DNA of 57,530 nucleotides, from positions 1-57,530 of the forward strand of contig JBFLWK010000003.1 of the NCBI GenBank assembly GCA_040757695.1, written 5' to 3'. This DNA comes from Elusimicrobiota bacterium. GTDB lineage: Bacteria; Elusimicrobiota; UBA8919. Positions 1 to 57,530 of the stretch are shown piece by piece; positions within the stretch are counted from its first letter, which is position 1, and each line of letters opens with the position of its first letter. Below the pieces are notes generated by a model. That model saw only the letters and a list, made by a program, of their open reading frames with translations. It was not told the origin of the DNA and searched no databases. Both the position numbers and the translations under genes were made by a program.

Positions 1-1332
1 TTTTTCGTCAAGTTTCTGTTTGGCTAATTCTATTTTCCTTTTTGCTTCTTCGTGATTCGGGTCAAGTTTTAGTACCTCTTGCCAGCCGGCAATTGCAAGT
101 TCATATTCACCTTTCTGGAAATGCTTGAATGCGGATTCATAATGCAGTTTCATTAGCGCTTGTCGTCGTTCCGGCGTTAATTCCGGTACTTCTACCGGTG
201 TTTCTTCAACAGCAGTTGGTTGTGGAGCGGGTGGTGGTGGCGGTGGTAGAATTTCAGCCGGTTTTTCTTCTGCAGGTTTTTCTCTTTTTCCCCTTTCCCT
301 TTTCACTTTAACCTGCTTTTCTGCCGGTTCCCCCCCTTGTCTGAATGTTAACGATAGTCGATGACTGCCTGAAGTATCCGCAAGTTGTAAAGGCCACAAA
401 AACGCATAATCCAGTTGGATACCGATATTTAGTATTACTTTATTGAAGGAGAACCCAGCGGTAATTTCACGGTCGCTTCCACCCAACCGTGCTGAATATG
501 TATGTTTACTAAACCATGTTTCTAACCCACCGGCAATTTTCATATCGGCAACATTATTTTCCGGTTTTCTGTATGAGAAATCTACTGTAGGTATAATATC
601 TTCAACAAATTTCCATTTCTCAATTTTGTAAGCGAGCCCTGCACGGTATTCTTGTGGTACAAAATCTTTATGATACAAGCCGACATCTGCTTTCACAAGA
701 TTTTTTACTGCTAACCCGATAGCGAGCCGTTCTGAAAAAGGCAACAGCAGAATCCCGATATCAGTCGTGAATGCACCTGCTGATGCCCCGTTTGCAAACA
801 CGGGGTCATTCAGCGATTTTGTTCGTTCATCTAACATATATTTATGTAGCAGATATTTTATTGAGACCCCGCCAAGTATTGGGAAAGGTGGCTCTTTATC
901 CCAGAAAAATGGCGCAGTATCGTTCGCATATCCAAGCGCAAAGGTATCCTCGCGATAAAGTGCCGAAAGATAAGTATCGTTGATATTCAGCCCGAACGAA
1001 CCGCTATTATCAGTTGGATAAACAAAACCTGTATGCATCTGCCCGAGATTGATATTATCAAGCCCTAAAAATAATTTGTTATACATAAATGTACCTTCAA
1101 GCGATTGGACATGTGCAATACCTGCAGGATTGAACGACATACCGCTTGCATCGTCAGCGACTGCAGTGAATGCGTTTGCGATACCGCCTGCACGGGCACC
1201 CCAGCCGGAATCTTTAAATGCAGGGTGTAGGGGGTAGGGGGTAGGGAGTAGCAAAATCAAAAACAATAAAGGCAGGGTGTAGGGTGTAGGGAGTAGGGTG
1301 TAGTAAAATAATAATCTAATAAATTTGTTCAT
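1..1332 (-). CDS. PorV/UPF0164-like outer-membrane barrel with TPR tail (3' end outside window)
   Basis: 444 codons are open from ATG at 1332 to the window edge with no stop, so the C-terminus is missing. After a hydrophobic leader the mature protein starts near AFKDSGWGARAGG and continues with NPAGI, the start typical of PorV/UPF0164 barrels. Roughly residues 45-340 are short amphipathic strands rich in Gly/Tyr/Phe. A Lys/Glu/Pro-rich linker with a run of prolines follows (about 345-375), then one TPR-like helix pair with the motif FQKGEYELAIAGWQEVLKLD. By analogy with PorV it should sit in the outer membrane and receive proteins carrying a type IX-like C-terminal domain; its upstream neighbour, the giant secreted protein, has one. 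The leader peptide is encoded by tandem heptamers, which is odd. A close relative of the barrel lies at the other window edge. Family assignment is good; the shuttle role is inferred. Confidence 0.8.
   Translation of the reverse strand, partial: MNKFIRLLFYYTLLPTPYTLPLLFLILLLPTPYPLHPAFKDSGWGARAGGIANAFTAVADDASGMSFNPAGIAHVQSLEGTFMYNKLFLGLDNINLGQMHTGFVYPTDNSGSFGLNINDTYLSALYREDTFALGYANDTAPFFWDKEPPFPILGGVSIKYLLHKYMLDERTKSLNDPVFANGASAGAFTTDIGILLLPFSERLAIGLAVKNLVKADVGLYHKDFVPQEYRAGLAYKIEKWKFVEDIIPTVDFSYRKPENNVADMKIAGGLETWFSKHTYSARLGGSDREITAGFSFNKVILNIGIQLDYAFLWPLQLADTSGSHRLSLTFRQGGEPAEKQVKVKRERGKREKPAEEKPAEILPPPPPPAPQPTAVEETPVEVPELTPERRQALMKLHYESAFKHFQKGEYELAIAGWQEVLKLDPNHEEAKRKIELAKQKLDEK
1222..1303. 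repeat. Tandem heptamer repeat (GGGTGTA type) inside the PorV leader
   Basis: Two blocks (1222-1251 and 1273-1303) of GGGTGTA/GGGGGTA/GGGAGTA units encode, on the minus strand, the Leu/Pro/Tyr-rich signal peptide of the barrel gene (YTLLPTPYTLPLL then LLLPTPYPLHP). A change of one unit would shift the reading frame. Confidence 0.9.
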
Positions 1333-1611
1333 ATATTTTTTCTCTTTTTGATTGAAATAATTAGTGAGTTTAACATTTTTGAAATTTCTTGACAACTACT
1401 ATACAAAAAATTGTAAATACTCACCTGCATGTTGTCTTCTATAACCTTCTGCTATATTAGATGGTATAGAAACCGCTGCTCTTCGTAGTTGCGAACTAAT
1501 CCCATAGATTTCTGATTTTGGAAAATTCATTGTTATTTTATACACTGACACCGTTAATTTATATGCCTTCTGCCAAACTATTAAATCCTGATAACTTTTT
1601 AACTGCTCCAT
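1329..1611 (-). pseudogene. Broken four-helix-bundle (23S rRNA intervening-sequence type) gene
   Basis: The first 70 codons (1611 down to a stop at 1399) match the N-terminal half of the S23/four-helix-bundle family: YQDLIVWQKAYKL, then SSQLRRAAVSIPSNIAEGY. Family members are usually about 115-125 residues. Past the stop, another frame gives QEISKMLNSLIISIKK, the usual C-terminal helix of the same family, ending in a TGA that overlaps the ATG of the downstream barrel gene. The gene has therefore lost roughly 30 internal codons and its frame. Tandem GGTGTAG-type heptamers flank it on both sides (1615-1643 and, inside the next gene, 1222-1303). It sits between the giant secreted protein and its barrel partner, so it is probably an insertion that has decayed. 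Confidence 0.7.
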
Positions 1612-1614
1612 TTT

Positions 1615-1643
1615 CTACACCCTACACCCTACACCCTACACCC
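1615..1643. repeat. Tandem heptamer repeat CTACACC, four units
   Basis: Four units of CTACACC lie between the stop of the giant gene and the start of the four-helix-bundle remnant. It is the same unit family as the repeat inside the barrel leader. Confidence 0.9.
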
Positions 1644-1650
1644 TTTTGTT

Positions 1651-4600
1651 TTATTTCGCTACCACTACTGCACCTGTATTCACCTTGCCGGTTACCGTTT
1701 CTACACGGTAGATATAGATGCCACTTTCTACCGGATTACCATCGTCATCTCTACCATTCCAAGATGCTACATCGTTTAGTGTTCTTATTTTCTTGCCGGT
1801 AATATCGTAAAGTTCTATCTTTTTGATTTCTGTCTGGGCTTGGAAATTGAGCGTCTCAGTTCCTACAGGACCTATATTATCAGGTGTTAAGAATTTTTCT
1901 TTTGCCTCAGGTTTCTCAGGCAAGATACCCACTGGGAACAGTGCATAATATGTGAAATGATTGATTGCTGCAGTGATTGTATTATTTGTAGTATTGACCT
2001 TTCCGCCAACATACCGCCATTCTAACCCATCGTAGTAATAGAGTCGCAAATTAGATTCCTGAAGCCCTGTAGATGTGCCATCTATTTTTTCAACAATACC
2101 GTTATTATCAACATCAAAATACAACAGTGACAGCATTGCTGGTTTCTTGAATACAACGGATGGTGTGAACTCAAACACGCAGACCGGCTTACCACCTGCG
2201 GCACGCCACGATGCTGCGATTTCTATTTCTTTTTTAGCCCACGGAACAATTATCTCGTTAGGATTATACTGTTTGATTTTTATTTCCGTTTTATTACCAT
2301 CAGTGAACTGGACAGAAACCGCACCATCTAATCCATTCCCATCTGGCACAGTAATACCGCCTGTTGCAGTTGGCGTAGTTTCATACTCGGTGTTTACATC
2401 AACATTGTATGCGGTTGTTGACGAAATAGTAGTCGGTGTGTTGTACTGCAAGAATGTAGTATCGCCACCGCTACCCGCAATCACGCCATTACCTGCGACA
2501 TCTTTTACTTCTATATAGTACTCAATTGCAGTAGTTGTAGTGATTCTTGCGGTTTGGAATGACAGAGTAGATACTGTTTTGGCACCAACAGAATAACTAC
2601 CACTAACGAGTGTTGCCCAGCGCCATGTTGTCTCATCTGCTAATCTGTAGCGGACATTCACAGTTGAGATACCGGTATCGTATTGACTGCCGGTATTATC
2701 CGCGACTGATAGCTGGATTACCAGCACATCACCTAACAGCCGAATAGTTGTTGGGGTTGTTCTTGCGGTGATTGTTGGCGGCGTCATATCAGGCGAGAGT
2801 GCCAGTGTTGACGACCAACTGCTTTCAAGTGCGGTTGGTGTTGTTTTATCGCGTGCTTTCAGCCGATAGTAGTACCACCAGTATGGCTGTGCTGAGATAT
2901 TGGAAGTAAATGATGTTGCGGTAGTAGTAGAGCCAATAGGATTCCAAGCAGGTGAGGCAGTATAGCCGCTGTGAGCCGCATACTGAACCTCGTAATTCAG
3001 AATATCCAACTCTGGATTAGGATTCCATCTTGTTGTAATTGAGGTCGCAGTTCGTGTGAATGGCGACGAAGTCCAAGTAGGCGACGACGGATTCGTATTG
3101 AATGCGACTGCAGACGAAGTTGACGAGACCATAGACAGATTCCCAGTTGAATCCTGTGTTTTTAGTGCAACATAATAGGTTCTATCCGGATAAAGCCCTG
3201 TAATAGCTTGTGTCTCAATACTACCGGGCGATTTAGTAACTTGAAGCCAGCGGGTGCCTTTTTGCGGGTTTGTACTGCTATCCCAGTCAACCGATGGAAT
3301 AGAATCCCACCATGTATTATCAGATACTACTGGATATGTTGCATATTTTACAAGGTATTTTCCTTTATTAACAAGCGAGCCCGTCATACCATCGTCACCG
3401 GGTGCAGTCCATCTGAGATTGATATAGCCCTCTATATTTGAGCCAGATGCTACAAAATCGGTTGTCCTTGCTGGCGGTGCACTATCGTTCTTATATCCTT
3501 TTGTAGGATAACTGTAGACATACCAATCGTTTCTTGAATAGCCGGTATCATCAATATCAGTTGGAGAAGCATCTCTGCCTAATGATTTCGTTGCTGTAGC
3601 AGCAGACCAATCCGCGGCAGCAGCTGCGGTTTTAGTTGCGGGATACCACTGATGGAATGCGACTGCATCCGCCCAGAGACTGTCCCAGTCGGCTTTTTGT
3701 CCTTGTGAATACGCTACGAAATCAACCATATTGCCATCTGCATCTTCTAAATACAGAATACCTTCATATCCTCGTAGGTCATATGAGCCATAGACATCAA
3801 GATAGCCGTTATTATTTGAGTCAATAGTGGTTTCATCAACTGCGGCAGCAGAGGAACTGAAATTGACAACTAAATAACTACCAACTGGCAACCATACATT
3901 CGGGAATGTTTTTAGAACTGCTGGGGAATCACTGCCGGATTCTAACCCGTAAAGTTTCCAGTTCATCAATGTGACACTGGAAGTATAGGCGTTGTATATC
4001 TCTACCCAGTCATTACCATTTCCTACAAGTGGTGCAAGTTCGTTTATTCGGATATACGAGCCAACCCGTGAAGATGCGGCACCGAAGCCAACGTTAGACA
4101 TTATTGCAAGATTCGGCTGTTCATCTTCGGTTTTGAGTGCAAAATAATATGTAGCACCTGGTGTAAGTTTACCAACATATTTAATTTCAGTTTTGTTAGG
4201 TGCTGATGGTGTCCAGGTATTGTTCCAATCTGTTACATTATCAAAACTAATATCGGTTATATTTGTCGGGCTATATTTTAACACATAGCCACTGGCGGTA
4301 TTGGAACGGTTATCATCACCGACAGATGTCCATGTTAGTTTCACACTACCTCTATTTATACCTTGTGAGACAGAAAGCGTTGTGACCTGTGCAGGCGGTA
4401 CTGTATCAGGCACACGATTTTTTTGACCCGGTGTAGGCGAACCCGGTGTCGGTGAGGCTGAAATATGCCATTCTGATTGTGCAGGATTTGTGCCATCAGT
4501 AGAATTATCATCACGGCTGAGTGAACGGTTTCTGGTGATATATTTTACATTAGCACAGTTATTCATAACATCGGTATCGTTACTACCGGTAGCAAGCGGA

Positions 4601-7600
4601 CCTGTCCACTCTACTGCTGTAACTGCAGCATTATACAACGCTCTGAAATCGGTTGACCCTGAAATAGAGCCACTGGTATCAGAATAACAGACTGCATCTA
4701 ATAGAGTGCCTGCAGATGAAACAATCACTATTACATCATCAGAATCAGTGAGTCCTGACTTATCCGTATAGACCTCGTAATAACTTGTCCCTTTTAATAC
4801 CGGCACTGTCATATTTCGTGTGGATTGGTTGAATCTTAATACTAAATAATACTTTCCAGGTAGCGGCCAATCGCCTTCAAATGTCTCAAACGGCGTAGTA
4901 GATGAGTAGTAGGACTCATAAAACTGCAAGCCCTGTAAATTAACTCCACTACTGTTTGGATTATAAATCTCAAGCCAGTCATTGCCGTCGGAAGAATATT
5001 GGGACGGAGCAATTTCGTTGATACGAAGTGTAGAGCCTACACTGCCTGATTTGGCAGTTGCAGATGCTTGGGTTTTATTCACGGTTTTAGTATCTAACTC
5101 GGAGATATTGCCGGACGCATCTTTTGTCCGGATTGCAAAGTAGTAAGTAATACCGGGGTTCAAGTTTAATATTTTAGTTTCTGTAACACCGAGATTGCTT
5201 ACAGACCAGTCCTGATAGTAGGTGACCGCATTACTCCACCATGCATTTGTAGATACAGAACTGGTTACTGGATATGTAGCATATTTCACAATATATCGGG
5301 CACCGCCTGTATTATTTCCGGAAGCACCATCGTTACCCGGCGCAGTCCATTGTAACTGCACAGTACCAGCGATGGTAGTTCCGGTTTGTGCTACTAAGTC
5401 ATTTATTGCAGACGGCGGTATTGTATCCAACCCGTTAGTATTGACTGGTGATGGATACAAGTTTTCTACAAAATCATTATAATTGTTATTTGTATCTATA
5501 CCATCCGGCGAACGCGTTAATGAACTTCCAGAGGCACTTTCTGGTGCTGCAGAACCTCCTTCTGCCAGCGGGTCTGATTCATAACCTTCATAGCCGACAG
5601 TATCCATCACATCACCATTAGAATGTTTCAGCCGAATACCGCAAGTTGCAGAATTATACATTGTAGCAGATACAGAATAAGTAGAGTCAACAGTGACATA
5701 TTGAATTGTATCCTGCTGTCCTAACAAGAAATAGCCGTTTGGCGAGATTGTACCTGATGGGATACTAAGCAGTTCTTTCGGTGCTGACCAGTCCGTATTG
5801 TTTGTTTTTTCTATTCGCCAGCCTGCGAGATTTATAGTTGATGCAGACAGATTATAGAGTTCCAGCCATTCGTTGCCTTCATCAGTGCCTGACGGGTCGT
5901 ATACGAACTCGTTAATTACTACTTTATCCATTTTCGGCTGTGTAGCGGCGATATTAGAGAGCCCGGATGAGTTAGGGGGGGGAGCATCGTCTAACACTTT
6001 CATTGCAAAATAATAATTGATATCCACTGGCAGCCGAACCGTTAGTGTCTGAGTTAACCCAGCGGGCAGTGGCTCCGGGATATCAGTCAGTTTAGTTGCC
6101 GTGTTGAACTGTGTATCATTAACTATTTCCTGCACGGTAGAATATCTGATATCGTATTTGGATGCGATACCGGTATTCCAATCATCGCCTGTAGCAGTCC
6201 ATGTAAGTAACACCTCGCCATGCGAAGACCCTTCTGCTGCAACGAGGTCGTTGATTGTAGATGGTGGTGTTGTATCCGCGCCAATACCGGTTTGAACCGG
6301 CCCGTATTGAACCAACCCGGACTCGTTACCTGATTTGTCCATCACAAGCACTGCGATATAATAATTTGAGCCATCTACAAGTGCTGTACCTTGACAGGTG
6401 GTTAAGACGCAGCCGGTACCTGCTACATTAGTAATCACTTTTTCAGGAATCAGTGTCCCATCCCATTGCAAATCTGCGTCAGTAATTGCTGAGCCGGCTT
6501 TTACAAACACATAATATCTTGAAAAATCGGCTGCAGTAGAACTGCTCCATGAAACATTGATTGCACCACTATTAGAGCCTGCTGCGGATAGCACTGCGAT
6601 ATTTGATGGTGATGTAGTATCCGGTGCTGGATTTTCTGCTGTATTTTCATCAGTAGTAAGTTCATAAATCCGTTTCTGATATTTGATATACTGTCTTGCC
6701 AGTCGGCGGTCGTAAATAATGAACTGGTTTTCATCATTCTCGGTATCTGCACGTGGTGTCCAGTTGAAACTGCCGGAAACGATTATATCTTTATCAATCA
6801 CTATCAATTTAGAATGCATAATTGCACCGGTCGGATTATCATCTTTGCGGACATTCCAACCTGCCAAATCCCAATCACCGTAAGGGCAGCCACTCATACT
6901 GGCTTGACTGCGGTCAAACACACCTTGAACCACCAGCCCGCGGTTTTTAGCACCTGAAATTGCACCTTCTATAGTATCATCAGTAAATGTAAAAATATCA
7001 AAGAAGACAGATTCCTTTGCAGTACCAACTAATGAGGCGAGCCCGTTTGCAGTCTGTGCATCCGGCGAGAACCTGATATCTATCGGCACTGTGCGGTCTG
7101 GCAAATTCACAGTTGTAGATATTGACGAGACCCGTCCTGCATAATTGTAGTATTTTTTATATTCTTTGAAATAGCCCCACCACATCGCTTCAAACTCTTT
7201 TTGATACACTGCCGCAACATTTGTAGAATGGATAATCACGCAATCGTTATCCTGTGGCTGCAGTCCATCAACTGTATAGTTAACAGAGCCGGTTTCTACA
7301 GACCTGCCATCTACAACAATAAACTTATGGTGCATTATTGGGCTATCAATCTGGGCAGAACACCATTTAACATTCTGACTCAACTGGCTTGGCAGGGTCG
7401 GGTTAGACGATAATGTGTATGGGTCTACAATTAACCGGACAACCACACCGAGATTCGCTTTAGTATTTAACGCATTTATAATATCACTATTGATAAACGT
7501 ATAGATACTCACATAGATGTATTCCTGGGCACTATTGATAAGATTCAGGAGTTCGTTTTTCAGCTGACTTGTGCCTGCAATTGTTGCAGGTGTGAAATAT

Positions 7601-10600
7601 GATTTTATATCTTCTGACAATGGCACTGCTGCACCAGGCCAGTTATAGTCCGGCTCTTTGGGGCTTTGAGAACTATGCGGTCTGCGAACTGACTGGCTTG
7701 AGAAGTCAACTGAATTATTATCAGTATCTACAATCGCACCATTCGGGCTACCGGGTTTTCGGTAGAAACTGCCAAGTGCTGGAATATCCGTAACTGAAAA
7801 TGATGAAATCGGTGTGCCTTCATAAAGCTCAGTATCCGAAGAGGCAATCACACCAAAACTAACACGGTCTATCGTGATTTCTGCACTATCTGTTATCTGC
7901 CAGGTAGCGCCGGTATCATTCGCACCTGATGTAAACTCAGCATCAGGCACAATCTTCCACTTGAAATCACTATGTGCAAACAGATAGAACCCATTACTTT
8001 CAATAATTTTGCCAGATGGCACAGTCGCTCTTGTATAATAGCCAGTGCCACTGTTATATTGCAATTTCCAGCCGCTTATATTCATATCCTCATTTGTCGG
8101 ATTATAAAGTTCCACAAACTCATCACTACCGCTATCAGGTCCTTCAAATGCAAACTGGCTAATTACAATATGTTCAGCACCAGTGATAGTCCGGGTAGCA
8201 TCAGAAGTAACATAATCTGTTGCAAGCCCATCCTGATTATACGCCCAGATACGGAACCAGTATGAAGTAGATGGCAGCAGTCCTGTAACATCTGCGGTGT
8301 TAGCCACAAAATTATCGGTATAAGTTATAAATGTAGTAATGCTGACTACAAAATTGTCAGTAGAGCGAGATATACCATACCTTGTGCCTTCTGGATTGTT
8401 ATTGGGTAAAAAAGTAAATGTGATTTCGTTATGTGTGATATTGGTGAAACTGATTGTTGTCGGTGGGTTAGCAAGTGTAGATTTTGTCGCAGTATTAGAC
8501 GCAGAACTCTCACCAACTGCATTGTATGATTTTACATACGCTGAATATGTAGTATTGATTAACAGCCCTGAGGTCTGTGTCCAGGAAGTAATACCAGCAC
8601 CGACTGTGCCTGATAATCCGCCGGTAGAATTATAAATACGGAAACCGGTTTCACCAATAGAGACATCCTGCCACGACCACTGGATACTCGTGGTTGATAA
8701 TGCGACACCGGTAAAGTTCTGCGGTGGTGCCGGCGCAGTAAGCGTTGGTGGGCTTGTGGTAGGTCCTAATAGCGCACTGTTTAATACACTCGGGTCTGTA
8801 TCATAGACACTGATATAGAAATAGTAGGTTGCATTTTCAGATACTGATAACTGGTGCGAAGTACCCGGATATAGCACATTTGTGATTAAGTTCGGGTCAG
8901 CGACCGCACCACCTGTAGTTGTAGAATACAATGCATAATAACTGATATCGCCCGGGTCTGGTGATGGCGGTTCCCATCTTATATCTACTTTAGATATTGA
9001 CGACCGATATATTGTGAAATTGGTAGCGACATCAGGGTTCAAATCCTGCGCATAACCTGTTGCTGCGTTAGAGATTGCAGAGTAATTACTGACTTCATCT
9101 ATCGCCCAGATACGGAAATAATAGGTTGACGCGGGGACAAGTCCTGCGACTACATAATTTACATATGTATTTGGTACAATACCAGAAGTTGAGATATTTA
9201 CTTGTGCATTAGCAGTTGACCATACAACAGGTGTATAACTTGAGTACTGAATCGTATAAGAGCCGTTCAGCACACCATAATAACCATTATCATCATTAGT
9301 AGTTGTCCAGGCTAGTTTTACAGCGCCATCCGTTGTGCCAGGTTGTGCCGCAAGATTAGTAATTGCATCCGGTGAAATATCGTCATTTGCTCTGCCTTTG
9401 GTTGGGTTTAAGAATGTTTTCCAATCGTTTCTACTTGTGCCTGTGACATCGTCACTATCTACGGAATCAATATTTCTGCCAAAAGAAACGCCGTGCGCAC
9501 CACTAGACCAGTTAAACGCATCTGAAACCAAGCCGCCTGCAGGCGACCACTGATGATATTGTACTGCACCAAGATAACCTGCCTCAGTTGCCCAGATACG
9601 GCTCCAGTCAACCGCATCACCACCTGAATATGCAACAAAGTCAACTATCGTACCACCATTATCACGTAACGCAACTACACCTTCAAACCCACGTAAATCA
9701 ACTGATGCGTATACATCCCACCAGCCATTCTCACCTTTATCTGATGTCTCATCGGCAGCAGTAATATTCAAATTAAGCACTAAATACTCGCCAGCACCAA
9801 TGGTGATGTTGGGTATTGTTTCTTTGATTGTAGATTCTCTATAATCACCTGCTTTTATAGCAACAACTGACCAGTTATTTATATTGATTGATTGGTTTGT
9901 AGCGTTATAAAACTCTATCCAGTCCTGCCCGTTTGATTGAAGTGGTGCGACTTCATTTATCCGAATATTTGAGCCAACAATCGCAGATGCAGATGAAGAA
10001 ACCACATTTGAGATTAGAGAACTATTACCTTGCTCATCTTCTGTTTTTATAGCAATATAACAGACCGCACCGGGCAGCAAAGTACCAACCGTATAACTTT
10101 CATTAGTTCCAGGTGAACCAGGCGGCCAAACGATATCATTAGATATATTATCACGAGACGCACTTTCATAATTTGTTGCATTATCCCAGTCATAATCATT
10201 ATTGATTGGGTTTAAAGAATATCTAACCATATAGCCACTTGCTGTATTGGCAGTCCCATCCTCTGCTACCGCGGTCCATTGAAGTTTGATAGTACCGCGG
10301 TTTTCACCAACAGTGCAGACCAGGTTAGTAATCTGTGCAGGCACAACCGTATCAGGAACCCAGTTTTGAGTACCTCTTGTAGGGTCGCCCGGTGTAGGTG
10401 CGGCTGAAACATGCCATTCTGCACTTGAAGGGCTTGTCCCATCAGTTGATTTTTCATCTCTACTAAGTGAATAGTTACGGGCATAGTACCGATAGTTTAC
10501 AGCATCAATATCACCATCAACAACAGCATACCACTGGTTATTATTGGCTATCGCAAAATCATATGCGTCATCGAACTTATCTGAAATATCTTCATTACAA

Positions 10601-13600
10601 TTGCTATAAAATAGTGCATCAATCCAAGTTCCTGAATTGTTTTGTAGTATTATTCCACTACTGCCGGAGGTGCCTGTTCCGGGGCCTGTCAGCCCAGGGC
10701 AATCAGTTGCAATCTCATAACTATTCTCGTTGATTTGAACCGGGTTAGACATATTTCTTGTGCGGTTGAACCTCAACACCAAATATGAACCAACTGGAAA
10801 ATTCCAGTTCCCTTCAAATTTTTCAAACGGTGTACTCGTGCTGTCATAAATCTCGTATATTTTCCAACCATATATATCGGGCGTAGTAGGTCCGGGATTG
10901 TAAAACTCTATCCAATCATCACCGTCAGACGAATACTGTGAAGGTGCAACCTCATTGATAACTATCTGCCCACCAATAGTGCCTGTGGATGCTTTTGCAA
11001 ACGCCTGTGAGTAGGCAGTGGTGCCATTATCTAAATCAGAGACATTGCCCATATCATCAATAGTTCTGATACCAAAATAAAAGGTTACGCCGGGTGATAA
11101 CACAAGTATCTGCTGTTCAGAAACACCCTGATTAGCAACCGAAATTGTAGACGGATACAGTGTCGCTTGAGCCCACCAGACCTCAGAACTGCCTGTTACA
11201 ATATATGTGGAATACCGTAAATCATAATACGCAGGTGAGATATTATTGCCGGTTGTATCATCATCACCGGGCGCAGTCCATCTAACAATTATTTCACCAG
11301 GATTGATACCAGTTAATGCAGACAAATTGGTGATTGCTGATGGTGGTATGTTATCAATCCCACTATATGTTGAATTTCTTGGGCTTCTATCACCAGCAGA
11401 TTTAACTGTAAAGTCGTTAAAATTATTATCAGTATCCTGACTGTTTCCATTTATTGTATCATCCGGTTCTCTAACCAAACAATTTCCTGAACCCGGTGCC
11501 GATACTGCGGCGCCTTCAGGGTCAACAGCACTGCCATATCCTATTTTGTCAATTTCAATACTTAAATTGTCTGTTATTCTTACATGACCTGAACTATCAC
11601 TAAAACCTAACGAAGTAGCGGTTTTGATATCTACTGCAACACCTTCAATTGTATCTGCGGCTGCAATCAAATAATATCTTTTTGAATTTATAGATGTTCC
11701 AGCCGGGATGGTTATTTTATTAGACCAACTCCCACCACCGCCTGTTTGATACTGGACTACCCAGTTGCTTATATCAATACTACTATCAGTCGGGTTAAAC
11801 AGTTCTACGGATTCGCCGGGGGTAGAATTAACTGCCAGCCGACTTATCACTATATGGTCTGCGGGCGTAGTATCAGGCTGGGTCTCTGCAACTGCAAGGT
11901 TAGAGCGACTGGACCAGTTATTCACATCATCACGGACTTTTAGCACAAAATAATACTGTGTGCCGTTGTTTAATCCAGCAACTTCAAAAGTTTGTTTCTG
12001 CCCGCTAAATAATGGTGTCGGGGGAAACGCGACAGCAGTTGCATTGATAAAATCTGATTCAGTCATTATCGGATTAATAGAATACCTGATATTATATGCA
12101 GATGCTAACCCAAACGAGCCATCATCACCTGTACAGGTCCATTCTAATAGTATCGTGCCTAATGTACTGCCGGTATATGCGACAAGGTCTAATATCTGTG
12201 CTGGCGGTGTGATATCGGCTCCACCAGAAGTAACAGGACCGAATACCGAGCCGGATGCAAGTGTGGACTCGTTGCCCCATTTATCAGCCGCGGTAATTGC
12301 AATCCAGTATGAGTTCCCATCTATCAACTGCGCACCACCACAGGTTGTCAGTTGCGTACCTGTTAGTGTAATATTGTTGATTGCTGCTTCCGGTATTATT
12401 TTGCCATCAATCCCGCCACCCTGTCCTTCGTCTACATAGCCATTGCCATCATCATCAGTTGCGTTTGCAAAATAGGTTGTATTACCAAATGGCTCAGTGC
12501 TTGAAATAAACACATAGTATTTTGAGAAGCCACTATCACCTGTTCCACCGGAATATGTATTCCAATTAACAGAGATAGACCCCGGCCCGGACGGTGTCGC
12601 CGAGGAACCGGTAACAGAGAGTGGTGCAGTGACATCAGCAGGTGGATTATTTTCGCCAATACCTAATGTATAAACCCGTTTGAAATACTTTACATACTGG
12701 CGTGCAAGCCGTGCATCATCTATTATAACCATATTTTCATCATTTGAAGAAGATGCATTGTTTGATAAATTAGTAGAACCCGTTACCACTTTTTGCTGGT
12801 CTATAACCATTAGTTTGTTGTGGAGTTGAACTTCGCTACCAGGTCCTGATAGATATCTTATAGTTATCCCTGCGGTATTAAAATCATTATAGAGTGTATC
12901 GGATTGAGTATCATCTATTATTCCCTGTACTGCACGACCGTTGTTAAATGCGGTTTGAACATCATTATCCAAAAGCGTACCTACACTGAAACTGTATACC
13001 GCGAAGAAAATACTTTCTTGCGCATTCTGGACAAGTGAACGCAGTGTTGTATTTACCGGGTTGTTTTGTGGTGAATAATAATTTTGTATGGATGTCCCAG
13101 CGATAGTTAGATTTGTTGTTGGTGAGGTCTGCTTGTATGCGCCGAAATAGCCCCACCACATCTGCTTGAACTCAGCTTCATAATTTTTAGCTAATGTAGT
13201 TGACTGAACTACCATAAAATCATTATTCTGGCTGGTTAATGCACGGTAAGTTGGTGGCTGAACACTATCAAAATTGCCAGAACCAGTCCATACAATGCGG
13301 CCATCAACTACCACGAACTTTGAATGCATAAGATAACTGAACTCGTAAGGTCGCCATTTCACTTTGGAACCTGCAAAATTGGTTTGCGCAAATGATATAG
13401 CAGCATTACCGGCAACCACTCGGACAGTAATGCCGGCAGCTGCCCTGTTTTTCAGTGCGGTTGCTATCTCGGTATCATCCTGCTGATAAATCGCTACATA
13501 GATATAACTCTGTGCAGAATTGATTAAGTTTAAGAGCGATTGTTTTGCCTCACTATTGGTAGGTCCGATGGCTGTATATGTTGGAGTATTGAAATATGAT

Positions 13601-16600
13601 TTTACCCTTTCTGTAAGTGCTGCTAATGGAGAAGGCCAGTTTGTATCCGGCTCTACAGGGCTGTTTGTGTTTCGTGGAATACGGCGTGTCCGATTATAGA
13701 AATCAGTCGCATTATTATTTGTATCGTAATTGTTACCTGACGGGTTACCAGGCTTGCGTTCAAGCGAGCCAGAAGCGGTTGCTTGAACTGCGGTAGCACT
13801 AAGTTCAGGCGCTGAGGCAGTTCCCCAGCCAACCCTATCAATTTCATTCCCGGAAGAATCCAGAAGGCGCCAGTGCCCGCCAGTATCCGCAGTATCAAAA
13901 TAGTATGTACAGTTTTTAACTACACTGGCTGCAAAACCGGTTGATGCAAACAGATAATAACTGCCTGTAGAAAGCGTGATACCCGCAGGGACTGTTGAAA
14001 CATTCGTTGTCCAATCAATACCATCAGCAGAATACTGCACAACCCAACTGGAAATACTGACCGCGGCTGCAGATGAATTATAAATTTCTACAAACTCGTC
14101 AGTAGAACCATTAGCACCTTTGGTTGTAAACTGGCTAATCACGATATGTGGCGGTATTGTGTGAGGTACAGTGCTGATAGTTGTTGAATAGACACTTACA
14201 TGGCCGGTATAATCACCTGCAGTTATTTTGTAATAATATGTGGCGCCATTTTGAAGCCCTGTATGGATATACGGACTACTTATTGTAGACGCGGTAGGTG
14301 TTGTGCCGATAACAAACCAACTAACAGTATCCGGTGGCTGACTATCACAATAGATTGTGTAGGATGAAATATCCAGTTCGGTATTAGCAGTCCACCAGAG
14401 CTGGATTTCAGTATCACCCGCAAGTACTGATAAGCCCTGTGGCTGTGATGGTATCAAGTCCTGTGCAGATGCATATGCAGATGTATTTACCGTCGGAACA
14501 TCCGCAGACGAGTTCCATACAGACCAGTTGTTGTTGTCATCCTGTGCCTTGATTGCGAACCAGTAACTTGTGCCAGGTGTTAAATTGTAAAATGTTGTTG
14601 TGCAGGCAGTTAAAGGTGTTAATGAAGTTGTTGAAATATCTACAACTGTTGCAAATGTTGAGGATGTATTTGTAAAATTAGCCGATGTAACTATCCCAAC
14701 AGACGAATAATTTATGCGGAAAGTGCCGGTTAAATTGCCGACGGTTCCATCATCACCAGGTGCCGTCCAGTTCAAAATAATTGAACCCTCAAGCAATCCT
14801 GTTAATCCTGTCAAATTGGAAATCGCTGCAGGTTGCATACTGTCCAGATTAGGATAGTTTGCATAACCCGGTGTTGAAGATGGTGTGATTGCAAAATCGG
14901 TATACGAATCGGTATCAGTTGAATTTATATCACGCCCTGTAGTGGTTGTTGCGGTAATTGTTGAGATATTGATACAGGCAGCTTGCACGGTTGCATCATC
15001 ACCGGTTCCACCTGTCCCATCTGCAACAGCACCTGTCCAGGCAGTTGAACTTAACGCAGTATTGTAGTTGCCTTCAAAAGCTGTTGTCGTCTCTCCATCT
15101 CTATCAGAATAGCAGACACCATCTACCCAAGTATCATCGCCTGCAGGTATCTTTATTGATAGCACCTCATCAGTAGCGACCAGCCCTGTATCTGTTGTAT
15201 AAAAATCCCAATATCCGTTCCCATTTGTATCGCCAGTAGTATCATCTTCATCCGCAGTAGACGAACTGAACCAGATAACTATGTAATCGCCTGTTGCAGG
15301 ATTGAACGACCCTGGAAATGCTTTTCTTAATGTTGAGCCCTCAAAAAATCTGTAGCCAGAATAATTTCCACCTGCTGTGACACATATTTCTACCCAATCA
15401 TATCCGCCTGTTACCGCAGGTGCGATTTCGTTTATTAGTAAATTAGCCGCAGCAGGTGGTGGAGCGGTTGTAGAACTTGAATTTACATCACTGTAATAGT
15501 TTGTGGGGATACCGGCACCGTTATATGCCCAGACACGAAACCAGTATGTTGTGTTAGCAGATAGCAGATAGCAGATAGTAGTAGCTGCTGTAAGACCACT
15601 GGCATAATTTATAAATGTAATCTCATTCCCAAATCCTGGTTCTGTGGAACGGGAAAGCCCGTATCGTGTTCCATCAGGATTTGTATTCGCAGACCAATTA
15701 AGATTTATTGATGAGGAATCGTTTGTGGTTGCTACAAAATCAGTCGGTGCTACTGCGAGCGTATAAGTAGAAACTGTGGAAGTCCACGAGGCACCATAAG
15801 TGTTGGTCGCACCTGCACAGACAGTATATTGTGTATTAGTTGATAGATTGAGTTGCCACCAACTTGTTGTCCCACCTGATACCGGTACTGTAATTGAACC
15901 TAAACCTACCCAGTAATTAGACGGCCAAGTTCCTGTCGCTATAAAAAGTCCATCTTCGTTATTTGCATTGTCTTGAAACCGCCATACTACTGAACTTGTG
16001 AATACCTGATAGGCGGTTAAATTGCTGGGTGCGAATGGTGGACCTGCATATGGTATCGTGTTAATAATTGTAGAATATGCGCTTTCGTGGCCTGTTTTAT
16101 CAACCGCAGTCATTCTATAAACATGGCTGGTGCCGTTTTGTAAGCCAGTATCATAAAAAGTAGTAAATGTATAAGGTGTTGTGCCGGGACTTAACTCATC
16201 AGCAAAATCGTACGGGTCTGAAGTATCGCGGTATATTTTGTAGTAATTCAAATCCGTCTCGGAATTAGCAGTCCAGGAAAGTTGTATCTGCGTATCACCT
16301 GCAAGTGCTGTAAAATTTGAAGGTGCGGCAGGTGTTAAATCCTGTGCAGATGCGTAAGCAGAAGTGTTCACAGTTAAAACATCAAACGACGAGTTCCAGA
16401 CTGACCAAAGCTCTGCATCATCCTGTGTCTTGAGCGCGAACCAGTAAGATGTTCCTGGTGTTAAATTGCAAAATGTTGTTGTGCAGGCAGTTAAAGGTGC
16501 TAATGAAGTTGTTGAAATATCTACAACGGTTGCGAATGTTGAGGATGTATTCGTAAAATTGGCTGCTGTAACTATCCCAACAGACGAGTAATTTATGCGG

Positions 16601-19600
16601 AAAGTGCCGGTTAAATTGCCGACGGTTCCATCATCGCCAGGCGCAGTCCAGTTAAGCACGATAGAACTTTCTGTAATACCTGCCAGTGCGGTTAAGTTAG
16701 AAATTCCAGCCGGTTTACTTTGGTCGGTTACTGTATAGACACTATTTACTTTTCCTGGTGTGCCCCAACTGGGGTCAACAATTGAAGTTGACAATGTACA
16801 ACTACTCCAGTTAACATCATTATCACTACCAACTAGGTCAATTTTTTCTAATGTAATACCATTAGAAGCAGGACCCCAACTAGATAAAAATGTTACACTG
16901 CTAATAAGAGTTCCACCAACAGCAGTACTTAAATAAATGGTGTCACCGGTATCTGTGATAGACATACTATTAGTATCAAAATATGTAACACCACTTAAAT
17001 CATATCCGTATCCAGCACCACTGAATAATGCTGCACTTTCAGCCGCAACAATATAAGAATTAGCATATATTGTTGTACCATTAGGAATTGTTATATCATT
17101 ATTACCATCATTAATAATCCAGCCTGATAGGTGTATATCATTCCCTGTATTATTATACAATTCTATCCACTCACCATTTGTATCGCCGAGCGCGGTAGGA
17201 GCATCATGCATTATCTCATTTATTACAACATCGCCGAGTGAAGGTGTGTAAACTGGTACAGGTGCGGTTGCACTGCTGGTTGTAATATATGCGGTTTCTA
17301 TCTGGTCACCGTTGTATGCCCAGACACGGAACCAGTAGGTAGTATTCGCAGATAAATCATACACGGTTGTTGTGTTACCGATAAGTCCTGCTGCAAAGTT
17401 ATAGGCAGTTGTAGATACATAGAAATCTGTAGCAGTTGCATAACTTACACCGTATTTCGTTGCGGGGGCTGGATTATCGTTAACATCCCATGTAAGATTT
17501 ATTGATGAGGAATTATTGGTAGTCGCAGCAGGATTTGTTGGCGGTGCGGCTGCAGTAGAACTGGTAATTGATACAGACCAACTGCTACCTGCTATATTAA
17601 ATGCCTCTGCATATCTTGTACATGGTGTATTAGTTCCGAGATTTATTTCCCACCAACTTGTTGTTCCCGTCCCGCTTAAAGGTCCAAGATTTTCTGAAAG
17701 ACGGGTATAATCGCCGGATGAAACATATAATCCCGTTTCGTTTGTTGCGTTATCTGTGAATGTCCATTGGATTGATGAAACGTACACAGCGGTCGGACGT
17801 AAATTGCTCGGAGCGGTGGGTGGACCGACTTTTGTCATCGTGCTGTCTTGAATGTATGCGGTCTGTATCTGGTCTTCATTGAAAGCAACTATTCTGAACC
17901 AGTATGTTGAATCAGCGGTTAGATTAAATACCGTTGTATTATCTGCGGTAAGATTTTGGGCAAAGGTTACAGCAGTTGAAACACTTACACCATAACACTC
18001 AGGATTGCTTGAAATAATCACGCCATATCTTGTCCAGGCGGGATTGATTGTTGAATTATGAGACCAATTAACTGTAACGGATGAATAACCCACAAATGTG
18101 AATGTAGAAACAGCGGGTAATGGTGGTGCTGCAAGTGTATAGGTTGTTGCGGCATTTGACAACGGGCTTTCACCGGCAGTGTTTGTGGCGACAACTACTC
18201 TGTAATATGATGTATTCGCTATAAGATTGCTCTCAGTCCAGTTGACAACATCAGTATTAAGTGATGGTGATGCTGGATTGCCAGACGGCGAAGTTGTGTA
18301 TCTCACTCGGTAGCCACTTTCACCCGCTACATTGTTCCACGACCACTGAATTGAATAGGTTGATAAAGCGACACCTGTAAAGCCCGTCGGTGCATCCGGT
18401 GGGTTTTCAAAAGAGATAGTTGACGCTGCAATGTTAACACTTGCTACATCAGCAGACGAATTCCATACAGACCAGTTGCCAGCATTATCGCAAGTTTTTA
18501 TCGCAAACCAGTATGTTGTATAAGTATTCAAATTATAAAATGTAGTTGTCTGAAAAGTCAGTGCTGATGTTTGAGTTGAAATATCTACGACTGTCGCAAA
18601 AGTAGAAGAAGTATTTGTAAAATTAGCCGATGTAACTATGCCAACTGATGAATAGTTTATTCTGAACAAACTGCCAGACCGAAGATAATCGGAATTCTCA
18701 TTATCGCCAGGCGAAGTCCATTCAAGTTTTATAGAACCAAGCACGCTACCAGCGAGTGCAGTTAAGTTAGAAATCCCAGCAGGTGCTTTATTATCAAACC
18801 CGAGTTTTGCAGTACCACCGATACCCAGCGTTGTAGCAGTTGACGAAGTATAGCCACTGCCATCTTCAGACCAGACACGCCACCAGTATGTGCCATTGTC
18901 AGTAAGTTGTGGCCATTGATATCCGGTTGTTCCCTGTGGAATTAACGCAGATGTGTAATCAACAAATTTGTATATGAATGTAGAATCAGACGAGACCTGT
19001 AAATGAAATTTTAAGTCGTTTGCTGGAACAGGTCCTGATTGCGTAAACGAAGAAATTATTATTGACGAATTCGTCCATTGCATTGAATATAATGTAGTTG
19101 CAAGCCCTTGGCTTGCTAATTGTGTCAGTCCTGAAGGTAAATAGGGCTTGATAGCAGAAACATAACAGTATGCAGATGTATTCACAGTTAAATCATCAGC
19201 GGTTGATTTCCATACAGACCAGTTTGACGATTCATCAACAGTTTTGATAGCAAACCAGTATGTAGTATTCAGGTTCAAGTTAAAAAATGTTGTTGTCTGG
19301 TAAGAAAGCGCAGTAGTTGCAGTTGATATATCAACCACATTTGCGAATGTTGAAGTTGTATTTGTAAAATTAGCAGATGTAACTATCCCAACAGACGAAT
19401 AATTTAGCTTGAAACTGCTGCCCGAGATAAGGTCACCGGTATCGCCGTTATCTCCAGGTGATGTCCATTCCAATTTTACCTGTCCTTCGTTTGTTGTAGA
19501 CGCAATCGCGGTCAGATTTGAGATTGGTGATGGTGGTGTGGAGTCAACTAAAGACCTCAAAATACACATATCAAACGACTGGCGGTCTGAAAGCGAGTTT

Positions 19601-21057
19601 GTTTCTACTTTGGTTATATTACCCCAAGACGCACCATTCCATTTCTGCCAAGCAACCGCGTAGCCAACTGTATCGCTAGAAGTATTCACCATCAAATACA
19701 TCTCATCGCTTGAAGGTGCTTCCTCTCTCACAAGCTGATACCAGCGACCTTGCAGGTCAACCCCCCAATCGCTTGCTTGAGAAACCACTGACCAACTTGT
19801 AGAGCCGTTTGGTCTTGTTGTGTATGAAGGTGCTGTATTGTTTGAAGAAGAAAACGCAATCAGGCAATCACCACTGCCGCGTTCATAATTCACATCAAAT
19901 CGTTGCGATAAATTACCACTACCATAACCACCAGTTGTATTCCCAGAAATAAAACTACCAGTAGTTCCCCAAGCAGAACCATCCCAGGTGACACAAGCAA
20001 GCCGGACAGTATCTGCAGGGTCTTCTAAATAATTGAATACAAGTTGAATCTCGTCAGAACCCGGTTTTGCTATAAGTCGTACCCATTGTGTTCTTGTAGA
20101 GTATGTGATATTATATCCAACACTAATTGGCACTGCCGCCCAGCCAGAAGATGACCCTGTAGAATAACTTAACGAAGTAGTATTATTTGTATCAACAAAG
20201 ACAACCATTGCATCACCGGAATTTTGCTCTATTGCTAAATCAAACCGCCGAGGCATCCCGGTTGAATCATCAGAACCTAATGCAGACGCTATCGCATAAT
20301 CGCTATTTGCCCAAATACTATTACTTAAATCGTATACATCTACATATAAATACGAGTCATTTGTTAAAGCAACACAGATAACTTTATCATCACTTGGCAG
20401 TGGCTCAAGCCGTATCCATCTGTATGTCTCACTTGGGAAATCTGTTGACTGTTCATTACCCCACGAAGCATTATACCAGGTTCTATAGCGTGGGATACCG
20501 GTATTAGCAAATCTATAAACAATAATTCCGCTGGAAAGATTATTCTCAAAATATGTGAAATCAAATTGTTGTATATTAGGAGTGCCACCACTTATTCGCC
20601 AGTAATCAGTGGTACCTGTGGGTAGCCATGCAGAACCATTCCAGTATCTTGATTGATAGGATCTACCATCACTACTTAATGTTACTAAAACCGCCTCGTT
20701 GCTGACTGGATTTGCTTTAGCAACCCAGTATGATGTCTGGTCTTCAGAACCTGCTGGTGTTGGCATTGACAGTTTGGTTTCACCACCTACAAAGCCACCT
20801 GCGGATGAGGTAGAATACGATGGTGAAAACGGACCTGCAGAAGTTGAAGATGAGAAATATACCATCACACCTTCAGTTGCGTAAATAATGGGGACGGAGG
20901 AAAGTAGAAAAACAGTAACGAGGAACGTTGAACTGGTAACGAGCTGTAAAATTCTACCCGACTTCAGTCGGGGTTCCCAAGACTTAAACCACTTGTAGAC
21001 GGCATTTAAGTGCCGTCTACCGAATATTGTATCAATTATGGTTTTGAGTGGTTTCAT
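1651..21057 (-). CDS. Giant secreted multimodular protein: FN3, lamin-tail and phospholipase-D modules, FlgD/type IX-like C-terminal domain
   Basis: 6,468 residues in one uninterrupted frame. Residues about 37-61 form a hydrophobic export segment. Residues about 60-500 are propeller-like repeats (RFD...GDAMVVF type). The rest is strings of FN3 modules (motifs KLEWTSPGD, TTYWFAIKT) with ten lamin-tail modules (INEIxxxxxDWIEIYN) near residues 1272, 1876, 2306, 3069, 3364, 3694, 4290, 5041, 5341 and 5667. Two phospholipase-D pairs lie near 2480-2800 and 4480-4796. All four HKD motifs are intact (HSKFVVVD, HNKLMVID, HHKFIVVD, HSKLIVID, each followed by GSxN). The C-terminus has YDITGKKIR, WNG and ESGIYIYRV, then VVVAK, as in FlgD-like and type IX sorting domains. 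No Shine-Dalgarno is visible; ATG follows the stop of the upstream 40-codon ORF (TAAAATG), so translational coupling is likely. The target of the phospholipase-D modules is unknown. Confidence 0.9.
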   Translation of the reverse strand: MKPLKTIIDTIFGRRHLNAVYKWFKSWEPRLKSGRILQLVTSSTFLVTVFLLSSVPIIYATEGVMVYFSSSTSAGPFSPSYSTSSAGGFVGGETKLSMPTPAGSEDQTSYWVAKANPVSNEAVLVTLSSDGRSYQSRYWNGSAWLPTGTTDYWRISGGTPNIQQFDFTYFENNLSSGIIVYRFANTGIPRYRTWYNASWGNEQSTDFPSETYRWIRLEPLPSDDKVICVALTNDSYLYVDVYDLSNSIWANSDYAIASALGSDDSTGMPRRFDLAIEQNSGDAMVVFVDTNNTTSLSYSTGSSSGWAAVPISVGYNITYSTRTQWVRLIAKPGSDEIQLVFNYLEDPADTVRLACVTWDGSAWGTTGSFISGNTTGGYGSGNLSQRFDVNYERGSGDCLIAFSSSNNTAPSYTTRPNGSTSWSVVSQASDWGVDLQGRWYQLVREEAPSSDEMYLMVNTSSDTVGYAVAWQKWNGASWGNITKVETNSLSDRQSFDMCILRSLVDSTPPSPISNLTAIASTTNEGQVKLEWTSPGDNGDTGDLISGSSFKLNYSSVGIVTSANFTNTTSTFANVVDISTATTALSYQTTTFFNLNLNTTYWFAIKTVDESSNWSVWKSTADDLTVNTSAYCYVSAIKPYLPSGLTQLASQGLATTLYSMQWTNSSIIISSFTQSGPVPANDLKFHLQVSSDSTFIYKFVDYTSALIPQGTTGYQWPQLTDNGTYWWRVWSEDGSGYTSSTATTLGIGGTAKLGFDNKAPAGISNLTALAGSVLGSIKLEWTSPGDNENSDYLRSGSLFRINYSSVGIVTSANFTNTSSTFATVVDISTQTSALTFQTTTFYNLNTYTTYWFAIKTCDNAGNWSVWNSSADVASVNIAASTISFENPPDAPTGFTGVALSTYSIQWSWNNVAGESGYRVRYTTSPSGNPASPSLNTDVVNWTESNLIANTSYYRVVVATNTAGESPLSNAATTYTLAAPPLPAVSTFTFVGYSSVTVNWSHNSTINPAWTRYGVIISSNPECYGVSVSTAVTFAQNLTADNTTVFNLTADSTYWFRIVAFNEDQIQTAYIQDSTMTKVGPPTAPSNLRPTAVYVSSIQWTFTDNATNETGLYVSSGDYTRLSENLGPLSGTGTTSWWEINLGTNTPCTRYAEAFNIAGSSWSVSITSSTAAAPPTNPAATTNNSSSINLTWDVNDNPAPATKYGVSYATATDFYVSTTAYNFAAGLIGNTTTVYDLSANTTYWFRVWAYNGDQIETAYITTSSATAPVPVYTPSLGDVVINEIMHDAPTALGDTNGEWIELYNNTGNDIHLSGWIINDGNNDITIPNGTTIYANSYIVAAESAALFSGAGYGYDLSGVTYFDTNSMSITDTGDTIYLSTAVGGTLISSVTFLSSWGPASNGITLEKIDLVGSDNDVNWSSCTLSTSIVDPSWGTPGKVNSVYTVTDQSKPAGISNLTALAGITESSIVLNWTAPGDDGTVGNLTGTFRINYSSVGIVTAANFTNTSSTFATVVDISTTSLAPLTACTTTFCNLTPGTSYWFALKTQDDAELWSVWNSSFDVLTVNTSAYASAQDLTPAAPSNFTALAGDTQIQLSWTANSETDLNYYKIYRDTSDPYDFADELSPGTTPYTFTTFYDTGLQNGTSHVYRMTAVDKTGHESAYSTIINTIPYAGPPFAPSNLTAYQVFTSSVVWRFQDNANNEDGLFIATGTWPSNYWVGLGSITVPVSGGTTSWWQLNLSTNTQYTVCAGATNTYGASWTSTVSTYTLAVAPTDFVATTNDSSSINLNWSANTNPDGTRYGLSRSTEPGFGNEITFINYASGLTAATTICYLLSANTTYWFRVWAYNGAGIPTNYYSDVNSSSTTAPPPAAANLLINEIAPAVTGGYDWVEICVTAGGNYSGYRFFEGSTLRKAFPGSFNPATGDYIVIWFSSSTADEDDTTGDTNGNGYWDFYTTDTGLVATDEVLSIKIPAGDDTWVDGVCYSDRDGETTTAFEGNYNTALSSTAWTGAVADGTGGTGDDATVQAACINISTITATTTTGRDINSTDTDSYTDFAITPSSTPGYANYPNLDSMQPAAISNLTGLTGLLEGSIILNWTAPGDDGTVGNLTGTFRINYSSVGIVTSANFTNTSSTFATVVDISTTSLTPLTACTTTFYNLTPGTSYWFAIKAQDDNNNWSVWNSSADVPTVNTSAYASAQDLIPSQPQGLSVLAGDTEIQLWWTANTELDISSYTIYCDSQPPDTVSWFVIGTTPTASTISSPYIHTGLQNGATYYYKITAGDYTGHVSVYSTTISTVPHTIPPHIVISQFTTKGANGSTDEFVEIYNSSAAAVSISSWVVQYSADGIDWTTNVSTVPAGITLSTGSYYLFASTGFAASVVKNCTYYFDTADTGGHWRLLDSSGNEIDRVGWGTASAPELSATAVQATASGSLERKPGNPSGNNYDTNNNATDFYNRTRRIPRNTNSPVEPDTNWPSPLAALTERVKSYFNTPTYTAIGPTNSEAKQSLLNLINSAQSYIYVAIYQQDDTEIATALKNRAAAGITVRVVAGNAAISFAQTNFAGSKVKWRPYEFSYLMHSKFVVVDGRIVWTGSGNFDSVQPPTYRALTSQNNDFMVVQSTTLAKNYEAEFKQMWWGYFGAYKQTSPTTNLTIAGTSIQNYYSPQNNPVNTTLRSLVQNAQESIFFAVYSFSVGTLLDNDVQTAFNNGRAVQGIIDDTQSDTLYNDFNTAGITIRYLSGPGSEVQLHNKLMVIDQQKVVTGSTNLSNNASSSNDENMVIIDDARLARQYVKYFKRVYTLGIGENNPPADVTAPLSVTGSSATPSGPGSISVNWNTYSGGTGDSGFSKYYVFISSTEPFGNTTYFANATDDDGNGYVDEGQGGGIDGKIIPEAAINNITLTGTQLTTCGGAQLIDGNSYWIAITAADKWGNESTLASGSVFGPVTSGGADITPPAQILDLVAYTGSTLGTILLEWTCTGDDGSFGLASAYNIRYSINPIMTESDFINATAVAFPPTPLFSGQKQTFEVAGLNNGTQYYFVLKVRDDVNNWSSRSNLAVAETQPDTTPADHIVISRLAVNSTPGESVELFNPTDSSIDISNWVVQYQTGGGGSWSNKITIPAGTSINSKRYYLIAAADTIEGVAVDIKTATSLGFSDSSGHVRITDNLSIEIDKIGYGSAVDPEGAAVSAPGSGNCLVREPDDTINGNSQDTDNNFNDFTVKSAGDRSPRNSTYSGIDNIPPSAITNLSALTGINPGEIIVRWTAPGDDDTTGNNISPAYYDLRYSTYIVTGSSEVWWAQATLYPSTISVANQGVSEQQILVLSPGVTFYFGIRTIDDMGNVSDLDNGTTAYSQAFAKASTGTIGGQIVINEVAPSQYSSDGDDWIEFYNPGPTTPDIYGWKIYEIYDSTSTPFEKFEGNWNFPVGSYLVLRFNRTRNMSNPVQINENSYEIATDCPGLTGPGTGTSGSSGIILQNNSGTWIDALFYSNCNEDISDKFDDAYDFAIANNNQWYAVVDGDIDAVNYRYYARNYSLSRDEKSTDGTSPSSAEWHVSAAPTPGDPTRGTQNWVPDTVVPAQITNLVCTVGENRGTIKLQWTAVAEDGTANTASGYMVRYSLNPINNDYDWDNATNYESASRDNISNDIVWPPGSPGTNESYTVGTLLPGAVCYIAIKTEDEQGNSSLISNVVSSSASAIVGSNIRINEVAPLQSNGQDWIEFYNATNQSININNWSVVAIKAGDYRESTIKETIPNITIGAGEYLVLNLNITAADETSDKGENGWWDVYASVDLRGFEGVVALRDNGGTIVDFVAYSGGDAVDWSRIWATEAGYLGAVQYHQWSPAGGLVSDAFNWSSGAHGVSFGRNIDSVDSDDVTGTSRNDWKTFLNPTKGRANDDISPDAITNLAAQPGTTDGAVKLAWTTTNDDNGYYGVLNGSYTIQYSSYTPVVWSTANAQVNISTSGIVPNTYVNYVVAGLVPASTYYFRIWAIDEVSNYSAISNAATGYAQDLNPDVATNFTIYRSSISKVDIRWEPPSPDPGDISYYALYSTTTGGAVADPNLITNVLYPGTSHQLSVSENATYYFYISVYDTDPSVLNSALLGPTTSPPTLTAPAPPQNFTGVALSTTSIQWSWQDVSIGETGFRIYNSTGGLSGTVGAGITSWTQTSGLLINTTYSAYVKSYNAVGESSASNTATKSTLANPPTTISFTNITHNEITFTFLPNNNPEGTRYGISRSTDNFVVSITTFITYTDNFVANTADVTGLLPSTSYWFRIWAYNQDGLATDYVTSDATRTITGAEHIVISQFAFEGPDSGSDEFVELYNPTNEDMNISGWKLQYNSGTGYYTRATVPSGKIIESNGFYLFAHSDFKWKIVPDAEFTSGANDTGATWQITDSAEITIDRVSFGVIASSDTELYEGTPISSFSVTDIPALGSFYRKPGSPNGAIVDTDNNSVDFSSQSVRRPHSSQSPKEPDYNWPGAAVPLSEDIKSYFTPATIAGTSQLKNELLNLINSAQEYIYVSIYTFINSDIINALNTKANLGVVVRLIVDPYTLSSNPTLPSQLSQNVKWCSAQIDSPIMHHKFIVVDGRSVETGSVNYTVDGLQPQDNDCVIIHSTNVAAVYQKEFEAMWWGYFKEYKKYYNYAGRVSSISTTVNLPDRTVPIDIRFSPDAQTANGLASLVGTAKESVFFDIFTFTDDTIEGAISGAKNRGLVVQGVFDRSQASMSGCPYGDWDLAGWNVRKDDNPTGAIMHSKLIVIDKDIIVSGSFNWTPRADTENDENQFIIYDRRLARQYIKYQKRIYELTTDENTAENPAPDTTSPSNIAVLSAAGSNSGAINVSWSSSTAADFSRYYVFVKAGSAITDADLQWDGTLIPEKVITNVAGTGCVLTTCQGTALVDGSNYYIAVLVMDKSGNESGLVQYGPVQTGIGADTTPPSTINDLVAAEGSSHGEVLLTWTATGDDWNTGIASKYDIRYSTVQEIVNDTQFNTATKLTDIPEPLPAGLTQTLTVRLPVDINYYFAMKVLDDAPPPNSSGLSNIAATQPKMDKVVINEFVYDPSGTDEGNEWLELYNLSASTINLAGWRIEKTNNTDWSAPKELLSIPSGTISPNGYFLLGQQDTIQYVTVDSTYSVSATMYNSATCGIRLKHSNGDVMDTVGYEGYESDPLAEGGSAAPESASGSSLTRSPDGIDTNNNYNDFVENLYPSPVNTNGLDTIPPSAINDLVAQTGTTIAGTVQLQWTAPGNDGASGNNTGGARYIVKYATYPVTSSVSTNAWWSNAVTYYQDWSVSNLGVTETKILNLNPGITYYFAIRTKDASGNISELDTKTVNKTQASATAKSGSVGSTLRINEIAPSQYSSDGNDWLEIYNPNSSGVNLQGLQFYESYYSSTTPFETFEGDWPLPGKYYLVLRFNQSTRNMTVPVLKGTSYYEVYTDKSGLTDSDDVIVIVSSAGTLLDAVCYSDTSGSISGSTDFRALYNAAVTAVEWTGPLATGSNDTDVMNNCANVKYITRNRSLSRDDNSTDGTNPAQSEWHISASPTPGSPTPGQKNRVPDTVPPAQVTTLSVSQGINRGSVKLTWTSVGDDNRSNTASGYVLKYSPTNITDISFDNVTDWNNTWTPSAPNKTEIKYVGKLTPGATYYFALKTEDEQPNLAIMSNVGFGAASSRVGSYIRINELAPLVGNGNDWVEIYNAYTSSVTLMNWKLYGLESGSDSPAVLKTFPNVWLPVGSYLVVNFSSSAAAVDETTIDSNNNGYLDVYGSYDLRGYEGILYLEDADGNMVDFVAYSQGQKADWDSLWADAVAFHQWYPATKTAAAAADWSAATATKSLGRDASPTDIDDTGYSRNDWYVYSYPTKGYKNDSAPPARTTDFVASGSNIEGYINLRWTAPGDDGMTGSLVNKGKYLVKYATYPVVSDNTWWDSIPSVDWDSSTNPQKGTRWLQVTKSPGSIETQAITGLYPDRTYYVALKTQDSTGNLSMVSSTSSAVAFNTNPSSPTWTSSPFTRTATSITTRWNPNPELDILNYEVQYAAHSGYTASPAWNPIGSTTTATSFTSNISAQPYWWYYYRLKARDKTTPTALESSWSSTLALSPDMTPPTITARTTPTTIRLLGDVLVIQLSVADNTGSQYDTGISTVNVRYRLADETTWRWATLVSGSYSVGAKTVSTLSFQTARITTTTAIEYYIEVKDVAGNGVIAGSGGDTTFLQYNTPTTISSTTAYNVDVNTEYETTPTATGGITVPDGNGLDGAVSVQFTDGNKTEIKIKQYNPNEIIVPWAKKEIEIAASWRAAGGKPVCVFEFTPSVVFKKPAMLSLLYFDVDNNGIVEKIDGTSTGLQESNLRLYYYDGLEWRYVGGKVNTTNNTITAAINHFTYYALFPVGILPEKPEAKEKFLTPDNIGPVGTETLNFQAQTEIKKIELYDITGKKIRTLNDVASWNGRDDDGNPVESGIYIYRVETVTGKVNTGAVVVAK
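14577..14760. repeat. Near-identical direct repeat within the giant gene (second copy 16458-16641)
   Basis: About 184 bp recur at an offset of 1,881 bp with only a handful of mismatches. Both copies encode the same part of an FN3 module (FRINYSSVGIVT ... TFATVVDISTTSL). This looks like a recent or recently homogenised duplication. Confidence 0.85.
15555..15581. repeat. Tandem heptamer (AGATAGC) inside the giant gene
   Basis: Three to four AGATAGC-type units are carried in frame, encoding ICYLLSAN where sister FN3 modules read VYDLSAN. This is the same class of short tandem repeat as seen in other genes of the window. Confidence 0.75.
20951..21023. repeat. Paired-hairpin repeat element inside the giant gene
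   Basis: Two palindromes, 20957-20972 (CCCGACTTCAGTCGGG) and 20995-21020 (arms GTAGACGGCA / TGCCGTCTAC), are flanked by TTCTAC on the left and GTCTAC on the right. They encode the odd segments GRRHLNAVYK and EPRLKSGRIL before the export segment of the giant protein. Similar paired hairpins occur at 30508-30577 and 50623-50683. Confidence 0.75.
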
Positions 21058-21058
21058 T

Positions 21059-21181
21059 TTATCTATTTACGACAGCATCCACCTCGGCAGACCTGACCGT
21101 CTTCTTCCCAAATTTACCTGCCTTTTTTAGAAGCAAGTCCTCATAGTTCTCAAAAAACAGCTTGACGCGTATCTCACCCAT
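21059..21181 (-). CDS. 40-residue ORF, N-terminal remnant of a clan AA aspartic protease
   Basis: ATG at 21181 is preceded by GGAAG at 5 nt. The peptide opens MGEIRVKLFFENYED and runs through KTVRSAEVDAVV, like the N-terminus of small clan AA (retropepsin-like) aspartic proteases. Those continue at this point into the catalytic LVDTGA; here the frame reads VVNR and stops. The catalytic Asp-Thr-Gly is therefore missing. The stop is one base from the ATG of the giant gene, so the ORF may now act as a coupling leader. It lies directly downstream of a riboswitch-like structure and a strong promoter. The protease resemblance is from memory of the family and should be tested by profile search. Confidence 0.5.
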   Translation of the reverse strand: MGEIRVKLFFENYEDLLLKKAGKFGKKTVRSAEVDAVVNR

Positions 21182-21187
21182 AATCGC

Positions 21188-21214
21188 TTCCGTTTTTTCC
21201 TAAAAAATACGGAA
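21188..21214 (-). promoter_or_regulatory. Expression-platform hairpin covering the ribosome binding site
   Basis: On the minus strand, UUCCGU (21214-21209) can pair with ACGGAA (21193-21188) and the adjoining U/A runs extend the stem. The stem contains most of the GGAAG ribosome binding site (21191-21187). The overlapping stretch 21216-21208 (CUUUCCGUA) can instead pair over nine positions with UACGGAAGG (21244-21236), the 3' side of the aptamer closing stem. The two pairings exclude each other, as expected of a riboswitch. Confidence 0.6.
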
Positions 21215-21239
21215 AGAATTTTTTTGTATTAAATCCCTT

Positions 21240-21305
21240 CCGTAGCAAGACCGATTATTCGGTCGGCCTGTAGAAACATCCGAGCCTATTCCCGGATTTA
21301 TACGG
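21240..21305 (-). promoter_or_regulatory. Purine-riboswitch-like aptamer (guanine-type signature)
   Basis: Read on the minus strand: closing stem CCGUA/UACGG, junction UAAAU, hairpin 2 with loop GAAUAGG, junction GUUUCUAC (identical to the conserved purine-riboswitch J2/3), hairpin 3 with a loop opening CCGAA, then GCUACGG. The GG at the end of loop 2 and CC at the start of loop 3 fit the kissing-loop contact. The base corresponding to position 74 is C, the guanine/2'-deoxyguanosine type. Deviations are G instead of A before that C, one extra A in J1/2 and altered loop sequences. At 66 nt the length fits. Ligand identity is inferred. Confidence 0.6.
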
Positions 21306-21319
21306 CTTGTCTATAAAAT

Positions 21320-21347
21320 AGTATAACATAAAATTAAATTTTGTCAA
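21320..21347 (-). promoter_or_regulatory. Sigma-70-type promoter for the giant-protein locus
   Basis: TTGACA (21347-21342), 16 bp spacer, TATACT (21325-21320). The predicted start near 21313 is about 8 nt before the aptamer. Confidence 0.75.
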
Positions 21348-21401
21348 GTACTTTTTTTAAGAATGCAGATGATCGCTGATAGAATCACAGATAACATGCC
21401 A

Positions 21402-21474
21402 TGTCATTCCCAAATGGTTCTATTGGGAATCCATTAAAAGCGTAGATTCCCGACAGGGGCATTCGGGAATGACA
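21402..21474. mobile_element. 73-bp MITE-like element, copy 1
   Basis: Ends are TGTCATTCCC and GGGAATGACA, a perfect 10-bp terminal inverted repeat. The same 73-bp element is present in inverse orientation at 29376-29448 with few differences. It lies between the giant-locus promoter and the metallo-beta-lactamase gene. The flanks carry CGCTGAT/ATCTGCG-type dispersed repeats. No ORF inside. Confidence 0.8.
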
Positions 21475-21500
21475 AATCCGCAGATAAATATCAGCGGCAA

Positions 21501-22394
21501 TCAGCGATTACTAAATCCTACTGCGTTTAGTGAGTAAGTTTCACCATCGGTTGTTACAATAATCGTGCCTTCTTTATCGGTTCTGTGAAGTTCAATGTCA
21601 AAATCATTATATCGCTTTACAATCGTTGGATGTGGCAGTCGGAATCTGTTATATCTACCGACGGACATTACAGCGACTTCAGGCGATACCGCAGACAGAA
21701 AATCTTCGGTTGAAGATGACCGTGAACCGTGATGCGCTACTTTCAGTATCACTGCTGACAGTTCGCTTTTTTTGTAGTTAGATAGCACACTCTCTTCCGC
21801 AGATGTTTCCATATCGCCTGTGAATAAAAACGAAACATTCTTATATGTAATTTTTAGCACAATTGAATTATTGTTCGGGTCGTCAAATAATTGATTTGTA
21901 TTTGGCGATAAAACCTCTACTGATAGGTCAGCATCCCAGTGAAGTATCTCACCACGAGTTACAATTTTATATTTTATTTTTTTCAATTTTATTACCTGAA
22001 GAAACCTTGTATAAACAGGCGATGGATACGGGAAGCCGGTATCAAGCACTTCACCAACAGGATATTTTTTCATAATACTGATTAAACCGCCAATATGGTC
22101 AGCGTGTGCATGAGAGGCAACAATACAGTCAATTTTTGTAATACCTTGCTTGACTAAAAACGGTATAACGATTTCTTTGCCGGCATCAAATTCGTCATCT
22201 TCAAGTGCACACTGCCCTGCATCAATCAGTATATTTTTGCCATTAGGCGTTTTCAGGAATGCACCATCACCCTGCCCGACATCCAGAAAATAGACCTCCA
22301 GGTTTTTGGGTTTGGTTTCTTGCTGAGAATATAAATTAACGACAAGCAGTCCTGTAAAAAGTATTACAAGAAATTTTAATTTAGCATCTCTCAT
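21501..22394 (-). CDS. Secreted ComEC-type metallo-beta-lactamase fold hydrolase
   Basis: 297 residues with an N-terminal hydrophobic signal segment (about 7-21) and then a complete metallo-beta-lactamase fold of the kind found at the C-terminus of ComEC: FLDVGQGDG, the metal motif HAHADH at residues 95-100, FTGD near 191-194 and HHGS at 221-224. All metal ligands expected for this family are present. Such stand-alone proteins are thought to act outside the cytoplasm on nucleic acid or other phosphodiesters; the substrate here is unknown. The start overlaps the stop of the DUF3006 gene (ATGA), a pairing common in this family. It is last in the minus-strand array. Confidence 0.88.
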   Translation of the reverse strand: MRDAKLKFLVILFTGLLVVNLYSQQETKPKNLEVYFLDVGQGDGAFLKTPNGKNILIDAGQCALEDDEFDAGKEIVIPFLVKQGITKIDCIVASHAHADHIGGLISIMKKYPVGEVLDTGFPYPSPVYTRFLQVIKLKKIKYKIVTRGEILHWDADLSVEVLSPNTNQLFDDPNNNSIVLKITYKNVSFLFTGDMETSAEESVLSNYKKSELSAVILKVAHHGSRSSSTEDFLSAVSPEVAVMSVGRYNRFRLPHPTIVKRYNDFDIELHRTDKEGTIIVTTDGETYSLNAVGFSNR

Positions 22395-22603
22395 TTTTTC
22401 AATAATTCCTGCTGAAGTTTTATAACTTTCTGTCTGGCTTTATCCTCGGCTTCCCTGTTTGGCTTGAATTCTATATCCAGCCACATCCCTTCGTGAATTT
22501 TGAATTTTTTAAACTGCTTAGCTGGTATTAACATCTCACCACCGCCGATAATTGTCAGAACAACAATCTTTCCATCTTCAATCCTATCAATCACAGCACG
22601 CAT
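22391..22603 (-). CDS. DUF3006 small protein
   Basis: 70 residues from the ATG at 22603 (MRAVIDRIEDGKIV), chosen because GGGGAG lies 7 nt upstream. An in-frame ATG at 22624 would add seven residues that do not resemble the family. It has the N-terminal beta-strand block followed by a charged helix (PNREAEDKARQKV) typical of DUF3006. Function unknown. Genes of this family often sit beside ComEC-like hydrolase genes, as here (4-bp overlap). Confidence 0.8.
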   Translation of the reverse strand: MRAVIDRIEDGKIVVLTIIGGGEMLIPAKQFKKFKIHEGMWLDIEFKPNREAEDKARQKVIKLQQELLKK

Positions 22604-22632
22604 AAAAAATCTCCCCAATTCCAAACCCTAAA

Positions 22633-22662
22633 TTTCAATTAGTACATTTGTACTAATTGAAA
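22633..22662. repeat. Perfect 14-bp inverted repeat upstream of the DUF3006 gene
   Basis: Arms TTTCAATTAGTACA and TGTACTAATTGAAA with a 2-bp centre. The hairpin ends 30 bp before the DUF3006 start codon. It could be a transcription terminator for the queA side, a protein-binding site or a repeat element. Confidence 0.8.
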
Positions 22663-22690
22663 AACTAAAATTTACCGACGAGCAAAATTC

Positions 22691-22714
22691 AAATGTAAGC
22701 ATCTGCTTACATTT
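22691..22714 (-). terminator. Hairpin after queA
   Basis: Inverted repeat AAATGTAAGCA / TGCTTACATTT with a 2-bp loop, starting 12 bp past the queA stop. The downstream T run is imperfect. The same hairpin and its flank CGACGAGCAAAA recur at 42664-42703, so it is also a repeat element. Confidence 0.55.
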
Positions 22715-22726
22715 TACTTATTTTTT

Positions 22727-23725
22727 TTACAAAATCAACATTGCGTCACCGTAGGAAGCGAATCTATAATTTTTTTGTTTGGCTTCTTCATATGCGTTAA
22801 AAATTAAATCTCGTCCAGCGAATGCGCATACAAGCATTAAAAGTGTTGTTTTCGGTAAATGAAAATTTGTAATTACAGCATCAGTGTTTTTGAACTTGTA
22901 GCCAGGATATATAAAAAGATTCGTTGTCCCTCTATTTGCCAGAACATTTTTACCATCTGATACGGTTTCTAAAACCCTTACCGACGATGTCCCAACTGCT
23001 ATTTTTCTTTTTGCCAGGTTAATTATGTCCGCTGACAACTTTTCTATTTCAAAATACTCTTCACCCATTTTATGTTGTGTTATATTTTCAGATTTTACTT
23101 TTGAAAAAGTAGCCAAGGAAATATGCAAAAGCACTTCTGCAACTTTTACATTTTTATGCTCAAGCAACTCCAGAATCTCTTTGGTAAAATGGAGCCCTGC
23201 TGTCGGCGCTGCAATGGAACCGCTGACAGCAGCAAAAACTGTCTGATACCGTTCAATATCTGATTGAACCAAATCCCTTTTTATGTATGGCGGAAGCGGA
23301 ATTCGCCCGTGTTTTTCAAGAATCAAATTTATATTTTCGGAAAATTTTAGTTTTACAATACCATCCTCTATTCCAACGACTTCACAAAAATCTTTATCAA
23401 AAAATATTCTGGTGGTTGGTTTAAGATTTTTTAGTGGACTGACTATTGCGGGAACGATTTTGTTGTCACCATATCCAAGTATCAGAATTTCTATTTTTCC
23501 GCCAGTTACTTTTTTGCCAAAAAGCCGGGCAGGTATTACTTTTGTCTTGTTGACGATTAAAACATCGCCAGCAGAAAAATAATTAACTATATCTTTGAAA
23601 CTTTTATGCTCAATCTTCCCAGTATCTCTGTGAAGCACTAACAGTTTTGACTCGTCCCGCATTTCAGCCGGGTACTGGCTAATAAACTCTTTTGGCAGGA
23701 CATAATCAAAATCTGAAACTTTCAT
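22727..23725 (-). CDS. queA: S-adenosylmethionine:tRNA ribosyltransferase-isomerase
   Basis: 332 residues, the usual length, full-length similarity: FDYVLPKEFISQYPAE at the N-terminus, KTKVIPARLFG, GSIAAPTAGLHFT, and GTSSVRVLE. QueA transfers and isomerises the ribosyl group of S-adenosylmethionine onto preQ1 in tRNA, giving epoxyqueuosine. The start overlaps the stop of the SpoIID gene (ATGA). The queH gene further up the array encodes the next enzyme, so two consecutive queuosine steps are in one transcription unit. Confidence 0.97.
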   Translation of the reverse strand: MKVSDFDYVLPKEFISQYPAEMRDESKLLVLHRDTGKIEHKSFKDIVNYFSAGDVLIVNKTKVIPARLFGKKVTGGKIEILILGYGDNKIVPAIVSPLKNLKPTTRIFFDKDFCEVVGIEDGIVKLKFSENINLILEKHGRIPLPPYIKRDLVQSDIERYQTVFAAVSGSIAAPTAGLHFTKEILELLEHKNVKVAEVLLHISLATFSKVKSENITQHKMGEEYFEIEKLSADIINLAKRKIAVGTSSVRVLETVSDGKNVLANRGTTNLFIYPGYKFKNTDAVITNFHLPKTTLLMLVCAFAGRDLIFNAYEEAKQKNYRFASYGDAMLIL

Positions 23726-24981
23726 TTTAGGTTTTCAAATTTTTTTATTTTGACACCTTTATAAAAATGTTGCAGGATATCTTTATAATCCCAACCATCT
23801 TCTGCCATTCCTTTGGCGCCCCATTGACACATACCAACACCGTGACCCCAACCGTGCCCGTTGAAATATACGATATTATTTTTGGTTTTTACTATAAAAT
23901 TTGTGCTACGAATAATGTTAGCGCCTATCGCTGTTCTAAACCTGTTTGATAAAAGCCATAGTTTGCCTTTGGAATGTTCAACTAAAATCTCTTTTACTCT
24001 GTTTGACGAAGTGTGGCCTATAGTTTTGATTTTTTTTACTGTGCCAATTTTATAACCGGAATTCTTGAGGCAAACGGTAATTTTTTTTAGCGAACACGCA
24101 GCAGACCAGTTGTACCATTTATCCTTTGTACAAAATCCGCATTTTACACTACTGAGATATTCCGGATTCTCCAAGCTCGGTGTATTCCATACATTTTTTA
24201 TATCTTCTGTTCTGCCACCACAACTTGAATGGTAAAATGAACTTATGAGTTTATCGTCATAGACAAGCACCTCGCCTTGTGTCTCATATACCGCTTTGTT
24301 ACTTCGTTCGTCTTCGGCATCGCTACTGGTATAAACCTGACAATGTGTCTGATTACACAGATTGAAGCCAGATGATATATGTCTATTAAAATTTTTTAAT
24401 GCAAAAGTTCGTGCGACAACCGCCTGTGCTTTTAATGCTTCTTCATGCCAATCCGGCGCAACCTCTTTTGGCAGCACACCACAGAGATATTCTTCAAGTC
24501 CGAGTTCGTTTATAACTCTAATTTTTTTTTTGTTAATAATTTTTATTATTATATCACCTTTATATTTTTTACCATTAACACTAATTTTATCTTTATTTTT
24601 TAGCGTGCTGATTTTTATACTATGTAAAAACTGCTTTTTGCCAAAAACAAGTTTGCCATTTACAATTTTTATTGAGCCACCTGGCATTTCAAATCTGTCA
24701 TCTGTTTTTATATCAGTAATTACAAGTTTGTTCTCGGAGCCGATTGTAAGATGAGATACATTTTCAAGCAGTCCGATTTTGATTTTTATTTCTTCTGTAG
24801 GTTTAGATGGTGGTGGGGGGGGAGCGGGTGGTGCAGGTGGCGGTATGATTACTGCAGGAATAGGTTTAGCAACTTCTGGTGGTTTTTTCCGAGGGACTGC
24901 ACAGCCGGTAAAGGCAGCAAATAGAGAATAGAGAATAGCGAATAGCAAAAACTGAAAGGTTATCTTTTGGAAATCAGCCAT
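23722..24981 (-). CDS. SpoIID/LytB-domain lipoprotein
   Basis: 419 residues. A hydrophobic leader ends in FTGC at residue 27, a plausible lipobox. A proline-rich stretch (about 40-60) precedes a strand-rich region, then a SpoIID domain from about residue 155: LEEYLCGVLPKEV, EALKAQAVVARTFAL, FYHSSCGGRTE and GHGWGHGVGMCQWGA. SpoIID-type proteins cleave denuded peptidoglycan glycan strands; outside spore formers they act in envelope or division processes. Part of the leader (LLFAILYSLFAAF) is encoded by tandem heptamers. The gene overlaps the DUF2905 gene upstream and queA downstream. The ruvB / DUF2905 / spoIID / queA order recalls a cluster known from Firmicutes and relatives. Confidence 0.9.
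   Translation of the reverse strand: MADFQKITFQFLLFAILYSLFAAFTGCAVPRKKPPEVAKPIPAVIIPPPAPPAPPPPPSKPTEEIKIKIGLLENVSHLTIGSENKLVITDIKTDDRFEMPGGSIKIVNGKLVFGKKQFLHSIKISTLKNKDKISVNGKKYKGDIIIKIINKKKIRVINELGLEEYLCGVLPKEVAPDWHEEALKAQAVVARTFALKNFNRHISSGFNLCNQTHCQVYTSSDAEDERSNKAVYETQGEVLVYDDKLISSFYHSSCGGRTEDIKNVWNTPSLENPEYLSSVKCGFCTKDKWYNWSAACSLKKITVCLKNSGYKIGTVKKIKTIGHTSSNRVKEILVEHSKGKLWLLSNRFRTAIGANIIRSTNFIVKTKNNIVYFNGHGWGHGVGMCQWGAKGMAEDGWDYKDILQHFYKGVKIKKFENLK
24919..24946. repeat. Tandem heptamer (AGAATAG) encoding the SpoIID leader
   Basis: Four units of AGAATAG/CGAATAG type; on the minus strand they encode FAILYSLFA, the hydrophobic core of the lipoprotein leader. Confidence 0.85.
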
Positions 24982-25175
24982 AAAACAAATGAAATCACAA
25001 TACTTAAAATAATACAGGTAGCCATTGGGAAATAGAAGGTGAAATTTTCTTTCTTAATATAGATATCACCCGGGAGTTTACCTAAATACGGAATTTTGAC
25101 GCCGAAAACAAGTATCAAACCAATACCAATAACAATCAGTCCAAAAACTATCAATAATTTTCCAAAATAAGCCAA
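24960..25175 (-). CDS. DUF2905 two-helix membrane protein
   Basis: 71 residues with two transmembrane helices (about 5-25 and 48-67) separated by KIPYLGKLPGDIYI and FTFYFP, the hallmark segment of DUF2905. Function unknown. It often lies next to ruvB and spoIID-like genes. Its last 22 bp overlap the spoIID start. Confidence 0.9.
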   Translation of the reverse strand: MAYFGKLLIVFGLIVIGIGLILVFGVKIPYLGKLPGDIYIKKENFTFYFPMATCIILSIVISFVLWLISKR

Positions 25176-25306
25176 TGTACCCTCTACCCTCTGAAGACAG
25201 GCAAAAGGTATAAATAAAAGGTTAAAATTAAAGGTATAAATTAAAAATAATATCCAGAAATTTTTCCCTTTTCCATTTTCCCTTTAACTTGCCTTCAACT
25301 TGCCTT

Positions 25307-27082
25307 TTACCATTTTGAATACAAATTTCCTGATGAATCAGTTCCAAAAATGTTTAACATTACCTTTTTCTGACTGCGATTATAGAACCAGCCGCCAGCA
25401 CCATTTAATACAGTGCTCACACTGTTTGATTTCGTTAGTAACTCTTGTGGTATTTCATTCAAATACTCATCTATAAGCGAATCAAGTTTTTTCGGGAATC
25501 TGTTTGTTTTAGAGTTGTAGATACTCAATATCTGACGAAGATACAGCAGGTTTTTGCGGGTAATTTTTTCTTTTTCAGCAATAATCATTTTAGAAATAGT
25601 GTTTCGGAGTTGCCAAAAAATTGTTGTCCAATCTGAATCTGCCAGATCTGTCAATGGAATATAATAACTTGCGTGAATAGTTTGTTTATCCAACAGAATG
25701 TAGCCGCCGGTTGGTTTTACGAATTTTAGATAATCCTTTTTAGAAAATAGTGAAACCAGTCCTGCAAAATTTGTATAGATAATCCCGGTGCTTTTAGTAG
25801 AAAGATTTAATTCTTTAAACTTTGCTGTATCTTTTAAGCGGTTTTTTCTGTGCTGGATGAAGTTTATTATACTATCTGAACAAGCCGGTGTAGGCGGATG
25901 GCAAACAATAAAGTATTTTTTGTAGAAGAAATAGTTAAATCCTACAGAACCTAAAAACGGTAGCGAAATACTGAAATTGTTATCTGTCGGTTTTACCAAT
26001 TCTTCAAATCTGTTTAAAACCTGTTTTCTATTTTTTACCTCACAAAACAACATTACTGCTAATGAGTGTTTATTAAACGGGAAGATTACACAGCCAACTT
26101 CCTGGCTGAGACCTGTTTCAGAAATTGCAGGAATGTTCACAAAATGCCCGCCGATATATAAAAATACATTTTCAGGTATAAACCGAAGCGATTTGATTCT
26201 TTTAGATGTTTTTGTATTTTTAAGAAACGGTGTTGTAAAGAAAATATCCGATTTTATCAAAATGCCTTTTTGGAATTTTAACGAAACTGTAATGGCTTCA
26301 ATTTCATTTTTTATTTTTAGCCCGCCACTATGGGTGGCAGGGTTTACTATACTTAATTTCTGCGGATTAATATAGATATAATTCGCAGAACCTATTTTAC
26401 CGCCTGTTAGATAATTTTTTAACTCTGAGTCGTCTGCAAATGAATCTTTTGAAACACCTGTTATTAAATCAATCACATTTCTTATTGTGCCTATATCATT
26501 TGAGATAACCAGTTTATCATCAACAATAGACCAGTATTTATTTTCAGCAAATATATCTATCGTTATGTTTCGGTATTCATCAATACCGATTTTTTGTGCT
26601 AGTAATTTTTTCATTGTTTCGGATAGAAAAGAACGATTGGCTAAATTAGAGATTACTAAAATTTTTCTGTCCTCTGGATTTTCAAGCCACATACCAACCA
26701 TAATTCTTTTACCTAAAAACGCAAGCAGGTTTTCTTCGCTTAATTCAAACCCGATGTTTTCCTGAATATCTCTTATATCTGTTGAAAATCCAAACGATTC
26801 TGACGGCATCTCATTCCATAACCATTGCAGAAATTCAGTCAGATGATTATGAATCTTGGCTGTTTTGAAATCTGTCCATACAGAATTCAAGTTTTCAAAA
26901 CGGAATAAAACAGTCGGGCTGGCTGGTATAAATCGTTCGTAGGAAAAGTCAATTATTTCAACAGGTTTTTTCTCTTTTTTAAGGGTGGGGGGGAAGGGGA
27001 GGTAGGGATAGAAAACCAAAAAAAGTAAACTAATAGTTATTACAGCGGCGAGTGAATATAAAAAAAAATTTTTATTTTTCAT
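25307..27082 (-). CDS. Membrane-anchored DUF3352-like protein of unknown function
   Basis: 591 residues from MKNKNFFLYS at 27082; an in-frame start at 27103 would add seven residues. One N-terminal transmembrane helix (about 8-25), then a short Pro-rich stretch and a large extracytoplasmic region. Features resembling DUF3352 proteins are PASPTVLFRFENL near the N-terminus, NLLAFLGKRIMVGM, and paired halves of alternating strands and helices. The C-terminus (about 500-591) has a pilin-like FPKKLDSLI segment. No catalytic motif recognised. It overlaps the end of queH. The Pro-rich PYLPFPPTL is encoded by a G/C-rich heptamer-like run at 26981-27010. Family assignment is tentative. Confidence 0.6.
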   Translation of the reverse strand: MKNKNFFLYSLAAVITISLLFLVFYPYLPFPPTLKKEKKPVEIIDFSYERFIPASPTVLFRFENLNSVWTDFKTAKIHNHLTEFLQWLWNEMPSESFGFSTDIRDIQENIGFELSEENLLAFLGKRIMVGMWLENPEDRKILVISNLANRSFLSETMKKLLAQKIGIDEYRNITIDIFAENKYWSIVDDKLVISNDIGTIRNVIDLITGVSKDSFADDSELKNYLTGGKIGSANYIYINPQKLSIVNPATHSGGLKIKNEIEAITVSLKFQKGILIKSDIFFTTPFLKNTKTSKRIKSLRFIPENVFLYIGGHFVNIPAISETGLSQEVGCVIFPFNKHSLAVMLFCEVKNRKQVLNRFEELVKPTDNNFSISLPFLGSVGFNYFFYKKYFIVCHPPTPACSDSIINFIQHRKNRLKDTAKFKELNLSTKSTGIIYTNFAGLVSLFSKKDYLKFVKPTGGYILLDKQTIHASYYIPLTDLADSDWTTIFWQLRNTISKMIIAEKEKITRKNLLYLRQILSIYNSKTNRFPKKLDSLIDEYLNEIPQELLTKSNSVSTVLNGAGGWFYNRSQKKVMLNIFGTDSSGNLYSKW

Positions 27083-27590
27083 TCTTGCTGAATTTACAAC
27101 CACAGTATTTCTGCGTATAAAAACCTAATTTTTTAAACTCGGTTAAATTTTTATAGAAATCTGTTCTACCATCAAAATAATAAAATTTAAGCCCATTTAT
27201 GTCTGCAAGTTCTCCAGCAACTTTTTTTAGAATCTCGTGTTTCTGATAAGGGCTCACCAATAGTGTTGTTGAAAACCAATCTATTTTCAGTTCTTTGGCT
27301 TTATTAACCGTTCTTGTCAGACGGAACCGATAACATTCTTTACATCGTTTTTCTTGTTGATAGGCAAATTCTTGGAAATTATCAAGCCACTCCCTCCCCT
27401 CGCTACTATTGTATTCATCAACTATAACAGAAAAATTCTTTCGGGCAACATCAAGCCGTTTTTCGTGCTCTTGTATTGTATCTATATTCGGATTGAACCA
27501 AAAATAGTTTATGTTAAATTTAGCCTCTAAAAATTTAGTTGCTATAAAACCACAGGCACCGCAACAGGTATGAAGCAAAATTGGTTTCAT
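27072..27590 (-). CDS. queH: Epoxyqueuosine reductase QueH
   Basis: 172 residues. The N-terminal LLHTCCGACG (Cys 9, 10 and 13), the middle RCKECYRFRL and the C-terminal YCGC provide the cysteines that bind the iron-sulfur cluster and form the redox pair in QueH. The enzyme reduces epoxyqueuosine to queuosine in tRNA and replaces QueG. It shares a transcription unit with queA. The start overlaps the stop of the HDAC-like gene (ATGA). Confidence 0.93.
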   Translation of the reverse strand: MKPILLHTCCGACGFIATKFLEAKFNINYFWFNPNIDTIQEHEKRLDVARKNFSVIVDEYNSSEGREWLDNFQEFAYQQEKRCKECYRFRLTRTVNKAKELKIDWFSTTLLVSPYQKHEILKKVAGELADINGLKFYYFDGRTDFYKNLTEFKKLGFYTQKYCGCKFSKNEK

Positions 27591-28459
27591 AATGTTTCAA
27601 AACCTGCCAAAAAGTTAAATACACATTCGGGCATCTCAGGACTGTAGCCACCTTCTAATACTGCGAATGTTTTTAAGTGTAGCCCTGCGATTTTTTGGGC
27701 AATTTTGGTGTATGATTCTTTTTTTAAGTTCAGCTGTGTTAATGGGTCGTTTTCGTAAGTATCAAAACCAACCGAAATACCGATAATATCAGGTTCAACT
27801 TTTTTGATTTCTGTCAGCGCAATATCAAGTATCTCAAGATATCGCGTCTCATCGGTTCCAGGCGACAGTGGAAAGTTCAGACAATTTTTTTCTGATTTAA
27901 GTCCTGTACCGGGATAAAGCGGCACTTGATGAAGTGAAATATACACGACATTTGCATCACCTAAAAAAATATCCTGTGTGCCATTACCGTGATGGCAGTC
28001 AATATCTAAGATGGCGATTGTAGCCCCCGACTTAAGTCGGGGGTTGGGCGATTGGGCGATTAGGTATTTAGTGGCAATGGCGATATTATTAAAATAACAG
28101 AAACCGCCTAAAAAATTTTTGCCTGCGTGATGACCCGGCGGCCGCATCATAGAGAATGCAAACTCGCCAGATTTTGAAAAGTTTGCGGCTTCAATTGCCG
28201 CACCAGCAGATAATAATGCATAATTAAATATTCCTGGTAATGCAGGTGTATCCGCATCAATAAAATCTTCTTTTCTGACCATCTCTAAAAGTTTTTTTGT
28301 ATGCACAGCCATAATATCGGTTTCAGTTGCAGGTTTCGGGATAACAAACTCAAATCCTTTGGTATCCAAGAATTTTTTTGTGCCTAAAACCCTTGCAGGC
28401 GATTCCGGATGATATGGAGCATTGTATTCAGCACATTTTTCTGAATAAATTATCTTCAT
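27587..28459 (-). CDS. Histone-deacetylase-family (acetoin utilisation type) amidohydrolase
   Basis: 290 residues with the class II HDAC core: HPESPARV, RPPGHHAG, GFCYFNN, DIDCHHGNGTQ, SVGFDTYENDPL and LEGGYS. The zinc ligands (two Asp and one His) and the tandem His pair are present. The physiological substrate is unknown; bacterial members act on acetylated small molecules or lysines. Odd: the segment AQSPNPRLKSGAT, just before the strand leading to DIDCHH, is encoded by a perfect 20-bp palindrome plus octamer repeats and is absent in typical members, so an in-frame repeat insertion is likely. One-base overlap with the radical SAM gene. Confidence 0.92.
   Translation of the reverse strand: MKIIYSEKCAEYNAPYHPESPARVLGTKKFLDTKGFEFVIPKPATETDIMAVHTKKLLEMVRKEDFIDADTPALPGIFNYALLSAGAAIEAANFSKSGEFAFSMMRPPGHHAGKNFLGGFCYFNNIAIATKYLIAQSPNPRLKSGATIAILDIDCHHGNGTQDIFLGDANVVYISLHQVPLYPGTGLKSEKNCLNFPLSPGTDETRYLEILDIALTEIKKVEPDIIGISVGFDTYENDPLTQLNLKKESYTKIAQKIAGLHLKTFAVLEGGYSPEMPECVFNFLAGFETL
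28024..28064. repeat. 20-bp palindrome plus octamer repeats inside the HDAC-like gene
   Basis: CCCCCGACTTAAGTCGGGGG (28024-28043) belongs to the same hairpin family as 20957-20972 and 45553-45566. It is followed by GGGCGATT octamers. Together they encode the extra loop SPNPRLKSG. Confidence 0.85.
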
Positions 28460-29352
28460 TAAAGTAATTCCAACTGTTTTTTAGTAGGCTGAAAATTACC
28501 GATAAATGTTGTATCCAACCCTGAGCATATTGATATTTTTTCTATCAACTGTGCGCTTTTTTTGGAAAAAATTGCAGGTGGCGAAACCCGTTTAGAATAT
28601 ATTATCCTGTATCTACTTAAAAGTTTTGGATAAAACTTTTGGATGAATAAAAAAAAGCGTTCTTTATTTGTATCCCGGAGCCGTAAATCGTCTGAAAAGA
28701 TATATTTAGCACCTGACCGTTTTGCTTTTGCAATTATTTCGCTGATAATTTTCTCGCTGGTAATAAACGGCAAAATCGGCGAAATCGCGACACCACATCG
28801 GATACCTTTCGTAGTTAGACTAGTTATCGCTGCGAATCGTTTTGACGGTTTTGTAGCACGAGTTTCAAGTATCGTTGCTAAATCATCATTAACTGCAATA
28901 GAAAAACTTATTGCTAGAAAACTTGTAGATGATATTTTTTCTAAAAGGTCAGTATCTCGTAAAATCAACTCGGATTTCGTCATAATATGCAGCGGGATTT
29001 CATATCGGTAAATTATTTCAAGCAGATTTCTTGTATTTTTGTATTTTTCTTCTATCGGCTGATAAGGGTCACAGGCACTCCCAAGCATCATAAGTGAACC
29101 ATTCTGGGTTTTTTGTAACGATTCTTGAAGTAAAAATGGTGCGTTTGATTTTAATTGGATTCTATAAAAAAACTCTTCTTTCTTGCTATATGGAACATAT
29201 TTTTCTGATAGAACATAACAGTACTGACAGGCATGTTCGCAACCCCGGTAAGGATTCAATGTATAAATACAGGCGAAACCATCTAACCCATTAGATTTGT
29301 CGTCAAGACGGTTCAATATACTTTTTACCTGAACAGGCTCGTATTTAATCAT
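28459..29352 (-). CDS. Radical SAM protein, SplB/Rv2578c-like
   Basis: 297 residues from ATG at 29352 (MIKYEPVQVKSIL). An upstream in-frame ATG lies inside a MITE-like element, so I reject it. The CEHACQYCY motif (Cys-x3-Cys-x2-Cys) binds the 4Fe-4S cluster; SACDPYQPIE and the following IMTKSELILRD match the SplB-like group often annotated as Rv2578c-like radical SAM. No substrate can be named. One-base overlap with the HDAC-like gene. Confidence 0.85.
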   Translation of the reverse strand: MIKYEPVQVKSILNRLDDKSNGLDGFACIYTLNPYRGCEHACQYCYVLSEKYVPYSKKEEFFYRIQLKSNAPFLLQESLQKTQNGSLMMLGSACDPYQPIEEKYKNTRNLLEIIYRYEIPLHIMTKSELILRDTDLLEKISSTSFLAISFSIAVNDDLATILETRATKPSKRFAAITSLTTKGIRCGVAISPILPFITSEKIISEIIAKAKRSGAKYIFSDDLRLRDTNKERFFLFIQKFYPKLLSRYRIIYSKRVSPPAIFSKKSAQLIEKISICSGLDTTFIGNFQPTKKQLELL

Positions 29353-29375
29353 ATAATCGCTGATTACCGCTGATT

Positions 29376-29448
29376 TGTCATTCCCGAATGCCACTGTCGG
29401 AAATCTATGTCTTTAATAGATTCCCAATAGAACCATTTGGGAATGACA
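29376..29448. mobile_element. 73-bp MITE-like element, copy 2 (inverted)
   Basis: The same 73 bp as 21402-21474 in opposite orientation, with ends TGTCATTCCC and GGGAATGACA. It lies between ruvB and the radical SAM gene, 23 bp before the radical SAM start. It is flanked by CGCTGATTACC and ATCTGCG-type repeats. Confidence 0.8.
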
Positions 29449-29479
29449 CGTAGTGTCATCTGCGGTCATCTGCGTTTTT

Positions 29480-30493
29480 TTACAGGAGTTCCTGCTGACG
29501 TTTGGTTGGTAGACCCAGATGTCTGTATGCGGATTCAGTGACGATTCTACCCCGCGAGGTTCTTGCTAAAAAACCAGCCTGTATAAGATATGGCTCATAG
29601 ACATCTGTGATAGTATCTATCTCTTCTGAAACTGCAACTGCGATTGTTTCAATCCCAACAGGTCCGCCTGAAAACTTATCAATAATTGTTAAAAGAATTT
29701 TCCTGTCTATTTCATCAAGCCCTTCAGAATCAATCCCGAGTGATTTTAGCGCATCTTCAGCAAGTTCGCGGGTAATCAGCCCGCCTGTTTTTATATCTGC
29801 AAAATCACGCAGCCGCCTTAACAAACGGTTGGCTATTCGGGGAGTTCCGCGACTCCGTTTCGCAATAAGTTCAAGCCCGTTTTTGTCAGCAGTAATATTC
29901 AAAATTTTGCCTGACCGTATTAAAATGTCTTTTAAGTTATCAACCGTATAAAAATCTATATGCGCTGTAATACCGAACCGTTCTCTTAACGGGGATGTAA
30001 GAAGTCCGGCACGGGTAGTGGCGCCTATAAGAGTAAATTTCGGAATATCAAGTTTGATTGTTTTTGCAGAAGGACCCTGTCCGATAACAATATCAAGTTT
30101 GAAATCTTCCAGAACAGGATACAGCGATTCTTCAACTATCCTGTTTAACCGATGAATCTCGTCAATAAAAAAAACATCATTGTAAGAAAGGTTGGTAAGT
30201 ATTGCTGCCAGGTCGCCCACTTTTTCTATAACCGGACCTGATGTTGATTTCAGATTCACACCTAACTCTCGTGCGATTATATGTGCAAGTGTGGTTTTAC
30301 CCAAACCGGGTGGTGAATAAAAAAGGCAGTGGTCAAGTGGTTCTTTTCTTTTTTTTGCAGCGGCTATAAAAATTTTCAGGTTCTCTTTAAGTCTTTCCTG
30401 ACCAACAAATTCATCCAGCGTCTGAGGTCTAAGCGTGTAGTCAATTTTGTCTTCTTCATCTGTTGTTACAGGTGTAATTATTCGTTTTTCCAT
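29480..30493 (-). CDS. ruvB: Holliday junction branch-migration ATPase RuvB
   Basis: 337 residues, standard length. [17 protein letters not shown], Walker [12 protein letters not shown], Walker [11 protein letters not shown], sensor GATTRAG, arginine finger region SPLRERFG, and C-terminal winged helix RTSRGRIVT. It works with RuvA to move Holliday junctions and with RuvC to resolve them. It is separated from ruvA by the NHL and PorV-CsgG genes, which is unusual. Confidence 0.98.
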
Positions 30494-30507
30494 ATAAGAA
30501 TTTCTAA

Positions 30508-30577
30508 TTCTACGATGTTTTAGCGTCGGTTAGTAACGGACTAAAATCCCAAAAAACAGCAACTGAAGTTGCGTAGA
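30508..30577. repeat. Paired-hairpin repeat element between ruvB and the PorV-CsgG gene
   Basis: TTCTACGA with a degenerate palindrome on the left, and GCAACTGAAGTTGC (30559-30572) followed by GTAGAA on the right. Same layout as 20951-21023 and 50623-50683. Confidence 0.65.
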
Positions 30578-30597
30578 AAAATGCTGAACAGCCATTT

Positions 30598-31935
30598 TCA
30601 TCTTGTAACCATTTTACTAACCAATTCTTTTACCATATTTTCAATTTCATCGGGAGTTAAATTTTTACAAGAAACTTTGGCAGAATAAACTATCTGCCCT
30701 GTTTCTACATCTACAATCCTTATTGGCAGAATATAGAACTCACCAAGTTTACCAAATGAGCCTACAACCATTTTCTGGACATTAAGAATTTTGCCTATTT
30801 GCACAGCACATTCCGTTGTAGTACATCCTGTCTGCTGGAAGCCCTGTTCTGCAAGTATCGTTTCCATATTTCGTCGTTCTACAACTTTAAAATATCGTGA
30901 CTCAACCAATGCACCGCGAAAAAGGTCAGCAACAAACAATGCCTCTGACTGAGATATTGGCTCTTTTGCCTCAAAATCAATCACTGCTATATGTGTTCCT
31001 TTCTCTAAAGTTATTGGCTCTGCTTCTGCTGTAATATGTTTTTCTTCGGGAATTCTGTATTTACCAAAATGATAAGAAACAGCAATCCGATGTGTTAAAC
31101 CTAAATCTCTGTAAGGAACAATTGCATAGTCCATCCGATAATCTTTATGCTCAAAACCCAACCCACCACTGTATTTTACCGACTTCAGTTTAAGAAAAAT
31201 ATTCTCATCTGTAAAGTTTGCACCAGCAGACAAATTAAACTGTGAACTTATCTTATATCTTAAGCCGAATGAACTAAAAAACTTTTCTGCTCTTGGACCT
31301 GAATCAATACTACAGGTAAGTTTTCCCTTTTGATAACTGCCTGATACAACATATCTCAATAATTTTCCTGTCCAATCACCACTGTCATCTAAACCTAAAT
31401 TGGTCTCGCTTATCCCTAAACTAAAATTTCCTAAACGAACGAACCCGCCAAAATCTAATAAACAAAAACTGTTTGAATAATTTTCAAGTTTTTCTTGGGC
31501 AAATTTGGGTGTTATCCCTATGCCGACAATTCTACCAATTCTTATAGAATATGCTACAGAATATACAGCACCATAATAAGAAAACGCGTCACCCGTTTTT
31601 GTGCCGATTGTATCCCTTATATCTTCACTTGTCCCGAGATAAATTATTGATGGTGCGATAGTGCTTCTTTTACTCAATCTTTTGCTACCTGCTAAATAGC
31701 CATAATTTATTCCTGTGAAATGTGAAAGATATGTTGTTGTTAGTTCATCTCGTCTGAGAAACGCAAGTGAGGCAGGATTCAGTGCAGAAGCAGAAAGATT
31801 TCCATATATTGATGTGCCCGTTTCACCCATACTAACTTCCAAGGCACCAGGAACAATTTTCAGGAATTCGCCTTTAGCAAATACAGAATTTGAAAAAATA
31901 AAGATAACCAGTACAAATGTTAAAAAAATTTTCAT
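30598..31935 (-). CDS. PorV/UPF0164-like barrel fused to a CsgG-like domain
   Basis: 445 residues from MKIFLTFVLV at 31935, where a clean signal peptide ending SNSVFA begins. A more distant in-frame ATG (32037) would add 34 residues encoded by dispersed repeats and is rejected. Residues about 25-310 are the PorV-type barrel (GETGTSIYGNLSASALNPASLAFL at the start, split here only by its own sequence). From about 315 comes a CsgG/LpoB-like domain: IAVIDFEAK, ALFVADLFRGALVES, FKVVERRNMETILAEQG and MVVGSFGKLG. Such periplasmic domains sense or organise envelope machines. The upstream neighbour is an NHL protein with a sorting-like C-terminus, so the pair mirrors those at both window edges. Confidence 0.8.
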   Translation of the reverse strand: MKIFLTFVLVIFIFSNSVFAKGEFLKIVPGALEVSMGETGTSIYGNLSASALNPASLAFLRRDELTTTYLSHFTGINYGYLAGSKRLSKRSTIAPSIIYLGTSEDIRDTIGTKTGDAFSYYGAVYSVAYSIRIGRIVGIGITPKFAQEKLENYSNSFCLLDFGGFVRLGNFSLGISETNLGLDDSGDWTGKLLRYVVSGSYQKGKLTCSIDSGPRAEKFFSSFGLRYKISSQFNLSAGANFTDENIFLKLKSVKYSGGLGFEHKDYRMDYAIVPYRDLGLTHRIAVSYHFGKYRIPEEKHITAEAEPITLEKGTHIAVIDFEAKEPISQSEALFVADLFRGALVESRYFKVVERRNMETILAEQGFQQTGCTTTECAVQIGKILNVQKMVVGSFGKLGEFYILPIRIVDVETGQIVYSAKVSCKNLTPDEIENMVKELVSKMVTR

Positions 31936-32050
31936 ATTGAGATTCTTTTCCCGATATTCATCGGGGTCAGAATGACCCCATTGTGTCATGTTGAGCGTCA
32001 GCGAAACATCTCGCTTTTTAAGATTCTTCGGTTTCACCTCAGAATGACTT
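31936..32050. repeat. Dispersed repeat region between the NHL and PorV-CsgG genes
   Basis: Contains the palindrome CCCGATATTCATCGGG (31950-31965), a TGTCATGTTGAGCG ... GCGAAACATCTC segment and an AGATTCTTCGG ... CTCAGAATGAC segment, all of types that recur in repeat-rich bacterial genomes. Not protein coding in my view. Confidence 0.6.
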
Positions 32051-32057
32051 CTGGGAT

Positions 32058-33254
32058 CTATTTAACCACACCGACTTTTGCTCGTTTTGTGTATTCATCA
32101 GTTTTTATAGAAATAATGTACAATCCGGATTTTGCACCACTTCCATCCCAGTATTCAACATAGTCACCTGCGTCACAATATCCATCAAGAATTTCTTTTA
32201 CAAGGTCTCCTGCAATATCATAAACCCTTATCAAAACATTGCTCCCATTATTCAGATGATAATAAATCTGTGCTTTTTCACTTTTATTTGGATAAAAAAG
32301 ATTTTTTCCAACAAAAAACTTTTCTTTTTTCAAACTCTGTACTTTAGAAATTGGAATGAACTTTACTACTTTATTAGAACTAACCACATAGATATTATTG
32401 AACGAATCCATAGCAATTCCAGATAGGGAGTATAAACAATCAAATTGGGAGATGAAATTCCCAGTAGAATCAAATTTCTGGATACGATAATTACCACTAT
32501 CTGCTACATAAACATTACCGGAAGAATCAACTGCAATGCCGCTTGGATAGTTAAACTGCCCATCGCCATTTCCATAACTGCCCCATTTGAGTATAAAATT
32601 TCCGTTTGAGTCAAATTTTTGAATCCTCTTATTCCCAGAATCAGCAATATAAACATTGTTTGAAGAATCGCAGACAATACCTTTAGGATAGGAAAACTGT
32701 CCGTCTCCGCTTCCATTACTGCCCCATTTAAGAATGAAGTTTCCATTTGAATCAAACTTTTTGATACGATATTGATATGTATATTCCGCATCTATTACAT
32801 AAATACTACCCGAAGAATCAACTGCAATTGAACTTATTTGATTAAACAGACCATTACCACCCCAACCATAACTTCCAAATTGGAAAATAAAATTCCCATT
32901 AGAATCAAATTTTTGGATACGATAATTACCACTATCTGCTACATAAACATTACCTGATGAATCGATAGCAATACCTGATGGATACTTTAATTGTCCATCA
33001 CTATTGCCATAACTTCCAAATTTAAGTATAAAGTTCCCGTTAGAATCAAATTTCTGAATACGATGGTTATATCTTTCCACAACATAGATATTATTAAAAG
33101 AATCAATAGCAATCCCAGAAGGTGAATCAAACTGACCATCAGCACCGCCATAACTTCCCCATTCTTTAGCAAGTGTATAATTATCAGCCCGAGTTGTAGC
33201 TGGTATTACTAAAATTAAAAACAAGATACCAAGAACTATACCAATTTTTTTCAT
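32058..33254 (-). CDS. Secreted NHL-repeat protein with FlgD/type IX-like C-terminal domain
   Basis: 398 residues. A signal peptide (about 1-23) is followed by six NHL repeats of about 46 residues, with the recurring phrases PSGIAIDSSGNVYVADSG and RIQKFDSNGNFI, predicting a six-bladed propeller. From about residue 335 the C-terminus reads IRVYDIAGDLVKE, YWDGSG and SGLYIISIKT, ending VGVVK, very like the C-termini of the giant protein and the right-edge FN3 protein. Probably surface-exposed and exported by a type IX-like route with the PorV-CsgG neighbour. Ligand unknown. The propeller repeats are also similar at DNA level. Confidence 0.88.
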   Translation of the reverse strand: MKKIGIVLGILFLILVIPATTRADNYTLAKEWGSYGGADGQFDSPSGIAIDSFNNIYVVERYNHRIQKFDSNGNFILKFGSYGNSDGQLKYPSGIAIDSSGNVYVADSGNYRIQKFDSNGNFIFQFGSYGWGGNGLFNQISSIAVDSSGSIYVIDAEYTYQYRIKKFDSNGNFILKWGSNGSGDGQFSYPKGIVCDSSNNVYIADSGNKRIQKFDSNGNFILKWGSYGNGDGQFNYPSGIAVDSSGNVYVADSGNYRIQKFDSTGNFISQFDCLYSLSGIAMDSFNNIYVVSSNKVVKFIPISKVQSLKKEKFFVGKNLFYPNKSEKAQIYYHLNNGSNVLIRVYDIAGDLVKEILDGYCDAGDYVEYWDGSGAKSGLYIISIKTDEYTKRAKVGVVK

Positions 33255-33292
33255 TTTTATATGCCACAGAATACACTGAAGTCACTGAATAG

Positions 33293-33312
33293 ATTCCTGC
33301 TTTCGCAGGAAT
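33293..33312 (-). terminator. Hairpin downstream of ruvA
   Basis: ATTCCTGC / GCAGGAAT with a TTTC loop, 45 bp past the ruvA stop, followed by TGACA as in the MITE family ends. It may serve as terminator between ruvA and the NHL gene but is also a dispersed repeat. Confidence 0.45.
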
Positions 33313-33357
33313 GACATTTTTTGTCTTTTTTGTGTTTCCAGTGGGGCTATATTATAT

Positions 33358-33948
33358 TCATTTTTGTAAATCTTTAAGTGATTCCTTAACAATCTCGGAT
33401 ATAGAGGCATCTTTTTTAAGACGACCTGCAGCATCTTCAACTGCTTCTTTTGACTGTATGTATGTGAACCCGAGCGATTTCAATGCTTCTATTGCATCAT
33501 CTATTACTGTCTGTGAAGTAGAAATTTTTGCTGTGGGGATATGGAATTCTCTGATTTTGTCTTTTAACTCAAAAATCAGTTTTTCTGCTGTTTTTTTACC
33601 GATACCGCGAATGCTTGAGATTGTTTTTAGGTCCGCAGAAATGATTGCATTCTTGAAGCCGGATAAAGAAGTATCCGATAGAACATCCATTGCTGTTTTG
33701 GGACCGATGCCAGAAACACTTATCAAAAGCAGAAATAGTTCTTTCTCAAATTCTGACGAAAAACCAAAAAGCTCCATTGCGTTTTCTCTAACATATTGGT
33801 ATGTAAAAATTTTTACCTTTGATGTTTCCTGTGGCAATTCAGAAAATGTGGATAACGAAATGGTTAATTCATAACCAACACCAGATACATCAACTATAAT
33901 TTTATTTTTCTTTTTTGAGACGAGTGTGCCAGTCAGTTGTGCTATCAT
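33358..33948 (-). CDS. ruvA: Holliday junction DNA-binding protein RuvA
   Basis: 196 residues. N-terminal OB fold (MIAQLTGTLVSKKKNKIIVDVSGVGYE is split across two strands), middle helix-hairpin-helix motifs VSGIGPKTAMDVLS and IRGIGKKTAEKLI, and C-terminal helical domain (DDAIEALKSLGF). It forms the tetramer that holds the four-way junction for RuvB. The start overlaps the stop of ruvC (ATGA). Confidence 0.97.
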   Translation of the reverse strand: MIAQLTGTLVSKKKNKIIVDVSGVGYELTISLSTFSELPQETSKVKIFTYQYVRENAMELFGFSSEFEKELFLLLISVSGIGPKTAMDVLSDTSLSGFKNAIISADLKTISSIRGIGKKTAEKLIFELKDKIREFHIPTAKISTSQTVIDDAIEALKSLGFTYIQSKEAVEDAAGRLKKDASISEIVKESLKDLQK

Positions 33949-34424
33949 AACTTGTTACGAGAATGGGCAAAGCAAATGCCAATTGCAATTGCATCTACGG
34001 TATTATCGTCTTTCGGTAATTGTTTTAGTTTAAGAATACTTTTTACCATATAGCCGACTTGATTTTTGTCCGCCTGACCGTAGCCGGTGAGCGCCTGTTT
34101 TATTTGAAGCGGTGTGAACTCATAAATTTTAAGCCCCATTTTTACGCAGGTTAACATTGCGACACCCCGTGCATGTCCGATAGTAATCGCAGTTTTTACA
34201 TTCTTTGCAAAAAATATTTCTTCAATTGCTGCTATTTCAGGCTCGTTTTTTTTTATTATCTTTTCAAGTTCGTTGCTGCTCAGATACAATCGTTCGCCAA
34301 GCGAAATATTAGCAGGTGTTTTTATCACCCCACAATCTCTAATCTCTAATCTCTTATCTCTTATTTCTTCTATCACTGCCCAGCCGCAGGATGCGAGGCC
34401 GGGATCAATACCGAGTATAATCAT
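33945..34424 (-). CDS. ruvC: Holliday junction resolvase RuvC with repeat-encoded loop
   Basis: 159 residues. The acidic residues expected for catalysis are present: Asp7 in GIDPG, Glu in IEEIFFAKN and the DDNTVDA pair near the C-terminus. Residues about 19-30 (EEIRDKRLEIRD) lie where normal RuvC has a strand-turn, and are encoded by tandem heptamers. The enzyme cuts Holliday junctions; yebC, ruvC, ruvA order is the common one. Confidence 0.96.
   Translation of the reverse strand: MIILGIDPGLASCGWAVIEEIRDKRLEIRDCGVIKTPANISLGERLYLSSNELEKIIKKNEPEIAAIEEIFFAKNVKTAITIGHARGVAMLTCVKMGLKIYEFTPLQIKQALTGYGQADKNQVGYMVKSILKLKQLPKDDNTVDAIAIGICFAHSRNKL
34334..34372. repeat. Tandem heptamer (AATCTCT/TATCTCT) inside ruvC
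   Basis: About five units encode residues 19-30 of RuvC in frame. The unit differs from those at the other loci, yet the length is again 7 bp. Confidence 0.85.
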
Positions 34425-34473
34425 TTTATTTTGCTTCGCTTACACGCAGATTATCAGCGGTAATCAGCGTTTT

Positions 34474-35217
34474 CTATCTGCGAACATCTGCGTTTAGTAT
34501 ATCAAAATTCGAATATACATTCTTAACATCGTCATGCTCTTCAAGTTCATCCATCAGTTGAAGCATTTTTCTGGCATCATCGCCTTCAAGTTTAATATAT
34601 GTTGAAGGTAGCATTGTATTTTCTGCTGTTTCAATTGGAATTTTTTTGTCTTCAAGTATCGTTTTGATTTTGCTAAAATCTGATGGTAGTGTTATTATTT
34701 CGTAAATATCTTCGTCATCTGTCATCACATCTTCAGCACCGCTGTCAATCGCAATCGTCATGATTTCATCCTCTTTACTTTTTGATTTCGCAATCGCTAT
34801 ATATCCCTTCGGCTGAAACATCCAGCCAACACAGCCTGTTTCACCGAGATTGCCACCGTGTGCAGAAAATATCTTTTTTATCTCAGAATGCGTTCTGTTC
34901 TTGTTGTCGGTTGTCACCTCAACCATAACTGCGACACCACCGGAACCATAACCCTCATATACAAGTTCTTCATAACTAACGCCTGGCAGTTCGCCGGTAC
35001 CGCGCTGGATTGCTTTTTTTATATTTTCCGTCGGCATATTCGCTGCTTTTGCATCTTCAATCGCTTTTCTGAGCCGCGCATTATTTTCAGGATTACCACC
35101 ACCTGCTCGGGCAGAAATAGTAAGTTCTCTGATAATTTTTGTAAAAACTTTCCCTTTCTTAGCATCAATGAGTGCTTTCTTGTGTTTAATACCAGCCCAT
35201 TTGGAATGTCCTGACAT
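34474..35217 (-). CDS. yebC: YebC/PmpR-family protein
   Basis: 247 residues from the ATG at 35217 (MSGHSKWAGIKHKK), with GGAGGA just upstream; an in-frame ATG four codons earlier overlaps that ribosome binding site. The three-domain YebC core is complete: ARAGGGNPENNARLR, IQRGTGELPG, YEGYGSGGVAVMVE, TENKNRTHSE-like TDNKNRTHSE and GETGCVGWMF. Family members act as transcription regulators or as translation factors easing ribosome stalling. The last residues (LNADVRR) come from a dispersed repeat that runs over the stop. Confidence 0.96.
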   Translation of the reverse strand: MSGHSKWAGIKHKKALIDAKKGKVFTKIIRELTISARAGGGNPENNARLRKAIEDAKAANMPTENIKKAIQRGTGELPGVSYEELVYEGYGSGGVAVMVEVTTDNKNRTHSEIKKIFSAHGGNLGETGCVGWMFQPKGYIAIAKSKSKEDEIMTIAIDSGAEDVMTDDEDIYEIITLPSDFSKIKTILEDKKIPIETAENTMLPSTYIKLEGDDARKMLQLMDELEEHDDVKNVYSNFDILNADVRR

Positions 35218-35237
35218 TTGTTCCTCCATTAAATTAT

Positions 35238-35323
35238 TGCCCGGGGAGGGACTTGAACCCTCACATCCGCAAGCGGACTCAGGATTTTAAGTCCTGTGCG
35301 TCTACCAGTTCCGCCACCCGGGC
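35238..35323 (-). tRNA. tRNA-Leu (anticodon UAA)
   Basis: 86 nt. Acceptor GCCCGGG pairs with CCCGGGC and the discriminator is A; CCA is not encoded. The anticodon stem CAGGA/TCCTG encloses CTTAAAA, giving anticodon TAA. The long variable arm and GGTTCAAGTCC T-arm fit class II tRNA-Leu. It lies 20 bp before yebC and right after a promoter, so it appears to be the first gene of the yebC-ruv unit. Confidence 0.97.
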
Positions 35324-35356
35324 AAATCTTTTCTCCTAACGAATTAACCACCGATT

Positions 35357-35395
35357 TGTCATTCCCATCCCAATTTATCGGGACTGTCGGAAATC
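35357..35395. mobile_element. Fragment of the 73-bp MITE-like element
   Basis: Begins GATTTGTCATTCCC like the 29376 copy and includes CTGTCGGAAATC, but the middle differs and the far end is missing. Confidence 0.5.
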
Positions 35396-35445
35396 ATTCG
35401 TAGTAAAACAAAGTCCTGTAACTACTGATTAAAACCGTTGATTAA

Positions 35446-35474
35446 ATTATACAAAAATTATTTGATAAAGTAAA
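35446..35474 (-). promoter_or_regulatory. Promoter for tRNA-Leu/yebC/ruv
   Basis: TTTACT (35474-35469), 17 bp, TATAAT (35451-35446). It overlaps the divergent comEC promoter, so the two may compete. Confidence 0.65.
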
Positions 35475-35490
35475 GATTTTTTTATAGAAT
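35462..35490 (+). promoter_or_regulatory. Promoter for comEC, predicting a leaderless mRNA
   Basis: TTGATA (35462-35467), 17 bp, TAGAAT (35485-35490). The start codon is at 35498, so transcription would begin at or next to the ATG. No Shine-Dalgarno is present. Confidence 0.55.
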
Positions 35491-35497
35491 ATATTTT

Positions 35498-37699
35498 ATG
35501 AGACGACCTTTAGTTGCGATAACCGTGCTGTATATTATTGTTATTGCGTTGCTTGAAACACTCGGTGTGTTTGATAAAATACCTAAAAACGATATTGCCC
35601 GACAGGCAACTGGCGAAACCGCAAAAATTATCGGTAGAATTATTTCAACACCAGAAAAAGTTAACAATAAAACTTCGTTCATCTTAAGAACAAGCCAAAT
35701 AAATAACACACCAACAAAAGGCAGGATTCTGGTCAATTGCTATGATACTGAAACTACTGTTTCGTATGGCGATATCATAGAAATCAGCGGGAACCTTGCA
35801 AGACCGCGTTCACCAACAGTTCCTGGTACTTTTGATTATAAAAAATATCTATTCCGAAAAAAAATTTATGCAATCCTATATATCACTACCGCCGAAGATA
35901 TAAAAATTATCAGCAGAAAACCTTCGTATATATGGCAGGTATCATTAAACATAAGAAACCAGATATTAGCGTGCTACAATAATAATCTCGCACCCAAACT
36001 TGCAGCGGTACTTTCAGGCATAACTATCGGTGAACGGATGGGACTTACTCCATATATTCAGCAGATATTTGTTGATGCAGGTGTAATGCATGTTCTGGTT
36101 GTAAGCGGTTCAAATGTTGCGTTTGTTGCTGTAATTTTTTTCTGGTTGTTTAGATATGTTTTACGATTCAAAAAGAAAATCGCATTCGCATTTCTGATTC
36201 CAATTATCCTGCTTTATGCGATGGTTACAGGTGCCAATCCACCTGTTGTGCGAGCCACAATAATGACGCTGCTTGTCATTTTGGCATTGTTATTTTCAAG
36301 AAATGCAGATGTTTATCAGGGAATATTTCTTGCCGCACTGATTATTCTAATTTATAATCCGCTCACATTATTTGAGGCGGGCTTTCAGATGTCATTTTCA
36401 GCAACACTTGGAATTATTTATTTTTTCCCGAAATTTCAATCAGCATTAAAAACACATATGTTGCCTAAATTTATAAACTGGTTCTTAAGTGTTTTTCTGG
36501 CATCGCTTTCTGCACAAATCGCTATTGCACCGTTAATGGCATACTACTTCAATAAGGTTTCTATCATCGCAATTATTTCTAATCTTATAATTTTACCTTT
36601 AATCGGTGTTTTACTTGCAGCAGGTTTTGCATTATACTTTACAAGTTTGGTTGGAACAATGTTACTACCTGTAGTTGCAAAAATTACCAGCGGGTTTGTA
36701 TCACTAATAGTATTTTTAGTGGATGTATTCGCAAATGTTCCATATTCAACAATCAGAACCTCAACACCATCTGTTTATTTCATTATACTTTTCTATATCA
36801 TTGTTGCAGGTATTCCGAAAATAAAAAACTATTTATGGAAACGAATTATAATTTTAGCATCGGTAATCTTGCTCTTTTTACCAGTTATGAATCACATCTC
36901 TAAAAACAGGGAACTGCTTACTATAACATTTATAGATGTTGGGTTAGGTGATGCGGTTTTCTGCGAGTTTCCCGACGGCACAAATATGCTTGTTGACGGC
37001 GGCGGTAAATGGCAGACAAATTATGATATTGGTGAACGGATTATCTCGCCTTTTTTATGGAATAAAGGAATTACAAGAATTAACACGGTAATTCTGACTC
37101 ACCCACATCTGAACCACTATCAGGGCTTGCTGGCTGTCTGCAAAAACTTTAGTATCAACCAGTTTATCACAACATTAGAGGTTTCTGATGAAGCCGAGTA
37201 TATAGACCTGATGAAAATATTGAGAGCCAAAAAAATACCTGTCAAAAAAATTACCGTTAACCAAAAAATCAAAATTGGAAAAGATGAAAGAACTATCATA
37301 GATATTCTTAATCCAGAAAAAATTTTGCAAAATACCGACGATAATTCAATTGTAATGCACCTTTCTTATAACGATTTTTCAATTTTATTCTGTGGCGATA
37401 TTACAAAAAAGATACAGAACAGTTTGCTTGAGAAAAATATTGCTGCTAATTTCCTGTTTGTTCCCTCACATGGAAAAAAATTGTTATCCAACGATTTCCT
37501 ATTAAAAATTGCGCCAGAATTTGCTATAATATCTACAGATACGCCAGCACAAAAGGTTCTTGAGCAGTTAAGATGGTGTCGGCTTTTTACAACATCCGGC
37601 AGTGGCACGATAGTTATCAAGACTGATGGCAAGAGTTGGGAAATCAACGAAACTGTGAAAGACATCCCGATGGAACTGATAATTCTGGATTTTGAATAA
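35498..37699 (+). CDS. comEC: DNA-internalisation protein ComEC/Rec2 with degenerate hydrolase domain
   Basis: 733 residues. N-terminal transmembrane helix and OB-like DUF4131 region, central competence domain with about ten helices and the hallmark GITIGERMGL...VLVVSGSN, then a metallo-beta-lactamase-like domain from about residue 472 (FIDVGLGDAVF). The hydrolase motif at 535-540 reads HPHLNH instead of HxHxDH, and the later HHGS reads SHGK, so metal binding is probably impaired. ComEC forms the channel for single-stranded DNA uptake. It is first in an operon with nadK, recN and two GGDEF genes. Confidence 0.93.
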   Translation: MRRPLVAITVLYIIVIALLETLGVFDKIPKNDIARQATGETAKIIGRIISTPEKVNNKTSFILRTSQINNTPTKGRILVNCYDTETTVSYGDIIEISGNLARPRSPTVPGTFDYKKYLFRKKIYAILYITTAEDIKIISRKPSYIWQVSLNIRNQILACYNNNLAPKLAAVLSGITIGERMGLTPYIQQIFVDAGVMHVLVVSGSNVAFVAVIFFWLFRYVLRFKKKIAFAFLIPIILLYAMVTGANPPVVRATIMTLLVILALLFSRNADVYQGIFLAALIILIYNPLTLFEAGFQMSFSATLGIIYFFPKFQSALKTHMLPKFINWFLSVFLASLSAQIAIAPLMAYYFNKVSIIAIISNLIILPLIGVLLAAGFALYFTSLVGTMLLPVVAKITSGFVSLIVFLVDVFANVPYSTIRTSTPSVYFIILFYIIVAGIPKIKNYLWKRIIILASVILLFLPVMNHISKNRELLTITFIDVGLGDAVFCEFPDGTNMLVDGGGKWQTNYDIGERIISPFLWNKGITRINTVILTHPHLNHYQGLLAVCKNFSINQFITTLEVSDEAEYIDLMKILRAKKIPVKKITVNQKIKIGKDERTIIDILNPEKILQNTDDNSIVMHLSYNDFSILFCGDITKKIQNSLLEKNIAANFLFVPSHGKKLLSNDFLLKIAPEFAIISTDTPAQKVLEQLRWCRLFTTSGSGTIVIKTDGKSWEINETVKDIPMELIILDFE

Positions 37700-37714
37700 A
37701 GGAGTGTAGCGATT

Positions 37715-38509
37715 ATGAAAAATATTTTAGTTGTTGCAAACAAGGAAAAGAAAAAAGCAGTGGAAGTTTCTAAAAAAATTGCAATGTGGCTGAAAAACAA
37801 AAAAATTATACAAAAACGAACCAATGAAAAACTGGCAATTGTGCTCGGTGGTGATGGTATGATGCTGAAATCTGCCAGAGAACTTGCATCCCAAAATATA
37901 CCGCTGTTTGGAGTTAATCTTGGCAAACTTGGTTTTCTTGCAGAGACGGATATAAAAAATATTTTCTCAACACTGAAAAAAATTATATCAGCCAATTATA
38001 CCATAGAAGCGCGAACTATGCTAAAAGTTGAAATATCTCGTAATAAAAAAACAAGAACCAGTTTTATTGCGTTGAATGATGCTGTGATAAAAAACGGCAA
38101 GACAGCACGGGTTATAAATATAGGTCTCAGTATAAACAACAGGAAGGTTACGGATGTTATTGCCGATGGTATCATTATTTCTACTCCAACTGGCTCAACT
38201 GCTTATTCACTCGCAGCGGGTGGACCGATAGTTCATCCGGCAACAAAAAGCATTACTATTACTCCTATTGCACCACACACACTATCACAAAGAACAGTGA
38301 TTGTGCCTGATGATTATACTATTGCCGTGCAAATAAACTCTAATCATAACGATGTAATTCTGTCGGTAGATGGGCAGGTTGAAACTTCTTTAGCAATTGG
38401 TGATATTGTAAAAATACAGAAATCAGAAGTTAGTACAAAACTTATTATTGTTAAGCAAAACGATTATTTCAACATTTTGTGGAAAAAACTGAACTGGGGT
38501 AATCGGTAA
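37715..38509 (+). CDS. nadK: NAD kinase
   Basis: 264 residues. The catalytic GGDG is in VLGGDGMML near residue 49, followed by GVNLGKLGFLAE, and STPTGSTAYSLAAGGPIVHP binds NAD. It makes NADP from NAD and ATP. AAAGGAGTG is a good ribosome binding site. It is directly followed by recN, a common nadK-recN pairing. Confidence 0.97.
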   Translation: MKNILVVANKEKKKAVEVSKKIAMWLKNKKIIQKRTNEKLAIVLGGDGMMLKSARELASQNIPLFGVNLGKLGFLAETDIKNIFSTLKKIISANYTIEARTMLKVEISRNKKTRTSFIALNDAVIKNGKTARVINIGLSINNRKVTDVIADGIIISTPTGSTAYSLAAGGPIVHPATKSITITPIAPHTLSQRTVIVPDDYTIAVQINSNHNDVILSVDGQVETSLAIGDIVKIQKSEVSTKLIIVKQNDYFNILWKKLNWGNR

Positions 38510-38513
38510 AATT

Positions 38514-40202
38514 ATGTTACAAACACTTTTAATAAAAAATTACGCAATTATTGACGATATAACTATTGATTTCGGAGAAGCCGTCAATATCTTAACCGGT
38601 GAGACAGGTGCAGGAAAGTCAATAATCGTTGATGCGTTAGGGCTGGTACTTGGCGAACGGGCAGGTTCTCCACTTTCGTCAGTCATCCGCAGGAATGCAC
38701 AGAGTTGTGAAATTATCGCAAGTTTTAATATTGAAAATCTAGCAAGTATAAAAAAATTGTTATCTGATACAGGGATTACTGCTGAAGAACTTTTAGTTAT
38801 TAAACGAGAAATAACTACAGACGGTAAAACAAAATGTTATATCAATGGCACACCGTCTACTGTAGGAATGCTCCAGACAACTGGCAACTATCTTGTAGAT
38901 ATTCACGGGCAGCATGAACACCAATCTCTTTTAAAAATTGAGAATCAGCGTGATATTCTGGATAGTTACGGGAATCTTGAAGTACAAAAATCCGGTGTTT
39001 GTGAACAATTTGAAAAATTTAACTCTATAAAAAAACAATTAGCCGATTTAACCGATTCTGAAAAAGAACGTTTGCAGAAACTTGACCTTTACAAATATCA
39101 ACTTAAGGAAATTGAGGATGCGAAATTGATAGGGATAGACGAAACCGAACTTGAAAATGAATACAATCGGCTGAACAATGCTGAAAAACTGTTTAATTAT
39201 GCCCAGGAAATTTATTCGCTTTTATACGAAACAGATGGCTCGGTAATTGAAAAAACAGGTATTGCTAAAAAACAGATAGAAAACATTTCTGTAATTGATA
39301 CAACAATCCAAGAGAACATCAATCTGGCAAACAAGATAATTGAAGATATAAAAATACTTGCAGATACATTCCGTCGGTATAAAGACAGTATTTCATTCAA
39401 TCCGAAACGGCTGGAAGGAATTATTGTACAGATTGAACTTATCAAAAAACTGAAACGAAAATATGCGCCAACAGTAAAAGAGATTTTAGAATATGCTGAA
39501 AATATCCGACAGCAAATTAATTTTTTTGAGAAGGCGGACGAGAATATTGCAAAACTTGAAAAGGAATTAAAATCTACAGAAACGAAACTCAGAAAATTAT
39601 CAATTGATTTATCTGAAAAGCGCCTGACCGTTTCTAAAAAACTGGCAAAAGAGATTGAACAAGAACTATCCGAACTTGGAATGGGTAAATCCAAATTTGT
39701 AATCTCGGTTGAGCAACAGAAAGATTTTTACAGTTCCACCGGTATTGACAGGGTTGAATACAAAATCGCAACCAATGTAGGCGAGGATATAAAACCGCTG
39801 AAACTGGTAGCCTCAGGCGGTGAAATGTCCAGAATAATGCTTGCGATAAAAACGGTACTTGCAAAAGCAGACGATATACCTACACTTGTTTTTGACGAAA
39901 TTGATGCAGGGCTGTCAGGACCGATGGGTCAGGTAGTAGGTAGCAAATTGAAATCACTTTCAGAAAACCATCAGGTTCTATGTATCACGCATCTGCCACA
40001 ACTGGCTGCATTTTCGTCAACCCATTTCCATATCTCAAAAATTGCATCTTTTGGTAAAACAATAACGACGGTCTCAAAACTATCAGCATACGACAAAATT
40101 GCTGAAATCTCAAGAATGCTCGGCGGTGGAAGCGATAAAAAAGTGTCGGAAACATCAATTAAACATGCTAAAGAACTGATAAAACAAGCGGAACAAAGTT
40201 AA
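38514..40202 (+). CDS. recN: DNA repair ATPase RecN
   Basis: 562 residues, typical. Walker A GETGAGKSIIVDAL, DIHGQHEHQSL, a coiled-coil middle (about 165-380), signature ASGGEMSRIMLAIK and Walker B LVFDEIDAGLSG. An SMC-like protein that tethers broken ends during double-strand-break repair. It starts four bases past nadK. Confidence 0.98.
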   Translation: MLQTLLIKNYAIIDDITIDFGEAVNILTGETGAGKSIIVDALGLVLGERAGSPLSSVIRRNAQSCEIIASFNIENLASIKKLLSDTGITAEELLVIKREITTDGKTKCYINGTPSTVGMLQTTGNYLVDIHGQHEHQSLLKIENQRDILDSYGNLEVQKSGVCEQFEKFNSIKKQLADLTDSEKERLQKLDLYKYQLKEIEDAKLIGIDETELENEYNRLNNAEKLFNYAQEIYSLLYETDGSVIEKTGIAKKQIENISVIDTTIQENINLANKIIEDIKILADTFRRYKDSISFNPKRLEGIIVQIELIKKLKRKYAPTVKEILEYAENIRQQINFFEKADENIAKLEKELKSTETKLRKLSIDLSEKRLTVSKKLAKEIEQELSELGMGKSKFVISVEQQKDFYSSTGIDRVEYKIATNVGEDIKPLKLVASGGEMSRIMLAIKTVLAKADDIPTLVFDEIDAGLSGPMGQVVGSKLKSLSENHQVLCITHLPQLAAFSSTHFHISKIASFGKTITTVSKLSAYDKIAEISRMLGGGSDKKVSETSIKHAKELIKQAEQS

Positions 40203-40205
40203 AAG

Positions 40206-41531
40206 ATGAAACTCAAAAAGATATTCAGCCCTGTTGTAATTCTGTTACTTTTTCTTGTGATATCAATTTTTTTATTTGTATTCAAAAAAAATGTTGTGGA
40301 TATTTTTGCATTTTTTCTGCTGATTATACTTGGTGCTGCTATCACTGCTGATTTAGTGATTGTAGATTTGGTTGCACTGCTGGTAAGTTTACTCGGGCTT
40401 GTTGGAATGAGTTTTACAGAAGGTTGGAGCAGGATTCTGGTGCTGGCGGAAATCGCGGCTACTTGGGGAATTGTATGGCTTAGCCATTTATTCAATGACC
40501 GCCTAAAACATCAACAGGCAGAAGATAGCCACGAACTATCTGATATGTCAACTGAAATTGAGAAAGTAAAAAAGGAACTATCAGTCAACAAACAGAAATT
40601 TGAAAAAATTGGTCAACGAATTGTGCAGTATAAAAACCTGACAATCGCAACAAAGGAATTAACAAAGATTACTGATTTGCAAAAACTAAAATCAAAACTT
40701 TCAGAACTTGTGAGACGAATCTTGAATTGTGATAATGTGCGAATAACAACTTTTCTACCTGATGACGACAAACCACCGGATATTTTTGATGCTTGGGTTG
40801 TTAAAAAACAGATACCACTGTTAATCCAGAATACTTTACGGGACTGGCGGTTTGATTATTCTTTGATACCGAAAACAATCAAATCAATCATTGCGGTTCC
40901 GCTTTATCACGATAAAAGCATTATTGGGATTGTCCGTGTTGATTCTGACGACGAAAATAGATTTTCACAGGAAGATATCGGTGTCGTTTCTATCCTTGTT
41001 AACATCACAGAAATGACAATTGAAAATCTGCATCTGTTAGATAAGACCAAAGAACTCTCAATTATTGACGGCTTAACCGGTGTTTATGTTAGAAAGTTTT
41101 TAGATGAACGGCTTCAGCAGGAACTCCTGCGTGCCTCAAGATTCAAAACAACGCTCGCACTGGCATTTTGTGATATTGACCATTTCAAGAAGTTTAACGA
41201 TACTTTCGGCCATCAACAAGGTGACGAAGTGCTGAAACGGTTTGCGAATATTTTAAGACAACACTGCCGTGAAACCGATATTATCGCACGATATGGTGGT
41301 GAAGAGTTCGCTATAATTTTGCCAGAAACTTCTAAAGAAGAATCTATAAAAATTGCCGAACAGATAAGAACCAGTTTTCAACTGCCATCTGAAAAAACTA
41401 CTGTTTCAATTGGACTCTCGTTTTTTTCAGAGGATGCTATTGACCATAGCCAACTTATTCGGAAGGCAGATGAACGACTTTACAGAGCAAAAGAAACAGG
41501 CAGGAACAAAACAGTATGGACCGATTTCTGA
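40206..41531 (+). CDS. Membrane GAF-GGDEF diguanylate cyclase with I-site
   Basis: 441 residues. Three to four transmembrane helices in residues 1-100, a short coiled coil (about 110-150), a GAF-like domain (about 155-285) and a GGDEF domain from about 290 (DGLTGVYVRKFL). The active site is GGEEF and the product-inhibition motif RETD lies five residues before it, so this should be an active, feedback-inhibited cyclic-di-GMP synthase. Three bases separate it from recN. The next gene encodes a second cyclase and overlaps by 16 bp. Confidence 0.92.
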   Translation: MKLKKIFSPVVILLLFLVISIFLFVFKKNVVDIFAFFLLIILGAAITADLVIVDLVALLVSLLGLVGMSFTEGWSRILVLAEIAATWGIVWLSHLFNDRLKHQQAEDSHELSDMSTEIEKVKKELSVNKQKFEKIGQRIVQYKNLTIATKELTKITDLQKLKSKLSELVRRILNCDNVRITTFLPDDDKPPDIFDAWVVKKQIPLLIQNTLRDWRFDYSLIPKTIKSIIAVPLYHDKSIIGIVRVDSDDENRFSQEDIGVVSILVNITEMTIENLHLLDKTKELSIIDGLTGVYVRKFLDERLQQELLRASRFKTTLALAFCDIDHFKKFNDTFGHQQGDEVLKRFANILRQHCRETDIIARYGGEEFAIILPETSKEESIKIAEQIRTSFQLPSEKTTVSIGLSFFSEDAIDHSQLIRKADERLYRAKETGRNKTVWTDF

Positions 41532-42679
41532 TACTATCACCATTTATATTACTTATTGTCGGCTACAACACGAGTTTGGTTTCTACACGAATATCTGCCG
41601 GACTATTTACCGCGTTTTTAATAATTTTTTACCCATCACATATCGTTGTAATCGCTGTATTGTTAGCATTGTGTCTGACAGTGCTGTTTCTTGAAAATTT
41701 TTATAGACGGCTAAATCGGACAAGACGAGCTTTTAACGAAAAGCTAACGGTTATGGTAGACGAACTCGCAGTTGTTAAGAAGGATTCTGAAACTACTAAA
41801 CTTAATCTGAAACGGGTTGAAAAATCAATAAAAAACATTTTACATATCTACGAACTGGTTAAGAATATAGCATCATATATAGAGTTTGAAAAAATGTTCT
41901 CATTGATTGCTCAATCACTTGACGAACAGTTTTCAATAAAAAATGTTAAATTAGAAATTGCTGACGAAAACAGAATATTCCAGAAAGGGCTTTTAACAGA
42001 TGATATTATGCGATTCCCGCTATTTATAGACGAGAAACTATTGGCAACTGTATCTATAAAAATTCCACCATTGTTTCACAAAGATAAAGAGTTTATTGAC
42101 GATATTACCGCTTTTGTAGAAGAACTCAAGTCAGCAGTTCAGCGGGCAATTTTGTATTCAAAAATTGAATCGCTTTCGCGTACTGACGGGCTTACAGGAC
42201 TTTATCGTCGGGGTTATTTTAATCAACGGCTAAAAGATGAGGAATTACGAACAAAACGGTCAAACAGCAGATTCTCAATTCTGATGATGGATATAGACCA
42301 TTTCAAAAAAATTAACGATACCTACGGACATCAGGCAGGCGATATGGTATTAAAAACAGTTACAACAATCCTGAAAGAAAATATCTATGAAACCGATTTT
42401 GCAGCGAGATATGGTGGTGAAGAGTTTGTTGTAATTTTTCCACAAACTGACCCGGCAGGTATAAAAATAAAAACTGAAAAAATCCGACAGAAAATCCAGG
42501 CGACCGATATCATACTTGAACTTGAAAAAGTAAAGGTTACCGCATCGTTTGGTATCGCACACTACCCTAAAGATGGCTCAACTGCCGAGCAGGCTCTTCA
42601 TAATGCAGATATCGCATTGTACCGCTCTAAACAAACCGGCAGAAACAAAGTAACCGAGTTTAGCGACGAGCAAAACTAA
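41516..42679 (+). CDS. Membrane GGDEF diguanylate cyclase lacking the I-site
   Basis: 387 residues. Two to three transmembrane helices in the first 65 residues, coiled coil (about 70-115), a GAF-like domain (about 115-220), then GGDEF from about 225 (DGLTGLYRRGYF). The active site is GGEEF, but the I-site position reads YETD rather than RxxD, so product inhibition may be lost. The first 16 bp overlap the preceding cyclase, implying coupled translation. The last codons lie inside a repeat that also forms the terminator. Confidence 0.92.
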   Translation: MDRFLILSPFILLIVGYNTSLVSTRISAGLFTAFLIIFYPSHIVVIAVLLALCLTVLFLENFYRRLNRTRRAFNEKLTVMVDELAVVKKDSETTKLNLKRVEKSIKNILHIYELVKNIASYIEFEKMFSLIAQSLDEQFSIKNVKLEIADENRIFQKGLLTDDIMRFPLFIDEKLLATVSIKIPPLFHKDKEFIDDITAFVEELKSAVQRAILYSKIESLSRTDGLTGLYRRGYFNQRLKDEELRTKRSNSRFSILMMDIDHFKKINDTYGHQAGDMVLKTVTTILKENIYETDFAARYGGEEFVVIFPQTDPAGIKIKTEKIRQKIQATDIILELEKVKVTASFGIAHYPKDGSTAEQALHNADIALYRSKQTGRNKVTEFSDEQN

Positions 42680-42703
42680 AATGTAAGCATTTGCTTACAT
42701 TTT
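42678..42703. terminator. Bidirectional terminator hairpin between the GGDEF gene and priA
   Basis: AAAATGTAAGCA / TGCTTACATTTT with a 2-bp loop and T runs on both sides, placed between convergent genes. The hairpin and its left flank (GACGAGCAAAA) repeat those after queA. Confidence 0.75.
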
Positions 42704-42713
42704 TAATTTCTAC

Positions 42714-44672
42714 CTATACCGTTTCAAGCGGGTCAATATCAAAAACTATATTGATATTTTTTTTCGGATGGGTTTCAATTATTTTTAGCAAGTTCTGTTT
42801 GGTTTCTGACAGGTTTTGTTCGGCTATTTTCAAAAGTATCTGCCACCTGTGTTTCCCTGCAAGATACGAGACAAATTTCGGTACAGGTCCTAAAACGGTT
42901 ATATTTTTTATATCATTTAATTTTTGAACAATCCATTCTGACTCGGAAATTACCTTTTGTTCATCTTTGCCGAAGATTGTGATATTTATCAATTTTGTAA
43001 ATGGTGGCCATAGAAACTCGTTTCTGAAATTTGTCTCGTGTTCATAAAACGCCTCGTAATTAAACTCCACCGCATATTTAACTGCATAGTGGTCTGGATT
43101 GTCTGATTGAACAATAACCTGTCCTGGTGAGACACCGCGACCGCATCTGCCGATAGAATGTGTAAGAAGTGAAAATGTTTTTTCAGCAGACCTGAAATCA
43201 GGCGAATACAGTCCTGCATTAGCATTGATGATACCTGCAACGGTTAAGTTCTGGAAATCAAACCCTTTAGCAGCAATTTTTGTGCCGACTAATATACAGG
43301 GTTGACCTGATTTCATCATCTTAAACATTTTGGAATATGTGAGTTCTGCATCTGCGTCAATTCTCAACACTGGATTCGGGTGAAAAAGTTTGTTCACTAT
43401 TGCTTCTATCTTTTCGGTTCCATAGCCGGAATAAAGCATATCACTATTACAGAGAGGGCAGTGTTTCACAAATCCCTGTTTATACCCGCAATAATGACAT
43501 AAAAGCTGTTCAGGTTCTTTGTGTGCAACCAGCAGGATATTACATTTTGGACATTTTATTATATTCCCGCAACGAATACATTTTATCACTGTTGCCCAGC
43601 CTCGTCGGTGAACCAACAAAAATACCTGTTTTTTCTGTAAGAGTGCATTTGAGATTGCATATTTTAGCGGTTTTGTTATGACGAATTTTTTGGCATATTT
43701 TAAATTCACAACTGATATTTTAGGTAGTGGTCTATTATCAATTCGTCCGGATAAGGTTAAAACTTCCATCTTCAGGCTCGTCTCAGTCCTCTCTTGCCCC
43801 ACCTTTGTTTTGTAATATGTTTCTATTGATGGTGTTGCAGAACCTAGAACAACTACCGCATTTGTTATTTTTGCACGCTGAATTGCGACATCTTTTGTGT
43901 TATATTTTGGTGTCTGGATATTTTTATAGAACTCGTCATCTTCTTCGTCTAATATGATAAGTTTCAGATTTCTAACTGGCAGAAAAACTGCCGAACGTGT
44001 ACCTAAAATGACTCTTGTACTGCCGTTAAAAAGCCGTATTAAAAAATTGTTTTTTTCTCGTTGTTTCAGTCGGCTATGCCATACACCGAGCGATTCACCA
44101 AACCGGTCGCGTAAAAGCTCTTTGAACTGGCTTGTTAATGATACATCAGGCACAAGATATATTGCAGAATATTTTTTTTTTAGACACCATTCTATCGCTT
44201 GAATATAAACCTCTGTTTTACCGGAATCATTCTGACCGAATAGCAGGAATGTTTTAGGCTTGGCTATCTCTATCGCGCCTGTAATTTTGTGAATTGCCAG
44301 TTCCTGTTCAGCAGTATGAATAATATCTGAACCGTGAGATGCACGCCGGTATTGAAGTATTTCTTTTTTTGATGGTAGTTTTGTGCTGGATGGTAAAATC
44401 AGGTTCAATGCTACCCCTAACGGACATAAATAGTACTCTGAAATCCATTTAGCAAGTGTGAATAATTCATCATTTATCAGTGGTTCTTTATCAATGCTTT
44501 TGATGATTCTTTTAAGTGGCTGGTTAGTTTCTTTTTTATTTGCGATAACAAACCCAGCAACTTTTTTTTTGCTGAACGGCACGACAACACGGCAGCCGAT
44601 TTTTAATTCACTGTCGGCAAGATAATCAAAATTTCTGTATATATTTACAGGCAATGCAACTTCTAAAACCAT
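42714..44672 (-). CDS. priA: Primosomal replication-restart helicase PriA with altered DEAH box
   Basis: 652 residues, slightly short for the family. N-terminal DNA-binding region (LPVNIYRNFDYLA), Walker A GQNDSGKTEVY, and zinc-binding region with four CxxC pairs (CIRCG, CPKC, CHYCG, CPLC). The helicase C-terminal motif reads HSIGRCGRG where most have QVAGRAGR. The usual DEEH box reads DEED (LDEEDDEFYK), a departure from almost all PriA proteins. PriA reloads the replicative helicase at stalled forks. It is convergent with the GGDEF operon. Confidence 0.95.
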   Translation of the reverse strand: MVLEVALPVNIYRNFDYLADSELKIGCRVVVPFSKKKVAGFVIANKKETNQPLKRIIKSIDKEPLINDELFTLAKWISEYYLCPLGVALNLILPSSTKLPSKKEILQYRRASHGSDIIHTAEQELAIHKITGAIEIAKPKTFLLFGQNDSGKTEVYIQAIEWCLKKKYSAIYLVPDVSLTSQFKELLRDRFGESLGVWHSRLKQREKNNFLIRLFNGSTRVILGTRSAVFLPVRNLKLIILDEEDDEFYKNIQTPKYNTKDVAIQRAKITNAVVVLGSATPSIETYYKTKVGQERTETSLKMEVLTLSGRIDNRPLPKISVVNLKYAKKFVITKPLKYAISNALLQKKQVFLLVHRRGWATVIKCIRCGNIIKCPKCNILLVAHKEPEQLLCHYCGYKQGFVKHCPLCNSDMLYSGYGTEKIEAIVNKLFHPNPVLRIDADAELTYSKMFKMMKSGQPCILVGTKIAAKGFDFQNLTVAGIINANAGLYSPDFRSAEKTFSLLTHSIGRCGRGVSPGQVIVQSDNPDHYAVKYAVEFNYEAFYEHETNFRNEFLWPPFTKLINITIFGKDEQKVISESEWIVQKLNDIKNITVLGPVPKFVSYLAGKHRWQILLKIAEQNLSETKQNLLKIIETHPKKNINIVFDIDPLETV

Positions 44673-44690
44673 AAACCCTTCGGGTAAATT

Positions 44691-45455
44691 TTACAGTTCT
44701 TTTTTAATTTCTTTTATATCTTCCCAGGTATCCTTTTTCCAGTGTGGGTTTCTTAAAAGTGCTGCAGGATGATAAGTCGCTATAACTTTGATATCTGCCG
44801 CACAGCCCTGGTAGTCATAGAATCTGCCGCGTAATCTGCCAAGTGGTGCTTCAGTACCTGTAAGTGTTGTCGCCGAAACACTGCCTAATGCACAGATAAT
44901 CTTTGGCTTGATCAGTTCAATCTGTTTCTTAAGATATGGCAGACAGGCATTAATTTCGTCAGGCTGTGGTTTTCTATCATTCCCTCGTTTATCGGGTTGA
45001 CTGGGGTCAATCATTGGATGACATTTTACGATATTTGCAATATAAACATCTTCACGCTTTAACGCTAACGCGCGTGGTTCAGTTATGATTTTATCTAATA
45101 GTTCGCCAGCACGGCCGACGAAAGGTCTGCCGAGTCGGTCTTCATCAAATCCGGGACCTTCACCAACAAACATAAGTTTTGCGTGTGGATTACCTTCGCC
45201 AAATACTGCATTTTTTCTGGTTTTATAAAGCGGACATTCCCGGCATACTGATACCTGCTGTGCAAGTTTTAATAATTCAGTAGCAATACTATTCTTATTC
45301 TCAACACTCTTTTTTATCTTACTTTTTGATTTTTCTGAGACGATTACTTCTGTAATCCCATCTCTTCTTAATTGTTCAATATACTTTTTTGTAAGTTCAA
45401 CAGTTTCGTAAAGGTTAGTCATATTGTCTACTAACAAGATAAGCACCTTCTGCAC
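44691..45455 (-). CDS. Family 4-type uracil-DNA glycosylase
   Basis: 254 residues from GTG at 45455, or 243 from ATG at 45422; no clear ribosome binding site separates them. Core motifs are CRECPLYKTR, GEGPGFDEDRLGRPFVGRAG, NIVKCHPM, a Cys in INACLPYL and TYHPAALLRN, giving the four cysteines of the iron-sulfur cluster and the uracil-binding loop of family 4 enzymes. It removes uracil from DNA. The first 65 residues are a charged helical extension without known function. Confidence 0.92.
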   Translation of the reverse strand: MQKVLILLVDNMTNLYETVELTKKYIEQLRRDGITEVIVSEKSKSKIKKSVENKNSIATELLKLAQQVSVCRECPLYKTRKNAVFGEGNPHAKLMFVGEGPGFDEDRLGRPFVGRAGELLDKIITEPRALALKREDVYIANIVKCHPMIDPSQPDKRGNDRKPQPDEINACLPYLKKQIELIKPKIICALGSVSATTLTGTEAPLGRLRGRFYDYQGCAADIKVIATYHPAALLRNPHWKKDTWEDIKEIKKEL

Positions 45456-45489
45456 TTTTTAGCCACAGAAGACACTGAACTTTCTTTTG

Positions 45490-45566
45490 ACTGGATTAAC
45501 AGGATTAACTTTTGATTTTTATCCTGTAAATCCTGTCGGAGTCTTTTTTTGGCCGACTAAAGTCGG
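45490..45566. repeat. Dispersed repeats after the membrane coiled-coil gene
   Basis: GGATTAACAGGATTAAC with an inverted ATCCTGTAAATCCTG (45490-45537), then the palindrome CCGACTAAAGTCGG (45553-45566) followed by GTATAAA. The latter belongs to the GACTnnAGTC hairpin family. No gene seen here. Confidence 0.6.
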
Positions 45567-45610
45567 GTATAAATCTTTTTTTACTCCCCACTTTGGAATG
45601 ATACTTTGTG

Positions 45611-46177
45611 TTATTTTAATGCTATGGTTTCTTTGTATTTTTTTATTGCATCGGCGGGCTTCCCGCTCCATGCTAGTTCTGCGGCTTTGTAAAATCCCCA
45701 TTTTTTCTTGTATGCAAGTTCTAATCCAAGTTGTTTTTCTTCCGTCTGTAAAAATGCTTTTTTACACTGGACAAAAATATCGTGTGTTTTTTGACCGAAT
45801 AGTTCTATCATAAGCGGTTCATCTTTTGACATATCCTTAATTTTTTTTGTATAAATTGCAATTTTATCTCTGATTGGTTTTTCATACTTTTGCCGTTGGG
45901 CAGTTGTGACCTTCTTTTTCAGTTCTTGCAGTTCCTGTTCGGCTTCCTTAACTGCAAGTTCTTGTTGTGCAATGGCTTCTTTATACTTATCTAATTTCTG
46001 CTGAAACAATTGTTTAAGTCGTTCAGTTTGTTTTTCTGATTGTCTGATTGTCTCTTTTTTTCGCTGCTCACTTCTATAAAGCAGAAGCCCTTCAATAACA
46101 AGCCCGCCAATAAGAAACAATGTTGCAACTATGAAAATAAGCCGATAACTGATAGTTATTTTTTTCTTTTCAGGCAA
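45611..46177 (-). CDS. Single-pass membrane coiled-coil protein, possible C-terminal half of an interrupted gene
   Basis: 188 residues if TTG at 46177 is the start. One transmembrane helix (about 12-33) follows ISYR; residues 35-95 are a strong coiled coil (QLFQQKLDKYKEA, QELQELKKKV). The C-terminal part has TPR-like helices (GFYKAAELAWSGKPADAIKKYKE). There is no ATG; the same frame stays open and protein-like back to the TAA that ends the HEAT gene. Start and independence of this gene are therefore uncertain. No known family recognised beyond the TPR-like end. Confidence 0.6.
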   Translation of the reverse strand: MPEKKKITISYRLIFIVATLFLIGGLVIEGLLLYRSEQRKKETIRQSEKQTERLKQLFQQKLDKYKEAIAQQELAVKEAEQELQELKKKVTTAQRQKYEKPIRDKIAIYTKKIKDMSKDEPLMIELFGQKTHDIFVQCKKAFLQTEEKQLGLELAYKKKWGFYKAAELAWSGKPADAIKKYKETIALK

Positions 46178-46360
46178 CTCCTGCAGAATTTGAGTGGTGG
46201 CAGAAGGAACGGGTGTTTCTTTCTCTTTTGTTAGTTCTTTTAACTGTTGTCTTAATTCAGCAATTTCTGTTTTACTTTTTTTAAGATTTTCTTCCAGATT
46301 TTTACTCTTAATAGTTAAGTGGTCTGTATCGTAAATTAAATCACTGATATTTTTCAGTTT
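46178..46360 (-). other. Coding-like in-frame segment between HEAT gene stop and the TTG start
   Basis: 61 sense codons read on from the TAA at 46363-46361 without an ATG or GTG. The translation (NLEENLKKSKTEIAELRQQL, then LTKEKETPVPSATTQ) is coiled coil plus a linker, continuing smoothly into the membrane segment. Likely translated as part of one or the other neighbour. Confidence 0.6.
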
Positions 46361-46999
46361 TTAAATAACATGTTCAAGTTCATTACAAAAAATTTGGCTA
46401 CTTTGTTCTTGTTTAACTTTTTTAAATATTTCCAGCAGTTCGTCGCCTAATGGTGGAGAAGATATTACAAGCGTCATAAGTGACGAACTGGCATTAGCAC
46501 GAACAGATATAGAAGGGTCGCTTATCGCAGTTTTGACAAGGATTGATACGACCTTTTCATCTACAAAATGGCTGAGTGCAGTAGCAGAAGCAGACCGAAC
46601 CTTTTCATCTATATCATTCAGAAGTTTAGTAATATACGGGATTAGATTGTCAGCACCAAGAAACCCGAGTGTATGTGCAACCGCCACACGGATATCTACT
46701 CTGGAATTATTGACTTCCGGGACCAAAAAAGGGATTACAGAAGTATCGCCAATAAGTCCTAATTGCTCAATTACACAAGATGCAAGTTCATCGTTTTCAA
46801 GTTGGCTTAACAGCAATGGAACAACTTTATCTCGTTTAACAACACCAAGTTGCCCGAGATTTTTGATAACATTCTTCTGTATTACAATATCGGCTTTCGC
46901 TGCTGCTTTATCAAACTCTTCTATCAACATCTGGATTTTTGCATTTATATCAATGCTATCTTTCAGGTGAGATGGGATGTAGTCATCAATTTTTTTCAT
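46361..46999 (-). CDS. HEAT-repeat protein
   Basis: 212 residues made of helical HEAT-type pairs, e.g. VIEQLGLIGDTSVIPFL, VAVAHTLGFLGADNLIPYI and SATALSHFVDEKVVSIL. A protein-interaction scaffold with no enzymatic motif. The start overlaps the coaB stop (46996-46999). Its TAA stop is in frame with the following coiled-coil/membrane gene. Confidence 0.85.
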   Translation of the reverse strand: MKKIDDYIPSHLKDSIDINAKIQMLIEEFDKAAAKADIVIQKNVIKNLGQLGVVKRDKVVPLLLSQLENDELASCVIEQLGLIGDTSVIPFLVPEVNNSRVDIRVAVAHTLGFLGADNLIPYITKLLNDIDEKVRSASATALSHFVDEKVVSILVKTAISDPSISVRANASSSLMTLVISSPPLGDELLEIFKKVKQEQSSQIFCNELEHVI

Positions 47000-47628
47000 A
47001 GTAGTATCTTATTGATAATTTTTTTCGCTAACAGTTTTTTAGTGATATTTGTGAATGTTTCTATTTTGTTTTTCGTGATAATTGCACCAGTAGTTTTTTC
47101 ACTGTTTATTGAGTCAATAGTATTTGCAATAATCATATCCAATTTTTTTTGTTTCAGTTTTTTTTGTGCTTTTTTTATAAGGTCTTCAGTTTCAAGTGCA
47201 AACCCGACAACAAAAGACGGTTGGGCGAGTGGGCGAGTGGGCGAGTGGGCTAATGTTGAAACAATATCAGGATTAGGAATTAATTTTAGATTTATTGGCT
47301 TGTTAGTTTTTCTGATTTTGTTTCTATAAAATCTTTCTGGTTTGTAATCACTTACAGCGGCACAGGATATAAAAACATCACATTTTTTAAAATACTTTTT
47401 AACACAACCGAACATTTGTTCGGCTGAGACAACATTTACAACTTTTACATTTTTTGGTATTTTAATACCTGTTGGACCGCTTATCAAAACCACTTTTGCA
47501 CCTTGTTTTTTTGATTCTTCTGCTAATAGATATCCCATCCTACCTGAAGAATCATTTGATATAAATCTCACAGGGTCAATATATTCTTTCGTAGGACCTG
47601 CTGTAATCAAAATATTTTTTGGTTTCAT
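46996..47628 (-). CDS. coaB: Phosphopantothenate-cysteine ligase (stand-alone CoaB)
   Basis: 210 residues: ILITAGPTKEYIDPVRFISN, SSGRMGYLLAEE, SCAAVSDYKP and VGFALETED, the CTP- and substrate-binding motifs of CoaB. It joins cysteine to phosphopantothenate in coenzyme A synthesis. Usually fused to CoaC in bacteria; here the two are separate, overlapping by one base (TAATG). The loop AHSPTRPLAQP before VVGFALETED is encoded by tandem GGGCGAGT octamers. Confidence 0.94.
   Translation of the reverse strand: MKPKNILITAGPTKEYIDPVRFISNDSSGRMGYLLAEESKKQGAKVVLISGPTGIKIPKNVKVVNVVSAEQMFGCVKKYFKKCDVFISCAAVSDYKPERFYRNKIRKTNKPINLKLIPNPDIVSTLAHSPTRPLAQPSFVVGFALETEDLIKKAQKKLKQKKLDMIIANTIDSINSEKTTGAIITKNKIETFTNITKKLLAKKIINKILL
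47222..47251. repeat. Tandem octamer (GGGCGAGT) inside coaB
   Basis: Three GGGCGAGT units plus GGGCTAAT encode AHSPTRPLAQ in frame. Confidence 0.85.
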
Positions 47629-48173
47629 TACAAAATTTTAGAAATTTTGGAAATAATTTTTTGTGGTGCTGCCATTCTGCCGATAGCATCATCACCACAG
47701 GCGAGTTCACCTTTTTCAGGTCCGATAAAATGATAACCTAATTTTTTCAGGTTTGCGATATTTTTTTGGGTTACTGGATTTTTGTACATTTCAGAGTTCA
47801 TTGCGGGACATATTACAACCGGACATTTTACAGATAGCACAAGTGTTGTAAGCGCATCGTCGGCAATACCTGCTGAAATTTTTGCGATGATATTTGCGGT
47901 TGCAGGTGCAATCAAAACCAGGTCAGTCTTTTTAGCGATAGAAATATGTTCTACTTCCCAGTTTGTTGTCGGTTCAAATATATCTATATAAACCCTGTTT
48001 TGCGCAAGTGTTTGTATTGTAAGTGGTGTAACAAACTCACAGGCATTTTTTGTCATAACAGAGAATACGGTTGCTTTTGATTCTCTTAAAAGCCGTATAA
48101 TTTCGCAGGATTTATACGCAGCAATTGAGCCAGTTAGCCCGACAATAATATTTTTATTCTTTAATGTTGACAT
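47628..48173 (-). CDS. coaC: Phosphopantothenoylcysteine decarboxylase (stand-alone CoaC)
   Basis: 181 residues of the flavoprotein decarboxylase fold: GLTGSIAAYKSCEIIRLL, the active-site His in EVEHISIA, APATANIIAKIS, and PAMNSEMY with the conserved Asn. The frame ends after a natural C-terminus (IISKISKIL) with no linker to CoaB. One-base overlaps on both sides (gmk and coaB) suggest a single operon. Confidence 0.94.
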   Translation of the reverse strand: MSTLKNKNIIVGLTGSIAAYKSCEIIRLLRESKATVFSVMTKNACEFVTPLTIQTLAQNRVYIDIFEPTTNWEVEHISIAKKTDLVLIAPATANIIAKISAGIADDALTTLVLSVKCPVVICPAMNSEMYKNPVTQKNIANLKKLGYHFIGPEKGELACGDDAIGRMAAPQKIISKISKIL

Positions 48174-48730
48174 TAGGTTTTCTCGTTTTTAATTATCTTT
48201 TTAAGTTGTTGGAATGCATTTTTTAGCGAATCGTTCACAATAATATAATCATAAAACTTTCTATATCCCATTTCTTTTCTGGCATTTCGGAGCCGTTTCT
48301 GGATTTCTGTTTCTGAATCTCTGTGGCGTTTCCTGAGTCGGCTTTCAAGCACTTTCATAGACGGCGGTGCAATAAAAATCAGCACTGCATCAGGATATTG
48401 TTTCTTAACATTTAGGGCGCCTTGAACATCTATTGCAAGCAGAACATCATTGTTAACGAGTTTAGTTTCAAGTTGCCTTTTTAGCGTTCCGTAGAGGTAT
48501 CCGTGAACAACTGCGGTTTCAACGAATTCCTTTTTTTTCTTTTTTTTCAGAAACTTTTTTCTTGTCAAAAAAAAATAATCCCTGCTGTGTTTTTCGTTGT
48601 TGCTTTTAGGTCGGGTGGTTGCAGTAACGGAATATACAAGCCCTTTGATTCGTCTCAATGCAAGACGAACCAGCGTTGTTTTACCAGCGCCAGACGGTGC
48701 AGAGATTACAAATGGGATACCTGTTTTCAT
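48173..48730 (-). CDS. gmk: Guanylate kinase
   Basis: 185 residues from ATG at 48730 (MKTGIPFVISAPSGAGKTT). A GTG at 48748 would add six residues; neither has a clear ribosome binding site. P-loop SGAGKTTL, TTRPKSNNE and later DVQGALNVKKQYP are the family motifs. It phosphorylates GMP to GDP. gmk next to coaBC is a frequent arrangement, though rpoZ is not seen between them here. Confidence 0.96.
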   Translation of the reverse strand: MKTGIPFVISAPSGAGKTTLVRLALRRIKGLVYSVTATTRPKSNNEKHSRDYFFLTRKKFLKKKKKKEFVETAVVHGYLYGTLKRQLETKLVNNDVLLAIDVQGALNVKKQYPDAVLIFIAPPSMKVLESRLRKRHRDSETEIQKRLRNARKEMGYRKFYDYIIVNDSLKNAFQQLKKIIKNEKT

Positions 48731-48786
48731 TTCGCTTTGCTTAAACACGAATATAAACCGAATAACACCCGAATTAAACCGAATAT

Positions 48787-50541
48787 TCAGTTGTATTCGG
48801 TGCTTTTATTTAGTTTCCTTTTGTTTTCCAGAATCTGTATTGATTTGATAATCTGCTGCTGTGTTTGGTCGTCGGGTAAGCCGATTTCTGTTGTTCTTTT
48901 CCAGTTTTTTAATGCGTTATCAAAATCGTTTTTTATGTAATAACAGTTCCCGATATTGTTATAAACTTCACCATAATTTCTTAAAGCAACTGAAATTTTA
49001 TACGCATCAATTGCTTTATCAATTTGGTTAAGTTTTCTATATGCCTCGCCTAAATCGTATGCAGTTCTTTCAGAATGATAATAGTCCAACTTGATTGCTT
49101 TTTCATATTTTGAGATTGCGGTTTGAAAATCGTTTTCTGAAACTGCGATATCACCTTCAAGCCGGTATTTATCGCTTACAAACCTTGGCAGTATTATTTG
49201 GCTGATAATAAAGCAAAAACCAACCAGCACAACCAAAAAAATAATTGGATTTATGCGGATTGGTGCTGGTAAAGATATCTGTTTTTTTCGCTGATAAGAT
49301 TCAGCAATCCCGAACAGAACAAACATTGTTGAAATAACTGGAATTATTGAAAACGGGAAGTTGGTCAAGCCATAGACAAAAACAGCGAACAGCCCGGTAA
49401 AAAGTCCTAGAACAAGATTGCCCTCTGGCTTATCCGTTTCTATTTTGTTATATAATAACCTAGCACAAAAATAAAAGAACGAAAAAAATACAACCAAGAA
49501 TGTAGCAATCCCGAATATACCTGTTTCTGCAAACCGCTGTAAAAACTCATTATGTAGATTTGACTCACTGGTACTTTTTAGTTGCGAAGTTCGTTTCACT
49601 TTCGCCTGATAATTTGCAAAATTAACTTTAAGATTACCAGCGCCAACACCAAAAAATGGATGACTTTTTATCATTCCCCAGCCGGTTTTCCACTTAAAGA
49701 TTCGCTCGCTAACAGACGCATTTTCTTTCTTGAAAAAACTTTTTATTGTCACGAATCTATCAATAGATATAATGAACAATGCTGAAAACAGCAGAAAAAT
49801 CCAGAAAGTACCTCTAAACATTCGCCATTTCCCTTGCGTTATTATGTAATTCTTTTTCATATAAATCACCTGCCAATCAATCAAGCAGATAATTGCGATA
49901 AAAAATGCAAACCAGGCACCGCGTGTTTTTGTAACACCTATATTAAAAACAGTTAAAAAGCAAAAAACCATCCAGAAAATATGTTTCGTGGCTTCTCTTG
50001 TTGAAATCATTTTTGCAAAAATTAACGGAAAAACTAAAAGCAGATAACCAGCAAAAAAGTTGGGATTCCCAAAAGATGATGAAGGTCTACCGCCAAAATC
50101 AGATAACCATTTCACAGGGTCTAAATTAAGATACTGCAAAATACCATATACAGCAACAATAAATGTTGAGATAAAAATAACCGTCAGTGTTTGGGCTGAT
50201 TCAGTTTCAGAAAAAGTTATTGCTGTAAAATAGATAGCAGTCAGGATTATCCAGCAGAAAAGGTATTCAACAACCAGTTGTAAATGTGTGGCATTTACAG
50301 ACGAGATAACAATCGCTGTCAGATATAGAATCAGCGGGATACCAAGCCATGTATTTTTTAGCGGAGAATGTCGCTGTTTTTTTAGCAAAATTTTTAATAT
50401 CAAAAGTAACGCAACCGCCAATCCAAAAATACTGAAAATTGTCTCTTTGACCAAAAAATTATCTTTTGTCTTTGTATAAAAGGCAATCGGCGTCAAAAAA
50501 ACGATTATCTGAATACAAATAAAAGAAAGTTTATTTATCAT
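48787..50541 (-). CDS. O-antigen-ligase-family membrane protein with TPR tail
   Basis: 584 residues. About twelve transmembrane helices up to residue 460, with the Wzy/WaaL signature region GRPSSSFGNPNFFAGYL and the large periplasmic loop containing GVGAGNLKVNF and ESNLHNEFLQRFAETG. TPR units follow from about 470 (NDFQTAISKYEKAIKLD, NQIDKAIDAYKISVAL, DFDNALKNWKRTTEI). Members ligate or polymerise surface polysaccharide; some glycosylate proteins. The downstream gap to gmk is short. Confidence 0.88.
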   Translation of the reverse strand: MINKLSFICIQIIVFLTPIAFYTKTKDNFLVKETIFSIFGLAVALLLILKILLKKQRHSPLKNTWLGIPLILYLTAIVISSVNATHLQLVVEYLFCWIILTAIYFTAITFSETESAQTLTVIFISTFIVAVYGILQYLNLDPVKWLSDFGGRPSSSFGNPNFFAGYLLLVFPLIFAKMISTREATKHIFWMVFCFLTVFNIGVTKTRGAWFAFFIAIICLIDWQVIYMKKNYIITQGKWRMFRGTFWIFLLFSALFIISIDRFVTIKSFFKKENASVSERIFKWKTGWGMIKSHPFFGVGAGNLKVNFANYQAKVKRTSQLKSTSESNLHNEFLQRFAETGIFGIATFLVVFFSFFYFCARLLYNKIETDKPEGNLVLGLFTGLFAVFVYGLTNFPFSIIPVISTMFVLFGIAESYQRKKQISLPAPIRINPIIFLVVLVGFCFIISQIILPRFVSDKYRLEGDIAVSENDFQTAISKYEKAIKLDYYHSERTAYDLGEAYRKLNQIDKAIDAYKISVALRNYGEVYNNIGNCYYIKNDFDNALKNWKRTTEIGLPDDQTQQQIIKSIQILENKRKLNKSTEYN

Positions 50542-50622
50542 CTATCTACAGGAAATTCTATAATTGTCCCTAACCCCGAAATGCTCCATGGCAGGCAATC
50601 TGAGAATTCCAGTTCTTGCCTT

Positions 50623-50683
50623 TTCTACGAAACTTTAGTTTCGGTTAAAACTGAATCAGAACCGACACTGAAGTGTCGTAGAA
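50623..50683. repeat. Paired-hairpin repeat element before the phosphohexomutase stop region
   Basis: TTCTAC with CGAAACTTTAGTTTCG (50628-50643), a spacer, then CGACACTGAAGTGTCG (50663-50678) with GTAGAA. The two hairpins point outward and the ends are inverted. It lies in the 172-bp gap between the ligase gene and the phosphohexomutase gene; a further GAACTTGTTC palindrome follows near 50700. No gene seen in the gap. Confidence 0.75.
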
Positions 50684-50713
50684 TTTCAGGCTGGAGTTCT
50701 GAACTTGTTCAGG

Positions 50714-52195
50714 CTAATTTAAACCACATATGAACTTTTTAGAGCCGGCAATCAAGCTATTAAGTTTCTGAAGATTGTTGGCTTCTACATAGATACGGAT
50801 AACTGGCTCAGTTCCGGAGAGCCGCAAGCCAACCCAAGAAGTATCCTCAAGCAAGAACTTGTAGCCATCAAGCCGATTGATTTTTTTTATTTTAATACCT
50901 GATATTTCAGATGGTGGCTGTTTTTCAAGTTTTTCTTTGATATGGTTCATTTTTTCAACCGGCAAATGGAAATTAAGCCGTGTAGATAATACAGTCCCAA
51001 CCTCGTTATAAATCTGTCTTAAAATCTGGCGGATTGGTTTTTTATTCACAGCAACCATTTCGGCAACTAACAGGCAGGCAAGAATCCCGTCTTTTTCAGG
51101 AATATGCCCGTAAATAGTAAGCCCACCGGATTCTTCACCACCAATAATCATTTTTTCTTTAGTCATCACCTCGCCAATATACTTGAACCCGACTGGTGTC
51201 TCACGAACTTCAACTTTATGTTTTTTTGCAACCGCATCAACCAGATGTGTTGTCATAACAGACCGAGCAACAATACCTTTTAACTTCCTTGTTTTTATAA
51301 GATGGTCAAGCAAAAGTGCGATTGTTTCATTAGGTGTGATAAAACTGCCATCACTATCAATAATACCAAACCGGTCCGCATCACCATCTGTAGCAAGTCC
51401 TAATTGATATTTTTCTTTTTTTAGTATTTTTAGCAGTTCGCCAAGATTCGCTTTCGCAGGTTCAGGTGACTTCCCACCAAAAAGTACATCACGAAAGTTA
51501 TGAAGTCCTGCGTTGCCTCTTATTTTACAGCCTGCATCAACAAGTAGTTTATCAAGATAACCACGACCTGTACCATACAGCACATCAATAACTATTTTTA
51601 TGCCTGATTTTTTTATCGCTTTTAAGTCAACTAATTCTTTAATCCGTTTAATATAAGTTTTTTCAGGTGATATTAATTCAATCAGTTTTTTTTCTTTTGC
51701 TTCTTCGTAATTCATTTCTTTAATTTGTAATTTGTAATCTGTAATTTGTAATTTGTCTTCTATTGCTTTTGTTGTTTTAGGTAATGCAGGTCCACCCCAA
51801 GCAGGCGAGAATTTTAAGCCGTTATATTCCGGCGGATTATGACTTGCTGTGAAATTGAGCCCGCCAGCAGTTTTAAGACGCAGAATTTCAAACGAGATAA
51901 CAGGTGTCGGGCAATCCCGTTTTGTCAAGAATACCTTGATGTTATTTGCAGCAAGAACCTGTGCAGATATTTTGGCAAACTCTTCAGACAGAAATCTGGT
52001 ATCATAACCTACGATAACAGATGGGAGATGGGAGTTGGGAGATAGGAGCAAAGATTTTTTATCTCTCATCTCATATCTCATATCTCCTATCTGCCTCACA
52101 TAATCTGCTATTGCCTGGGTTACAAGTTTCACATTATCAAAAGTGAAATCATCTGCAATAATACCGCGCCAGCCTGAAGTTCCGAATTTAATCAT
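50714..52195 (-). CDS. Phosphoglucomutase/phosphomannomutase with two repeat-encoded loops
   Basis: 493 residues. KFGTSGWRGIIADDF at the N-terminus, active-site serine in TASHNPPEYNG, metal loop DGDADRFG, sugar-binding GGEESGGL and phosphate-binding RLSGTEP. It interconverts hexose-1- and hexose-6-phosphates for polysaccharide precursors, in keeping with the nearby ligase. Two stretches look foreign to the family and are encoded by tandem heptamers: residues about 35-58 (QIGDMRYEMRDKKSLLL and on to SHLPS) and about 147-160 (DKLQITDYKLQIKE). Confidence 0.94.
   Translation of the reverse strand: MIKFGTSGWRGIIADDFTFDNVKLVTQAIADYVRQIGDMRYEMRDKKSLLLSPNSHLPSVIVGYDTRFLSEEFAKISAQVLAANNIKVFLTKRDCPTPVISFEILRLKTAGGLNFTASHNPPEYNGLKFSPAWGGPALPKTTKAIEDKLQITDYKLQIKEMNYEEAKEKKLIELISPEKTYIKRIKELVDLKAIKKSGIKIVIDVLYGTGRGYLDKLLVDAGCKIRGNAGLHNFRDVLFGGKSPEPAKANLGELLKILKKEKYQLGLATDGDADRFGIIDSDGSFITPNETIALLLDHLIKTRKLKGIVARSVMTTHLVDAVAKKHKVEVRETPVGFKYIGEVMTKEKMIIGGEESGGLTIYGHIPEKDGILACLLVAEMVAVNKKPIRQILRQIYNEVGTVLSTRLNFHLPVEKMNHIKEKLEKQPPSEISGIKIKKINRLDGYKFLLEDTSWVGLRLSGTEPVIRIYVEANNLQKLNSLIAGSKKFICGLN
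51720..51756. repeat. Tandem heptamer (TAATTTG) inside the phosphohexomutase gene
   Basis: Five units of TAATTTG/TAATCTG encode KLQITDYKLQIK in frame. Confidence 0.9.
52019..52091. repeat. Heptamer repeats in inverted arrangement inside the phosphohexomutase gene
   Basis: GATGGGA/GATAGGA units run into a spacer and then the inverse type TCTCATA/TCTCCTA, giving a repeat that could fold back on itself; it encodes the extra loop after ADYV. Confidence 0.8.
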
Positions 52196-52198
52196 TTT

Positions 52199-53251
52199 TC
52201 AATCTCCCTCTTTTATCTTTGTAAATTTTACAATCACTTCAGAAACACCATTTAACAAAACTGAAATGATATATATCAAAATCGCCAATACAACCGATAC
52301 AAAAACTGCTAATAGAATATTCTGGAATAATAAGAAAACAAAAATTACCAGAACCAGCACAACACCGGCTACTGCTGACAGCCATGCTAAAAACTTAAAC
52401 ACATTAGAAATCCGTTCAAGCGACCGATACGGTGTAAGTTTCAGTTTTTCAATCGGTGCAGAAACCTGCAGTGTTCTGCCACAGTTTTTGCAATACCATG
52501 CACGGAGCGAATTCTGGGAATGGCAGGAATCACATTCTTTAACATTTTCTTCTGATAGCGGTTTTCGCTGAAAAATATAAAGTTTCTCTACCAGCCCGAC
52601 AATAAACCATAGATTTATACCGACAACCGCGCCAGCAATTGCTTCAATAAATCTTGATGCAAGCCATGAAGGTCTATTCGGGTCTATCAACAAACTGGCA
52701 TATAGTTCAGAACCTAACCCACCGCCAATCGCACCACCAATAAGCCCGGCAACAAGTCCGACTACGATTTTATTTCTGTTTTTTTCAATCAAACCACTGG
52801 TTATACCGATAAAAAGCCCGGCAACTGCCCACGAAAACGAATGCGAGATAGAATATGCAAATGTGTAGTCAGCAAAAAGATTGTAGACAGGTCGGTTAAT
52901 TAGCCCGCCTATTATCCCACCAATACAGCCGAGCAGTCCACCAAGTAATGCTTTATATGATGAGTGTTCAATAATCCCGCCAACATTACCTAAAAATGCA
53001 CCACCAATCGCACCACCAACAACCAAATGGACTGTCATAGATGATGTGGCGCCGATTGCACGACTTAACGCAATAGATAAAAGCCAGCCGAGAACCCCTG
53101 CAAACATTCCACCTAATGCACGCCGCATCACCCAACTGAAAGTTCCAACCGCATAAAACAATTTCTGGCTTTTAACCGTCATTGCTAATCCACAGCGACT
53201 GCAATATCGGTCAGTTATGTCTGCAACATTACCGCAACTAGGACAAATCAT
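52199..53251 (-). CDS. Double zinc-ribbon, glycine-zipper membrane protein
   Basis: 350 residues. An N-terminal zinc ribbon (CPSC ... CSRC within the first 21 residues), seven or so hydrophobic segments rich in GGxxG (GGAIGGAFLGNVGG, GGLLGCIGGIIGG), a second zinc ribbon near 237-257 (CDSC ... CKNC) and two more C-terminal helices. Function not recognised. The start overlaps the stop of the inositol-monophosphatase gene (ATGA). Confidence 0.8.
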   Translation of the reverse strand: MICPSCGNVADITDRYCSRCGLAMTVKSQKLFYAVGTFSWVMRRALGGMFAGVLGWLLSIALSRAIGATSSMTVHLVVGGAIGGAFLGNVGGIIEHSSYKALLGGLLGCIGGIIGGLINRPVYNLFADYTFAYSISHSFSWAVAGLFIGITSGLIEKNRNKIVVGLVAGLIGGAIGGGLGSELYASLLIDPNRPSWLASRFIEAIAGAVVGINLWFIVGLVEKLYIFQRKPLSEENVKECDSCHSQNSLRAWYCKNCGRTLQVSAPIEKLKLTPYRSLERISNVFKFLAWLSAVAGVVLVLVIFVFLLFQNILLAVFVSVVLAILIYIISVLLNGVSEVIVKFTKIKEGD

Positions 53252-54039
53252 TTTTTACCTCCAGTGATTTCTATCATTTTACTATGAATTTTTGAGTTTG
53301 AAGCAACCAGCGTTTTATCAAATAGATAGTTGTTCCCGCCGGCAAAATCGGTTACCTTACCACCTGCTTCTTTAACAATTAGCGCACCCGCTGCAACATC
53401 CCAACTATGAAGCCCTTCCTCCCAGAAACCATCAAATCTACCGCAGGCAACATAACATAAATCAAGCGCAGCAGAACCTAACCGTCTTATACCTTCTGCC
53501 TGAAGACAGAACTTTCTGAATTTTTCTATAACTGATTTTTGTCTTTTTTCGTAATTATACGGGAAACCTGTTACAATCAACGAATGTTTCAAACCATTTT
53601 TTTGTGAAACTTTTATTCTCTTATCATTAAGAAATGCACCTTTGTTTTTAACCGAATAAAAAAACTCGCTGGTTATCGGATTATACACAATTCCGAACAG
53701 AACATCTTTGCCATTATAGAGTGCCAGCGAAATTGAGAAGACAGGAAATTTGTGAATGAAGTTTACCGTGCCATCAAGCGGGTCAAGAATCCATACAGGT
53801 TCGTTTTTTTTAATCTTCGTTGAGTTACAACTTTCTTCACAAACAAACTTTATATCCGGGAAATGCCTGCTTAAAACTGTTATTATCGCTTCTTCGGACT
53901 TTTCATCCGCACTTGTAACAGGGTTTCGGTTTCCTTTGTAAGTAACTTCAAAATTTGTAGCAAAATAATCCTTAAGTATTTCGCCTGATTCCAGAACTGC
54001 TTTTCTGGCAACCTTAAAATATCGCGATATCGTTTTCAT
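53248..54039 (-). CDS. Inositol-1-monophosphatase family protein
   Basis: 263 residues. Metal-binding motifs: EES near residue 70, DPLDGTVNFIHKFP near 90, and WDVAAGALIVKEAGG near 215. It dephosphorylates inositol phosphates or related sugar/nucleotide phosphates (SuhB/CysQ group). A TATAAT box with no Shine-Dalgarno lies immediately upstream, pointing to a leaderless or near-leaderless message. Confidence 0.92.
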   Translation of the reverse strand: MKTISRYFKVARKAVLESGEILKDYFATNFEVTYKGNRNPVTSADEKSEEAIITVLSRHFPDIKFVCEESCNSTKIKKNEPVWILDPLDGTVNFIHKFPVFSISLALYNGKDVLFGIVYNPITSEFFYSVKNKGAFLNDKRIKVSQKNGLKHSLIVTGFPYNYEKRQKSVIEKFRKFCLQAEGIRRLGSAALDLCYVACGRFDGFWEEGLHSWDVAAGALIVKEAGGKVTDFAGGNNYLFDKTLVASNSKIHSKMIEITGGKK

Positions 54040-54050
54040 TATATCATTTC

Positions 54051-54079
54051 ATTATACAAAAATCTAAAAAAATAGCAAA
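54051..54079 (-). promoter_or_regulatory. Promoter for the inositol-monophosphatase gene, near-leaderless
   Basis: TTTGCT (54079-54074), 17 bp, TATAAT (54056-54051). Start codon at 54039 leaves about five nucleotides of leader. A second TATAAT overlaps the ATG. Confidence 0.6.
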
Positions 54080-54128
54080 TAAAAAAAATCCTTATATAGA
54101 TTTTTAATCGGTTATATGTGTCTGTATC

Positions 54129-54592
54129 TTATTTATTTCCCGGATGGAAACCAAGTTTTATTTGTTTTTCAGTAAATTCAGATGCAAATCTCGCTTTTGA
54201 TTTTGCCCATTTTCTTAACGACTGGATGTCATCTTCCATAATTTTTGATAAAGGTACTGTTTCCTGGATTGATTTTAAGATATCTTTTGTCTCAAGTTCA
54301 CGAGTTTCATTATAGGCAATATACAAACCATCAACAATACATTGTTCTATTTCTGCGCCAGAAAAACCAGACGCCGACTCTATTAGCATATCAATATCAA
54401 ATTTTTCTGGCTCACGATTTCTTTTTTTAGATGAATTTCAAAAACTTCTCGCTGTTCTTCTTTGGCTGGTAAATCAATAAAAAACAATTCATCAAATCTG
54501 CCTTTCCGAAGAATTTCAAAATCAGATTGTCCAGCACCTGCAAAACCTTTTTCAATTTCACCATCGCTCTTAAAAAAATTTGTAATACCCAT
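54129..54592 (-). pseudogene. Broken AAA ATPase (Ycf46-like) gene remnant
   Basis: The first piece (54592-54383) reads [14 protein letters not shown], then abruptly [17 protein letters not shown]; the family has about 30 residues (Walker B/sensor region) between these two parts. It lacks the whole N-terminal half including Walker A. The frame then slips at an A7 run (54421-54430): one more A would join HLKK to [11 protein letters not shown]. The second piece continues with SGFSGAEIEQCIVDGLYIAYNE and ends ALRKWAK-like LRKWAKSKARFASEF. 5' truncation, internal deletion and frameshift together mark a pseudogene, though GGAG is still in place before its ATG. Confidence 0.75.
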
Positions 54593-54617
54593 TTTTTTTC
54601 TCCTTAGAAAATTATTA

Positions 54618-54845
54618 GTGCTTTGTTAAAAAATGGCACTTTGGGACCCCTTTTACCATCTTAAAAATGCTTAAGCTGTCATTGCGAGCGACCAACGGAA
54701 GCGTGGCAATCTCAATCAAACCTGCTTTAACGACGAGATTGCTTTGGCTACGCCTCGCAATGACTCCCGATGTAGTATTTTCTACCAAATTATTGTCGGA
54801 ATTAAAATAGGTCGTTGGAGCCATTTTTAAAATTTAACAAAGTAC
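54618..54845. mobile_element. Composite MITE-like element with nested TGTCATTGCGAG repeat
   Basis: Outer imperfect inverted ends GTGCTTTGTTAAAAAATGGC (54618-54637) and GCCATTTTTAAA...ACAAAGTAC (54820-54845). Inside is an 88-bp element, 54677-54764, with ends TGTCATTGCGAG and CTCGCAATGAC, a type common in repeat-rich bacterial genomes. A 69-codon ORF across it is not a gene. This explains the 271-bp gap. Confidence 0.65.
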
Positions 54846-54863
54846 TGTGACGATAATAACGGG

Positions 54864-56177
54864 TTATTCTACTGTAATTTTCTCTTTTAATGCATGATAT
54901 GTCTTTTCTGGTATTTCTCTCACTCTTTGTGGAAGTTCTTTTATTTTCTTAAATGGTTTCATTTTCCTGTATCTTATTATCATCCTTGCTTGAATTGTAT
55001 TGAATCCAACTTTGATAAGTTGTTCTTCTGATGCTGTGTTAATATTCACCTTTGTAACTTGATAATGTGCAGCACTCGCTTTTTCTGTTGCATTAGTAGA
55101 TGTTGTAGTCGGTAGTGAAGGTATGGTTCTTTTCGGTTCAGGTACTGGTGGGATGATTCCAGTTGTTTTGATTTCTGGTTTTGTTGGAATTGAAGTTAAC
55201 GAAATAGAAAGCCGATGTGACCCGAAATTATCACCGATAGCAAAAGACCAGAGAAATGCGTAATCTAACCGTATCAAATATTTCCCGACTCCTTGATTGA
55301 ATGAAGTACCAAAACCGGCTTCTTGTTTGTTTGCACCGCCACGGAATGCAAATCTTTTTTCAGAAAACCAGTGTTCTAAACCACCGTGCAGATTTAACTT
55401 GTCGCTCACAACACCCCATTGTTGATTCCTGTATGAAACATCCAGCCCAACAGTTGTATTTTTGTATCTATATGCAGAACCTAATCGCAACTCTGAAGGC
55501 ACTTTATCTTCAAAATACAAGCCAACATCCGGCTGGGTTAAATTCAGACCTGCAAGCCCGAAAGAAAAATTCTTTATATTGCAAAGAAAACCTATATCGC
55601 CTGTAAATGCCGATTTTGAAGAACCTGCAAGTATAACAGGGTCGTTGTATTCTTCTGCTCTTTTTATTGTATCAGAATCCCAGTTGTATTTATGATATAA
55701 AAATTTAGCATTTATTCCAAATGAAAGATTTACATTATTTCTTTCTTTTTCTTTATTTTTTTGGCTTGTAAAAATCTTTCTTGAATATGAAAGAATGGCT
55801 GTGTTCTCTTTATACAAACTATTTCCATAGTCATTAACTCCTAACCCAAATGTACCAATCTTTTCTATAGGTTGCGTGTAGGAAACTGACACAAGCCCTA
55901 AATCTATATTTTTCAAACCGAGATATGGCTTCGCATACATAAACCCAACATCAGAAAAAACTGGATACACGATACCAGCTGGATTATAAAATATCGCAGA
56001 AGAATCGTCAGAAATAGCACAAAAAGTGCCACCCATCCCAACCGCACGGGTTGACCAACCGGAATTTTTAAATGCAGGAAACGCAGATAACCGCAGATAA
56101 AAAACACAAATGACCACAGATAAAAAAATCTGTGCTAATCTGTGTTTAAAAATCTGTGTTAATCTGTGTCTACTCAT
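54864..56177 (-). CDS. PorV/UPF0164-like barrel fused to a ComEA-like helix-hairpin-helix tail
   Basis: 437 residues. After the leader the mature start AFKNSGWSTRAVGMGG and the NPAGI motif match the left-edge barrel closely, and the strand-rich barrel runs to about 330. A Pro/Thr-rich linker (about 335-375) leads to VNINTASEEQLIKVGF ... ARMIIRYRKMKPFKKIKEL, a ComEA-type double helix-hairpin-helix. Both hairpins lack the usual GIG (VGFNT and VREIP instead), so DNA binding is doubtful. The ATG overlaps the stop of the FN3 protein upstream (ATGA). Likely outer-membrane partner of that secreted protein. Confidence 0.82.
   Translation of the reverse strand: MSRHRLTQIFKHRLAQIFLSVVICVFYLRLSAFPAFKNSGWSTRAVGMGGTFCAISDDSSAIFYNPAGIVYPVFSDVGFMYAKPYLGLKNIDLGLVSVSYTQPIEKIGTFGLGVNDYGNSLYKENTAILSYSRKIFTSQKNKEKERNNVNLSFGINAKFLYHKYNWDSDTIKRAEEYNDPVILAGSSKSAFTGDIGFLCNIKNFSFGLAGLNLTQPDVGLYFEDKVPSELRLGSAYRYKNTTVGLDVSYRNQQWGVVSDKLNLHGGLEHWFSEKRFAFRGGANKQEAGFGTSFNQGVGKYLIRLDYAFLWSFAIGDNFGSHRLSISLTSIPTKPEIKTTGIIPPVPEPKRTIPSLPTTTSTNATEKASAAHYQVTKVNINTASEEQLIKVGFNTIQARMIIRYRKMKPFKKIKELPQRVREIPEKTYHALKEKITVE
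56078..56172. repeat. Tandem and inverted CACAGATTA-type repeats encoding the barrel leader
   Basis: CACAGATTAA/CACAGATTTT units and their inverse ATCTGTG/ATCTGCG encode the first 30 or so residues of the PorV-helix-hairpin-helix protein (HRLTQIFKHRLAQIFL and the hydrophobic VVICVFYLRL). Confidence 0.85.
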
Positions 56178-57530
56178 TTTGCAACCACAATCGTTCCGTA
56201 TTCTGTTTTTCCATCAGTTGTCTTTATCTTAAAGATATATATTCCCGACTCAACCTTTTTATTATTTTCATCTGTTCCATTCCAAGTAATCACACTACCA
56301 TAAAAATTCGCTTTAGAAAGTTTTATAACTTCAACTCCAGAGGCATCATAAATACTGACTTCTTCTGCTTTTTCACCAAATGTTGCAGGTGTGAATACGG
56401 TAATAAATTTTTCTTCCGGGACAGCTTTTTCAGAAGTTCTACTTTTTGCAAACAAAGCATATTTACCCGGTTTGTTAACTCTTATTGTAAAAGTATTTCG
56501 CTCATAGTCAGGTTTACCACCAATAAATCTCCATCGCACACCATCCCAAAAATATACAGAGAGCTCAGTTTCGCTAATATCAGTTACTTGTCCATATTCC
56601 GTTTCAACAAGTCCGTCATTATTTATATCGAAATAAAGTAATGTTATGTAAAACAGTTTTTCAAAAACTGCTGTATTAGTTATACCAAAAGTATATGTTA
56701 CTATAGGATGCAAATTGTTTTTATTTGCAATTTCCTCTATACCAAAAGAGTTTTCTAATAAAGAATCTTTTTGCTCGATACTAATTGTTAGATCCAAAAA
56801 GTCTGAAAATTGAATCTTCGTAGAACCATCGTCAGGGTTCCCATCTAATGCTTCAACAACAAATTGTGAATCCGGTTTCTTTTCACAAATCCTACTAACA
56901 GAAACCGTATATATAGAAGTCGTAGAGATATTTACGCCATCTGATGCAGTTATAAAATATTCTAAACCTACTGTTGTTATTGCAGAAACAGGAATCATAC
57001 CATATCCTGAATATGTATTAGTTGATGGCAGAGGAACGAAATCTGAAAAACTAAAACTGGTTTCTCCGTTTTTTCTAAAATAAATTCTTACATAATCTAT
57101 ACATCGGTCGTCAACTACATCAGCAGAAATTGTAATAATATCACCAATAATATTTACTTCTGTAATTGATGGTGTATACGAAATAGTAGGCGGGATAGTA
57201 TCACTCGGCGGTATTGGTGGAGGCTCTGCTTCAGATGATAAAGTCATAGTGGTTATTGTGAGGTCGTAGTTGGTTGCAAGACCATCCTCATTAAATGCTT
57301 GAACCTTGAACCAATAAGATGTAAGAGGCAAGAGGTCAGAAGCAAGATAAGAAGTGGTTGTGTAGTTGTCTGAAAATGTCTTGAGTGTTGTTGTGCTGGT
57401 CACAAAATTATCTGTAGACCGCAAGATACCCCATCTTGTATAGTCAGGATTGTTGTTGTTTGACCACTGAACGCTGATTGACGCAGATGTAACGCTGATT
57501 ACCGCAGATAATGTTGGTGGGTTTGCAAGT
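56174..57530 (-). CDS. Secreted FN3 protein with FlgD/type IX-like C-terminal domain (5' end outside window)
   Basis: 452 codons are open to the right edge, so the N-terminus is missing. It begins in an FN3 module very like one near residue 4150 of the giant protein (LANPPT ... RSTDNF ... TSYWFKVQAFNEDGLAT). A further Ig-like domain (PTISYTPSITEV...), a strand-rich region (YFDINNDGLVE, WRFIGGK, matching the giant protein's YFDVNNNGIVE and WRYVGGK) and the C-terminal domain follow: VSIYDASGVEV, WNGTDENN, ESGIYIFKI, ending VVAK. The last 200-plus residues are thus homologous to the giant's C-terminus. The PorV gene follows with a 4-bp overlap. One FN3 strand is encoded by ATCAGCG/ATCTGCG repeats. 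Confidence 0.88.
   Translation of the reverse strand, partial: LANPPTLSAVISVTSASISVQWSNNNNPDYTRWGILRSTDNFVTSTTTLKTFSDNYTTTSYLASDLLPLTSYWFKVQAFNEDGLATNYDLTITTMTLSSEAEPPPIPPSDTIPPTISYTPSITEVNIIGDIITISADVVDDRCIDYVRIYFRKNGETSFSFSDFVPLPSTNTYSGYGMIPVSAITTVGLEYFITASDGVNISTTSIYTVSVSRICEKKPDSQFVVEALDGNPDDGSTKIQFSDFLDLTISIEQKDSLLENSFGIEEIANKNNLHPIVTYTFGITNTAVFEKLFYITLLYFDINNDGLVETEYGQVTDISETELSVYFWDGVRWRFIGGKPDYERNTFTIRVNKPGKYALFAKSRTSEKAVPEEKFITVFTPATFGEKAEEVSIYDASGVEVIKLSKANFYGSVITWNGTDENNKKVESGIYIFKIKTTDGKTEYGTIVVAK

Follow-up and report, generated by a model that had tools for sequence, protein, structure and literature searches.

The window considered here (the whole 57,530-nt stretch that was analysed) comes from the MAG of an uncultured member of the Elusimicrobiota, with a genome of 2.89 Mb. 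It contains three gene pairs, all on the minus strand, in which the gene of a secreted cargo protein comes first and the gene of a PorV-family barrel lies downstream (Table 1). This layout had been proposed in the sequence-only reading and it stands, with the pairs where they had been placed and each barrel extended by a different tail (TPR, CsgG/LpoB-like or helix-hairpin-helix). The cargo-to-barrel spacing is 255 bp for the lamin-tail/FN3 pair and 20 bp for the NHL pair, while the genes of the FN3 pair overlap by 4 bp. The barrel-TPR frame has no stop codon before the contig end; judging from a near copy which closes contig C10, it is probably short of about five residues only. The frame of the FN3 cargo is open over about 493 aa. 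PLD-like domains were found in the 6,468-aa cargo in addition to its lamin-tail and FN3 domains.

Table 1. Genes and domains of the three cargo-barrel pairs (positions in the window)
Feature	Gene	Domains	Strand	Basis or remark
PorV/PorP-like barrel with TPR tail (P0001)	1..1395	barrel ~340-1227; TPR ~10-153	-	PorV_fam 42 bits, PorP_SprF 31 bits, TPR
6,468-aa cargo with lamin-tail, FN3 and PLD-like domains and a C-terminal type IX CTD	1651..21057	CTD ~1675-1863	-	
PorV-family barrel with C-terminal CsgG/LpoB-like domain (P0002)	30598..32037	barrel ~31066-31926; CsgG/LpoB-like ~30601-30993	-	profile, AlphaFold2 model, Foldseek
NHL-propeller cargo, 398 aa, type A-like CTD	32058..33254	CTD ~32061-32312	-	
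PorV/PorP-like barrel with HHH_3/ComEA-like tail (P0004)	54864..56177	barrel ~55197-56126; tail ~54873-55055	-	PorP_SprF Pfam 41.6 bits, HHH_3 45 bits
FN3 cargo with CTD	56174..57529, extends past the window	CTD 56186-56386	-	4-bp overlap with the barrel gene

The three cargos scored 24.8, 24.3 and 26.2 bits against TIGR04183, the profile of the type A C-terminal domain (CTD), a sorting domain found at the extreme C-terminus; all three values are above the cut-off of 23 bits. P0005 and P0006 gave weak type B scores besides the type A ones. In profile searches, the CTDs matched those of PorZ, PorU, gingipain and translocon-bound substrates, and also FlgD. The structure model of the CTD is a 7-strand sandwich (pLDDT 90.5) and its fold matches are generic Ig-like folds, among them PorZ and the CTD of RemA. 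The C-terminal patterns which the cargos had been said to share (YDxxG, W(D/N)G and SG(I/L)YI) are as described, save for the last one, V(V/G)VxK: the FN3 cargo ends in IVVAK.

Against the PorV_fam profile (NF033709, cut-off 90 bits), the barrels with the TPR, CsgG and HHH tails scored 42, 90.4 and 59.8 bits, respectively. Only P0002 clears the cut-off, as do about 30 of its paralogues in the genome; P0001 and P0004, below it, also match the PorP/SprF family. A profile made from 34 barrels found the PorV of the solved SprA translocon (6h3i) at 6e-38 and FadL/TodX at 0.005 or worse. The AlphaFold2 model of P0002 displays 14 strands (residues 97-324) followed by a separate domain, and the best fold matches returned by Foldseek for the barrel were both PorV (8gl6_F and 6h3i_F). 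An assignment of the barrels to the FadL family had been named as a result that would refute the proposal. That test is ill-posed as worded because PorV and PorP sit themselves inside the 14-strand FadL family (PMC9143113); when run as PorV versus FadL, it favours PorV, by profile as well as by fold.

As to the PorP/SprF family, the best score in the genome was 53.5 bits (TIGR03519, cut-off 90.55 bits), and a single CTD, C17:26085 with 39 bits, passed the type B cut-off (TIGR04131, 35 bits). A sub-group of PorP-like, tailed barrels (on contigs C17, C3 and C1) accompanies type B-like CTDs, those on C17 and C3 being of the CHU_C/type B-like sort. With the cut-offs not reached save in this one case, the pairs would function like PorP/SprF but are not classed as PorP/SprF.

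CTD genes and PorV-family barrels were searched for independently in the whole genome, the searches were refined on the stretches around the matches, and adjacency was measured there. Over the 2.89 Mb, the CTD genes number 50 and the barrel genes 53; with an extra barrel (C10:60135) found later, the latter come to about 54. Besides the three cargos of the window, about 34 other proteins scored above 23 bits with TIGR04183. The sequence-only reading had assigned every cargo a shuttle of its own and had proposed to check whether PorV homologues lie directly after CTD genes. This is what they do: 41 of the 53 barrels begin directly downstream of a CTD gene, on the same strand, against 0.44 expected by chance. 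Gene spacing in these pairs has a median of about 63 bp, with a 4-bp overlap in eight of the 41. One more pair, on C31, has the reverse gene order. Eight CTD genes have no adjoining barrel, which suggests that some carrier sharing probably occurs, and several untailed barrels (on C57, C80 and C82) have no neighbouring cargo. On profile, fold and linkage together, we rejected a FadL transporter identity for the barrels. It is very improbable that they are FadL-type channels for hydrophobic solutes, found near secreted proteins by chance: UPF0164 and PorV do share the FadL superfamily fold, and a few unpaired barrels (C10:49860 and C87:3094) look more FadL-like or unassigned, but PorV ranks first in the profile and fold searches and the pairing with CTD genes is far above the chance value.

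The linkage extends to other Elusimicrobiota. Of 66 barrels sampled from ten further genomes in the phylum, 49 had a CTD gene at most 1 kb upstream. The number of PorV-family matches per genome goes from 12 to 53 within the same family; in the rest of the phylum it is 1 to 21. When the barrel-CsgG protein was used as query against genome contigs no relatives were found; an SprA alignment did find relatives, and those with a name are Elusimicrobiota.

A homologue of the SprA translocon was found in the genome (1,733 aa, E 4.6e-45), with a score of 153.5 bits that is below the 200-bit equivalog cut-off. SprA was matched in 19 of 21 genomes of the phylum, and the two genomes without a match had only 2 and 1 PorV-family matches. 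The look-up of sprA and porU suggested earlier was thus successful for sprA, while porU was not found as such: the matches of the PorU search were almost exclusively to the CTD region of PorU, and a C25-peptidase cargo on C55 could be PorU-like or gingipain-like. GldL, GldM and GldN gave no match in searches that had no positive-control genome in the comparison. A TolB-like gene lies near sprA. The sprA locus of other Elusimicrobiota also holds a CTD cargo and a barrel; this barrel has a CsgG tail in L143, L144, L240, L268 and L272, and no such tail in L142, L145 and L146. In the genome under study, the putative counterpart of this pair is on C87, with an M6-peptidase-like cargo and an untailed barrel; since contig C87 ends before sprA, the pair was recognized by its gene order and its position in the tree.

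About 25 barrels of the genome carry a tail of 84 to 325 aa and about 22 stop at the last strand. The tail domains, present singly or in combination, are TPR, CsgG/LpoB-like, LysM (three barrels), CarboxypepD_reg, HHH_3 and coiled coil; in a relative (G011, L248) the tail has an OmpA domain (79.6 bits) as well as two FN3 domains. The claim that the tails are of different kinds is supported. On a tree of 87 barrels, at least 28 changes of tail type are needed, versus a mean of 43.7 and a minimum of 38 after shuffling, which indicates that the tails are inherited and yet often replaced. The CsgG-type tail resembles LpoB, a penicillin-binding-protein activator, by profile and by Foldseek on the tail domain of P0002. 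CsgG-type tails share a conserved C-x4-C, and no Cys-X-Cys of the SprF kind was found in the tails, the C-x4-C of the CsgG domain being the only motif of that sort. A 14-strand barrel of the PorV/FadL family has its two ends on the periplasmic side, where the tails are accordingly expected to lie. The tail families with a classic peptidoglycan-binding role are LysM and OmpA alone; TPR, CsgG and HHH are promiscuous domains whose presence is no proof of wall binding.

Genes with tail-type domains were adjacent to 6 of 25 tailed and 1 of 25 untailed barrels. On these figures we rejected a simple alternation of tails between a fused and a split form; the second one indicates that untailed barrels are generally without a separate partner gene next door. 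The tail domains do occur in separate as well as fused form, but with no enrichment of the separate form beside untailed barrels. Single cases are a CsgG gene which follows an untailed barrel at C2:77719, and C10:56079, with 43% identity to a portion of the tail that the C55 barrel carries.

Co-evolution of each barrel with the CTD of its neighbour, another of the checks suggested at the outset, was looked for by comparing trees, and co-diversification was seen. For the 38 complete pairs of the genome, the Mantel Spearman correlation between barrel and CTD was 0.52 (maximum of 2,000 permutations, 0.31) and nearest neighbours agreed in 15 of the 38. For 87 pairs from several genomes, it was 0.46 (permutation maximum 0.23), with agreement of nearest neighbours in 48 of the 87. 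Removal of close barrels from the multi-genome set lowered the correlation to 0.30 (permutation maximum 0.18). Such an agreement of sequence trees fits cognate pairing, but would also be expected if whole cassettes were duplicated without any specificity. The latter possibility leads to an explanation that we consider unlikely, namely that the carriers are shared, non-specific, interchangeable PorV paralogues, any of which would take any type A-like cargo, the linkage being due to cassette duplication or dosage matching. In Flavobacterium a single PorV does serve all type A CTDs and there is some crosstalk between type B carriers (PMC12618676); the CTD genes and untailed barrels that stand alone, and the fact that cassette duplication would by itself yield tree agreement, also go in that direction. 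Against it, about 50 private copies are retained where one would suffice, the agreement between trees survives the removal of close paralogues, and sub-types tend to go together, as seen on C17 and C3, where the PorP-like barrels are found with CHU_C/type B-like CTDs.

The sequence-only reading knew of no description of cargo-specific PorV paralogues with swapped tails. As regards cargo-specific carriers, this is too strong: in Flavobacterium, it is established that type B CTD proteins have cognate PorP/SprF carriers whose genes lie directly downstream, and the cargo is thought to remain on its carrier (PMC9143113, PMC12618676). The present pairs resemble SprB/SprF and Fjoh_3952/3951 of Flavobacterium johnsoniae, and PG1035/PorP of Porphyromonas gingivalis, in having the carrier gene directly downstream, one per cargo, and a carrier which is a 14-strand FadL-family barrel. 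Unlike those, the carriers of this genome are mostly of the PorV family and the CTDs mostly type A-like; there are about 41 pairs here against about 12 substrates there, about half of the carriers are fused to a tail, and the phylum is another one. The barrel domain matches PorV (6h3i, 8gl6) by sequence profile and fold, but the PorV of Bacteroidota is a single general carrier for all type A cargo (PMC12618676), without fused tail.

The tails also have parallels. PorE is a lipoprotein with TPR, CRD and OmpA domains which binds peptidoglycan beside PorP (PMC9143113, PMC12204202). TPR, CRD (CarboxypepD_reg) and peptidoglycan-binding domains (OmpA or LysM) are likewise joined to carrier barrels here; PorE (TPR-propeller-CRD-OmpA) is a separate protein, whereas in the present case the barrel itself has them fused to its C-terminus, in varying combinations. 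A disulfide connects the C-terminal tail of SprF to GldK, which belongs to the gliding track (PMC12635249). As proposed here for the fused tails, it is a C-terminal tail of the carrier that connects a surface protein to a periplasmic structure; it differs from them in being a short Cys-X-Cys tail acting with the GldK track, while whole domains are found here, and GldL, GldM and GldN were not. The LysM and OmpA tails and the role of the SprF tail make it plausible, by analogy, that the tails route cargos to different partners, as had been suggested. To conclude on this point, the arrangement is widespread in the phylum and is a variant of the cognate-carrier arrangement, not a separate kind of system; what is new is its scale, the pairing of PorV-type barrels with type A-like CTDs, the fused exchangeable tails and the phylum.

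From the gene content, it appears that most large secreted surface proteins of this bacterium are given a private outer-membrane carrier barrel. About half of the carriers have a fused domain, through which the surface protein is probably attached to the cell wall or to some other partner below the outer membrane. The reading that we favour, and judge probable, is that each pair consists of a cargo and its own dedicated type IX carrier-anchor, similar to SprF/PorP; a tail, when present, would be a fused tether of the PorE kind. The single SprA-like translocon would let the cargo cross the outer membrane, and the CTD of the cargo would be captured by the adjoining 14-strand PorV/PorP-type barrel, which would dock at SprA and depart with the cargo. 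The cargo would then remain on its barrel, which would serve as surface anchor. The C-terminal tail would reach into the periplasm, where LysM and OmpA domains would hold the complex on peptidoglycan, and TPR, CsgG/LpoB-like, CarboxypepD_reg or HHH domains would tie it to other periplasmic partners. One chain would thereby unite a job which in Bacteroidota is done by a separate lipoprotein, PorE, or by the C-terminal tail of SprF. The pairs and their families, the linkage over the genome, the co-diversification, the variety and replacement of the tails and the presence of SprA are observed; the specificity of binding, the permanence of the anchoring, the periplasmic site of the tails and their partners are what we infer in this scheme.

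The tails could also be regulators or energy couplers instead of tethers: they would link the carriers to other periplasmic machinery by which these are pulled off SprA, or would signal to wall synthesis in the manner of LpoB. The likeness of CsgG tails to LpoB, the TolB-like gene near sprA and the lack of matches to the motor proteins GldL, GldM and GldN agree with this. That lack comes from searches without positive control, however, and since about half of the carriers are untailed, the tails cannot answer a general energy requirement. We hold such a role to be improbable, more so than the sharing of carriers discussed above.

According to a 2024 paper, the type IX system is listed in FCB phyla only, its genes being stated to be absent elsewhere (PMC11285876), and in the literature that we searched, the coverage of which left out most subscription papers and bioRxiv preprints, no description of it in Elusimicrobiota was found. 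Yet this phylum does not figure in that list, and the genome studied here encodes SprA together with about 50 CTD proteins; its PorV-type carriers, about 54 in number, are organized with these proteins as private pairs, and half of the carriers have a fused tail. A bolder and rather doubtful extension of the dedicated-carrier reading is that Elusimicrobiota, outside FCB, possess an SprA-based secretion that does without the GldLMN motor. Almost all cargos would there have a PorV-type carrier to themselves, and the exchangeable periplasmic domains of the carriers would act as an address code that fixes the site and the partner of each surface protein, and may aid extraction of carrier and cargo from the translocon. 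The tethering of secreted adhesins to the cell wall would be directly testable in this group, because tether and carrier are in the same chain. If the scheme is true, the choice of the carrier and its tail domain would together specify the final place of a surface protein.

On contig C46 of the genome itself (G000), the genes after the homologue of the type IX translocon SprA encode a protein of 1,717 aa, a TolB-like product and three products that gave no family match; they are candidates for the missing parts of the secretion system. In related Elusimicrobiota (L142-L146), a gene with a C-terminal type IX secretion domain (CTD) and a PorV-type barrel lie upstream of sprA, possibly as a processing protease or a housekeeping carrier; the CTD gene of the own-genome counterpart, on C87, is M6-peptidase-like.

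Coordinates of the features described
Location	Positions	Feature
Window	21501-22394	Second, stand-alone ComEC-type metallo-beta-lactamase domain
Window	30601-30993	CsgG-type barrel tail
Window	35498-37699	Complete ComEC
Window	48787-50541	O-antigen ligase (Wzy_C), TPR repeats fused at C-terminus
L085 (C1)	15765-20000, extends beyond	18,641-aa open frame, terminal CTD
L095 (C10)	7860-9419	23S rRNA intervening-sequence protein domain and FadL-like barrel, single ORF
L095 (C10)	18135-19265, contig end	Near copy of window barrel-TPR gene (1-1395)
L108 (C55)	8722-11616	C25-peptidase (gingipain/PorU family), FN3, CarboxypepD_reg, CTD
L119 (C87)	5598-8584	CTD gene and PorV-type barrel
L124 (C46)	47-14725	sprA stretch

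The CsgG-type tails, in the window and in L090, L093, L099, L115 and L117, carry a strictly conserved GCTT(T/S)EC motif (C-x4-C). The two ComEC-type genes co-occur in the window with the barrel bearing a ComEA-like helix-hairpin-helix tail, and a connection with DNA uptake would be possible. As to C10, the near copy, with a tail 94% identical, reflects either a duplication or an assembly junction, and the joined ORF could stem from a fusion of frames or from an anomaly of the assembly.

The C25-peptidase cargo is partnered by its own TPR-tailed barrel. The frame on C1 is likewise followed by a TPR-tailed barrel: it is a giant surface protein served by the same kind of cargo/barrel pair.

Follow-up and report, generated by a model that had tools for sequence, protein, structure and literature searches.

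As a rule, guanine riboswitches regulate the synthesis and transport of purines, and in adenine riboswitches of the pbuE type the 3′ strand of P1 competes with a terminator, the ligand turning transcription on. Most guanine-I riboswitches repress (PMC9295807). Guanine-II riboswitches, reported from Firmicutes only, combine a single-nucleotide insertion in J2-3 with an insertion in J3-1, keep U51 and are predicted to be ON switches; the xanthine-II class is defined by U51G together with insertions in J2-3 and J3-1 (PMC9295807). The 2′-dG-II class is defined by C51 and by a G-C pair closing P1, C51 being the nucleoside determinant, and U51C alone shifts a guanine riboswitch aptamer to dG (PMC8872408). 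Riboswitches of this class have been reported before PLD, ComEC and endonuclease I genes (PMC8872408). NucT of Helicobacter pylori, a nuclease with a PLD domain, has been linked to natural transformation as well as to the salvage of purines (PMC5714352).

The leader described here is, as judged from its sequence, an unusual variant of this known RNA family with an unusual regulon. It lies on the minus strand of the window, a 57,530-nt stretch of an Elusimicrobiota genome, among the following features:

1651..21057, minus strand: giant secreted-type protein of 6468 aa with fn3, LTD and PLDc_2 domains (Pfam domains, motif search, structure and NCBIfam matches)
21059..21181, minus strand: 40-codon stub homologous to a clan-AA-type aspartic protease over its N-terminal 39 residues (the genome has a full-length copy, 62% identical, in C34, L106)
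21188..21214, minus strand: possible RBS-masking helix UUCCGU/ACGGAA, predicted only when P1 is formed (constrained folds)
21202..21207, minus strand: U6 tract of the terminator (sequence)
21208..21244, minus strand: terminator hairpin with a 14-bp stem, UACGGAAGGGAUUU/AAAUUCUUUCCGUA, −15.1 kcal/mol (folding; equivalents in L005, L007 and L008)
21240..21305, minus strand: purine riboswitch aptamer, 66 nt (RF00167 score, structural parse, covariation)
21320..21347, minus strand: sigma-70-type promoter, TTGACA-16-TATACT, with extended −10 (sequence parse, promoter check)
21501..22394, minus strand: stand-alone ComEC C-terminal-type metallo-beta-lactamase (TIGR00361, 190.4 bits; Pfam Lactamase_B)

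Read along the minus strand, the promoter is followed by the aptamer (21305-21240), the hairpin (21244-21208), the U6 tract (21207-21202), the ATG of the 40-codon ORF at 21181 and that of the giant ORF at 21057. We consider it probable that this is a purine riboswitch, most likely for guanine, that acts as a transcriptional ON switch for the stub and the giant fn3-LTD-PLD protein.

The leader is a genuine member of the purine riboswitch family. A cmscan of the whole window matched RF00167 (Purine) at 21325-21223, minus strand, with 53.5 bits and an E-value of 2.4e-6, against a membership cut-off of 37 bits (the Rfam gathering cut-off). When genomes of the same family were searched, the same variant leader was found in three, all of one sister genus, with RF00167 scores of 51.3-56.8 bits and 78-81% identity to the window leader over 117-118 nt. 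Promoter, aptamer and terminator are common to all four copies (the window, L005, L007 and L008), and the alignment of the four contains compensatory changes at 4 base pairs, in P2 and P3. Across these copies 98.8% of aptamer cells are paired, the loop-loop GG/CC contact included, compared with 24-45% in slid controls. Covariation support from four related sequences (n=4) is modest but clear, and score, E-value and homologous leaders with compensatory changes in three other genomes together exclude a chance match. The purine-riboswitch-like leader of the original prediction is thus borne out by two of the checks proposed for it, a covariance-model search with the purine family and a search of related genomes. 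No relatives of the leader were found on plasmids in a plasmid search.

The promoter had likewise been recognised correctly: TTGACA at 21347-21342 and TATACT at 21325-21320, separated by 16 nt, match the consensus at 11 of 12 positions and carry the extended TG, and a genome comparison indicates that near-identical promoters also drive other genes in the same genome. A repeated element with inverted-repeat-like text occupies 21320-21500 of the window, directly upstream of the leader promoter; it matches the genome partially at about 40 places, in some cases through the promoter alone.

The structural parse resolves the aptamer into P1 (CCGUA/UACGG), P2 (AUCCGGG/CUCGGAU) and P3 (AGGCCGA/UCGGUCU), joined by J1/2 (UAA), J2/3 (GUUUCUAC, 8 nt) and J3/1 (UGC), with loops L2 (AAUAGG) and L3 (CCGAAUAA) connected by GG/CC kissing pairs. 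The pocket residues U22, U47, U51 and C74 are all present and correspond to guanine-type contacts. The aptamer therefore shares with the xpt-type guanine-I class (RF00167) the three-way junction, J1/2, J2/3, U51, C74 and the kissing loops. It differs in closing P2 with A25-U45 in place of U25-A45, and in a three-nucleotide J3/1 with G73, UGC in all four copies, where two nucleotides with A73 are usual; the junction end of P1 is closed by A-U, not G-C. Further departures from guanine-I are the predicted ON sign, as against the usual OFF, downstream genes other than those of purine metabolism, and the Elusimicrobiota host. The 66-nt aptamer, its exact J2/3 motif and the C at the specificity position had all been identified from the window sequence. 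The replacement of A by G before that C was also real, although the earlier description was incomplete in overlooking the third J3/1 nucleotide. An extra A assigned to J1/2 was a misreading, J1/2 being the usual UAA and this A the first residue of P2, paired as A25-U45.

Other described classes fit less well. With guanine-II (PMC9295807) the window copy has in common the retained U51, a one-nucleotide J3-1 insertion, a predicted ON sign and a guanine-I aptamer in the same genome, but J2-3 is 8 nt long and lacks the insertion, and the regulon is not a phosphoribosyltransferase. Xanthine-II can be rejected on U51 and on the same 8-nt J2/3. The pbuE type resembles it in setting the P1 3′ strand against a terminator and differs at the specificity position, where C74 rather than U74 marks the window aptamer as guanine-type rather than adenine-type.

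The genome contains one other purine aptamer, which is canonical and scores 84.6 bits (genome scan). At L001 (1501-1602, C12 of the same genome), L003 and L004 a canonical guanine-type aptamer directly follows nrdR, with a thioredoxin-like gene and nrdG downstream; for a guanine riboswitch, accessory genes of ribonucleotide reductase are an unusual regulon. The sequence suggests a separate terminator here, with the P1 3′ strand forming an antiterminator (OFF), and position 73 varies among this family's canonical nrd-linked copies (A, A, C). At L039, from another Elusimicrobiota family (genome G274), a purine aptamer of 54.8 bits has GUGUCUAC as J2/3 and a G before the specificity C; it is followed by a long hairpin sharing the P1 strand, and no clear downstream gene was read.

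The arrangement of the expression platform points to control of transcription. The 5′ arm of the hairpin contains the P1 3′ strand (shared UACGG, 21244-21240), and because the terminator stem starts with that strand, P1 and the terminator are mutually exclusive; a ligand-stabilised P1 would therefore be expected to allow readthrough. Equivalent hairpins occur in L005 (−18.0 kcal/mol, then U8) and L007 (−17.7 kcal/mol, then U7), both sharing UACGG with P1. In L008 a repeat (about 1595-1705) is inserted into the hairpin loop, with both arms and the U8 tract intact. A hairpin with a U tract immediately behind it, the hallmark of an intrinsic terminator, is thus kept in four of four leaders; the window hairpin, with its loop of 9, was missed by a simple terminator scan that allows loops of up to 8.

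The original prediction had instead proposed a mutually exclusive pairing that exposes or hides the ribosome binding site. The exclusive pairing stands, conserved as P1 versus terminator, whereas the RBS helix is predicted in constrained folds of the window copy and not in those of the sister leaders. An OFF switch at the level of translation could nevertheless be built on that helix: ligand would form P1, the freed UUCCGU would pair with ACGGAA beside the stub start codon, translation of stub and giant would be blocked, and the hairpin would serve as an anti-sequestering element. When P1 is forced, the minimum-energy fold indeed contains UUCCGU/ACGGAA (−37.7 kcal/mol, compared with −43.4 with the terminator), and repression would agree with most guanine-I riboswitches (PMC9295807). 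We regard this scheme as unlikely, given the hairpin and U tract in all four leaders, the missing helix in two sister leaders whose first genes begin about 170 and 340 nt past the aptamer (the two leaders with a readable first gene), and the weak RBS-like element of the window leader, GGAAG. Conservation favours termination over RBS masking as the main mechanism, and a transcriptional ON switch is the best-supported logic for these sequences. In this mechanism the 14-bp hairpin would capture the P1 3′ strand when no ligand is present, and transcription would stop at U6; with ligand bound, P1 would be stabilised, the terminator stem would lose its base, and RNA polymerase would read through into the leader ORF, a truncated protease, and into the gene for the giant secreted fn3-LTD-PLD protein, a gene that would be co-transcribed with the leader.

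The ligand is most likely guanine, judging from the pocket. An altered ligand such as 2′-deoxyguanosine had been suggested on the basis of J1/2 and the G change, and this argument finds no support: J1/2 has no insertion, U51 is kept, RF03165 (2′-dG-II) gives the window copy 44.5 bits against a cut-off of 60, and G73 also occurs before ordinary purine genes. A search of GTDB species genomes with the pattern A25-U45 plus GCUA returned 18 aptamers outside Elusimicrobiota that combine A25-U45 with G73; for at least 14 of them the gene behind the aptamer was read as xpt, purine permease, purE or purC. An NCBIfam scan of four downstream representatives gave matches for xpt, purE and purC; the permease, without a match, was named by reading its sequence. 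Because G73 aptamers elsewhere precede xpt, purE and purC, we reject G73 by itself as the mark of a new ligand, and it seems compatible with ordinary guanine sensing. Nothing relevant on A73G or on Elusimicrobia guanine riboswitches was found in the open-access literature.

Membership in 2′-dG-II is rejected as well, on the RF03165 score, the retained U51 and the A-U pair in place of the G-C closure of P1. What the window copy shares with that class is the expanded J3/1, the P1/terminator overlap (as in the Elusimicrobiota 2′-dG-II members seen here) and the PLD and ComEC genes reported for its regulon. The three-nucleotide J3/1, an expansion common to all four copies, could together with G73 alter specificity, and a ligand shifted away from guanine, to 2′-deoxyguanosine or another guanine nucleoside for instance, would fit a DNA-degrading regulon of the kind that 2′-dG-II riboswitches precede (PMC8872408). 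The sister copies also share a 6-nt L3, and the gap between RF00167 and RF03165 scores is only about 7-9 bits, compared with about 36 in the genome's canonical copy. Set against U51 in four of four copies, the A-U closure, the sub-threshold RF03165 score and the purine genes behind G73 aptamers elsewhere, these likenesses leave a shifted ligand improbable in our estimation. The observation behind the original prediction is confirmed, and its interpretation is partly supported.

RF03165 aptamers of the 2′-dG-II class are themselves common at L006, L009 and L040-L063, mostly in another Elusimicrobiota family, with 75-85 bits in the copies scanned. Many precede a secreted-type peptide of 62-80 aa and then a radical SAM protein; others precede a secreted VGQGDA metallo-beta-lactamase or a papain-like peptidase. 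A different arrangement is seen at L020, L022, L023, L036, L024, L029 and L031, where a guanine aptamer is directly followed by an apparent PRPP (ykkC-type) aptamer before purE, purC or permease genes. The guanine-PRPP tandem riboswitch is a known arrangement.

Of the two genes downstream of the leader, the first is a protease-like stub, as originally described: its likeness to the full-length protease covers the first 39 residues, and because it stops just before the catalytic DTG motif, a leader ORF is the most that it can be. The protease family name comes from reading that motif in the full-length copy, and the stub has no match in Pfam or NCBIfam. The giant surface protein of the original prediction stands as a secreted-type 6468-aa ORF and can now be described further by its LTD and fn3 domains and by four HxKxxxxD motifs (residues 2578, 2746, 4576 and 4748), which form two pairs and conform to the PLD superfamily. 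Its nearest solved structures are MitoPLD, endonuclease Nuc and NucT. NCBIfam NucT models match the giant at 66-81 bits, below the equivalog cut-off of 297; it shares the PLD nuclease domain type with H. pylori NucT (PMC5714352), which differs in being small and single-domain. Its C-terminal sorting-type matches are weak. With these DNA-cutting-type domains the giant is probably a nucleic-acid-degrading secreted enzyme.

The ComEC-type gene at 21501..22394 sits upstream of the leader promoter, outside the controlled transcript. The same window also holds a full-length ComEC/Rec2 at 35498-37699. The gene content at the leader resembles the reported 2′-dG-II regulon (PMC8872408); the earlier statement that it is not a known purine regulon holds for the guanine class but not for 2′-dG-II, downstream of which PLD and ComEC genes have been reported (PMC8872408).

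In the three sister-genus genomes the leader follows feoB (named by reading its sequence) and heads a one-strand run of about 19 kb that contains a HAMP protein, several pilin-like genes, a PLD-LTD-fn3 giant, PilM, PilN, PilO and a secretin-type gene; the run was read in two genomes, and in the third the contig ends. The sister giants, of 2379 or 2704 aa, share domains with that of the window at 26-30% identity and are not its orthologues. The orthologous pilin run of the genome that contains the window has a similar promoter and lacks an aptamer, so the coupling of riboswitch and pilin run is not universal, and the feature common to both riboswitch loci is a PLD-LTD giant downstream. That shared target, together with the intact pocket residues, kissing loop, promoter and terminator, makes it very unlikely that the leader is a relic that was carried along in front of a recombined junction of protease and giant and has lost any relevant regulatory function, as might be supposed from the truncated protease, the repeated element just upstream and the aptamer-free pilin run.

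Taken together, the gene contexts suggest purine-gated scavenging of extracellular nucleic acids, in which secreted nuclease-like enzymes would serve purine salvage from extracellular DNA. More tentatively, and with considerably less confidence, the A25-U45 pair and UGC J3/1 might define a distinct Elusimicrobiota purine-riboswitch subclass that senses a DNA-derived purine, the ligand possibly not being free guanine, and activates a secreted nuclease/DNA-uptake-type programme of pili and giant PLD-LTD proteins.

Finally, we note that a guanine-type pocket stands here ahead of giant secreted proteins with NucT/Nuc-like domains, and in the sister genus ahead of a pilus-type gene run, and that the variant illustrates how G73 alone does not signal a new ligand. 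If confirmed, the leader could be set beside the 2′-dG-II riboswitches, which are frequent in a different Elusimicrobiota family, as a natural comparison of the ways in which purine aptamers change their specificity. It would also show that, in an uncultured phylum, the scavenging of nucleic acids is controlled by a base-sensing riboswitch; these Elusimicrobiota bacteria may use a purine signal to control the scavenging of environmental DNA.
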